A stretch of 35,755 bases of DNA from Fulvivirga imtechensis AK7 (GTDB lineage Bacteria > Bacteroidota > Bacteroidia > Cytophagales > Cyclobacteriaceae). A program made the translations under genes and the position numbers. Position 1 is the stretch's first letter; each line of letters opens with the position of its first letter. Shown here one piece after another: positions 1 through 35,755 of this stretch. The notes beneath the pieces are model-generated. The model did not search any database. It saw nothing but the letters and a program-made list of their open reading frames with translations, and was not told the DNA's origin. The stretch lies in the NCBI RefSeq assembly GCF_000331535.1, contig NZ_AMZN01000082.1:1-35755 (forward strand). The letters run 5' to 3'.

Positions 1-672
1 CGGGATTACTTCCTGATGGGCGGAAGTGACTTCACAAATAAATATGGAGCACATCAGTCTCAAACAGATTTTGTAAACGGGGAGCTGTATGTGGTTGAAA
101 CTACCACCCGTTGGAGAGAGTACGATGGAGTAGCAGATGAAACGTCTTACAGCTATGAAACTACTTTTACGAAAGCTAGAGGCATGGATGGAGATTGCCC
201 TAAATGTGGATTATTTGAAAGGCTGTGGAATGAGTTTATGTCTGGTACTGGTTTAAAGGAAAACAGGGAGGAAAATGCATATGGTAGGTTTTTAAATAAC
301 TTAAAATCCTTGCCAAATGGGAATATAGTAATTATTGGGCCAGGTGGGCAAGCTACAGAGGTTGATTTTTCTAGCGGAGCATGGAAAAATGGTCCAACCG
401 GTGTTTTAGATTTAGGGAATCCGAGTAATGTATTAAGTGTATTAAGTTTTAGGTTGACTAATGATGAATTAGGAGCGACTGTAGATTTATTTAATCTTCA
501 TTTTGAAGATCCTCGGAATAAACTAAATGGTGATGGCTATACTCTTTTTATGGAGTCTCAAAGATATCCAGGGCTGTACTACTACAGAAACAGGCCTGAA
601 GGTACGATGCAGTATTATAAAATAATAAATGCTCCTGACGGTAGTTATATAGTTGCTCCCACTTCAAATTAA
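1..672 (+). CDS. 3' end of a large host gene, possible RHS/polymorphic-toxin C-terminus (partial)
   Basis: The reading frame is open from base 1, so the start lies outside the window; about 223 residues are visible up to a TAA stop. The segment is rich in Gly, Asn and Tyr, has one CxxC (CPKCG), no transmembrane segment, and is clearly more AT-rich than the phage genes that follow. I do not recognise a domain. The toxin-tail idea is an inference from context: on the far side of the prophage lie a small lipoprotein gene and an RHS core fragment, which is the usual make-up of a polymorphic toxin locus. It could equally be another kind of large secreted protein. The phage left end begins about 12 bp after its stop, so the gene itself appears uninterrupted. 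Confidence 0.75.
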   Translation, partial: RDYFLMGGSDFTNKYGAHQSQTDFVNGELYVVETTTRWREYDGVADETSYSYETTFTKARGMDGDCPKCGLFERLWNEFMSGTGLKENREENAYGRFLNNLKSLPNGNIVIIGPGGQATEVDFSSGAWKNGPTGVLDLGNPSNVLSVLSFRLTNDELGATVDLFNLHFEDPRNKLNGDGYTLFMESQRYPGLYYYRNRPEGTMQYYKIINAPDGSYIVAPTSN

Positions 673-688
673 TGAGATATTATATTCG

Positions 689-732
689 GCAAAACCAAAA
701 GTACATTTTAGCAAAACCAAAAGTACATTTTT
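689..732 (+). repeat. Left-end tandem repeats L1 and L2, likely transposase binding sites
   Basis: Two 22-bp units stand head to tail at 689-710 and 711-732. Both begin with GCAAAACCAAAAGTACATTT and differ only in the last base. Inverted or diverged copies of the same motif lie at 34814-34835, 34945-34966 and 35050-35071. Terminal multi-copy sites of this kind are what MuA-family transposases bind; that role here is inferred. Confidence 0.85.
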
Positions 733-751
733 ACAGCGAGCCGCGCAATGC

Positions 752-780
752 AAAAAGGACGCCCAACAGAGCGCCCTTTA
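752..780 (-). terminator. Intrinsic terminator of the leftward late operon
   Basis: On the minus strand a 9-bp stem (AAAGGGCGC with GCGTCCTTT, one G-T pair) with an 8-nt loop is followed by a T run. It lies 27 bp after the stop of the last leftward gene and before the left transposase sites, so it would stop late transcription before it enters the host gene. Confidence 0.8.
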
Positions 781-806
781 AACCACGTTTAACCACCACT
801 TAAACA

Positions 807-1391
807 CTACTTAAAGTAAGTAGCCAACACAGCTGCCGGAGTGTCTGACAACAGGTAAGGCATGGCCTTAACGGTCCAGTTGGCAGTACCTTCCATTCTC
901 CTTGAGCCGCCTAGCTCCTCGTCACTAGCAGGCGCCACATCAAAGTCCATAGGGATCACAGCCAGCTGGTCATCCAGTGCGCCAAACATCTTAAAGTCTT
1001 CGAACACAAAGGCCATGCTCCAATCGTTGCTGAAATTAACAGTGTTCCAAAAGGCAAGATTGGCATCTACACCATAGTGTTTAAATGGTATGGAGTAAGT
1101 AAACGAACTCGTTTTCTCTCGCTTGAACGCCATACCAGGCTTCTTGTTTGCCGTAGGTCTGGCCCAGTTACCTGAGAACCCTTTCAGGATCTTAACGTCT
1201 CCAGCGGCGACGGCTGCATCTATGGTGACGGCATCGATCAGCGTTTGTACGTCCACACCCTTTTTAATCATCATGGCACCAACAATCAAACTGCCCTCCT
1301 CAAGGCAGTCTCCCTCTGGTGTGAAGGTACCCAAGGCCGCACCGCAGGGATCGTATGCAGTGAGCGCTAAATTCATGTGAAAAAGTTTCAT
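807..1391 (-). CDS. Virion structural protein, possibly the major tail tube protein
   Basis: This 194-residue protein has no signal peptide or membrane segment and is rich in beta-type sequence with Trp, Phe and Gly. It is the last gene of the leftward late operon and is followed by the terminator at 752-780. The size, the late position and the alternating hydrophobic pattern (for instance SNDWSMAFVFEDFKMFGAL) suit a tail tube or similar virion protein. No other gene in the window is a better tube candidate, but the position after the fibre and esterase genes is unusual, since tube genes normally precede the tail chaperones. The start ATG is the one giving a 30-bp gap from the upstream gene. 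Function is a guess; the gene itself is firm. Confidence 0.8.
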   Translation of the reverse strand: MKLFHMNLALTAYDPCGAALGTFTPEGDCLEEGSLIVGAMMIKKGVDVQTLIDAVTIDAAVAAGDVKILKGFSGNWARPTANKKPGMAFKREKTSSFTYSIPFKHYGVDANLAFWNTVNFSNDWSMAFVFEDFKMFGALDDQLAVIPMDFDVAPASDEELGGSRRMEGTANWTVKAMPYLLSDTPAAVLATYFK

Positions 1392-1421
1392 AATAGATCT
1401 ATTGTTAAAAGTTAAAAAAAA

Positions 1422-2189
1422 TTACTGCATTATGTTGTTCGCGTAAAAAATGGCTAAGTTCTCTCCCAGCTTATTGTTATACTCTTGCGTAAGATGAAGA
1501 GAATCATAATAAGCCGCTGGTGTTGATATAGGATATTCATCCGTATCGGATAAGTCCTCTGCAAGATGTACATGTGAGTAGGTTTCAACAAGACCATCTA
1601 CGCCATTTGTAATTATTTCACCAACGCCTATCCATTGCGGGTCGCTTGCGTATGATCCGCCTGACATCCTTCCTCTTTGCACAATCATCACGGGCACGTC
1701 AGGAAAGTCCACAGCTAATCTGTCTATTAGATCAAACGCATCACTTTCTATAGTTGCTAGTGAAGTATCTCCCCGAGCATCATTAATCCCTAGGATCATG
1801 ATTATGACATCTATACTCCGGCCTAAATAAGTCTCAAATGATTCAGCCTCGGCAACCATAGGCGCATACAAATTACCTGATTGGCTCCAGTTGTTATTAT
1901 CAAGATATGGGCTAAATTCGCTGCCTCCCTCAGCGTTCTCACTTACATATGTTTGCTTACCGGTTAACTCAAACAATTTTTCTGCAAATGAAGGCATATA
2001 TCCACCTGTATTTGCATCCTGCAAATCATCTGTTATCTGCGTCAATACTCCAGATCTAAACTCATAAAGAGTCCCGGCCTGTGCGGATGTAGTACCGTTT
2101 GACGTGCCGTTGGCAATACTGTCTCCTATTATTAGTACTGCTAGAGGCGGTATATTACCCGCTATGCTATGTATGAAATTTAACATCAT
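1422..2189 (-). CDS. SGNH/GDSL-family hydrolase, tail-associated esterase
   Basis: The 255-residue protein carries the SGNH blocks: block I IIGDS with Ser24 as nucleophile, a Gly in block II near 88-89, block III GIND with Asn136, and block V DSLH with Asp229 and His232. Such enzymes deacetylate or de-esterify polysaccharides. In a tail operon, right after a fibre-like gene, it probably trims surface glycan during adsorption. I chose the ATG at 2189, which overlaps the upstream stop as ATGA. An open frame extends further upstream (to 2261), but only by reading into the preceding gene. There is no signal peptide, as expected for a virion-borne enzyme. Confidence 0.85.
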   Translation of the reverse strand: MMLNFIHSIAGNIPPLAVLIIGDSIANGTSNGTTSAQAGTLYEFRSGVLTQITDDLQDANTGGYMPSFAEKLFELTGKQTYVSENAEGGSEFSPYLDNNNWSQSGNLYAPMVAEAESFETYLGRSIDVIIMILGINDARGDTSLATIESDAFDLIDRLAVDFPDVPVMIVQRGRMSGGSYASDPQWIGVGEIITNGVDGLVETYSHVHLAEDLSDTDEYPISTPAAYYDSLHLTQEYNNKLGENLAIFYANNIMQ

Positions 2190-4057
2190 AGCGTTGCAAG
2201 ATCGGTTAAGTTTTGTGCCGTATAAGCTACGGGCTGTAACGTAAAGTGTCTCATATAACAATCGAGAGGTGATGTCCCGGTAGATGTTTGAGCGCCAATC
2301 ACCAACTTAGCGTTTGAGGAATTAAAGTTCGCCATTGTTAAACCACTTATGTCTCCGTCCAATGAGCCAGAAAGCGTCTGAACAACCTCATCTATCAAGA
2401 TTTCAATATTTGAACCACTGTTCACCCGAACAGCTAGTTGAACAAAATCAGACATTGCAACATCTGCAAAAACAGAATTAGCGGTCTGTGCGAACACTGT
2501 TGTGGAATCACATCCATAAGCAACCGTTATTTTCCCGTCAGTCCTTATATCTATCCAGAATCGGCTGACAGTTGTATTTGCTATGTAACACACATATCCC
2601 ACTGCTGAGGGTTGTCCGTCATTAAGCTTAATCTGAACCGATATGCTGAACGTGTTTTGAAATAAAGATGATAGTGCGGTACTCTGAGAACTGAGGTTTT
2701 CTACTCCAAAGTCAAGACATTCCTTACTGTTTTGAATGCTTCTTGGAACGCCCGAGTTGCTTCCATTGAAGTCATAAGATGTTGATGTCAGCTTATCGGT
2801 TGATACTGTAGCCGGATCAGAATTAGTACCCTGTACATCCATTGGCAGGTGGATGAAATCAGGGCTAATACTAGACACATCAAAAGCATCACTTACATTA
2901 TTTGTGACCGCCTGACTAGTTGCTTCAAGGCCGTTACTAGATGAATCCACAATGTTATTACTAGCAGCTACCTCTAAAGTGAATACGTCTGCCTCAACTA
3001 CTGACGCATCGAGCGTGAAAGTCAATGTGTTTGTTCCAGATCCTGAGACACTCTGCAATGTCTTCGCAGTTCCGGTAGTAAAATCTAAAGAAAGGCCTGT
3101 TAAATCAGTTATTGTCACCGGCTCATTAAAGACTACAACAAGTGAAGTGTCCGCACTGTCCTCAACAGTCGCACTTTGTATAGTGGGGGCAGTAAGATCA
3201 GAAGCGGCAGTATTCTTAATAGAGTAGAATACCTTGTTAAGCTGCTGATTATAATAGCCAAAAAAGTGGACCTTCTTTGACACATCGGGCACAGTTGAAT
3301 CGAGTGAAACAAAATCCGAACTAAAAGTAACAGCATCAGGCGTGTTTAGAATCAAAAATATGGTCTTTCCGTTAATATTACCTGAAGCCGCTAATGTAAA
3401 ATTCCAGGTTCCACCATTTTGCTGAAGGCCTATTTTGTTGCTGTTGAATGTCAGTTGATTTGTAGGAGTAAAAGTTGGTGCAGACTTTTTATCAAGTGTC
3501 AAAGGAGTTACAAAACTGATGTCGTTTATGGCTAAATCTACTTCTGACTGAGTTGCCTGAATAAACCCTATTATCTCCCAATCCCCGGCAGCATACTCAG
3601 CCACCAGGTCAGTCGTCTCATATGGCCGTGTAGCCACCGTGAGCCTCAGCAGGCACTTAGGATAACCCGCCTTAGGCACTCCGGTAACATATACCTCCTC
3701 CTGTGTGTATACGCCAGCTGCATGGGGCACCAAACCGCTTTCATTCTTAGACACCTCAGTCCAGTTTGCGTCCTCTGCCGGTTGGTTGCCTTGGTTATTG
3801 TCAATCTTTGATTTCCAAAGCTTATTGTTAAACTCAGCATAAGCAGGATTACCGGACCCGATGCTGGTTGCCGGAGTATCGTAAACCTCTTCTGAGTCCC
3901 AGGCAAGTGACACCTGCTGCCCTGAGCCTGTGAGGTTGCTTTTACGGATCTTATAGTCTTTTCCCTCGCTGCTCTTGCGGATCACAAGAAAGTCCTCGGG
4001 TGAAGCTTCTAGCAGCTCCTTCAGACGTGGAAAGTTGGTGGTTCTAAACTGTGTCAT
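2186..4057 (-). CDS. Tail fibre / receptor-binding protein with Ig-like and LamG-like domains
   Basis: This is a 623-residue modular protein. Residues 1-50 form a short N-terminal attachment-type region. Around 55-105 lies a carbohydrate-binding-module-like stretch (AEFNNKLWKSKIDNNQGN). Residues about 289-388 form an Ig-like domain of the SwmB/Big_5 type (APTIQSATVEDS, VVVFNEPV). Residues about 400-620 look like a concanavalin/LamG fold, with repeated beta-strand patterns and RFWIDIRTDGKITVAYG. These are common surface-binding modules of fibre proteins. It sits between a large tail-tip gene and the SGNH esterase and overlaps both neighbours by 4 bp, suggesting translational coupling. Domain calls come from pattern recognition only. 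Confidence 0.8.
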   Translation of the reverse strand: MTQFRTTNFPRLKELLEASPEDFLVIRKSSEGKDYKIRKSNLTGSGQQVSLAWDSEEVYDTPATSIGSGNPAYAEFNNKLWKSKIDNNQGNQPAEDANWTEVSKNESGLVPHAAGVYTQEEVYVTGVPKAGYPKCLLRLTVATRPYETTDLVAEYAAGDWEIIGFIQATQSEVDLAINDISFVTPLTLDKKSAPTFTPTNQLTFNSNKIGLQQNGGTWNFTLAASGNINGKTIFLILNTPDAVTFSSDFVSLDSTVPDVSKKVHFFGYYNQQLNKVFYSIKNTAASDLTAPTIQSATVEDSADTSLVVVFNEPVTITDLTGLSLDFTTGTAKTLQSVSGSGTNTLTFTLDASVVEADVFTLEVAASNNIVDSSSNGLEATSQAVTNNVSDAFDVSSISPDFIHLPMDVQGTNSDPATVSTDKLTSTSYDFNGSNSGVPRSIQNSKECLDFGVENLSSQSTALSSLFQNTFSISVQIKLNDGQPSAVGYVCYIANTTVSRFWIDIRTDGKITVAYGCDSTTVFAQTANSVFADVAMSDFVQLAVRVNSGSNIEILIDEVVQTLSGSLDGDISGLTMANFNSSNAKLVIGAQTSTGTSPLDCYMRHFTLQPVAYTAQNLTDLATL

Positions 4058-6153
4058 GCCGGGTTAACTTCAAATAGATCATTATTCAACTCTAGTATAT
4101 TTACAGGGGTATCTACATCGCCCTGGTCATCGGTATTGTCCGCAATAAGATCCACCTGCCTCAGCTTGGCTCTAGCGTTGGCAAATGCATCGTTTTGGAA
4201 GTATTCTATCTCTACATCCTCCTCAGTCTGATACTCTACATCATTCACTAGTATGTAATCATGTCCGAATGCAAATGCCAGCTTTTCAGCCAGATAAGGT
4301 GGTACCTCAAACACTGACAACTGAGGGTTCCTTGTCACATTCTCAGCCAGCTTGATAGCCCTATTACGGCTGTCCTCTGTCACTGTCCTTTCACCTCCAG
4401 GTGTTGGCCATTTCAGATCTCCTTCTACACGTATCAGGTTAATGATCCCGGTTGTGTAGTCCATTTTATAGGCGTTCTCAAAATTTTTGTACTTGATAAG
4501 TACTGTATCCGGCTGTGTGGCCTTCAGCTCCAGTGGCTCGCTCTCAGCTCTGTATTCCCCAAACTGATCATCACTACCCTCCAGCACCATGTAGTACTTA
4601 TCATTATTGTAGTTGCCCCAGTTGATGATCTGCTCCCACACCTCATAGGGTTCGATGTCATAGATTGCTGATACTGTACCACTCTGCACGTTTGAGTCTG
4701 TAGGGAAAGTAATTATTATAGCCTCAAAGCCTTCTGCGTGTCGGTCCCCAGGGCGTATATCCTCTATTAAATAATCTCCATCAAGACCCGCCTGAGCAAA
4801 ACCCTCAAGTGTAATAAGCTGCCCTACCTGTGCGAACTCAGGCAGACCGTCACTGAAATATATCTGACATACATTACCACCAAAGCCAGCGGTAATATAT
4901 CCGGTAACAGACTCCTCATAGTCAGTGAAAGCAGTCTTTTTAACGGGTGTTAAAGTCTCTATTAAAGTATCTTCAAGGTCGTAGATCTTGAGCGTGTTGC
5001 TCTCGTAGTTTGACCGGAACTGCAAATACGTGATATCACTCTGCTGTAGCTTCTGGTAGTAGCACTCCTGGAGCACTCCGGGAAATTTCATATTCCTAAA
5101 CAGGGTGTTATCAAAGTTTTGCAGCTCTGTATTGTCCAGGACAAACCGGTGACTCTGAACTATAGGTATATCAATAGTAGCCGTTCTAAACCTCTTAATC
5201 GCGGCTGATATTTCGTCAGTACAATCCTGAGAGTCTTTGACCTTTATTTGGTATGTACCCGGTGGAAGGTTAAAAAACTCAGAGCTGGACTGATAGTTAT
5301 CTCCGTCATCAACGCTATATTGAATCGGTCCGTTGCTACTTGAGGCTACAACTTTCAGGTAGCCATCATTCGCAAAAATCGTTTGCTCATGCAATACGAT
5401 TACATTCTCAATTTTAACGTCACACGTAACCACACTTACCAGTACATTCCGCACATCTCCGCATGTGGTCTGAGACTTATACCGCACTGATATCTGATAT
5501 ATATCTGCTGACAGATTTTCCCATTTAGGACTATCCTGCCAGGCTTCAAGGTTAAGCCTATACTCCACCTGCTTTACAGCATTGATAAGCGTCTCTATTG
5601 TAATACTACCATCGTTACCCCCAGCGTCAGGGTCAATTTTGACAGTTCCTATTTTCAGGTTACATACTACCTCATTATAGTTTATTTGAAACTTACGAGA
5701 ATCTATGCAGGTTCTGCCATCTTGCATAGTATTCTTTATATACGCAAAGTACTGGCCAGGCAGAAGCCCAGTGAATATGTTTGATTGTTGATAGTTAACA
5801 CCTCCGATAGAGAAGGTTTTTATGCCTGACCCTGTGCCATTCAGTGTGGCCGTACCATCCGCTGTATTTTCGCTAGATGCATTTGTTGTACCTACAGAAT
5901 TCAAAGCCACTTCACATGGAGTTTCTACAGGATCCTCAAAACTTGTAACAAATGCATATGGATGTATATTCTGGGGTTTTACCAGATATGTTATATTACC
6001 TTCTTTATGCTGATAAAGAACATTTGGTTGACCAGAAGTACAAATATCCGATGTAAGGTTCCCTCCAATGATCGTTTTTGTTGATGGATCATAAGAAACC
6101 TCAGCTATATACCCATGCGATGTATTACAATATGATATGAATTGTACTGCCAT
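4054..6153 (-). CDS. Large tail-tip/baseplate-like protein with SprB-type repeats
   Basis: The protein has 699 residues and no signal peptide. The middle third contains two or three related Ig-like segments (for example DPDAGGNDGSITI and FANDGYLKVVASSSNGPIQY) with Cys, Asp and Gly spacing like the SprB repeats of Bacteroidota surface proteins. The C-terminal half has an extended baseplate-like part ending in an acidic tail. Four-base overlaps with both neighbours place it inside a translationally coupled tail block. A structural role at the tail tip or as a hub-associated adhesin is inferred from position and domain style; the gene call itself is solid. Confidence 0.75.
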   Translation of the reverse strand: MAVQFISYCNTSHGYIAEVSYDPSTKTIIGGNLTSDICTSGQPNVLYQHKEGNITYLVKPQNIHPYAFVTSFEDPVETPCEVALNSVGTTNASSENTADGTATLNGTGSGIKTFSIGGVNYQQSNIFTGLLPGQYFAYIKNTMQDGRTCIDSRKFQINYNEVVCNLKIGTVKIDPDAGGNDGSITIETLINAVKQVEYRLNLEAWQDSPKWENLSADIYQISVRYKSQTTCGDVRNVLVSVVTCDVKIENVIVLHEQTIFANDGYLKVVASSSNGPIQYSVDDGDNYQSSSEFFNLPPGTYQIKVKDSQDCTDEISAAIKRFRTATIDIPIVQSHRFVLDNTELQNFDNTLFRNMKFPGVLQECYYQKLQQSDITYLQFRSNYESNTLKIYDLEDTLIETLTPVKKTAFTDYEESVTGYITAGFGGNVCQIYFSDGLPEFAQVGQLITLEGFAQAGLDGDYLIEDIRPGDRHAEGFEAIIITFPTDSNVQSGTVSAIYDIEPYEVWEQIINWGNYNNDKYYMVLEGSDDQFGEYRAESEPLELKATQPDTVLIKYKNFENAYKMDYTTGIINLIRVEGDLKWPTPGGERTVTEDSRNRAIKLAENVTRNPQLSVFEVPPYLAEKLAFAFGHDYILVNDVEYQTEEDVEIEYFQNDAFANARAKLRQVDLIADNTDDQGDVDTPVNILELNNDLFEVNPA

Positions 6154-8222
6154 TACAAATTAGCTCTTAATAGTTGAAAACTTACCTCTCTGGTCTTCTG
6201 ATCAGGCACGGCCTCCATCAGATAGCCCTTCTTATGATTTTTGTTCGTAGCGCTAAACTCCACATACCTGGTAGGATACATATTCAATGTTCTCCAGTCC
6301 TCGATTGTTAGCTTATGCCGAAATATGTACCTCTCCGGTATCCAAATTTGTTTGCCTAATTGTGCCTTAGTGATCACACCTCCCTCGCTTACCTCCTCCG
6401 TCTCACTGTTCAGCCTGCTCACCATATCAGTATTACCCTCACCAAAGTTGATCTTAATACCATCTTCAGTCTTATATAATGATCCTGCTATCACCGGCCC
6501 GTTTCTGATTATGTTCCGGGCTATTGAAAGCTTTGCATTGTACACACTTCCCGGATCTAGCACACCATTCAACACAGCAAAGTCCTCATCCTTATCAGTC
6601 ACAAAGCCACCGCCACTACGCCTGAGTTGAATTATGAAATTTTCATTATCATTTATATTGTCTTTCGCATCTCCCTCTTCATATTGCTCCCTTCTGGTAA
6701 ACTCAAGCGTGTAGCCGCTTGCTATGTAGGGACTTTCCAATGAAAGCCTATTTTTGATCTGTGTTATCGGCAGCGTCAGCTCTTTTCTGGAGTTGAATTC
6801 ATCCAGGTTGTTTTGTTCCTCATTTGCCCATCTTTTGTATCCTGCTAAAATCTCATTCCAATACAGCGTAGCATCTACCTCTTTTTTAATGTCATTAACA
6901 TAGTTGAGCGTGATGCTCTTTTCATTCACGTAGAAGTTACTCACTTGCTCCACCACTATTATCTCCCTTGTATCCTCCTTTTCTATACCCACGCCTATTC
7001 CGTCAACAGCATTGTATGTTTCAAACATATCCTTAAAACTTGCGTGCATCGGGTTGTCTGAAAAAGGGAACCCTCTAAGGAGCTTTCCATCTGTTTGACC
7101 CCGGAGGCTGCCAGCTCCGTCAGCAAAATACGATCTTGGCTCAGAGTCAGTACGACCAAAATAAGAACTTTTAAAGCTATCTTCCTGATCTGTGATGCTA
7201 TGACACACCCGCGCCCATATCTCATGAAGTAGCATTACCGGGCAGTCTGTTGCCGGGTAAGTTGTGTCTTCGCTCATCTCAAGTATACTATCTGTGTGGT
7301 AAGTAAAAGTTGGTAGACCTGGCGGATTTCCAGAATCAGGATCAGGCCCTACAATAAAAATAATCTCCTCTTCCGCCTCTATTACTATCGTTTCATCAAA
7401 ATCAACCGTGTATGTGCTCTGGCCATTGGCTTGCAACAACTGCTCGGTTTGCCATGAGCCTCCCACAGGGCCATGTAGGAGCCGGATGTAAACGCCCTCA
7501 GCCGGTATACTAGTTGAAACAGTAACACTCCCAGTCACCCGTATTGTCCTGCTAGTTATTCCTATCGGAAACTCTTCACCTTCAGTTGAAAGAATTGGGG
7601 TAAATCTATCGGTTGTAAAGGGTTCTTGAGCACCTGTAAGAAAATTCATTTTCTCTTTAAATGGAGGCGTGTGCTCTACGTCAAACTCATTATCTGGCAC
7701 ATGCACATTTTCATCATTACCATCATCCACAAAACCAAACCTGGCTTTCATCCTTATGGTCTTACTGTGCATTTGTATTGTCTGCACTTCACTATTAAAA
7801 GGTGTAATAGTCTTACCACCTTGTGTTTTCTTACTTTGCAGGTCCACCTTTACGTCCATCCTATTCTTAAACTTTTGTAAAAACCCTGTGTTCTCCACAT
7901 TGCAAGTGGCGTATAGTTTGCTTATTTCCAGCGTAGTAAGATTTAAGCGACCTCTGTAATCTTCTGAAAATTTCTTTGTTGTTGAGTCAAGCACTTTCAC
8001 TATAAGTATTAGCTCCGTTTCTATACCGTACTTTTCATAGAAATAGTGAATTATAGCCTTACCCTTTTTAATGAACTGTAACTTTGGCGTATACTCAAAA
8101 AACACACCGTGCAGTTTCTTATCACGCTTAATAGACTTTCCAAGACCGTCCCATCCTACCGGGTCCTCTATTCTGACCTTTGTCTTTAAGTCCTTATGGT
8201 ACAGGTAATAGTTATACATCAA
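6153..8222 (-). CDS. Tail-tip / baseplate hub-like protein
   Basis: This 689-residue protein is encoded immediately after the tape measure gene, where long-tailed phages keep the distal tail and hub proteins. The N-terminus (MMYNYYLYHKDL) and a long mixed alpha/beta body show no transmembrane segments. One segment (about 185-330) is rich in Thr, Pro and Gly and may be an inserted beta domain. No catalytic motif is evident. The start overlaps the tape-measure stop by 4 bp and the end abuts the next gene. I infer a distal tail or hub role from gene order; I do not recognise a named family. Confidence 0.75.
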   Translation of the reverse strand: MMYNYYLYHKDLKTKVRIEDPVGWDGLGKSIKRDKKLHGVFFEYTPKLQFIKKGKAIIHYFYEKYGIETELILIVKVLDSTTKKFSEDYRGRLNLTTLEISKLYATCNVENTGFLQKFKNRMDVKVDLQSKKTQGGKTITPFNSEVQTIQMHSKTIRMKARFGFVDDGNDENVHVPDNEFDVEHTPPFKEKMNFLTGAQEPFTTDRFTPILSTEGEEFPIGITSRTIRVTGSVTVSTSIPAEGVYIRLLHGPVGGSWQTEQLLQANGQSTYTVDFDETIVIEAEEEIIFIVGPDPDSGNPPGLPTFTYHTDSILEMSEDTTYPATDCPVMLLHEIWARVCHSITDQEDSFKSSYFGRTDSEPRSYFADGAGSLRGQTDGKLLRGFPFSDNPMHASFKDMFETYNAVDGIGVGIEKEDTREIIVVEQVSNFYVNEKSITLNYVNDIKKEVDATLYWNEILAGYKRWANEEQNNLDEFNSRKELTLPITQIKNRLSLESPYIASGYTLEFTRREQYEEGDAKDNINDNENFIIQLRRSGGGFVTDKDEDFAVLNGVLDPGSVYNAKLSIARNIIRNGPVIAGSLYKTEDGIKINFGEGNTDMVSRLNSETEEVSEGGVITKAQLGKQIWIPERYIFRHKLTIEDWRTLNMYPTRYVEFSATNKNHKKGYLMEAVPDQKTREVSFQLLRANL

Positions 8223-10603
8223 GCACTATATCTTTTTGATACATAATTAGTCCACATTTGTCCCTTCTGTATACCTACATTAAAGCCATTCTCATCTACA
8301 TTAATGTGGCTCACCGGTTTGCCTTCAATAGCCCTTTTTATATCCCTCAGCTCTCTGGTGATATCATCACCCTTACGACCTCCTTTTGTAAGCATGATGT
8401 CACCCCTCAGGTGCGTAGGTATGTGCTTATCAACCAGTTCACGTAGCTGTAGCTCGCTAAAGCTCTTATCCTCGATCATCGGTTTGAGTAGCCAACCGAA
8501 CCTCTTACTTGCCTTGGCGTGCACAACACTCTCACGCTTGCTGAGGTGTGCGGGTATGCTGTCACTTGTCTCTGTGCCTGGTCCCTGTAGATCATAGACA
8601 CCGTCTTTATACTTAGGTATTGATTGACTTTTTACAGCCGCCGCTTGAAGAGCACCCATAGCAATAGCAAAAGCACTGAAGGGCAAACCGAAAGTTGTAG
8701 GACTTTTCGCGATAGCTGCCACCACAGCCTCTGCCGTATTGATTGCAATGCTAAAAAGTGCAAGTGTCTGTTCTCTACGCGCCTGCCTTGCTTTGATCGC
8801 TCGTTCTTTTTCATCATACTCCTCATTGATACGCTCTTTTGCAGCTTTATTATCACCAGCTTTCTTAAGCTCTTCACGCCTCTCCTCTTCAAGTCTCTCT
8901 AGCCTGGCGTTAGATCTGTTCCGTTCAATCTCCGCATATGTTTCAGCTATCTGATCACTCAGCATAAAGGAGGCTCTTATTATCTCCTCTCTTTCTCTTC
9001 TAGCCCTTTCCTCCGCTTCTCTTTGCTTTCTCAGCCTCTCTTGGTTAGCCTTGTACATGTCATCCATTGTGTTCTCAAAGTCCTTCAGGATGTCATCATT
9101 GATCTTTTCAAGGTCAGGCAGGAAGTCCTCACCAAAATGCTTTTTAATAGCATCAGTGAACTTGCGCGCCTCAGCAGCAGGGTCTCTCTTTTCAAGTAGA
9201 TCCGGCACTATATCTTTCTGGATCCTGCCAAGCTCCATCAGTCTCTTGATCTCCGCGTCAAGGAGTTGTATCCTGAGGTTAGCCTTAGAAAGCTGGTCCT
9301 CAGTGATTGCATTATCTCTCTCTGCTTTTGCCTTCGCTAATTCAGCATTAAGTCTTGCCAGTATAGAAGTTTGTTCCTCAACATCATCAGACCCTTTATT
9401 GAACTCCTTCATATAGGCTTTATAGCTTTCCTCAGCGATTTTTAGCAGCGCTGTAGAGTGCTCCAGTTCAAAGTCATAATCACTGAGTATGATCTCAACC
9501 TGCTTCAGTGAGAACCCGAATTTTTCAGCGGCAGCTTTCAGGTCATCAGTACTTTTTGCTTGCTTTGACGCGGCATAAAATCCCTCAAGATCGGCCAGCT
9601 CTTTTCTATAGCTTTGTATGTGCTTTACTACTTCATTGATAGCGTTTACCTGATCTTCCTTAGTAAGCTTTACAAATGCTTCAATATTTTTTTGAATCCT
9701 TTTGTTTGCGTAATCCTCAAAAGGATTCTTATTAGCTACCTCTATGAACTGAGTAATAGCCATAGTCAGCTCTGTAAACTGCTCAATGAAGTATTCAATC
9801 ACACCTCCCTTATTCTCTCCAAGAGCAGCAAAGAAGCGATCAATTGCATCAGCCGCATTTGACATTTTTCCGCCAAGGGTTTCAGATACAACCGCCATAG
9901 ATCCTGCAACACCTTCAAGCTCACCCAAACTGAGTATGTAGTTTCTGATAGACTCCTCTGTGAAATCAACCTGAGTTTTAACGCCCTTAAATGCAAACTC
10001 TACCTGATCGCCTGACTTCTTAGCTCTAATACCAAACTCTTTCAGTCTCTCAAATTCTCCAGTTGTAGCATCAAGCAGAGCCTCTACTAACTGATCCATG
10101 TCTTTGCCCATTGCACTGGTCAGGTCACCCATTTTTGTAAGCTCTTCGTTTGTTGGCACAAAGCCCCTGTTTGCCAGCTTAATGAAAGCGTCTGTGATCT
10201 GACTTACCTGAAAGGGGGTCTTTGCTGCAAACAACAGAATTCGATCGAATGCAGCGGCACCGGCTGAGTCGGATCCAAGGGTATTTGCGAGTATTGCACG
10301 GAACTTTTGAAATTGTGCAGTAATTTCGATTGTAGTGTTAAGGAACTGCTTTGCTTTGTCTATACTCCAGAGAGCTAACGCGCCTTTGGCAGCCTTACCC
10401 AGCAGACCGCTCATGTCTCCTAACTTCTTATTGATCCCGTTCAAATGTCTATCAGCGCGGCCTGTGTCACGGATTTGCTTTTCAAGCTGCCCCATCTCCT
10501 TATCGGTCAGGTCGGCAGCCTTACCGGCAGCACGGAGCTTTGCTATCAACTGGTCCAGCTCCTTGTCTTCCACCTTTGCACGTACGGGAAATTCAGCAGC
10601 CAT
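8219..10603 (-). CDS. Tail tape measure protein
   Basis: The 794-residue protein has the canonical tape-measure N-terminal domain (about 75-260), with FDRILLFAAKTPFQVSQITD followed by GFVPTNEELTKMGDLTSAMG. Long coiled-coil stretches rich in Glu, Lys and Arg follow (about 390-620), then a hydrophobic Ala-rich segment near 640-665 (SIAINTAEAVVAAIA) that could enter the host membrane during DNA ejection. Tape measure proteins set tail length and line the tube. The gene follows the two overlapping chaperone frames directly, the standard order in long-tailed phages. The modest length predicts a fairly short tail. Confidence 0.92.
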   Translation of the reverse strand: MAAEFPVRAKVEDKELDQLIAKLRAAGKAADLTDKEMGQLEKQIRDTGRADRHLNGINKKLGDMSGLLGKAAKGALALWSIDKAKQFLNTTIEITAQFQKFRAILANTLGSDSAGAAAFDRILLFAAKTPFQVSQITDAFIKLANRGFVPTNEELTKMGDLTSAMGKDMDQLVEALLDATTGEFERLKEFGIRAKKSGDQVEFAFKGVKTQVDFTEESIRNYILSLGELEGVAGSMAVVSETLGGKMSNAADAIDRFFAALGENKGGVIEYFIEQFTELTMAITQFIEVANKNPFEDYANKRIQKNIEAFVKLTKEDQVNAINEVVKHIQSYRKELADLEGFYAASKQAKSTDDLKAAAEKFGFSLKQVEIILSDYDFELEHSTALLKIAEESYKAYMKEFNKGSDDVEEQTSILARLNAELAKAKAERDNAITEDQLSKANLRIQLLDAEIKRLMELGRIQKDIVPDLLEKRDPAAEARKFTDAIKKHFGEDFLPDLEKINDDILKDFENTMDDMYKANQERLRKQREAEERARREREEIIRASFMLSDQIAETYAEIERNRSNARLERLEEERREELKKAGDNKAAKERINEEYDEKERAIKARQARREQTLALFSIAINTAEAVVAAIAKSPTTFGLPFSAFAIAMGALQAAAVKSQSIPKYKDGVYDLQGPGTETSDSIPAHLSKRESVVHAKASKRFGWLLKPMIEDKSFSELQLRELVDKHIPTHLRGDIMLTKGGRKGDDITRELRDIKRAIEGKPVSHINVDENGFNVGIQKGQMWTNYVSKRYSA

Positions 10604-10606
10604 TGA

Positions 10607-10867
10607 TTACTTCTTTAATTTGATTTTATACATGCGGCTCAGCCAGCCGTAAAAGTCCTCTGATGTCTTTTTCTTCACTCTCTCAGCCTGCACCTCATCA
10701 CCTTTGCAGTAGTGGGATACCAGGGTTTCAAAACGCTCCCTGTTTCTGATCCTCAGTTTCCGGTAAGCATCTGCTGATACGCGTTGAGCTTGACCTTGCT
10801 TAGCCTCAAATAGAGGTCGATGTCTTTGGGTAGTGACTTTCCAGTAAGCTTCAAACTTCTCTCGCAC
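10607..10867 (-). CDS. Tail assembly chaperone, downstream frame (made by -1 frameshift)
   Basis: An 86-codon frame with a GTG as its first possible start overlaps the preceding gene by 115 bp and sits just before the tape measure. The frame stays open upstream of the GTG back through the T9 run at 10877-10885, so a -1 slip there would fuse it to the preceding frame and give a protein of about 245 residues. This is the arrangement of lambda G/GT and equivalents. The product is basic and helical (KLRIRNRERFETLVSHYC). It is more likely expressed as the fusion tail than from its own GTG. Confidence 0.8.
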   Translation of the reverse strand: MREKFEAYWKVTTQRHRPLFEAKQGQAQRVSADAYRKLRIRNRERFETLVSHYCKGDEVQAERVKKKTSEDFYGWLSRMYKIKLKK

Positions 10868-11343
10868 AGTGTCCGCAAAAAAAAACCCTGGTCGGGCAGC
10901 TTCTTAAACTTTCGGATCTTCTCCTGGTTGTAGTCAAGATCATAGCAACTGATGTCCTCATCTTTGTCGAAGTACATGAGGCTGGCCATGTTATAAAGTA
11001 CCTCTATAGGCGTGCAGTCATTGACCGTAGACTGGAGCATGTACAGCAGCGAACCTATACGGCTGTTTTCGTGGTTGTCATTAGCCTTGATTAGCTCTTG
11101 TATGTACTTATTGAGTAGCTCCCTAGTCACGCCCATTTCGCTCTCCTCCCTGAAGTCGAGGTAATGCACGAACCTATTTTGCGGAATGTCGGCAGGCTGG
11201 AGAAATTCATAGTATTGCTTACCGTCAATGATCAGGCGGGGCACCGGCCTGATCATCTTTTTATTTACATCATCCAAATACACCCCTTCATACGTGAAGT
11301 TGTATAGGAAAGCAATGAGCTTAAGTAGTAGCTTGTTGATCAT
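10753..11343 (-). CDS. Tail assembly chaperone, upstream frame
   Basis: This 196-residue, helical, soluble protein lies directly upstream of the tape measure, with a second overlapping frame behind it. Position and overlap identify it as the G-type tail assembly chaperone, which coats the tape measure during tail assembly. Codons around residue 153 read GGT TTT TTT TTG, giving a run of nine T on the coding strand. Most ribosomes would continue to the in-frame stop; some would slip into the -1 frame. Sequence families of these chaperones are poorly conserved, so the call rests on gene order and the slippery site rather than on motifs. Confidence 0.85.
   Translation of the reverse strand: MINKLLLKLIAFLYNFTYEGVYLDDVNKKMIRPVPRLIIDGKQYYEFLQPADIPQNRFVHYLDFREESEMGVTRELLNKYIQELIKANDNHENSRIGSLLYMLQSTVNDCTPIEVLYNMASLMYFDKDEDISCYDLDYNQEKIRKFKKLPDQGFFLRTLCERSLKLTGKSLPKDIDLYLRLSKVKLNAYQQMLTGN
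10877..10885 (-). promoter_or_regulatory. Putative -1 programmed ribosomal frameshift site (T9)
   Basis: Nine consecutive T on the coding strand lie inside the upstream chaperone gene. A -1 shift (T TTT TTT) moves ribosomes into the frame that continues, without a stop, into the 10607-10867 frame. The direction and location match the tail chaperone frameshift conserved across long-tailed phages. Confidence 0.75.
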
Positions 11344-11348
11344 ACCGG

Positions 11349-12059
11349 CTATGCTTTAAGGCTCCTTAAAACTCTATTCGTAAGCAACCAGGCAAAAAGG
11401 ATCATTACTGCCCAGGCTGAAAAGAACTGAAAGCCACGCCACAGCTTTTGCCACCAGGTAAGCCCCTTTTCAGGATCGAGTACAAGCGTATCAGGGCATT
11501 CTGCCTCTACTTCTATAGGCACTTTCTCAGTCACCACCACAGTGTCAGGTAGACATTCCACATTACCATTGAGGTAGTTATTATACTTATCCTTCCAGAA
11601 CTTGGCCTGTGCGCGTCCTTCCCTGATGATGAATGTATCCGGCACTGGCTTGTTTGAAGGCACAGCCAGCAGGCTGTCGATACCTATCTTAAGACTGATC
11701 TTATCGCCTTTGATTGGCACCACAACCTTAGCCTCTACCGAATCTTTTACCGTCACGGTGTGTGTCTCACCAGTACCAAATTTATCAGCGCATTTCTGAG
11801 CGGTTACACACCCGGTAATGAACAGGATAAAAAGCGTTACCCAGATCAACGCCAGGAATACACCTATTGTAGTCTTGCCTCCTGGTATCCTGGGATCTTT
11901 CACCCCCAATAGGGACAAGCCCAGTACGATTACCGTAGTAGCCTCCAGTATTGTAGCCTGAGGCAGAAAGAAAAGCACTACACCTACCACTATAAGGATC
12001 AAGCCTAACACCGTGGTGATGATGCCCTTTTTGAAATTATCTATGCTAAATTTTTTCAT
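11349..12059 (-). CDS. Membrane lysis protein candidate with holin-like and spanin-like features
   Basis: The 236-residue protein has three hydrophobic segments at the N-terminus (about 12-32, 37-53 and 64-83). The third runs into LFITGC, a lipobox-like sequence with Cys84. A soluble middle region with several Cys and Val-rich beta-type repeats follows, then a last membrane segment (about 211-228) and a basic tail. It is encoded next to the amidase. The combination suggests a protein that spans the inner membrane and exposes a periplasmic loop, as holins or spanins do. I cannot assign a family. The lipobox is internal and may be chance. Confidence 0.8.
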   Translation of the reverse strand: MKKFSIDNFKKGIITTVLGLILIVVGVVLFFLPQATILEATTVIVLGLSLLGVKDPRIPGGKTTIGVFLALIWVTLFILFITGCVTAQKCADKFGTGETHTVTVKDSVEAKVVVPIKGDKISLKIGIDSLLAVPSNKPVPDTFIIREGRAQAKFWKDKYNNYLNGNVECLPDTVVVTEKVPIEVEAECPDTLVLDPEKGLTWWQKLWRGFQFFSAWAVMILFAWLLTNRVLRSLKA

Positions 12060-12073
12060 GTCTTAAATGCTCT

Positions 12074-12568
12074 TTAAAGGTTTACCTCTCCGTTGTAGAT
12101 GTTCTTTTCAGCCACACCTATAGCCCTCAGCCACTGAGGCACGTTAAAGCTGGGGCACTTCTTAGCCTTGGTAAATTGATTGTGTCCGGCAACTTTGATA
12201 CGCGGGTGCTGTGCTATAGTCTGGCGAACGTAGTTAGCCAGGCTCAGCCGTTGCTCGGCCGTCCTGGTGTCAAGCACAAAGTTTCCCCCCGGATCTTTAC
12301 CACCGGAGTACACTACATGCCTGCTGAGTGAGTTAATACCAGCCACACCGTTGGTGATCTCCCAGGGATCTACTTTCTGATCATTGTCATACGGCACTAG
12401 GTTAGTCACATCTCCATTGAGGTGTATGATGTCGCTATAACCTACCTGCTTCCAGCCTCTGCCTCTTGGCTTCGGTGAAGTGTGCCAGTCGCGTATTTCA
12501 GCAGCGGTAACCTCCCGGCCTTGAGGGGTGTCAGTGCTGTGTATTACCAGATAAGTAAGTCTTTTCAT
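12074..12568 (-). CDS. N-acetylmuramoyl-L-alanine amidase endolysin (Amidase_2)
   Basis: The 164-residue protein has the amidase_2/PGRP fold signature: LVIHSTDTP with zinc ligand His10 near the N-terminus, DWHTSPKPRGRGWKQVGY in the substrate groove, and GHNQFTKAKKCPSF with His129 and Cys138 as the remaining likely zinc ligands. It cleaves the bond between MurNAc and the peptide stem for host lysis. There is no signal peptide, so export probably depends on a holin, for which the neighbours at 11349 and 13029 are candidates. A structured intergenic segment of about 170 bp lies upstream, with a perfect hairpin 18 bp before the start. Confidence 0.93.
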   Translation of the reverse strand: MKRLTYLVIHSTDTPQGREVTAAEIRDWHTSPKPRGRGWKQVGYSDIIHLNGDVTNLVPYDNDQKVDPWEITNGVAGINSLSRHVVYSGGKDPGGNFVLDTRTAEQRLSLANYVRQTIAQHPRIKVAGHNQFTKAKKCPSFNVPQWLRAIGVAEKNIYNGEVNL

Positions 12569-12738
12569 CTTTGAGATCGTTAAGTGGGAGGCGCCCTGTT
12601 GCGCCTCCCGGTTTGCACTTGTTTGTTATGGGACTGCCTACTCCACCCCAAAGGGACGTTTCAGCAGTCCCGCTCTCTCCTGGGGTTTATGTTGTCTTAG
12701 CAGGGAGGGGACCAACTATGGCACATCCCTCATGTTCG
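12569..12738 (-). other. Structured intergenic region upstream of the endolysin gene
   Basis: This 170-bp gap inside an otherwise tightly packed operon holds at least two perfect hairpins: GGGAGGCGC/GCGCCTCCC (12586-12609, 9 bp, 6-nt loop) and GGGACTGC/GCAGTCCC (12630-12671, 8 bp, 26-nt loop). A weaker pairing lies around 12674-12710. No T tract follows the first hairpin on the minus strand, so it is not an ordinary terminator. It may be a structured leader, RNA processing site or small RNA controlling lysis timing. No riboswitch class is recognised. Confidence 0.55.
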
Positions 12739-13032
12739 CTAAGCCTGCTTACCTTTACCCTTATTGCTCTTTGGCTTCGGGAGTGTTTCTTCCTTTACCT
12801 GCTCGGACTCTGCTTTGGCTTTTTCATCAGCCTGAGCTTTGGCAGCCTTACCACCTCTTTCAAATGGGTGTACCTCCACCTGATTAGCTTTACAGTACTC
12901 ATCTGCTCTGTAGGCCTGATCCTCCCGGAATATTGTGCCATTGGCGGCAATCAGCAGACGCTTAGCGCCAGGTGTTTTCTTGAAAGTGTCCTGCGCCAAC
13001 TTCTCCAACTCCTCATCTGTATATTTTTTCAT
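12739..13032 (-). CDS. Small phage protein with a Lys/Ala/Glu-rich tail
   Basis: The 97-residue protein has a folded N-terminal part (about 1-60; GAKRLLIAANGTIFREDQAY) and a disordered, charged tail from about 62 on, rich in Lys, Ala, Glu and Pro. It overlaps the small membrane-protein gene upstream by 4 bp and follows the capsid gene in the leftward operon. Small proteins here in related phages may take part in head completion or internal-protein roles, but I see no motif that identifies the function. Confidence 0.75.
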   Translation of the reverse strand: MKKYTDEELEKLAQDTFKKTPGAKRLLIAANGTIFREDQAYRADEYCKANQVEVHPFERGGKAAKAQADEKAKAESEQVKEETLPKPKSNKGKGKQA

Positions 13033-13247
13033 GACTTTGAAATTTTGTTCTTGATGTGCTTACAGAGTGTTGTGACCAGAAATCCGGTAATGGCTCCGAT
13101 AGCAGATACTACAATGGCCTCAACAATCACGGTTATACTTAGGGCCGCGAATATCTCACCGCCCGACTCCACCACTTTGTTGACAAAGGCCAGCACGGCA
13201 CCGATCACGGTACCGGCTGTCTTTTGATGATCAAAGTGAATGTGCAT
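13029..13247 (-). CDS. Small membrane protein, holin candidate
   Basis: The 72-residue protein has a hydrophobic segment at about 10-22 and a longer one at about 34-60 (ALSITVIVEAIVVSAIGAIT), then a basic tail (KHIKNKISKS). Small size, two hydrophobic segments and a basic C-terminus are holin hallmarks. It lies between the capsid gene and the endolysin. The capsid N-terminus is also hydrophobic, so a membrane role in head assembly is another possibility. It starts 2 bp after the capsid stop and overlaps the next gene by 4 bp. Confidence 0.75.
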   Translation of the reverse strand: MHIHFDHQKTAGTVIGAVLAFVNKVVESGGEIFAALSITVIVEAIVVSAIGAITGFLVTTLCKHIKNKISKS

Positions 13248-13248
13248 A

Positions 13249-14328
13249 TTAAGCGGCTTGTACTATCAATACTGTACCCACTTCATCGTTTCGCTCCTTG
13301 CGTCCGCCAGCTCTCACCAGGGCACTGTAAGCATCACCTTGAAGAAGTGCATCACGCTTGGTTTCAAAGAACTCAATAGAGCCTACAGATCTGTGTACAT
13401 ACCGCTCATCATAACATAGTATAGCATCGTTGTCGGTGGCGGCATTATCAGCATCAGATGACTTGATTACTGGTGTTGCAGTGTTGTCAAATCGGGGAAC
13501 TACATCAGTACGCACAATGTCAAAACCATGTAGCTTAATCAGGTCACCATCCTTCCATACCGCACCAATTGAATCCATCTTGTTTTTGTCGATGACATCA
13601 GCGTCAGATTTTATCTGATTATAGGCCTCTTCGGTCATGATTGCTACACGCGGTCCACCTTCTCGCTTAGTGGTTTTGTTCAACCTCGTTTTAGCAGCCG
13701 CAAGGTCAGCAGGTGTATACTTCTTTCTGGTACCAGTCTGGTCATCCAGGTATACAGCAGTGTCTGCTCCCGAGCTTCTCAGTATGTTGGCATCCTGAGA
13801 CGGGCACCACTGCGCCAGTACATCCCTGGCAACTTCCTCAGACAGTACACCTCTATGATCACCAAATACTGATTCCATTTTGTCATAAGACAGCTCTACT
13901 GTTTCAGCATTCGATATCAGGGTGGCCTCAGTACTGAACTCATTCAACGCATAGGTTACATCTGTATCGTTTCTCTTCACGAGGGGAACCGGGTACACGC
14001 TTCTGTTTTTAGCCGCTTTAGGCTTTGCTCCAGCTTGTGGAATGTGTACTACCTTACCGCTTAGTACGTGCTCAGATCTGTCCTTGGATCTCGTTAGCCA
14101 TGGGTACTCCTTGAAAAGGTTCTCAGCTATGAAGTTCTCCCATATCTCCACCTGCACTGCTCTAAACACTACACCGGAGGGCGCCTGGCTAACTGCGCTA
14201 ATAACTAACCCCGCAAAAAATACACAGGCGGAAGTGTGCACGGGGTTTAGGGCCATAGACCCTGCGATAGCCACACCCATAAAGCAGGCTATCAGGATAT
14301 TCAAGAATATAAGCTTAAAAAATTTCAT
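13249..14328 (-). CDS. Major capsid protein with hydrophobic N-terminal extension
   Basis: The 359-residue protein follows the protease/scaffold and decoration genes, the standard place for a capsid gene. From about residue 55 the sequence has the look of the HK97-fold capsids of Bacteroidota phages (VQVEIWENFIAENLF, then VLSGKVVHIPQAGAKP, later AIMTEEAYNQIKS and LHGFDIVRTDVVP). Residues 1-50 are unusual: two strongly hydrophobic segments (about 4-24 and 32-48) separated by a short polar turn. These might be a cleavable delta-type domain removed by the prohead protease, or a real membrane anchor. Family assignment is from pattern only, but with gene order it is strong. Confidence 0.85.
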   Translation of the reverse strand: MKFFKLIFLNILIACFMGVAIAGSMALNPVHTSACVFFAGLVISAVSQAPSGVVFRAVQVEIWENFIAENLFKEYPWLTRSKDRSEHVLSGKVVHIPQAGAKPKAAKNRSVYPVPLVKRNDTDVTYALNEFSTEATLISNAETVELSYDKMESVFGDHRGVLSEEVARDVLAQWCPSQDANILRSSGADTAVYLDDQTGTRKKYTPADLAAAKTRLNKTTKREGGPRVAIMTEEAYNQIKSDADVIDKNKMDSIGAVWKDGDLIKLHGFDIVRTDVVPRFDNTATPVIKSSDADNAATDNDAILCYDERYVHRSVGSIEFFETKRDALLQGDAYSALVRAGGRKERNDEVGTVLIVQAA

Positions 14329-14370
14329 TGTTTGTCTCTTGTTTTAGTTGAAAAAATGAGTTACCAGACA

Positions 14371-14718
14371 TTAAGCAGCATCAACCACTTTAGCCCATAC
14401 ACCACCCACGAAGGCAGTACCGTTCCACTGTAGCAGTATGGTATCTCTGTCGTTGGCTACACCTGCCAGGTCCGGGGCTACAATAGTATCACCGGTGTTA
14501 CCAAAAGCTAAAGCTCTACCGGTAGCGTCCTGGATGATATCCACATGCACCTCAGAGCCTACCATCAGCTCATCAGAGGCCACAAGGTCGAGCGTTACCG
14601 ATTCGGTAGGGCTTATCTGCACGTAGGTCTTAGTGTTTTTGATGTCCACGGATATAGCAGCCGCTGAGTCTGGCGTCTCCAGGGAGGCCGGTCCGTAGGG
14701 AAATTTGATTGTATCCAT
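14371..14718 (-). CDS. Head decoration / stabilisation protein
   Basis: This 115-residue protein is small, acidic and beta-rich, with no signal or membrane segment. It lies between the protease/scaffold gene and the capsid gene, the location of gpD-type decoration proteins. The sequence (SVDIKNTKTYVQISPT, DTILLQWNGTAFVGGVW) predicts a compact beta barrel. A tail or fibre role is unlikely given the position. The family is not identified by a motif, so the role is inferred from gene order. Confidence 0.75.
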   Translation of the reverse strand: MDTIKFPYGPASLETPDSAAAISVDIKNTKTYVQISPTESVTLDLVASDELMVGSEVHVDIIQDATGRALAFGNTGDTIVAPDLAGVANDRDTILLQWNGTAFVGGVWAKVVDAA

Positions 14719-14757
14719 TGTATTTTGATTAGTGTAAAAACTCTATTTAAAGGATGT

Positions 14758-15819
14758 TTAAGCCTTGTATTCCTTACCAAATTTGGCCTTAAACATCTCA
14801 GCGTACTTCTCTGGGCTGCTCAGCTTAATTGACTCCAGCTTACCCGCTTTGTGAGCTTTGTCCCACTCCTCTACCAGGCTCTCATCAGTAGTGCCCGATG
14901 CACCGCTGTTGAGCTGCTGGTGTATCGGCTGGTAAGCTTTCTTTTCCTCCAGCTCAGCCTTGACGAACTCAAAACCTTCATCGCTTGCGGATGCCAGGTT
15001 CAGGTATCGCTCTTTTTGCTTTTCCACGATCTTACCGGCACTAAGAGCAGCATCCACCAAAGTGGTAGCTTTGTCCTTAAGCGCATTACCCTGAGCAGCT
15101 TCCAGGTCGGTCACAGCCTTGTCCTTTTCAGCCGTCAGGGTAGTAATGGTTTCGTCCTTAGCTGATAGCTCAGCCTTTTGTTTGCTAAGAACTTTGTTCA
15201 TAGCCACAAGTATCTCCTGTTCACTGGCTTTGCTTGATAGCGTGATACCAGTCATCTCATGATACTTATTGATTTCAGAAATGATTAAATCCATCTTTAT
15301 TTGAGGTTTGTTAGTTAAAAAAAGCTTGTCTAAGTCCTGAGGGTTGCTGTCTGAAAGGCCTATGGACACCACCACATTTTCACCAAATAGCTTACAGGCG
15401 TTGGCATTTCCCGGTATGTCAGCTATTGAGGCCTCTTTGAGCACTGACTTTGTTATGGTTGGTAGCGTCTGCCCTTTGTCCATTAGCTTTGGATCTTCCG
15501 AGTACTCCAGTATGTCAAGTCCGGCACTGGCAGCATTAAGGATGCCCTTGTCCACCTTCTTGGAGATCTTCATAGCAAACTCATCATCTTCATCAAACAC
15601 GGCATCACCCAGCAGCTTCTTTCCTTCCTTCCTGATGTTCTCCCACATTCCGATAGGAAGTATTACACCTTCCTTACCCTTGTTTTCAAATGATCGAATA
15701 TGTGCGTAGAGCATCACTGGGTTTTTCTTGAACCTCTTTAGGTCTATTCCATCCGTCAGGATCTTAAACCCGTAGTCGTTTACAGTTTCGTCTGAGAGTA
15801 TGAAAGTGTGTTTTGCCAT
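14758..15819 (-). CDS. Prohead protease fused to scaffold (Mu gpI/Z-like)
   Basis: The 353-residue protein has an HK97/S78-type protease domain (about 1-170). His40 lies in NPVMLYAHIRS and Ser98 in NAASAGLDI, matching the catalytic His and the Ser-x-Gly motif of that family. Residues about 176-353 are a charged, coiled-coil scaffold domain. An in-frame ATG at 15294 (residue 176) could produce the scaffold alone, as gene Z does inside gene I of Mu. The enzyme cleaves scaffold and capsid delta domains during head maturation. It is the first gene of the leftward operon, preceded by the divergent promoter region. Confidence 0.88.
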   Translation of the reverse strand: MAKHTFILSDETVNDYGFKILTDGIDLKRFKKNPVMLYAHIRSFENKGKEGVILPIGMWENIRKEGKKLLGDAVFDEDDEFAMKISKKVDKGILNAASAGLDILEYSEDPKLMDKGQTLPTITKSVLKEASIADIPGNANACKLFGENVVVSIGLSDSNPQDLDKLFLTNKPQIKMDLIISEINKYHEMTGITLSSKASEQEILVAMNKVLSKQKAELSAKDETITTLTAEKDKAVTDLEAAQGNALKDKATTLVDAALSAGKIVEKQKERYLNLASASDEGFEFVKAELEEKKAYQPIHQQLNSGASGTTDESLVEEWDKAHKAGKLESIKLSSPEKYAEMFKAKFGKEYKA

Positions 15820-15992
15820 CGTTTTACTAAATCATTTAGGCAAATATGAAAGCTTAAAACCCCATTTAAAAGGGTGAAAATTTGGTTTGCTAATTTTTTT
15901 AGTACTGTTGGAGAGAATATTGCTATCTGAGTTTTTCGGCCTTTCCAGCCCTCTTATAAGTATGCACTTTTGTACAAATCAAATGCTTTACT
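15820..15992. promoter_or_regulatory. Divergent late promoter region
   Basis: This 173-bp AT-rich gap separates the leftward capsid/tail operon from the rightward terminase operon. Near-matches to the Bacteroidota -7 box TAnnTTTG occur on both strands: CACTTTTG at 15965-15972 (plus strand, 20 bp before the terminase start) and CATATTTG on the minus strand, read from 15850 to 15843. Clear -33 boxes are not seen, so an activator may be needed, as for Mu late promoters. Confidence 0.55.
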
Positions 15993-16424
15993 ATGGCTAA
16001 GAAAGAAGCTCAGGCGCTGGCAAAGAGCCTGTATTTACACAGCAATAAAACTCAGGATGAAATAGCCGCCATTGTCGGGGTAACTAATAAGACCATGACC
16101 AAGTGGGTGCAGCCCTGGAAGAACATTAAGCAGGCACGCAACCTGTTGCCCGACCAGCAGGTAGCGAAGATCTACACCCAACTGGAGGCGCTTGACACCC
16201 TGATAGAGGCACAGGATAATATCCCCACCAGTAAACAGGCCGACATAAAGAAGAAGCTTACCGCAGCCATTAAAGACATACAAAATGTAAGCCTTAAGGA
16301 ATATGTACTCTGCTATGAGGAGCTACTGAACCACATCAAGCCAATAGACCTGGACCTGGCTAAACGGCTGGTAGATCAGATCAATGATTTTCTTTTGATG
16401 AAAGCCGAACAAATGGAATCGTAA
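15993..16424 (+). CDS. Small terminase subunit
   Basis: The 143-residue protein has an N-terminal helix-turn-helix (about 14-40; KTQDEIAAIVGVTNKTMTKW) and a helical C-terminal part, as in the Mu gp27-type small terminases. It recognises phage DNA and loads the large subunit for headful packaging. Its stop overlaps the start of the large terminase gene (TAATG), so the two are probably translationally coupled. It is the first gene of the rightward head operon. The start ATG follows the divergent promoter region. Confidence 0.85.
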   Translation: MAKKEAQALAKSLYLHSNKTQDEIAAIVGVTNKTMTKWVQPWKNIKQARNLLPDQQVAKIYTQLEALDTLIEAQDNIPTSKQADIKKKLTAAIKDIQNVSLKEYVLCYEELLNHIKPIDLDLAKRLVDQINDFLLMKAEQMES

Positions 16425-17947
16425 TGAGCAACAACGTCAAATATCTCAAGCGTTTCTCTGCCTTTGGTGAGTCGATCAAAGCCGCCACACCGGACCAGAA
16501 GGCAAAAGAAACTCATGCAGAAAAGGAAGTCAGGAAAAAGCGCCTACTCAACAACTTTGAAGAGTTCTGTTACTACTACTTCCCCAAAGTAGCTAAAGCA
16601 AAGTTTGCCAAGTGGCACAGGAAGTACACCCGTCACATGATCGAGAACGACAGATCTATAGCCGCCATCATGGTGGCCAGGGATCAGGCTAAGTCTTCAG
16701 TTACTGACATGCTTGATGTATTCCTATACCTCAAAGGAGAGATACGTTCCATGGCGCTGTTTAGCCACACGGAGACGCAGGCAAAGCTATTACTCAAGTC
16801 TATCAAGACAGCCCTGGAGAAAAACCAGCGCATCATTAACGACTTTGGTATACAGAAGGGCGCACGCTGGCAGGATGAATGGTTCATCACCAAGAACGGT
16901 GCATCCTTCCGGGCGTTTGGTGCCGGGCAAAATCCGCGTGGTGGCAAGGATGATGAGGAAGCTACCAGGTTTGACCGCCTCAGGTTTGACGACTTTGACG
17001 ATCCCGAGGTATGCCGTAATCCTACCAGGTTAGACCAGCACTGGAAGTATGTGCAGGGTGACTGTTTTGGCGCTCTGCATATCTCTGGCAAATACCGCAT
17101 TACATTCCTGAACAATAAGATTGATGAGGACTGTATCATCCAGCGTGCTTACGACCTTGTTAAGGATAAACCGGGAGGCCTCAGGTTAAAGGTCAACCTC
17201 CTGGACAAAGATGGTAACCCTACATGGCCCGAGGCATATACTAAAGAGCAGTGCCAGGAGATGATCAACCTGATGGAGGATGAAGCTGACACGGAGTACT
17301 TTAACAATCCCTCGATCAAAGGCAAAGAGTTCCAAAAACTCTGGTTCATATTTGCCAAGCTGCCACCCCTAAGAACTTACCGGTACCTGATCAGCTACCT
17401 GGACGGTGGCTTTAAAAAGTCAGAGTACTCCGATACTAAATGTCTCGTTTTGATCGGCCTGATGAACGGAGAGTATCACATCAGGAAGGTTTACCTTACG
17501 AATGCCTCCAAAAATGAACAAGTGGCCTGGCATTACGACCTTGACGAATTCCTTAAAAAGAATAACGCTACAGCTCAAATGTGGATGGAAGAGGTATTTC
17601 TCTTAGATATGCTATATGAAAATTTTGCTGATGCCGCTTCTCCTGAAAATTACGGTTACCAAATTCCTATTAAAGGAGATAAGAGGCAGAAGCCCGATAA
17701 AGATTTACGTATAGCAGCCACAGCCGGTAACTATGAGCGCAAGAAAGTAATCTTTGATGAATCTCTGAAGGATGACCCAGACACAAAGCGCCTGATTAGT
17801 CAGTACCTCAGGTTTCGGGTAGGTTCTAAAACCAAGAAGGATGGACCTGATGCTGTAGAGGGTGCGATGTTCAAACTGAAGGAAATGGTATTTACGTCAC
17901 AACCGCCAGAAACAGGTACAAGAACCAGAAGTAACAAAATGTATTAA
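16424..17947 (+). CDS. Large terminase subunit (Mu gp28-like)
   Basis: The 507-residue protein has the two-domain terminase layout. The ATPase part carries an atypical Walker A (ARDQAKSS, about 85-92), a Walker B (RLRFDDFDD, about 185-193) and the coupling region after it. The RNase H-like nuclease part starts around 310 with ISYLDGGFKKSEYSDTK, where the first acidic residue of the active site is expected, and has a later DAVEGA motif near residue 482. It pumps DNA into the prohead and cuts it. In transposable phages it packages integrated copies with flanking host DNA. Confidence 0.92.
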   Translation: MSNNVKYLKRFSAFGESIKAATPDQKAKETHAEKEVRKKRLLNNFEEFCYYYFPKVAKAKFAKWHRKYTRHMIENDRSIAAIMVARDQAKSSVTDMLDVFLYLKGEIRSMALFSHTETQAKLLLKSIKTALEKNQRIINDFGIQKGARWQDEWFITKNGASFRAFGAGQNPRGGKDDEEATRFDRLRFDDFDDPEVCRNPTRLDQHWKYVQGDCFGALHISGKYRITFLNNKIDEDCIIQRAYDLVKDKPGGLRLKVNLLDKDGNPTWPEAYTKEQCQEMINLMEDEADTEYFNNPSIKGKEFQKLWFIFAKLPPLRTYRYLISYLDGGFKKSEYSDTKCLVLIGLMNGEYHIRKVYLTNASKNEQVAWHYDLDEFLKKNNATAQMWMEEVFLLDMLYENFADAASPENYGYQIPIKGDKRQKPDKDLRIAATAGNYERKKVIFDESLKDDPDTKRLISQYLRFRVGSKTKKDGPDAVEGAMFKLKEMVFTSQPPETGTRTRSNKMY

Positions 17948-17959
17948 GCCCCTTTGCAT

Positions 17960-18376
17960 ATGTTTTTAACACAACAAGACTATCAGGATCACGTACAGGC
18001 CGATGTGCTTAATAAGGTGATCAACGCAGATCTAACAATCCGAACACAGACAGAGCTAAAAGTGCAATCTTTGATTGAAAGCTACTTGAATGTTAGGTAT
18101 GATATATCAAGGATCTTCAATAAGTCAGGCTCAGCCAGAAATCAAACTGTGCTGATGTACATGGTTGACATGGTTGTATACAGGGTATACTCCAGGGTTG
18201 CACCATCTCAGGTCCCCCAGCATGTCAATGATAAGTATACCGATGCGCTTAACTGGTTGAAGATGGTGGCAGCCGGAAAACTGGAGCCTGACCTCCCCAA
18301 ACCGGCAGGTGACTCCGAAGGTAGCAAATTCAATGTAAAGTACGGATCTGAAAGAAAAAGAAATCCATACTACTGA
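17960..18376 (+). CDS. Head-tail connector protein, DUF1320 / Mu gp36-like
   Basis: The 138-residue protein begins with the typical FLTQQDYQDHV and has a helical middle (MVDMVVYRVYSRVAPSQVP) followed by a Lys/Asp/Pro tail, resembling the DUF1320 family that includes Mu gp36. These proteins sit at the head-tail interface. I took the ATG at 17960 rather than the TTG two codons upstream. It stands between the large terminase and portal genes. The match to the family is by eye. Confidence 0.8.
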   Translation: MFLTQQDYQDHVQADVLNKVINADLTIRTQTELKVQSLIESYLNVRYDISRIFNKSGSARNQTVLMYMVDMVVYRVYSRVAPSQVPQHVNDKYTDALNWLKMVAAGKLEPDLPKPAGDSEGSKFNVKYGSERKRNPYY

Positions 18377-18469
18377 TGCACAACACAAAAATAATCGCTA
18401 GGGTATTTAAGAGCGTTTAAGAGCGACTTTATAAACATAACCCTGCAATGACCCTAAACAACTACTTAA

Positions 18470-19681
18470 ATGGCTAAAAAGGAAAAGAAACAAAAAGCCC
18501 AGACTGACCCTGAGATAGTGATCAATCAGATCAACGTTGGGCAGCTACAGCGTGGTAACCAAGACATACAAAAATGGATTTCAAATGTGAAGAGCGCTGA
18601 GCGGGTACAAAACCCCTACAGAAAACCACTGCTTGACACTTACCACGATCTGAGTATTGACCTACACCTTGACATGGTAATAAGTAAGAGAGTTCGAGCC
18701 GTTAAAACATGTCCTTTTGAGTGGGAAGATCTGGAGGTGGATGTGATCAGAGAAAACTTCAGATCGCCCTGGTTTTTCGAGTATATGGAGAATATAATGG
18801 ATTTTGTATTTCAAGGGCATAACGTGATTGAGCACGTCTTTGAAAACGGATTGATAGTTGATACTGAAATAATACCCAGACAAAATATCTACCCCAAGGA
18901 GGGGATCATCACAAAGGAGATGTGGGGATCAAAAGAAAAGGGTTGGAATTACCGAGAGGAACCATACAAGTACTACATGCTTGAAATTGGAAAACCTAAA
19001 GACCTGGGCCTGTACGCAAAGATTGCACCCTATGTATTACTGAAAAGGGGCAACTTGGCAGATTACAGCCGTTTCAACGAGATGTTTGGCATGCCGCTAA
19101 GGTGGTATGAATACGATCCACACGATCCCGGTGCTAGGGAGGAAGTAACCAAACAGGCAAAGGCTCAGGGAGCGGCTGCTTATGTGGTTGTACCAAAAGG
19201 CACCTCTGTCAATTTTCATGAAGCCAACCAGTCAGGAGCCAGCACCACCTATAAAGACCTGCACCAAATCCTTAACGATGAGATAACAATAGGTGTGTTA
19301 GGTCAGAAGCTAACAACCAGCAGTGAGGGCAAAGGATCTTACGCACTTGGATCAGTACATCAGGAAGTAGAGAAGTCCGTAAACCTGGAGGACCGGCTTA
19401 TGGTAGAGTATATCCTCAACTATCCATTTAAAAACAACATACTGATACCTCATGGCTATCCTGTTGAAGGTCACCATGGCCGTTTTATCGTAAGTGAAGA
19501 ACTTCCAAAAGATAAGAAGGCAGATATATGGCTTAAAATGGAGCAACGTATCCCTATTGCCGCTGAAGACTTTTACAATGAGTTTGGAGTACCTCACCCT
19601 GACGAAGCTGCCATAAAGCTTTGGACCGAACGTAAAAAGCTAATGCAGCCCGGAGGTGCTGCACCTGAGCCGGGAAAGTGA
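18470..19681 (+). CDS. Portal protein (DUF935, Mu gp29-like)
   Basis: The 403-residue protein shows the DUF935 landmarks: NEMFGMPLRWYEYDP in the middle, and LGQKLTTSSEGKGSYALG followed by VHQEV near 283-310. DUF935 proteins are the portals of Mu-like phages, forming the ring through which DNA enters and leaves the head. The N-terminus is highly charged (KKEKKQKAQTD). The gene is preceded by a 93-bp gap containing a TTTAAGAGCG direct repeat, and its end overlaps the gpF-like gene by 4 bp (GTGA). Confidence 0.93.
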   Translation: MAKKEKKQKAQTDPEIVINQINVGQLQRGNQDIQKWISNVKSAERVQNPYRKPLLDTYHDLSIDLHLDMVISKRVRAVKTCPFEWEDLEVDVIRENFRSPWFFEYMENIMDFVFQGHNVIEHVFENGLIVDTEIIPRQNIYPKEGIITKEMWGSKEKGWNYREEPYKYYMLEIGKPKDLGLYAKIAPYVLLKRGNLADYSRFNEMFGMPLRWYEYDPHDPGAREEVTKQAKAQGAAAYVVVPKGTSVNFHEANQSGASTTYKDLHQILNDEITIGVLGQKLTTSSEGKGSYALGSVHQEVEKSVNLEDRLMVEYILNYPFKNNILIPHGYPVEGHHGRFIVSEELPKDKKADIWLKMEQRIPIAAEDFYNEFGVPHPDEAAIKLWTERKKLMQPGGAAPEPGK

Positions 19682-20553
19682 AAGATCAGAATGAGCTTTC
19701 ATCCCGGACCCGTTCCGGGATCTCGTTGATCGAGCAGCTTAAGAACCTTTACACCCCACGCTGCAACCATGCCCAGGAGCAGCACCGGGAGATCAAGCTC
19801 TCATACCAGGACGATCTACTGGAGATCATAGACCGGCTGATAGAAAAGATCTACAGTGGCGAGACGGTCACGGTTGACCAGGAGCTGTACGAGCTTACAG
19901 CCAATGAACTGTTTGAATCTGTAGAACGCGGATTTGGTACCACACTCAAAGTGGCTGAAGGTGCTGACCTGGAGATGCTGCGCAAGCTCAGGGAGAATAT
20001 ATATGTTTTCTCAGGCTTCAAGACTTACAACATGTTACAGGAGGCCTCAGCCCTACTACTCGATGAGAACGGTGCACGTAGAACATTTGCCCAGTTCAGG
20101 GATGAGATCCTCAAGCTCAACCAGGAGTACAATGTCAACTTTCTGAGAGCTGAGTACAACCACGCCACAGCCTCCAGCCGTATGGCGGCCAAGTGGACGC
20201 AGATCCTCAGCCAGGCAGACGCCTTGCCACTACTCCAGTACATAACTGCCGGTGACTCCAGGGTAAGAGAGAGCCACCGGCCACTGGATAAAGTCATACT
20301 GCCGGTAACGCATCCATTCTGGAATAGCTACATGCCACCTAACGATTGGGGATGCCGCTGCACAGTGCGACAACTGGCAGAGGGAGAACGCACCAGGCCT
20401 CAGGACATACCAGAGCCACAGCTCAAAGAGATGTTCCTGGGCAATCCGGGTAAAGACGGGGTAATATTCCCCCGGACACACCCATACTACAACATCGCCA
20501 ACCAGGACGATGCAGACAATAATTTCGGTTTAAACATTCCTATATATGAGTAG
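19678..20553 (+). CDS. Head morphogenesis protein (Mu gpF-like)
   Basis: The 291-residue protein has the C-terminal phage Mu protein F-like domain. SRVRESHRPLDKVILPVTHP is followed by FWNSYMPPNDWGCRC, with the conserved His, Trp and Cys residues of the family. GpF is a minor head protein needed for head completion. Translation starts at a GTG that overlaps the portal stop. The order portal then gpF is the same as in Mu and D3112. Confidence is high because the WGCRC motif is distinctive. Confidence 0.92.
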   Translation: MKDQNELSSRTRSGISLIEQLKNLYTPRCNHAQEQHREIKLSYQDDLLEIIDRLIEKIYSGETVTVDQELYELTANELFESVERGFGTTLKVAEGADLEMLRKLRENIYVFSGFKTYNMLQEASALLLDENGARRTFAQFRDEILKLNQEYNVNFLRAEYNHATASSRMAAKWTQILSQADALPLLQYITAGDSRVRESHRPLDKVILPVTHPFWNSYMPPNDWGCRCTVRQLAEGERTRPQDIPEPQLKEMFLGNPGKDGVIFPRTHPYYNIANQDDADNNFGLNIPIYE

Positions 20554-20779
20554 AATATCACATTGCCAGGCCTGCTACAACTTGAAGCACGGTATTAAAA
20601 CCAGGCTACCAGTTCCACACACTTGCGAACAGGCAACAGAGCCGGTAGTAATAAAATGTCGCTGTGATTGTCACAAGCATCCTGGATGCTACAGGATGCC
20701 ATGTTCAGTATGCGGCCACGATGATAATGACGGCACCTTTATTGGTGGTGTAGTAAACGGACATTGGGAAAAGATATAG
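20546..20779 (+). CDS. Small Cys/His-rich protein, likely zinc-binding
   Basis: This 77-residue protein has ten Cys and several His arranged in close pairs (CQAC near 7-10, CRCDCHKHPGC in the middle, CSVC towards the end), which suggests two small zinc knuckles. Its start overlaps the gpF-like stop by 8 bp, and it ends 3 bp before the gpG-like gene, so it is made with the head proteins. I do not recognise a family. A role in DNA or RNA binding, or as a head-assembly factor, is possible but unsupported. Confidence 0.75.
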   Translation: MSRISHCQACYNLKHGIKTRLPVPHTCEQATEPVVIKCRCDCHKHPGCYRMPCSVCGHDDNDGTFIGGVVNGHWEKI

Positions 20780-20782
20780 CCG

Positions 20783-21253
20783 ATGCCACACTACAAAGTA
20801 GTCATAAGACGCCTGGAGGCATTAAAGGCAGAGCTGCCGATCATCGTAGCGAATGAGATGGTAAACCATGCCATCGACAACATACGCGCGGGAAGCTGGG
20901 ACGGCAGGCCGTGGCCTGCAAGGAAGGCCTTTGCACCCCGAAACCGTGGCCGCGGTCTGCTCATAGATACCGGTGACGGCCTCAGATCAATTGCATCAAA
21001 AATACAAAAACCCTACGTTTTGCTGAAGATGGAGGACTACATGGCCGCGCATAATGAAGGCGCTGACATCAACGTAACGCAGAACGTAAGGAGCCACACC
21101 AGGCGGAGAGCTGGCCGGTCAATGCAGGTAAGAGCGCACTCACGTAATATGAACTTCAAGCTACCACAAAGGCAGTTTGCCGGTGAGAGTAAGGTACTGA
21201 GTGAAAACATTAGGAAAGTATTTGAGAAACGCTTCAGGCGAGTATTCACATAA
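20783..21253 (+). CDS. Virion morphogenesis protein (Mu gpG-like)
   Basis: The 156-residue, strongly basic protein resembles the phage virion morphogenesis family (Mu gpG, P2 gpS). It has an N-terminal helix, then the segment DGRPWPARK, a GDGLRSI turn and a C-terminal QRQFAGES followed by a helix. These proteins take part in tail completion and joining to the head. Its position after gpF matches Mu. The many Arg residues in the middle (RSHTRRRAGRSMQVRAHSR) suggest nucleic acid contact or an extended arm. Confidence 0.85.
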   Translation: MPHYKVVIRRLEALKAELPIIVANEMVNHAIDNIRAGSWDGRPWPARKAFAPRNRGRGLLIDTGDGLRSIASKIQKPYVLLKMEDYMAAHNEGADINVTQNVRSHTRRRAGRSMQVRAHSRNMNFKLPQRQFAGESKVLSENIRKVFEKRFRRVFT

Positions 21254-21264
21254 CATTTAACACT

Positions 21265-21750
21265 ATGTATCCAGAGAACATTATTTATAGCGCCATAGAG
21301 CAACGCATCACCGACAATGAGGCGTGGCTCACCGGGCTGGGAGGCACCGCTGTGGCAGACATCCAATGGTACAACAAGCAGTATGAAGAGCAGCAGAATG
21401 ATCTGCCCTGGTTGCGGCCTGCCGTGTTTATCGAGTTTGCGGAAATAGACTGGGTGCACCACACCGCATTCACTCAGAAATGTAATGTGCCTATAGCCTT
21501 GCATATCGTGCAGGATCTGTACGTAGATGGCAGGGACAGCTCCCCGCAGCTCAATGACTTTAAAACACAGCTGGATTACCCCTACATGATCAATGAACTT
21601 TTTGACGGCTGGAAGGGTTCAGGTACTTGTTTCAAGAGAATGAAGCTGGTAAGAACGCGCACCGACCATGACAACGACAACCTGATGGTGCATGTGTTTG
21701 TATATGAGTCGGAGGTAGTACTCAACAAGCTTAACAATCCACCGGATTAG
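21265..21750 (+). CDS. Tail terminator / neck-protein candidate
   Basis: The 161-residue acidic protein has an alpha/beta pattern (LRPAVFIEFAEIDW, CNVPIALHIVQDLYVDG, NLMVHVFVYESEVVL) that fits the lambda gpU or gp37-type tail terminator fold. It is the last gene of the rightward head-completion block, where terminators are usually found. No enzyme motif is seen. The start ATG lies 11 bp after the previous stop. Function is inferred from size, predicted fold and order. Confidence 0.75.
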   Translation: MYPENIIYSAIEQRITDNEAWLTGLGGTAVADIQWYNKQYEEQQNDLPWLRPAVFIEFAEIDWVHHTAFTQKCNVPIALHIVQDLYVDGRDSSPQLNDFKTQLDYPYMINELFDGWKGSGTCFKRMKLVRTRTDHDNDNLMVHVFVYESEVVLNKLNNPPD

Positions 21751-21801
21751 TGTTATATTTAAAGCCTTTTTAAAACTTCTTTAATCTTAAATTACAGAGC
21801 T

Positions 21802-21975
21802 ATGAAACGATTGATCTTATTCTTTTTCTTAATAGGGATGATAACCCTCTCCGCCTGTGATCCGGCCGGTGATGAAATTTTTGACGCTGGCAAACCTACT
21901 GTAGATACAGTGACAGGGGGTGGTGATGATGACGATGATGATGGTACCGCGCCACCTCCCGGAACAAATGGCTAG
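21802..21975 (+). CDS. Small lipoprotein with Asp-rich run
   Basis: A 57-residue product has a clear lipoprotein signal peptide (MKRLILFFFLIGMITLSAC, Cys19 after the lipobox). The mature peptide is only about 39 residues long, with the run GGGDDDDDDGT and a Pro-rich end. It lies after the tail-terminator candidate and before a terminator, so it is probably the last gene of that operon. Surface-exposed lipoproteins in late regions may act as Rz1-like outer-membrane spanins or in superinfection exclusion; the acidic run could bind calcium. The gene is short but the signal sequence is convincing. Confidence 0.75.
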   Translation: MKRLILFFFLIGMITLSACDPAGDEIFDAGKPTVDTVTGGGDDDDDDGTAPPPGTNG

Positions 21976-22006
21976 ACGTAAGTATTTTGGGCATATTATA
22001 CGATTT

Positions 22007-22033
22007 AAGGCAGCCGTACTTTGCTGCCTTTTC
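22007..22033 (+). terminator. Intrinsic terminator after the rightward head operon
   Basis: An 8-bp perfect stem (AAGGCAGC/GCTGCCTT) with an 8-nt loop is followed by TTC. It separates the head/lipoprotein operon from the TPR gene. The -7 box of the next promoter begins 5 bp after the stem. Confidence 0.75.
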
Positions 22034-22034
22034 G

Positions 22035-22042
22035 TATATTTG
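22035..22042 (+). promoter_or_regulatory. -7 box of the TPR gene promoter
   Basis: TATATTTG matches the Bacteroidota consensus TAnnTTTG exactly and lies 30 bp before the TPR gene start, directly after a terminator. No -33 TTG is seen at the normal spacing because that position falls inside the terminator hairpin. Confidence 0.55.
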
Positions 22043-22071
22043 ATTAGTATATTCTTATACCTAGCCTGATT

Positions 22072-23295
22072 ATGAAAATTTTGATGATGTTATACTGCAC
22101 TCTGTTGCCAGCCCTGGCTTCAGCTCAGTCATTTCAGCAATTATATGACAGTGCAGCCCGATTTTACAACAGTGATCCCACCAAAGCCGTAGAGCTGGGC
22201 AAGCAGGCGTTAAGCCTTGCAGAAACCGAGCAGGAGACAGCAAACGCAAACTTTATGATAGCAGCAAGCCACTACAACAGTAAAAACATGGCTGACGCTC
22301 TCATGTACTATTTTACAGCTTTACGTCAATATCAGGAGCTTAACGACCAGAAACACATAAGTGATGTAATGCTCAACATAGCGGTGATCTTCAAACAATG
22401 CTACGCATACGACAAGGCTATTGACATCTACAAGCAGGTAGCGGAGCTGAAGCATGATTTGGGTGATCAGTTCCTCCTGGCTGAAACGTACCGAAACATG
22501 GCTAAGGTCTATCGCCTGAAAGCCGACTACGATTCAGCTGCGCTTTACAACACCAAGGCACTGGATATATACCTTGAGCTTAATGATAAGAAAAGCCAGT
22601 CCGTCATTTACAACGAGCTAGGTATACTACACAAAGAAACTCACCGGTACGACACCGCAATTGATTACTATTTCAGGGCGCTACATATAGTTGAAGGCAC
22701 CAAAGCAGAAGCTTCCAGGCGAGCCAAGACTTACAACAATGCCGGTAATGCTTACCTGGGCAAAAAGGACTACGAACGAGCACGGCACTACCTACTCCTG
22801 AGCCTGGACATGAAGGATGCAGAAAACCCGGATGAGTCAACAGTGAGGACGCTGAATAACCTGGCAGAAACCTTCCAAAACATGAACCAGACCGACAGCG
22901 CTATATACTACCTGGAGCTAGCAACCGCTACCACTGACACCACCAGCACAGAAGCACTACGCACCAGGGAGATGCTGGCCGACATCTACAAGGGCACCGG
23001 CAACACCGAAAAGGCTATGCTGGCCTACGAGCAGATACACCAGTACGCCCGCAGCATGGCACACCTACAGCAAAACAACGACCGCCTGTACAATTTCTAC
23101 CAGGTGCAGTCTGTACTTTATGAGATCCAGAAAATTGAGCAGGAAGAGAACGCCAGAAAAGAGCGGATGATCACCCTTGCCATCGTTGGCTTGTCTGTGT
23201 TAGTTGTGGGTCTGATCTTCCTGGGCATATACCGCTCATACCGCAAACGGAAGATCTACAAAAAGGCGATAGTAGACGAGCTTAAGAAACTATAG
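22072..23295 (+). CDS. Secreted-domain TPR membrane protein, likely lysogenic-conversion (moron) gene
   Basis: The 407-residue protein has a signal peptide (about 1-18), roughly eight TPR repeats (about 20-345; for example AIDIYKQVAELKHDLGDQFL), a single transmembrane helix (about 364-384, LAIVGLSVLVVGLIFLGIY) and a short basic cytoplasmic tail ending KKAIVDELKKL. This is the sensor half of the TPR histidine kinases and TPR-HTH regulators of Bacteroidota, cut off where the output domain would begin. It has its own promoter box and lies between a terminator and the repressor gene, overlapping the latter's end by 6 bp, so it can be expressed in the lysogen. Possible roles are host signalling interference or superinfection exclusion. 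Confidence 0.88.
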   Translation: MKILMMLYCTLLPALASAQSFQQLYDSAARFYNSDPTKAVELGKQALSLAETEQETANANFMIAASHYNSKNMADALMYYFTALRQYQELNDQKHISDVMLNIAVIFKQCYAYDKAIDIYKQVAELKHDLGDQFLLAETYRNMAKVYRLKADYDSAALYNTKALDIYLELNDKKSQSVIYNELGILHKETHRYDTAIDYYFRALHIVEGTKAEASRRAKTYNNAGNAYLGKKDYERARHYLLLSLDMKDAENPDESTVRTLNNLAETFQNMNQTDSAIYYLELATATTDTTSTEALRTREMLADIYKGTGNTEKAMLAYEQIHQYARSMAHLQQNNDRLYNFYQVQSVLYEIQKIEQEENARKERMITLAIVGLSVLVVGLIFLGIYRSYRKRKIYKKAIVDELKKL

Positions 23296-23763
23296 CAGCC
23301 TGTCTATTTTATTAGCCAGCCTCTCCTTATCTTCATAGAGTTTAAGCAGCTTATTCTTTAGCTCCACATTCTCCCGGCTCAGATCGTTAATAGCCTGCTC
23401 TATCAGGCCTATCAGGTGCGCCTGTCGCGCATCAGCCGCCATACCTTTTAGCTCCTTTATTGCATCACTTGTAGTCTGGCTTTTTGTCATATACACTACA
23501 AACTCCTCAGCCACGTGAGCATACACAGTTTCCTCGTTACTCAGTAGCATTTCACCAGATCCCTTAAACAACCAGGTAGGATTAAGGTCTGGATATTCAG
23601 AGAATATTTTCTCTAATTTATCAGTACCGATAGAAGATTTACTCTTTAGCGCCTTACCTATAGAACCATGACTCAGGCCCACCAAACCCTCGAAAGAAGT
23701 AGGTTTTAAGCCCAAATACTCAATAAATGAACGCAGGCGATCCTGCCAGGTGTGTTGGTTCAT
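23290..23763 (-). CDS. Phage repressor, helix-turn-helix (CI/c-like)
   Basis: The 157-residue protein has an N-terminal helix-turn-helix (about 7-60) that includes FEGLVGLSHGSIGKALKSK, followed by the sentence-like PTWLFKGSGEMLL typical of Bacteroidota phage repressors, then a coiled coil (about 110-155). There is no LexA-like peptidase domain, so induction would not be by self-cleavage. It is divergent from the early operon across two palindromes and is the likely keeper of lysogeny. A perfect -7 box (TACTTTTG) ends 5 bp before the ATG, so the transcript could be nearly leaderless. Confidence 0.85.
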   Translation of the reverse strand: MNQHTWQDRLRSFIEYLGLKPTSFEGLVGLSHGSIGKALKSKSSIGTDKLEKIFSEYPDLNPTWLFKGSGEMLLSNEETVYAHVAEEFVVYMTKSQTTSDAIKELKGMAADARQAHLIGLIEQAINDLSRENVELKNKLLKLYEDKERLANKIDRLL

Positions 23764-23848
23764 AGTGTCAAAAGTAGAAAATTTTCTCCATAGACATTGT
23801 TAAAAGAGAAAATTTTCTCTATTATTGTTCTTGTAATCACAGTCAAAT
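23764..23848. promoter_or_regulatory. Lysis-lysogeny switch: two palindromic operators and divergent promoters
   Basis: GAAAATTTTC occurs twice, at 23777-23786 and 23808-23817, 31 bp apart centre to centre (three helical turns). The second lies within the 16-bp perfect palindrome AGAGAAAATTTTCTCT (23805-23820). The early promoter has TTG at 23797-23799 and TATTATTG at 23820-23827 with a 20-bp spacer, so the second operator fills the spacer. The repressor -7 box TACTTTTG (minus strand, 23776-23769) abuts the first operator. In Mu such operators also act as the transpositional enhancer. Confidence 0.85.
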
Positions 23849-24106
23849 ATGAACAATAATTCCAAATTATCCGAACAAAAGCGGGAGCAACTCAAGCGCA
23901 AACTCAAGGAGAGTGATATCTCCAACAAAGAGTTAGCAGACCGCGCAGGAGTAACCACCAGGGCGGTGAGCTACTTCTTTTCAGGCCGCAGCTACAGCAG
24001 CAATATCCACAGCGCTGCCATTCAGCTACTCAACGAAAAGCTGAACGAGCAGATCTACAAAGTACAGTGCAATCATTCAGAAATCTTAAGACTACAATCA
24101 GCATGA
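23849..24106 (+). CDS. Cro/Ner-like early regulator
   Basis: The 85-residue protein contains a helix-turn-helix (about 25-50; SNKELADRAGVTTRAVSYFF) after a charged N-terminal helix. It is the first gene of the early operon, directly behind the operators and divergent from the repressor, the position of Ner in Mu and Cro in lambda. It probably binds the same palindromes to turn down repressor and early transcription. Size and location support this. It overlaps the next gene's ATG by 4 bp. Confidence 0.82.
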   Translation: MNNNSKLSEQKREQLKRKLKESDISNKELADRAGVTTRAVSYFFSGRSYSSNIHSAAIQLLNEKLNEQIYKVQCNHSEILRLQSA

Positions 24107-24315
24107 CAGATATGAGGACGAAAGCACACAGAGGACAGGTAGCGGAGTCTGCTATCACCTTACTAAGGACAGGAATAAGCAAAGTAAATAAGCACCTGAT
24201 ACTAGGAGCCTACGAAATAGTGGAAGCAGATGACTTTTCTTGGGATGACCTTGACGCCTTGTACCTGGAATGGGAGGACTTAGTTGATGAAGCTAACGAC
24301 ATCCTTTTCGAGTGA
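24103..24315 (+). CDS. Small early protein, unknown
   Basis: This is a 70-residue protein with a basic N-terminal helix (RTKAHRGQVAESAI) and a very acidic C-terminal half (VEADDFSWDDLDALYLEWEDL). The ATG at 24103 overlaps the previous stop as ATGA; a GTG 36 bp upstream in frame is less likely. It sits in the early operon between the Cro/Ner-like gene and a repeated 46-bp leader. The charge split is that of some DNA mimics or anti-host proteins, but nothing firm can be said. Confidence 0.7.
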   Translation: MTDMRTKAHRGQVAESAITLLRTGISKVNKHLILGAYEIVEADDFSWDDLDALYLEWEDLVDEANDILFE

Positions 24316-24358
24316 GATCTCAATACTTACATCTTAACATCAAATCTACATTATCATG
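24313..24358 (+). repeat. 46-bp leader repeat, copy 1
   Basis: The span from the TGA of one gene through the ATG of the next is 46 nt and closely matches a second 46-nt span at 24596-24641; both contain CTCAATACT, ATCTTA and CAAATCTAC in the same order. It may be a shared translation or processing signal, or a trace of local duplication. Confidence 0.7.
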
Positions 24359-24598
24359 GATCAAATAAATCTTAGCCAAGTAATCAGGTTTCTCAATAAC
24401 ATCAATATCAACAAGCTTGAGACCTTCTTAGACTGTCATTGCGAAAGTAGCCATTTGGCAAAGCACCTCATCTCAAAGCTGGAGGGCTTAGGAGCAAAAC
24501 ATGGCATGCTTAATTATCAAGCCATTGGAGAGTGGCTTACAGAGCTGGATCTACAAAGCAGAAAGCTAGTTAGTACTTACATAAAGCACTTCATGTGA
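24356..24598 (+). CDS. Small early protein, unknown
   Basis: The 80-residue, mainly helical protein (SQVIRFLNNININKLETFLD, then ESSHLAKHLISKLEGLG) has one CxC (DCHC). No motif is recognised. It is flanked on both sides by the duplicated 46-bp leader, so this gene and its leader may be a cassette unit. The predicted product is near neutral and cytoplasmic. Confidence 0.65.
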   Translation: MDQINLSQVIRFLNNININKLETFLDCHCESSHLAKHLISKLEGLGAKHGMLNYQAIGEWLTELDLQSRKLVSTYIKHFM

Positions 24599-24641
24599 GT
24601 CTCAATACTCAAATCTTACATCTCAAATCTACCTTACAATG
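24596..24641 (+). repeat. 46-bp leader repeat, copy 2
   Basis: This is the second copy of the leader at 24313-24358, of the same length and again running from a TGA to the next ATG. It differs from copy 1 by small shifts and substitutions. Confidence 0.7.
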
Positions 24642-24866
24642 AACAAGATCACTCAAGCAAAACAGATCATAGAAGGATCTACCAACCTGGTAAAGAAGAT
24701 AGCAGGCAAAGCAGACCCCTCCATCGAAGAGGTGGCAGATGATCGGTTCGCTATCTGCAAGCAATGCCCTTACCTAACCATAGCCAGCACATGTCAGCAA
24801 TGCGGCTGCTACATGCCATCTAAAACCAGAGTACACTCAGCCTCTTGCCCGGTAAGCAAATGGTAG
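24639..24866 (+). CDS. Small zinc-ribbon-type protein
   Basis: The 75-residue protein has a helical N-terminal part and a Cys-rich C-terminus: CKQCPYL, CQQCGC, then CP near the end with KW as the last residues. The pattern of two CxxC knuckles followed by CPxxKW recurs in small phage proteins and is expected to bind one or two zinc ions. Its stop overlaps the transposase start (ATG at 24860), so the two are translationally coupled; a helper role in transposition or DNA replication is a reasonable but unproven idea. Confidence 0.75.
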   Translation: MNKITQAKQIIEGSTNLVKKIAGKADPSIEEVADDRFAICKQCPYLTIASTCQQCGCYMPSKTRVHSASCPVSKW

Positions 24867-27049
24867 TAAAGAACAATATAGTTTGGCTAAGTACGCGCGA
24901 GCTGGTGGAGCAGGTGCCTGCTGAGTTTCAGGCAGCACTGGAGGAGACCATCAACAAAGGCAAGTACCGCAACCGTAACAACGGCCTGGAGTCATGGCAT
25001 CATGAGAAGGTCAACGGTGAGGTATTGATCAACTACAACACCATCCCTGAGCCTACCCTGGCTAAGTATGATCTGCCTGATCCCGCTAAACTGATGAAGC
25101 GCAATATCGAGCAGCTTTTCACGACACCCGCCAAAGCATATGATTACTTCCTGGCTAACCCGGATGTATACGAAGTAGCCAGGGAGCTGAGCGAGACGGC
25201 AGGCTGGCTGCTATACATGGCGTCAGTGTCCAGGAGCCATGCGGCCGCTATGGGCTACAGCTCACTTGATCATCTCTATGAGGATGCTAAGGATCTGATG
25301 GCCGCAAAAGACTGGAGCAAATGGAAGTGCAACAGCATACAAGTATTTAAACGCAAATTAAAGCCCTTCAATAAACTATTTAAAAAGCCTTTAAACGGTA
25401 ACTACTCCGATCAGGATCTATACACCGCCCTGGACTCACTCATCAGCAAGAAGTACGGAAACAACAACAGCCAGAAGCTAGGCGAAGAGCAGGAGGCGCT
25501 ATTAGTACAGATCTACAGCGAGCCTAATGCTAAACCAAGCCTGGAGCAGACTTATCAAATGTACCTACGAACAGCTAATGAAATGGTACAGGCATACACT
25601 GCAAGTAATGGACAACATGGATGGAGTCATAAGGCTATTGTGTCATACAGCACGGTTAAACACTTCTTAATGAGTAAAGAAGTACAGCAGATAGTGTACG
25701 CTAATAGGCATGGAAAGCAAGCTTATCGTAGTAAATACGAAATGGTTACTCACAGAGAGATTGCCAGTTTTGCAAATGCAATGTGGGTGATGGATGGAAC
25801 CCCGGTTCATCGCTACTACTACGACCCTGAAAGCAAAGGCAACTATGCCAGGCTAAACGTATTCGTAATAATAGACGCTCATAGCTGGTGTGTGCTCGGC
25901 TTTTTCGTCAGCTATAAGGAAACTTCAAAAGCCGTTAAGGGCGCTTTAAGATCAGCTTGTAACCTATCGGGTTACGTGCCCCATCAGATCCAGTTTGACA
26001 ACTCATCAGCTATTAAGAGTTTCGATGCTCAGCAGTGCCTTGCGGCTCTTTCTCCAAGCCTCACTCCGGCCGCTGTGGGCAACTCACGTTCTAAGGTAAT
26101 AGAGCCTTGGTTCAAGCACTTCAACGAGCAGGTACTAAAATTTAGAACCGGGTTCACCGGCAGCCCGGTTATGGGGTCAAAGATTGACAGCAAGCCCAAC
26201 CCTGAATACATCGCACACCTGGTTAAAACAAAGCAGATCGTACCAATCAATAAGGCTATTAAGGAGATACACGAAGACTTCACCATCTGGAACTATCACG
26301 TCATGAAGAAGTATGGCAAGTCTCCACTAGACCGGTACAAAGCCAGCATTGAGTCATCTATCGACAAGCAAAGACCATACACACCTCAATTAGAGCTTGA
26401 AGCCTTCTTCGAGATGCCTGGAGACCTTAAAACGGTGAAGCTTGTGGAGCAGGGTAAGTCTGTAAACCGAAAGATATTCATCCCTCAGCCTTACGAATAT
26501 ACCACCAAGGGCATAATGCCTACCATTAACAATGAAAAGATGATATTTTCGGTTGATAGTCCTGAATTTAACAGCCGGTACCTGGGCGAAAAATTCAACA
26601 TCAAGTATGATCCCGCTGCACCTGAGCGTGTCTACCTATACAAAGACAATGATCCGGTAAGACTGAATGGCGAGCATGTAGTAGCCAGCAAACCGGAAAG
26701 ATTCCACCAGGCCCTTGTAGACCGCACTGAGGGCGAGGGAAGACGCCTACACGACCACCTAAAGACCAAGGATAAGCAGAAAGAACTGGCAGAAAACAGG
26801 TTCACCAGGTACGTGGATCTAACTATCCAGAATGGCACCTACACAAAGGCCGTTACGGAAAACGCTTTTGATAAAGAAGTGCTCAATGCCGCCAGGGCTC
26901 ATATGCTTGAACAAATAGTCAACGGAGATGATTTCAGGCTGGATCAACCGCATGATTCAGAGCACCAAACAAAAGACCTGAGCAGGTTCCTTTACAGCAA
27001 CACACCAAATGCGAAGCCAGGCAATAACAAAAACCTTAAACGATTTTGA
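24860..27049 (+). CDS. DDE transposase, MuA type
   Basis: The 729-residue protein has an N-terminal DNA-binding part (about 1-280), then an rve-type catalytic core with Asp312 (WVMDGTP), Asp380 (QFDNSSA) and Glu415 (KVIEPWF), giving D-x67-D-x34-E. The C-terminal part is a beta barrel followed by a charged tail that would contact MuB. It pairs the ends at 689-732 and 34814-35071 and joins them to target DNA, for both integration and replication. I chose the ATG at 24860 overlapping the upstream stop; a TTG 15 bp upstream is possible. Catalytic residues are intact. Confidence 0.93.
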   Translation: MVVKNNIVWLSTRELVEQVPAEFQAALEETINKGKYRNRNNGLESWHHEKVNGEVLINYNTIPEPTLAKYDLPDPAKLMKRNIEQLFTTPAKAYDYFLANPDVYEVARELSETAGWLLYMASVSRSHAAAMGYSSLDHLYEDAKDLMAAKDWSKWKCNSIQVFKRKLKPFNKLFKKPLNGNYSDQDLYTALDSLISKKYGNNNSQKLGEEQEALLVQIYSEPNAKPSLEQTYQMYLRTANEMVQAYTASNGQHGWSHKAIVSYSTVKHFLMSKEVQQIVYANRHGKQAYRSKYEMVTHREIASFANAMWVMDGTPVHRYYYDPESKGNYARLNVFVIIDAHSWCVLGFFVSYKETSKAVKGALRSACNLSGYVPHQIQFDNSSAIKSFDAQQCLAALSPSLTPAAVGNSRSKVIEPWFKHFNEQVLKFRTGFTGSPVMGSKIDSKPNPEYIAHLVKTKQIVPINKAIKEIHEDFTIWNYHVMKKYGKSPLDRYKASIESSIDKQRPYTPQLELEAFFEMPGDLKTVKLVEQGKSVNRKIFIPQPYEYTTKGIMPTINNEKMIFSVDSPEFNSRYLGEKFNIKYDPAAPERVYLYKDNDPVRLNGEHVVASKPERFHQALVDRTEGEGRRLHDHLKTKDKQKELAENRFTRYVDLTIQNGTYTKAVTENAFDKEVLNAARAHMLEQIVNGDDFRLDQPHDSEHQTKDLSRFLYSNTPNAKPGNNKNLKRF

Positions 27050-27050
27050 C

Positions 27051-27185
27051 ATGGTAAAGATCAAAATACACCCATATGACTACGCAGCACTGGACGCACA
27101 GAAAGCCAGGCTGTACGCTCCAAAATCAGTAGACGACCTGATTATGGACCGAGAAGAATTTTTAACCAAACAATTTAAACGATGA
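27051..27185 (+). CDS. Very small early protein
   Basis: This is a 44-codon frame that starts one base after the transposase stop and ends with an ATGA overlap to the next gene, filling the gap exactly. The product is mixed in charge (HPYDYAALDAQKARLYAPKS) with no motif. Tight packing on both sides is the main evidence that it is translated. Confidence 0.6.
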   Translation: MVKIKIHPYDYAALDAQKARLYAPKSVDDLIMDREEFLTKQFKR

Positions 27186-27739
27186 ACAACGGAAAAACTT
27201 ACCTGGATGGATTGGCAGAGTTCAACCCGCCAGAAATTACAGAAGGCTATGAAATGCAGACACTTAAAAAGCAGCTTGAAGAGTGCGAGAGAGCCATCGA
27301 ACTGGCCGGAAATGATATGCGGGTAATACGTGTATCGCTTGCAGCAATTGGCAGTGAAAACATTGAAGGTGAGTATTATGACTACTTCGTAGAGGAGAAC
27401 GTCAACGTACTCAGGATGCTGAAGGCAGAGCAATTGGTGATCAAGGCACAAATAGCTGCCATCAACCGCAAGCAGGATGATAGCCACCACTGGTCATGTC
27501 CCCAGGCTACCATCTACAGACACAGGACAAGGCTTTGCGCTGCCATCACTATAGATGGTAATGATCACTTCACTGCTGATGTAGCATACAGCGAGGAGAA
27601 AGATATATACACTATAGGTATATCCAGGGCAACATTAGCCCCTAACACCCTACAGTCAACCATGCAAATGCTTGACCAAAAGGGAGGTGAGGTGACGAAG
27701 CTGCTTACCTCAAAATTTGAATTAAACAGTGCCCTATGA
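27182..27739 (+). CDS. Early protein of unknown function
   Basis: The 185-residue protein has a helical, possibly coiled-coil N-terminal half (about 20-100; KKQLEECERAIELAG) and a beta-type C-terminal half (IYRHRTRLCAAITIDGNDHF). It lies between the transposase and MuB-type ATPase genes and is translationally coupled to the genes on both sides by 4-bp overlaps. I do not recognise it. Position suggests an accessory role in transposition or host takeover. Confidence 0.7.
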   Translation: MNNGKTYLDGLAEFNPPEITEGYEMQTLKKQLEECERAIELAGNDMRVIRVSLAAIGSENIEGEYYDYFVEENVNVLRMLKAEQLVIKAQIAAINRKQDDSHHWSCPQATIYRHRTRLCAAITIDGNDHFTADVAYSEEKDIYTIGISRATLAPNTLQSTMQMLDQKGGEVTKLLTSKFELNSAL

Positions 27740-27870
27740 GAAAGCTGTCAAACCAAAACGCCTACAAGATCAAGGACATTGCAAAGCAGCTTCCGGAAAT
27801 GGAGTGGATTCAACAATCATCACATAAATGCAAAACCCCCTGGTCGCGCAAACTCTCAGGGGGGCTTTAA
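27736..27870 (+). CDS. Very small ORF overlapping a hairpin, doubtful
   Basis: A 44-codon frame starts with an ATGA overlap to the previous gene and ends in a GC-rich hairpin. The N-terminal part (LSNQNAYKIKDIAKQLPEM) looks like a real short helix pair, but the last 15 codons coincide with the stem-loop at 27834-27866, so it may be a leader peptide or chance. Confidence 0.4.
   Translation: MRKLSNQNAYKIKDIAKQLPEMEWIQQSSHKCKTPWSRKLSGGL
27834..27866 (+). terminator. Hairpin before the MuB-type gene, possible attenuator
   Basis: CCCCCTG (27836-27842) pairs with CAGGGGG (27857-27863) across a 14-nt loop, followed by GCTTT. The T run is short, so termination may be partial. It lies 30 bp before the MuB-type gene and could lower its expression relative to the transposase. 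Confidence 0.6.
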
Positions 27871-27896
27871 CTACAATTTAAACGAGTACTAAAATT

Positions 27897-28823
27897 ATGC
27901 AATTACAAGACAAACAAAAAATCACAGAGGCCCTGATCAACTGGATAGCCTCATCAGAAAGCAGGTCTGCAAACATCCTGGCCGATCAGTCAGGCATAGC
28001 CGCGGCTTATATTTCTCGCATCCGAAATGGTGAGTACACCATGAAAACAGGTACCGGTACCAGCCCCATACCAGACAAGGTATTCAACACCCTTGCCGAC
28101 TTCCTAGGCGTGCGATTTGAAACAGAGCTGCACTGGGACACTGCCAACTACCAGCTAGTGCAGGCAGTATGCAAAAGCGCCCAGGACAAAAAACAGCGCA
28201 TACTCCTGGAGGCTGATACCGGCCTGGGCAAAACCTACGCCCTGGAGCGTTACGCCCTGGAGAATGACAGAGTGCTGTACATTAAGGTTACCCGCACCAT
28301 GAACGCAAAGGACATGCTGGAGGAGATTTGCAAGAAGCTTGGCATTAAGGACCAGCTCAGAGGCAACCGCGCGCGTATGCTGGCTATACAGAAGAAGGTT
28401 ACCAGCGTAACCGGCTACCTGCTCATCATTGATGAAGCGGAGTACCTTAAGAATACCCTCTATGATCTGGTAAAAGAGATTGCAGACTTCACCGATCGTA
28501 AGTGTGGCATGATACTCAGCGGTATGGAGCTTTCAGCCAAGATCAACACTATGGCCGATCGTAACCGTCCCGGTTTCCCACAGCTCAGGCGCAGGTTTTT
28601 CCCGAACAGGGTAGAGCTTAAGGCTATAGAAAAAGAGGAGATCAAAGAGATCTGCAAGGCCTCAGGCATTACAGACACCACAGCCATCAACGTGCTGGCG
28701 CAGTACATCTTTGATTACGACATGCTCAATCAGTACGTGCAGGTAATACTTGAGAACATTCGCAAGTGCGGTGAGCAGCTCAACGGTAAGGATATCATTT
28801 CACTGTTTAACCTTGATTACTAA
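27897..28823 (+). CDS. MuB-type AAA+ ATPase, transposition target protein
   Basis: The 308-residue protein joins an N-terminal helix-turn-helix (about 24-48; NILADQSGIAAAYISRIRNG) to an AAA+ domain with Walker A (ADTGLGKT, Lys112) and Walker B (YLLIIDEAE, about 174-182), followed by a C-terminal helical part. This is the layout of Mu B, which binds target DNA as an ATP-dependent filament, activates the transposase and gives target immunity. It is preceded by a weak hairpin. The downstream coiled-coil gene starts 4 bp after its stop. Confidence 0.9.
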   Translation: MQLQDKQKITEALINWIASSESRSANILADQSGIAAAYISRIRNGEYTMKTGTGTSPIPDKVFNTLADFLGVRFETELHWDTANYQLVQAVCKSAQDKKQRILLEADTGLGKTYALERYALENDRVLYIKVTRTMNAKDMLEEICKKLGIKDQLRGNRARMLAIQKKVTSVTGYLLIIDEAEYLKNTLYDLVKEIADFTDRKCGMILSGMELSAKINTMADRNRPGFPQLRRRFFPNRVELKAIEKEEIKEICKASGITDTTAINVLAQYIFDYDMLNQYVQVILENIRKCGEQLNGKDIISLFNLDY

Positions 28824-28827
28824 GACC

Positions 28828-29478
28828 ATGACACTTAAGAGACATACATTCTGGGACGTAAGAGAGATGTACACCAATGACGTGGACTATAAAGACCAGC
28901 TCAGGAAGTTTCTCAAGCTATGGAAAACAGAGCGGAAGAAGCTACAGACAGCCCTCCAGAAAGAGAAAAGCATAGACTTTCCCGGACGCATCAAGACCAC
29001 AGAGCTCACTATGATGGAGGAAAGGGAAAAGCAACTTAAAAAGTACATCAGAGACGGCAAATCTAAGCTAGATGCGCTGAGCAGGCGAGTGAGGCAATTG
29101 AAAGCAATGGACATACTTGACCAGGTAGAGGATGAGGAAAAAGAGCTCATGTCCGCTGATCGCAGGGATGATCTGATAGGTGAAACCATCACCGAAATAG
29201 TAGCGCTGACCGAGGAGCTTGACAAGCAGAAGCATCGATACGGTAAAACCTATTTCACCAGACACGAAGTACAGGTAAACACCGACCAACTCCGGGAGCT
29301 TAACGAAAAGCTTAAGCACCTAAAAAAAGAAGATCTACAGTTTCACGAGAAAAGGCTGGAGGTCATCAAGCAGGACCTTGCAAGTAGCGGCCCGGGCGAG
29401 TGGGTAGATCTGGAAGGCCTGCGCGGTGAACTGGAGTGTAAGATCCAACGGATCAGAAAGGAGCTGGAGCAACTATGA
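28828..29478 (+). CDS. Coiled-coil early protein
   Basis: The 216-residue protein is almost entirely charged helix with heptad patterns (about 25-120 and 130-216; QLRELNEKLKHLKKEDLQF). I took the ATG at 28828; the open frame reaches further back but only over the MuB-type gene. Position after MuB and the coiled-coil make-up recall Gam-type end-binding proteins of Mu, but the length and sequence do not let me assert that. It overlaps the next gene by 4 bp. Confidence 0.75.
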   Translation: MTLKRHTFWDVREMYTNDVDYKDQLRKFLKLWKTERKKLQTALQKEKSIDFPGRIKTTELTMMEEREKQLKKYIRDGKSKLDALSRRVRQLKAMDILDQVEDEEKELMSADRRDDLIGETITEIVALTEELDKQKHRYGKTYFTRHEVQVNTDQLRELNEKLKHLKKEDLQFHEKRLEVIKQDLASSGPGEWVDLEGLRGELECKIQRIRKELEQL

Positions 29479-29834
29479 GCAAGCCAATTGTAAAGATAAA
29501 CGCCAAGGGTAAAGTGATGCTGACTTTAAGCCGAAGCATCGCCATGCTGATCAAGCCCACTATTGAGAGATTGATAGAAGACCTAATCTTTGAAATGCTC
29601 AAATTAAGCAAACCGTTGTCAGTAGCGAACGCTGAGTACTTCATTTTGATAGACCTTCTGAAAGAAATCTATGTAAAATACTATGCAGAGCTGGATACGG
29701 TGAAGGGTCAGTATAAAATGACCTGGTCACGCGCGCAAGCTATATGCTTCTGGGAGTGCAGTCAAAGATTTCCATCTCAATTCCATCCACTGATGAATAA
29801 ACTATTACTAGAGTTGCACCAAAAACTGAGCTGA
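29475..29834 (+). CDS. Early protein, unknown
   Basis: The 119-residue helical protein has a hydrophobic, not clearly membrane-spanning middle (LSVANAEYFILIDLLKEIYV) and WSRAQAICFWECSQRF in the C-terminal half. No family is recognised. It is coupled to the upstream coiled-coil gene by an ATGA overlap and lies in the replication part of the early operon. Confidence 0.7.
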   Translation: MSKPIVKINAKGKVMLTLSRSIAMLIKPTIERLIEDLIFEMLKLSKPLSVANAEYFILIDLLKEIYVKYYAELDTVKGQYKMTWSRAQAICFWECSQRFPSQFHPLMNKLLLELHQKLS

Positions 29835-29836
29835 TC

Positions 29837-30046
29837 ATGAAAGTGCATAAAAACGATGATGTAAAAATCTCTCACAAAGACCGGAGCATAAACTGGTACA
29901 AGAGGACCAAGCTACTCCCTTCGTTCCGACTGATCTACCTGAGAATAGATAGCAGGTATAGTGTATCAGTAGAAATTGAATGGTTAGGGTTCGGAATGGG
30001 GTTTGAATTGGAATACAAAAGAAAGGAGGACACCAATGCAGATTAA
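29837..30046 (+). CDS. Small early protein, unknown
   Basis: This 69-residue basic protein has many aromatic residues and a beta-type C-terminus (YSVSVEIEWLGFGMGFELEY). It starts 2 bp after the previous stop, and its end overlaps the start of the MazG-like gene by 11 bp. Nothing in it points to a function; the packing makes it a credible gene. Confidence 0.6.
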   Translation: MKVHKNDDVKISHKDRSINWYKRTKLLPSFRLIYLRIDSRYSVSVEIEWLGFGMGFELEYKRKEDTNAD

Positions 30047-30344
30047 AATCACTAAAGCAATGTGCATGAGGATCTTTTCCACTGCCTCCCTGGACGAACA
30101 AAGGGCACTGATCAGCATACTGGTAGAGATGAAAGACGCCACAGTGAAGCACCCCAATTGGCCTGATGATGTAGTGCACCGCGCAGCCATAGTAACAGAG
30201 AAAGCGGGGGAGCTGATCAGAGCAGCACTCAACCATCATTATGAAGGCGGTGAACTGGCAGAGATGAATAAGGAATCCATACAAACCGGGGCCACAGCGC
30301 TCAGGTTCATTGTCAACTCAAAGAAAGGAGGCAGCAATGGCTAA
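30036..30344 (+). CDS. MazG-like / nucleotide pyrophosphohydrolase-type protein
   Basis: The 102-residue protein contains HPNWPDDVVHRAAIVTEKAG followed by ELIRAALNHHYEGG and TGATALRFI, the pattern of short phage proteins with a MazG-like helical core (EEAGEL-type acidic motif, here TEKAGELIRA). Such proteins are thought to act on nucleotides or alarmones. The start at 30036 is set by a strong Shine-Dalgarno sequence, GAAAGGAGG at 30021-30029, 6 bp upstream; an in-frame start 33 bp earlier lacks one. The acidic ligand set looks reduced, so activity is uncertain. Confidence 0.75.
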   Translation: MQIKITKAMCMRIFSTASLDEQRALISILVEMKDATVKHPNWPDDVVHRAAIVTEKAGELIRAALNHHYEGGELAEMNKESIQTGATALRFIVNSKKGGSNG

Positions 30345-30966
30345 GAACTACGGCAAAAACGACATCATGAGCTGGAAGTTCAACGAGCTTGAGCTACCTC
30401 AGGAATGGGCGGAGCACTTAGGCACTGTCTGTGAAAACTTCCGAATGCTTATAGAAGGTCCAAGCGGCCACGGCAAAACCGAGTACGTCATGCGTCTGGC
30501 TAAGATGCTTTGCAAGCACTACGGTAAAGTAAATTTTAACTCCGTAGAGCAGGGTAAATCATCCACCTTTCAGATCGCCTACAAGCGCAACAAGATGTAT
30601 GAGATCCGTGCCGGTAAGTTCATACTGGCAGAGAAGTCGCAGCGCACCTTTGAGCCTTACTTCAAGAAGGTGCAGAAGCCTAACAGTGGCCGCGTGCTGA
30701 TCATAGATAGCCTGGACTACATGAAGCTCACATTTGATCAGTTTCAGCAGCTTCATGAGCGTTTCCCGAAGAAGTGCATAATAATAGTATGCTGGAATGA
30801 TCCGATGGACGCAGCCGCTAAGAAAATCAAGTACTGCTGTGATATCAAAGTGCAGGTAAAAGACTTCCGTGCACAGATCCGCAGCAGGTTCGGAGGCAAT
30901 AAGCCTTTTGTCATATGGGACCAGCGCAGCCGGTCCAATGGTCAACTACAAATGTCACTATCATGA
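30337..30966 (+). CDS. P-loop ATPase, AAA/RecA-like (possibly recombination)
   Basis: The 209-residue protein has a clear Walker A (IEGPSGHGKTEYV) near 46-58 and a Walker B (RVLIIDSLDYMK) in the middle, with little beyond one ATPase core. It differs from the MuB-type protein in lacking an N-terminal DNA-binding domain. Single-core ATPases of about this size in phages include Sak4-type annealing proteins and DnaC-like loaders; I cannot decide between them. The ATG at 30337 follows a Shine-Dalgarno GAAAGGAGG at 30323-30331. Its stop overlaps the next start (ATGA). Confidence 0.8.
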   Translation: MAKNYGKNDIMSWKFNELELPQEWAEHLGTVCENFRMLIEGPSGHGKTEYVMRLAKMLCKHYGKVNFNSVEQGKSSTFQIAYKRNKMYEIRAGKFILAEKSQRTFEPYFKKVQKPNSGRVLIIDSLDYMKLTFDQFQQLHERFPKKCIIIVCWNDPMDAAAKKIKYCCDIKVQVKDFRAQIRSRFGGNKPFVIWDQRSRSNGQLQMSLS

Positions 30967-31421
30967 ACCAGGCCCAAAAAGTAAGACAGCTACACAAGTT
31001 AAATATGGCAAAGGTATCTATGCTTACCGGCATATCTCAGGATGAGCTAAGCACCATGAGGTTTGATGCCGCCTATACCTACCTGGAGCAGGTAATGGAA
31101 GTAGACGCATACGGTATGGAGCACCTGCCTAAAACGCCACAGTTTTGGGCATGGTGGTGTACCGAGTGGAACCGGATAGATCAGATATTCATGTACAAGA
31201 TCCGCAAAGATCTGCACATTGGTATCTGTGTCATAGAAGATCCCCGTAACGGTCAGCTATGGGCCATGTATAGCAAGGCAGATCTGGCAAAGTATTACCG
31301 GATCTACCATGCCATCAGTCACGACAACATACATATTAACTCATCGGTGATGCATGCCAGCGCCCACACGATGATCAAAGAGCTGGCAAAGTCAAGAAGT
31401 TTAACATTTAAATCCTTTTAA
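30963..31421 (+). CDS. Early protein, unknown
   Basis: The 152-residue protein has an N-terminal helical region, a Trp-rich centre (TPQFWAWWCTEWNRIDQIF) and a His-rich C-terminal part (YHAISHDNIHINSSVMHASA). The His and Trp residues might mark a metal site, but no known motif is matched. It is translationally coupled to the ATPase gene by an ATGA overlap, suggesting joint function. Confidence 0.7.
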   Translation: MNQAQKVRQLHKLNMAKVSMLTGISQDELSTMRFDAAYTYLEQVMEVDAYGMEHLPKTPQFWAWWCTEWNRIDQIFMYKIRKDLHIGICVIEDPRNGQLWAMYSKADLAKYYRIYHAISHDNIHINSSVMHASAHTMIKELAKSRSLTFKSF

Positions 31422-31422
31422 A

Positions 31423-32073
31423 ATGAGCACAGTAGAATTAGACAAATTAACAGACGATCAGCTGGAACAACTCCTCCAGGAGCGCCAAAAGAAAAAGCAA
31501 CGCGAAGAGCTTGCCAGACGCAAGAAGTACGAGCAGGACCGTGAGGAACTGATTGACACCCTGATCATGGCTGCGCAGGGTCTACAGGTACAATTACAGC
31601 AGTTCAAAAAAGCAGCTTTTGAAAATATGGATCAGTTTTCTGAACGCATGAAAGAGTACGGTGAAGTCAACGCCAACAGCAAAGGTGGCTTTAGTATAGA
31701 GAATGCAGCTGGTACCCTTAAGATCCGCTACAGCAGCCAGACAAAGAAGGGCTTTGATGAGCGTGCAGACATGGCAGAGCAGAAGCTCAAGAGCTTTCTG
31801 GAGCGGTTTGTAAAGGTCCGCAATAAAGAGACCTACAAGCTTGTAACGCAGCTCCTGGAGCGCACCAACAGCGGTGAGTTTGATGATAAGCTCATTATGA
31901 AGTTGTGGAACATGGAAAACGACTTTGATGATGCCGACTGGAAGGATGCCATCAGGTTATTCAAGGAGTCCTACAATCCAAAGGCCACCACCAAGTACAT
32001 GAACTTCTACAAGCGTGATGATCATGGTAACTGGAAGCTTATTAACCTCAATTTCGCAAGTGTAAATATTTAG
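31423..32073 (+). CDS. DUF3164-like phage protein
   Basis: The 216-residue protein starts with a charged coiled coil (about 10-60), then a beta-type segment (AAGTLKIRYSSQTKKGFDER), then helices (KLIMKLWNMENDFDDADWKD) and a terminal KYMNFYKRDDHGNWKLINLN. This order, and the closing pattern of a Tyr-rich strand, Asp-x-x-Gly-x-Trp and a short hydrophobic end, are those of DUF3164, a family found in the early region of Mu-like phages. Function unknown. It begins 1 bp after the preceding stop. Confidence 0.78.
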   Translation: MSTVELDKLTDDQLEQLLQERQKKKQREELARRKKYEQDREELIDTLIMAAQGLQVQLQQFKKAAFENMDQFSERMKEYGEVNANSKGGFSIENAAGTLKIRYSSQTKKGFDERADMAEQKLKSFLERFVKVRNKETYKLVTQLLERTNSGEFDDKLIMKLWNMENDFDDADWKDAIRLFKESYNPKATTKYMNFYKRDDHGNWKLINLNFASVNI

Positions 32074-32076
32074 GTT

Positions 32077-32286
32077 ATGGATGTTTTCCCTTTGGAAGAA
32101 ATAAAGAGAGTGGTCAATGAGCAACTGGAGGACGTGGAGTACAGAGAAAAGAGAGCCAGAAGCCCAAAAATGAAGCGTGCACTAAAGCACTCTGTTAAGT
32201 TTTGGAAATCTGTTAAACACCATTTAAATAATCCTAACAGGAACATAGATTATGTGAATCTGGATGGAGATCCTTTATTAATGTAA
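32077..32286 (+). CDS. Small early protein, unknown
   Basis: This 69-residue, highly charged protein (EEIKRVVNEQLEDVEYREKR, then KMKRALKHSVKFWKSVKHHL) is helical and basic in its middle. It starts 3 bp after the DUF3164-like gene. No family recognised; DNA binding is possible from charge alone. Confidence 0.62.
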   Translation: MDVFPLEEIKRVVNEQLEDVEYREKRARSPKMKRALKHSVKFWKSVKHHLNNPNRNIDYVNLDGDPLLM

Positions 32287-32308
32287 CCAAATTTTAACTT
32301 TTTATATC

Positions 32309-32632
32309 ATGAAAGAACAATTAACACTATCGGTAGACGAAACCGTTTACACCCTTGCCAAAGAGGGCAAGATTAACTCAATAATGATTGATGCAGACAC
32401 AGAGCTATCTAAGAAAGCCCTGGAAGGTAACCACAAGGAGGTCACCATCAGGGAAAAGAAGGGCAGCATCAAACGCAGGGTAGTCCTGGTGAACCATGTA
32501 AACCAGGGCTACCTGGGCAAAGGCTATCCCAACTCATACCGTACGCGTAAGCGCATGTGTAGAATAATGATAGATATGGTTTTACCGGAAACAGAGACAG
32601 CAGATGAGCAGGAGAAAGCCACAGTTAAGTAA
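32309..32632 (+). CDS. Early protein, unknown
   Basis: The 107-residue protein has an N-terminal alpha/beta part (LTLSVDETVYTLAKEGKINS) and a basic middle (KKGSIKRRVVLVNHVNQGYL). The last 29 bp overlap the next gene in another frame. No motif is recognised. It forms part of the run of small regulatory-type genes at the end of the early operon. Confidence 0.65.
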   Translation: MKEQLTLSVDETVYTLAKEGKINSIMIDADTELSKKALEGNHKEVTIREKKGSIKRRVVLVNHVNQGYLGKGYPNSYRTRKRMCRIMIDMVLPETETADEQEKATVK

Positions 32633-32918
32633 GTCTAATACCTCCGAAAGGAGGTATTTTGCTTCACAAAACAGCCGCATGCGCAAGAAGCTCCTTTACC
32701 TGGGCTATCAGATGGGTTATGAGCAGCCACGCAACGAAGCTCAAAAGGATCTGCCAGCGCATGAGGTGAATAAGCAGAATGTATCTGGCTGGTGCGAGTC
32801 AGAAAAGTGCAGCATACGCAAGCCACTGGAGGCCATGACGGGAAAGGAGCTTGTAATAGCTGTTAGCCAGTTTGAAAAGGTATACCAATCGTTTCTTAAG
32901 AAATATGCCGGAAAATAA
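32604..32918 (+). CDS. Mu gp16 / DUF1018-like early regulator candidate
   Basis: The 104-residue basic protein resembles gp16-type proteins of Mu-like phages: a basic N-terminus, LLYLGYQMGYEQ in an early helix, then RKPLEAMTGKELVIAVSQFE and a C-terminal helix. In Mu the gp16 family lies in the same part of the early-middle region, next to the Mor activator, and is of unknown or regulatory function. The match is by eye and moderate. It overlaps both neighbours (29 bp and 14 bp). Confidence 0.65.
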   Translation: MSRRKPQLSKSNTSERRYFASQNSRMRKKLLYLGYQMGYEQPRNEAQKDLPAHEVNKQNVSGWCESEKCSIRKPLEAMTGKELVIAVSQFEKVYQSFLKKYAGK

Positions 32919-33132
32919 TCCCATTGCTGTACGTGATCGAGAGATCCGTGATGTTATCAACCATTTGAAAAAGCGTCATAATAAAGATTACATCAGTGAT
33001 TTCATTTTTAGAAACTACTGGGTGATCAACTACTATAACATACTCAAGCGTGTAGATTCCAGACCAGTAGATCCTGAGCTGGCCAGCATAGCATACCGTA
33101 AAGTAATGAATGATGAGTATTTCAATCTATAA
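32905..33132 (+). CDS. Small early/middle protein, unknown
   Basis: The 75-residue protein (from the ATG at 32905) is helical with many Arg, Asp and Tyr (RDREIRDVINHLKKRHNKDY). An in-frame upstream TTG would add 11 residues but lies deep in the previous gene. Size and position next to the gp16-like gene would suit a Mor/C-type activator partner, though no DNA-binding motif can be shown. Confidence 0.6.
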   Translation: MPENNPIAVRDREIRDVINHLKKRHNKDYISDFIFRNYWVINYYNILKRVDSRPVDPELASIAYRKVMNDEYFNL

Positions 33133-33718
33133 AGTCACCACCAGGAAGCAAAGCACCCTGAAAGGTGCAGCATACCTACTATTTAAAGGTGATGTTTTAA
33201 GTGCCGTTAACTGGGACTTTAACAGGCCTTTAACAGACCATGAAAAGAATGTTATCAGGTCCAAGTTTCCATTCTCCCAGGAGGACCTCAAGGGCTTTGG
33301 AGAGATCTTTGCCGTGAAGGAGATGGAAGCCAAGACGGCCCACGACAAACTAAAGCTATTCTGCATGTATTTCAAAGCCAGGAGAGGAAGCACATACACC
33401 GCCAAGAAGCAAGAGAAAGCCAACATCAAGGAAGTTGTAGTAACAGAAGGCCTCTTAAACACCTATTTCTCAAATGACTCATTTCCGCTCAGCTACGCCA
33501 AGAGCATTAACGACTACATACGCCACTACAACTACATTCGCGACATCAACCGCAATGGTATCCCCGAGAAAAGCAAATTCCCCAACGAGTATGATGCACG
33601 CTTTGAAAAGCAACTTTCACCGGAAGAGCTTTCACAATATTGGGCACATTTACGTAACTTAGGCTGGAGACAGAACAGTCGTAAGGTATGGGTGGCTCCC
33701 GGCAAACTAGATATTTAA
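33110..33718 (+). CDS. Last early-operon protein, unknown
   Basis: The 202-residue protein is basic, mostly helical, with YLLFKGDVLSAVNWDFNRPL and a C-terminal SQYWAHLRNLGWRQNSRKVW. The latter, a helix ending in an aromatic basic motif, could bind DNA. Two adjacent ATG codons (33110 and 33113) are equally good starts. It overlaps the preceding gene by 23 bp and ends the tightly packed operon; a 64-bp gap follows. It could be the late-transcription activator, which is otherwise not identified here. Confidence 0.7.
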   Translation: MMSISIYKVTTRKQSTLKGAAYLLFKGDVLSAVNWDFNRPLTDHEKNVIRSKFPFSQEDLKGFGEIFAVKEMEAKTAHDKLKLFCMYFKARRGSTYTAKKQEKANIKEVVVTEGLLNTYFSNDSFPLSYAKSINDYIRHYNYIRDINRNGIPEKSKFPNEYDARFEKQLSPEELSQYWAHLRNLGWRQNSRKVWVAPGKLDI

Positions 33719-33782
33719 GACTATGATAAGCAGGGATACTCGATTTAATTGAACATAGTGTTGATGAATTAATCAAACAGTT

Positions 33783-33971
33783 ATGAAAGACCTTGAATTG
33801 CAAATTAAAGAAGCCATTAAGCGGACAGAGGAACGAATACAATCATCAGGTTTACCGCCATTTGAAACCCGTTCACGCATTGAAGAAATAGAGCTGCTAG
33901 GCGATACATACCAGGTGCAGATCTGCTTTGTACACAACCAGTCTGAAAACTTTTTAACGGAGGAAGTATGA
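33783..33971 (+). CDS. Small protein, unknown
   Basis: The 62-residue acidic protein has a helical N-terminus (ELQIKEAIKRTEERIQSSG) and a beta-type end. It is separated by 64 bp from the early operon and overlaps the next gene by 4 bp, so these two form a pair. No motif. Confidence 0.55.
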   Translation: MKDLELQIKEAIKRTEERIQSSGLPPFETRSRIEEIELLGDTYQVQICFVHNQSENFLTEEV

Positions 33972-34231
33972 AAGTAGTGAACTTAAAAAAAGCCACTAAA
34001 GAAGATTTCTGGATTTTTTCAGACAATTGGTATCAGCGAGCGCATAAATTACGAGAGATCTGGCAAAATAAGGAAGAGACTTTATACAGAAGATTAAAGG
34101 CATTTAAGCTTTGGGCTGAAATGTGCCGCAGAGTAATGTTACTAACCTCAACCGCCAGTATATTAATGGCTCCTATACCTAAGTCTCAAGGTGGAATATC
34201 CTTTCCAAGGTGGCGCTGCCGTTATAGGTGA
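33968..34231 (+). CDS. Small basic protein, unknown
   Basis: The 87-residue protein is aromatic and basic at the N-terminus (KATKEDFWIFSDNWYQRAH) with a less convincing C-terminus ending in PRWRCRYR. The ATGA overlap with the preceding gene supports translation. It may be a fusion or shortened remnant at its 3' end, as the last 30 residues have an unusual composition. Confidence 0.5.
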   Translation: MKVVNLKKATKEDFWIFSDNWYQRAHKLREIWQNKEETLYRRLKAFKLWAEMCRRVMLLTSTASILMAPIPKSQGGISFPRWRCRYR

Positions 34232-34284
34232 AGGGGGGAGGAGAAAATATTTAATAGATCATTTTTAACCAATTTAAATAAGTT

Positions 34285-34770
34285 ATGAAAGCAACATTTA
34301 CATTACTATTTATTTTCCCATTCATTTTAAGTGCTCAGCCGAGCTTAAACACTGAGAGTGGTCTCTACACCTACCAGGAAGTCGTAGAAGCTCCAGGCAG
34401 CGCGCATGAGCTTTACAGTAAAGCCCGTGAGTGGTTTGTCAACAGCTACAGAGACGCTAACGCTGTCCTACAGCTGGAAGATCCTGATCAGTCAAAGCTG
34501 ATAGGCAAAGGAGTTATCAACGTGGTCCACACTATGGAAGGCAGAGACGTGTTCCATACCGTCACTATAGAAGCCAAGGAAGGCCGTTACAGGTACACTA
34601 TAGACCACTTTGTCATCGACTGGATAACTGACGGCAGACACACCACGTTTGAGGAGTACGAAGGCAAGCCAGGCAGCAAAAAGATGTTCACCAGAGTAGA
34701 TGAGAAAGTGCAAAATCTTATCACCACCTTAAAGGCTCAAATGTCCACCACCACGAGCAGCGACTGGTAA
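34285..34770 (+). CDS. Secreted DUF4468-like protein, moron at the right end
   Basis: The 161-residue protein has a signal peptide (about 1-17, LLFIFPFILSAQ) and the DUF4468 pattern: SAHELYSKAREWFVNSYRDA followed by LIGKGVINVV and a beta-sheet region. The family is common in Bacteroidota and is periplasmic or surface exposed, of unknown function. It is the last gene before the right transposase sites, where transposable phages keep lysogenic-conversion genes. It is probably expressed by the lysogen and of use to the host or in exclusion. Family assignment is by eye. Confidence 0.8.
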   Translation: MKATFTLLFIFPFILSAQPSLNTESGLYTYQEVVEAPGSAHELYSKAREWFVNSYRDANAVLQLEDPDQSKLIGKGVINVVHTMEGRDVFHTVTIEAKEGRYRYTIDHFVIDWITDGRHTTFEEYEGKPGSKKMFTRVDEKVQNLITTLKAQMSTTTSSDW

Positions 34771-34813
34771 GAGTTTCATGTCCAGTTTTACACGTCCAGT
34801 TTAAGCCTAAAGG

Positions 34814-34835
34814 ACAAAACGAAAGGTACATTTTT
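34814..34835 (+). repeat. Right-end transposase-site copy R3
   Basis: A 22-bp copy in the same orientation as the left repeats, with three mismatches to L2. It overlaps a terminator-like hairpin. Confidence 0.65.
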
Positions 34836-34851
34836 TAAATGTGCCTTTTTT
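34822..34851 (+). terminator. Intrinsic terminator after the DUF4468-like gene
   Basis: AAAGGTACATTT pairs with AAATGTGCCTTT (one G-T pair) with a 3-nt T loop, followed by a T run. Because A and T tracts flank it on both sides it may work in both directions. Its left arm is part of the R3 site. Confidence 0.7.
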
Positions 34852-34944
34852 AATGCCTAAAATTGTATATATGTAGAGTATGGGCGGTAATTAAATGGTA
34901 TTGCTTTAATGGATGTGTCCGGTTATATTTACCTGAATGCGTAT

Positions 34945-34966
34945 AAAAATGTACTTTTCGTTTTGC
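34945..34966 (-). repeat. Right-end transposase-site copy R2
   Basis: This inverted 22-bp copy differs from L2 at a single base, the closest match between the two ends. Confidence 0.85.
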
Positions 34967-35049
34967 ACCCTATTAGCTGTATCACCGGGCTAAAATCCCC
35001 GCAAATTTTGAAGATTCCCGCAAATTCCCGCTAATTTTTATTAAACTAT

Positions 35050-35071
35050 TAAAATGTACTGTTTGTTTTAC
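35050..35071 (-). repeat. Right-end outermost transposase-site copy R1
   Basis: This inverted copy has three mismatches to L1 and lies 4 bp inside the proposed right end. Left and right outermost copies are placed symmetrically: each is followed outward by four more bases and then TATA. Confidence 0.75.
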
Positions 35072-35081
35072 CCCCTATAAT

Positions 35082-35681
35082 ATGAAAGTTTTGTTTTGTA
35101 TGTTAAGTTTTATTTTTCTAATCGCATGTAATGGCAAAAAGAAAACAGAAGATGAAAAGTTCTTTGAAAAATATCCTGCATTGAAGAATGCTAGTAAGAT
35201 AAAGAATGATACCGTTATTTATGATTCAGATGGAAATCTAATAAAGGTTCAAGTTAATCCAAAAACTGTGGATAATGTTGAAAAAGTAAATTCTGTAGGT
35301 GGGGAATTGTTTTATAAATATAAAACTTCAGAAGAAGGCGAAATTCTATCAGATAGCTTGGGAAACAAAATTTTGGAAAGCGTTTTCAAGCATGAATATA
35401 GAAATGAGTTTTTTGAAGTTCTAATGCGTGATGATTCTGTAAAAGTAGGTGAAGAGTTCATAGGTGTTATATATGGTTTTCAGGACGATATTAAAATAAA
35501 TATCGATGGGCTAAGTCATGTAGTTACTTATAAAGATCTTCCCTTTACCTATAAAGTAAGGAATGATCAACCCCGGATTTATTCTTTTTCTGGTAAAATA
35601 AAAACCTTTGGCAAAGAGTATCCATTTGAATATAAATATGTAGTTGTAGAGGCAGATAGTTTGGATAGGATTCAAGAATAA
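35082..35681 (+). CDS. Host lipoprotein, possible immunity protein of the flanking toxin locus
   Basis: The 199-residue protein has a lipoprotein signal (MKVLFCMLSFIFLIAC, Cys16) and a Lys/Glu-rich linker, then a beta-rich body (VKVGEEFIGVIYGFQD). It is AT-rich like the gene at 1-672 and unlike the phage. The ATG lies only 6 bp outside the proposed element end, so the natural ribosome binding site and promoter would have been displaced by the insertion. Between a possible toxin gene and an RHS fragment it could be an immunity protein, though a lipidated immunity protein acts only against periplasmic toxins. Function not proven. Confidence 0.8.
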   Translation: MKVLFCMLSFIFLIACNGKKKTEDEKFFEKYPALKNASKIKNDTVIYDSDGNLIKVQVNPKTVDNVEKVNSVGGELFYKYKTSEEGEILSDSLGNKILESVFKHEYRNEFFEVLMRDDSVKVGEEFIGVIYGFQDDIKINIDGLSHVVTYKDLPFTYKVRNDQPRIYSFSGKIKTFGKEYPFEYKYVVVEADSLDRIQE

Positions 35682-35755
35682 TTCTTTACACTCTTTTACG
35701 AGACCTTCTACCGGCAGTATGACCCAGCACTAGGCAGGTTCAATTCCGTAGATCC
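35682..35755 (+). pseudogene. RHS core fragment, orphan cassette (partial)
   Basis: In frame directly after the lipoprotein stop the sequence encodes FYETFYRQYDPALGRFNSVD, the conserved RHS-repeat core that precedes the variable toxin tail. There is no start codon, so this is an unexpressed orphan cassette start rather than a gene, as far as the window shows. It continues beyond the window. Confidence 0.65.

Follow-up and report, generated by a model that had tools for sequence, protein, structure and literature searches.

The window, that is, the whole stretch of DNA analysed here, is one entire contig (G000:C82, 35,755 bp) of a draft genome in 225 contigs. It carries a complete-looking Mu-like prophage of 34,399 bp, the ends of which were placed at 681 and 35079 from the sequence and by comparison with phage records and with a second prophage, that of Fulvivirga marina (G008). 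The first-pass annotation had set the limits at 673 and 35081, at most 8 bp away. The element is flanked by two copies of ATAT (677-680 and 35080-35083) and separates two host genes, the stop codon of the first facing it on the 16-672 side and the start codon of the second on the 35082-35755 side. The translation of the right contig edge, YDPALGRFNSVD, is presumably an RHS-repeat core; the contig break is therefore probably located in repeats, and the insertion site looks like an RHS-associated locus. A search of 15 genomes of the genus for the empty insertion site matched only the window's own two flanks. The MuA gene is present once in the window's genome, and one viral contig, IMGVR_UViG_2531839228_000002, has the same length as the window and a MuA that is 100% identical.

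The directions of the genes had been read correctly at the outset, as the open reading frames and family matches confirm. The left arm (807-15819, minus strand) is comprised of the tail genes (807-10603), including the tape measure (8219-10603), the lysis amidase (12074-12568, family matches), the major capsid protein (13249-14328, PHROG 267) and the head maturation protease (14758-15819, PHROGs). A gap at 15820-15992 separates it from a second late arm of opposite direction, and a divergent promoter is predicted there from the gene directions. This second arm (15993-21750, plus strand) was assigned by PHROG and family matches and contains the terminase genes terS (15993-16424) and terL (16424-17947), a head-tail adaptor of the Mu gp36 family (17954-18376), the portal (18470-19681; Pfam Portal_Mu, E 3.5e-65), the Mu F-like head protein MuF (19678-20553), a neck gene (20783-21253) and a tail-completion-like gene (21265-21750), the last two in a position conserved in relatives.

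The next plus-strand gene (22072-23295) encodes a TPR protein, in which Pfam finds no effector domain. It is probably an accessory gene, occupies the same place in F. marina (54% identity), and adjoins the repressor gene, with which it is convergent. The repressor-like HTH gene itself (23290-23763, minus strand) has weak PHROG repressor matches and 66% identity to its F. marina counterpart. Beyond it lies the gap of the candidate operators and the predicted divergent promoters (23764-23848), with two palindromes of the AGAAAATTTTCTC type. The early arm starts with a small HTH protein in a Ner-like position (23849-24106, family match) and continues on the plus strand with the MuA-type transposase (24845-27049; PHROG 310, E 3.5e-70; Pfam rve), the MuB-type ATPase (27897-28823; PHROG 296, E 1e-48), a further ATPase (30310-30966, PHROG 6891), a DUF3164 protein (31423-32073, Pfam) and, up to 33718, the last well-conserved early gene (33110-33718), which has no assigned function and is 82% identical in F. 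marina. A DUF4468 gene (34285-34770, plus strand, Pfam) forms the distal end of the arm. The hallmarks of a Mu-like phage, a MuA-type DDE transposase and a MuB-type ATPase, are thus present, as are the Mu-type portal and the F and gp36 head proteins. The Mor/C activators and GemA had no match in Pfam or in PHROGs, with which 30 of the 43 phage ORFs were scanned.

The candidate operator core GAAAATTTTC is confined, in a pattern search, to the gap between the repressor and the early genes, where it occurs in the region of 23776 and 23806. The distance to the left end of the element is about 23.1 kb and that to the right end 11.3 kb, close to the 23 and 11 kb first estimated. A TAnnTTTG box, which is a Bacteroidota promoter element, stands upstream of the TPR gene and of the repressor; the strict two-box form of the Bacteroidota promoter has no match in the window. 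Both outward arms close with a hairpin followed by a T run just inside the ends of the element. The hairpin of the tail arm is terminator-like (745-800, minus strand; fold z -3.25, and -2.59 for its F. marina equivalent), and that of the early arm lies at 34812-34860 (plus strand; z -4.77, and -5.39 in F. marina). Another terminator-like hairpin follows the portal arm (22002-22040, plus strand; z -3.94). None of the three is picked up by a generic promoter and terminator scan, in which terminator-like sites are not in excess (12 found, 13.3 expected).

Gene order in Bacteroidota transposable phages

The standard order is represented by five phages: Hankyphage, Porphyromonas phage 010a, Elizabethkingia TCUEAP3, fF4 and Peternella_1. 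The repressor and early genes occupy the left end and point inward; the neck, portal and terminase genes follow on the other strand, and then the protease, capsid and tail genes run outward. MuA and portal are on opposite strands in all 26 phage records listed as having both (the portal list covers 30 of 226 records, many of them near-identical Hankyphages), and on the same strand in the window. The first-pass annotation had regarded the separation of protease and capsid from portal by a divergent promoter as peculiar. It turned out to be general in the Bacteroidota elements sampled: the two groups are divergent in 85 of 85 rows of the HMM survey with both (84 when the window's copy is left out), and in 13 of 13 elements of a second survey.

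The position of the early genes is another matter. Among the HMM-survey rows that have head, portal and early genes, 31 of 34 show the standard order, and the other three are the window, its IMG/VR copy and the F. marina prophage. A further ten records gave a MuA match in six, five of them newly oriented, and all six are standard, as is a Crocinitomicaceae prophage (L247). The 13 informative elements of the second survey comprise ten standard and three inverted (G540, G608 and G806). Orientation was judged from the strands of HMM matches, MuA/MuB (or else ATPase/DUF3164) being compared with terL/adaptor; since this is a rule about strands only, it does not prove the full order in loci that are cut. 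Early genes could be oriented in 52 terL-bearing loci, of which 47 are standard and 5 inverted; the viral-contig part of this sample leans toward the window's terL because it consists of the 80 best of 531 confirmed matches, and some of the contigs are near-copies. The inverted order is therefore not the common one in Mu-like phages of Bacteroidota, which agrees with the first reading. Genome matches in G148, G232 and G240, and at second places of G307 and G749, stand outside the survey. TerL and portal were absent from the stretches examined in G615, G710, G780, G578 and G654. A MuA scan of genome contigs with a single protein found no relative, and scans of viral contigs for close relatives (with a MuA pair and a terL pair) returned the window's own record only.

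The neck and tail-completion genes are opposite to portal and MuF in nine viral contigs (L103, L115, L121, L141, L142, L143, L145, L148 and L150), which is another small module inversion.

A comparison of gene order, which the first-pass annotation had proposed as a check, was made with the prophage of F. marina 29W222 (contig NZ_JAEUGD010000064.1, 401,347 bp), a member of the same genus. By tblastn, 36 of the 43 phage genes of the window are matched there in the same order, and neither of the two flanking host genes is. The seven genes without a match are an esterase-like gene (1422-2261) and six small ORFs. The draft state of the window's genome and contig edges that are probably in repeats might suggest that standard-order pieces were joined in the wrong direction during assembly. 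However, the order is identical on the 401-kb contig of F. marina and is repeated on a 3.86-Mb contig in G608; misassembly of this kind is largely refuted and retains next to no probability. A composite of two prophages, or an insertion into the TPR gene, was also rejected, as the TPR gene has the same place and the same end point in F. marina and MuA is single in the window's genome.

The nearest described phages share the modules of the window and differ in the direction of one block. Hankyphage p00 and the Porphyromonas gingivalis phages (candidate family Alisviridae) have the Mu-type A, B, portal, F and gp36 proteins, the protease and capsid genes divergent from terminase and portal, and the same two kinds of TA-type end. 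Identity to the window is about 25-37% for the best conserved proteins and up to 54% for the amidase. The modules and the divergent head block are also those of the Winoviridae (Flavobacterium fF4 and Winogradskyella Peternella_1) and of Elizabethkingia TCUEAP3. In the Hankyphage and Porphyromonas phages the repressor and early operon are at the left end and directed inward, and the early block is likewise inward, the standard arrangement, in fF4, Peternella_1 and TCUEAP3; this trait of the Alisviridae and Winoviridae is absent from the window, where the block is inverted.

The first-pass annotation had also held that Mu and its relatives carry the immunity switch at the left end and are transcribed mostly one way. 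Several phages contradict the claim. In the record of Pseudomonas phage B3 the repressor (9990-10400) lies about 10 kb in and, as in the window, the early genes run outward to the nearer end, here the left one; a rearrangement of the B3 left arm is mentioned in the available text of PMC4378225. The full B3 type was nevertheless rejected, for the late half differs: the late genes of B3 all run one way from the switch, whereas portal and terminase of the window are opposed to capsid and tail. The MuA of B3 was missed by the HMM built here, and there is no close sequence relation to the window. BcepMu, according to the accessible part of its description, has two opposed clusters, genes 1-13 with the transposase on the bottom strand and 17-52 on the top (PMC2771037), and thus resembles the window in its internal repressor and outward early operon. 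Leptospira prophages are likewise described, in the portion of the report at hand, with two opposed arms around internal regulatory genes and, in one group, a separated terminase-portal block (PMC8705779). In Burkholderia phage KS10, according to the record and the available text (PMC2628397), the repressor is internal and other genes divide the head module. The KS10 layout was rejected too, since its portal and terminase genes, at the left end, are directed outward and its early, capsid and tail genes run to the right, whereas in the window the early and tail arms are outward and the portal inward. The novelty first suggested for the window was thus upheld in part: the early block is inverted relative to the usual Bacteroidota order, but the split of the head genes is general and an outward early operon is known in B3.

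Transposition ends and the place of the operators

The tail-side end of the prophage (681-735, plus strand) is of the right type. It begins with TATATTCGGC, after which come two site repeats with a spacing of 22 bp. The early-side end (34945-35079, minus strand) is of the left type and begins with TATAGGGGGT, followed, read inward, by two site repeats 105 bp apart; a third, opposite-facing repeat is found about 260 bp inward and is overlapped by the early-arm hairpin. The repeats are putative MuA binding sites. Several site repeats at defined ends together with a short target duplication are found in Mu-like phages broadly, and the window has them too. The ends in F. marina follow the same pattern, with spacings of 22 bp on the tail side and 102 bp for the main pair on the early side, and the 4-bp duplication, ATAT in the window, is TAAT there. 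Bounding repeats of 4 bp, common to the window and the reported Porphyromonas phages, are given for transposable phages of P. gingivalis in the part of the report available (PMC10367356), and repeats of 5 bp for Hankyphage in the available portion of another (PMC6199706).

The repeat spacing at the left end of standard-order phages is 93 bp in Hankyphage, 95 bp in the Porphyromonas phage, 92 bp in Peternella_1 and, as one among several matches, 93 bp in fF4. At the right end it is 23 bp in Hankyphage and 22 bp in the Porphyromonas phage; with the simple pattern used, the 22-bp pair was absent from the right ends of fF4, Peternella_1 and TCUEAP3. Because the same two kinds of end occur in standard-order phages, the left-type end of the window can be said to lie beside the distal early operon, and the tail genes to adjoin the right-type end. 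In the five standard-order records, the edge of the repressor that faces the early genes is about 1.1-1.9 kb from the left end (the Hankyphage repressor being an HMM assignment), whereas the operators of the window are 11.3 kb from the left-type end.

The ends start with 5'-TA in the window (681-690 and 35070-35079) and in L003, L004, L199 and L200. Base 11 is where the first site repeat begins in the majority of the ends examined. The early-side end in F. marina begins with TG; TG/CA termini are usual for Mu and B3-like phages according to the accessible text of PMC8705779.

Probable recurrence of the inverted block

The early block is also inverted in three prophages of one other genus of the same class: G540 (C12; L213, L214, L243), G608 (C1:3396000-3452000; L224, L225, L242) and G806 (C22; L219, L220). 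The G608 prophage lies on a 3.86-Mb contig and belongs to another order within that class. Its early-side end begins with TAGGGGAGGC and has site repeats 95 bp apart, its tail-side end begins with TATAAACGGC and has repeats 24 bp apart, and the flanks share ACGG, a 4-bp duplication. The repressor and the left-type end are about 9 kb apart. A search for the ends of the G540 prophage did not find them, and the G806 prophage is cut at a contig edge. In a 10.8-kb locus, G234:C180 (L188), portal and MuF lead straight into the repressor and then MuA on the same strand; its neck gene is reversed, it has no terminase, and it was counted on the MuA tree only.

Three changes, each forced by starred branches, are required on the terL tree to account for the five inverted loci, which form the groups window and F. 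marina, G540, and G608 and G806. The tree excludes KS10, B3, the window copy L072 and loci without orientable early genes. The MuA tree has six inverted rows, G234 included, and four changes are forced on it, with 17 of its 50 rows of unknown orientation. The sister of the two Fulvivirga prophages is of standard order on both trees: the pair L073/L074 for terL, and L080 (33.6% identity over 676 residues) for MuA. Named genomes among the standard-order relatives include Aequorivita sp. UBA3180 and Crocinitomicaceae SAT99. Both trees were built quickly, with SH-aLRT as the sole measure of support, and several of the MuA branches are long; two gains of the inversion are the minimum that we would defend from them, and a single gain with later losses may account for part of the terL and MuA pattern.

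If the inverted order were old and of single origin, the standard neighbours would be reversions or recombinants. G540 adjoins the Fulvivirga prophages and L073/L074 on the terL tree, where one gain and one loss suffice. Against this, G608 and G806 lie elsewhere on the same tree with starred support and all the inverted groups are apart on the MuA tree, and we consider a single old origin unlikely. A recombinase that flips the early block back and forth would explain why relatives show both orientations, but the longest inverted repeat at the block borders is 10 bp (11 bp with the TPR gene), no longer than chance (mean 9 and maximum 12 in 100 shuffles), and it is 8 bp in F. marina. Moreover, MuA is the sole recombinase among the window proteins scanned, part of the small ORFs lying outside the scan, and the window and F. 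marina are in the same state. An invertible switch was rejected as highly improbable.

That the block came from a different phage and was inserted in reverse orientation, rather than flipped in place, is a more serious possibility, though the odds are against it. The MuA of the window is nearest to L080 and its terL to L073/L074; similarly, the terL of G608 and G806 stands beside Peternella_1 and G749 and their MuA does not. However, mosaicism appears to be common in these phages in either orientation, and the MuA branches are long. The DUF4468 gene closes the early operon in the window as does a DUF4468-like gene (a match below the curated cut-off) in standard-order TCUEAP3, which fits an inversion in place.

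A probable inversion between fixed ends and its meaning

The preferred interpretation, to which we give a probability of about 0.7, is that the window holds a temperate Mu-like prophage of Bacteroidota type in which a block that starts with the accessory gene and repressor and reaches to the end of the early operon has been inverted between fixed transposition ends. The inversion would leave the ends alone, since both end types are kept in the window, F. marina and G608. The data are best read as a derived and recurrent inversion, which combines an early half like that of B3 with the head block of Bacteroidota phages and increases the distance of the operators from the left-type end from about 1-2 kb to 9-11 kb. 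The repressor would hold both divergent promoters in 23764-23848 in the lysogen. Upon induction, the early operon, with MuA, MuB and their helpers, would be transcribed outward and halted at the hairpin inside the left-type end, and MuA would pair the two ends for replicative transposition. The late genes would fire both ways from 15820-15992, the tail arm being halted at the hairpin inside the right-type end. The early half would thus work like that of B3, a state reached separately, and an operator near an end would not be needed.

Two premises are corrected by this analysis: the split of the head genes is found throughout the Bacteroidota elements sampled, and B3 and BcepMu are known examples of an outward early operon. 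What is unusual is that the whole block from repressor to early genes is inverted relative to the usual Bacteroidota order with the end types kept. No report of an inverted early module in Bacteroidota phages was found in the literature searched, the scope of which leaves out most subscription papers, among them Toussaint and Van Gijsegem (2018), reportedly on two organisations, and takes in others in part.

In Mu, the transposition enhancer is embedded in the operator near the left end. We tentatively suggest, at somewhat less than even odds, that inversion of this module is a recurrent and stable alternative state of Mu-like phages in Bacteroidota, with at least two and probably three or four origins and with the ends fixed. 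If this is true, transposition in these phages would not depend on operator DNA close to the left end and in fixed orientation to it, and the end itself, by containing a terminator, would allow outward early transcription to be tolerated. According to the available text of PMC8705779, the order of modules in transposable phages is under strong constraint. This constraint may be tested by comparing related phages in which the operators lie 1-2 kb and 9-11 kb from the same type of end.
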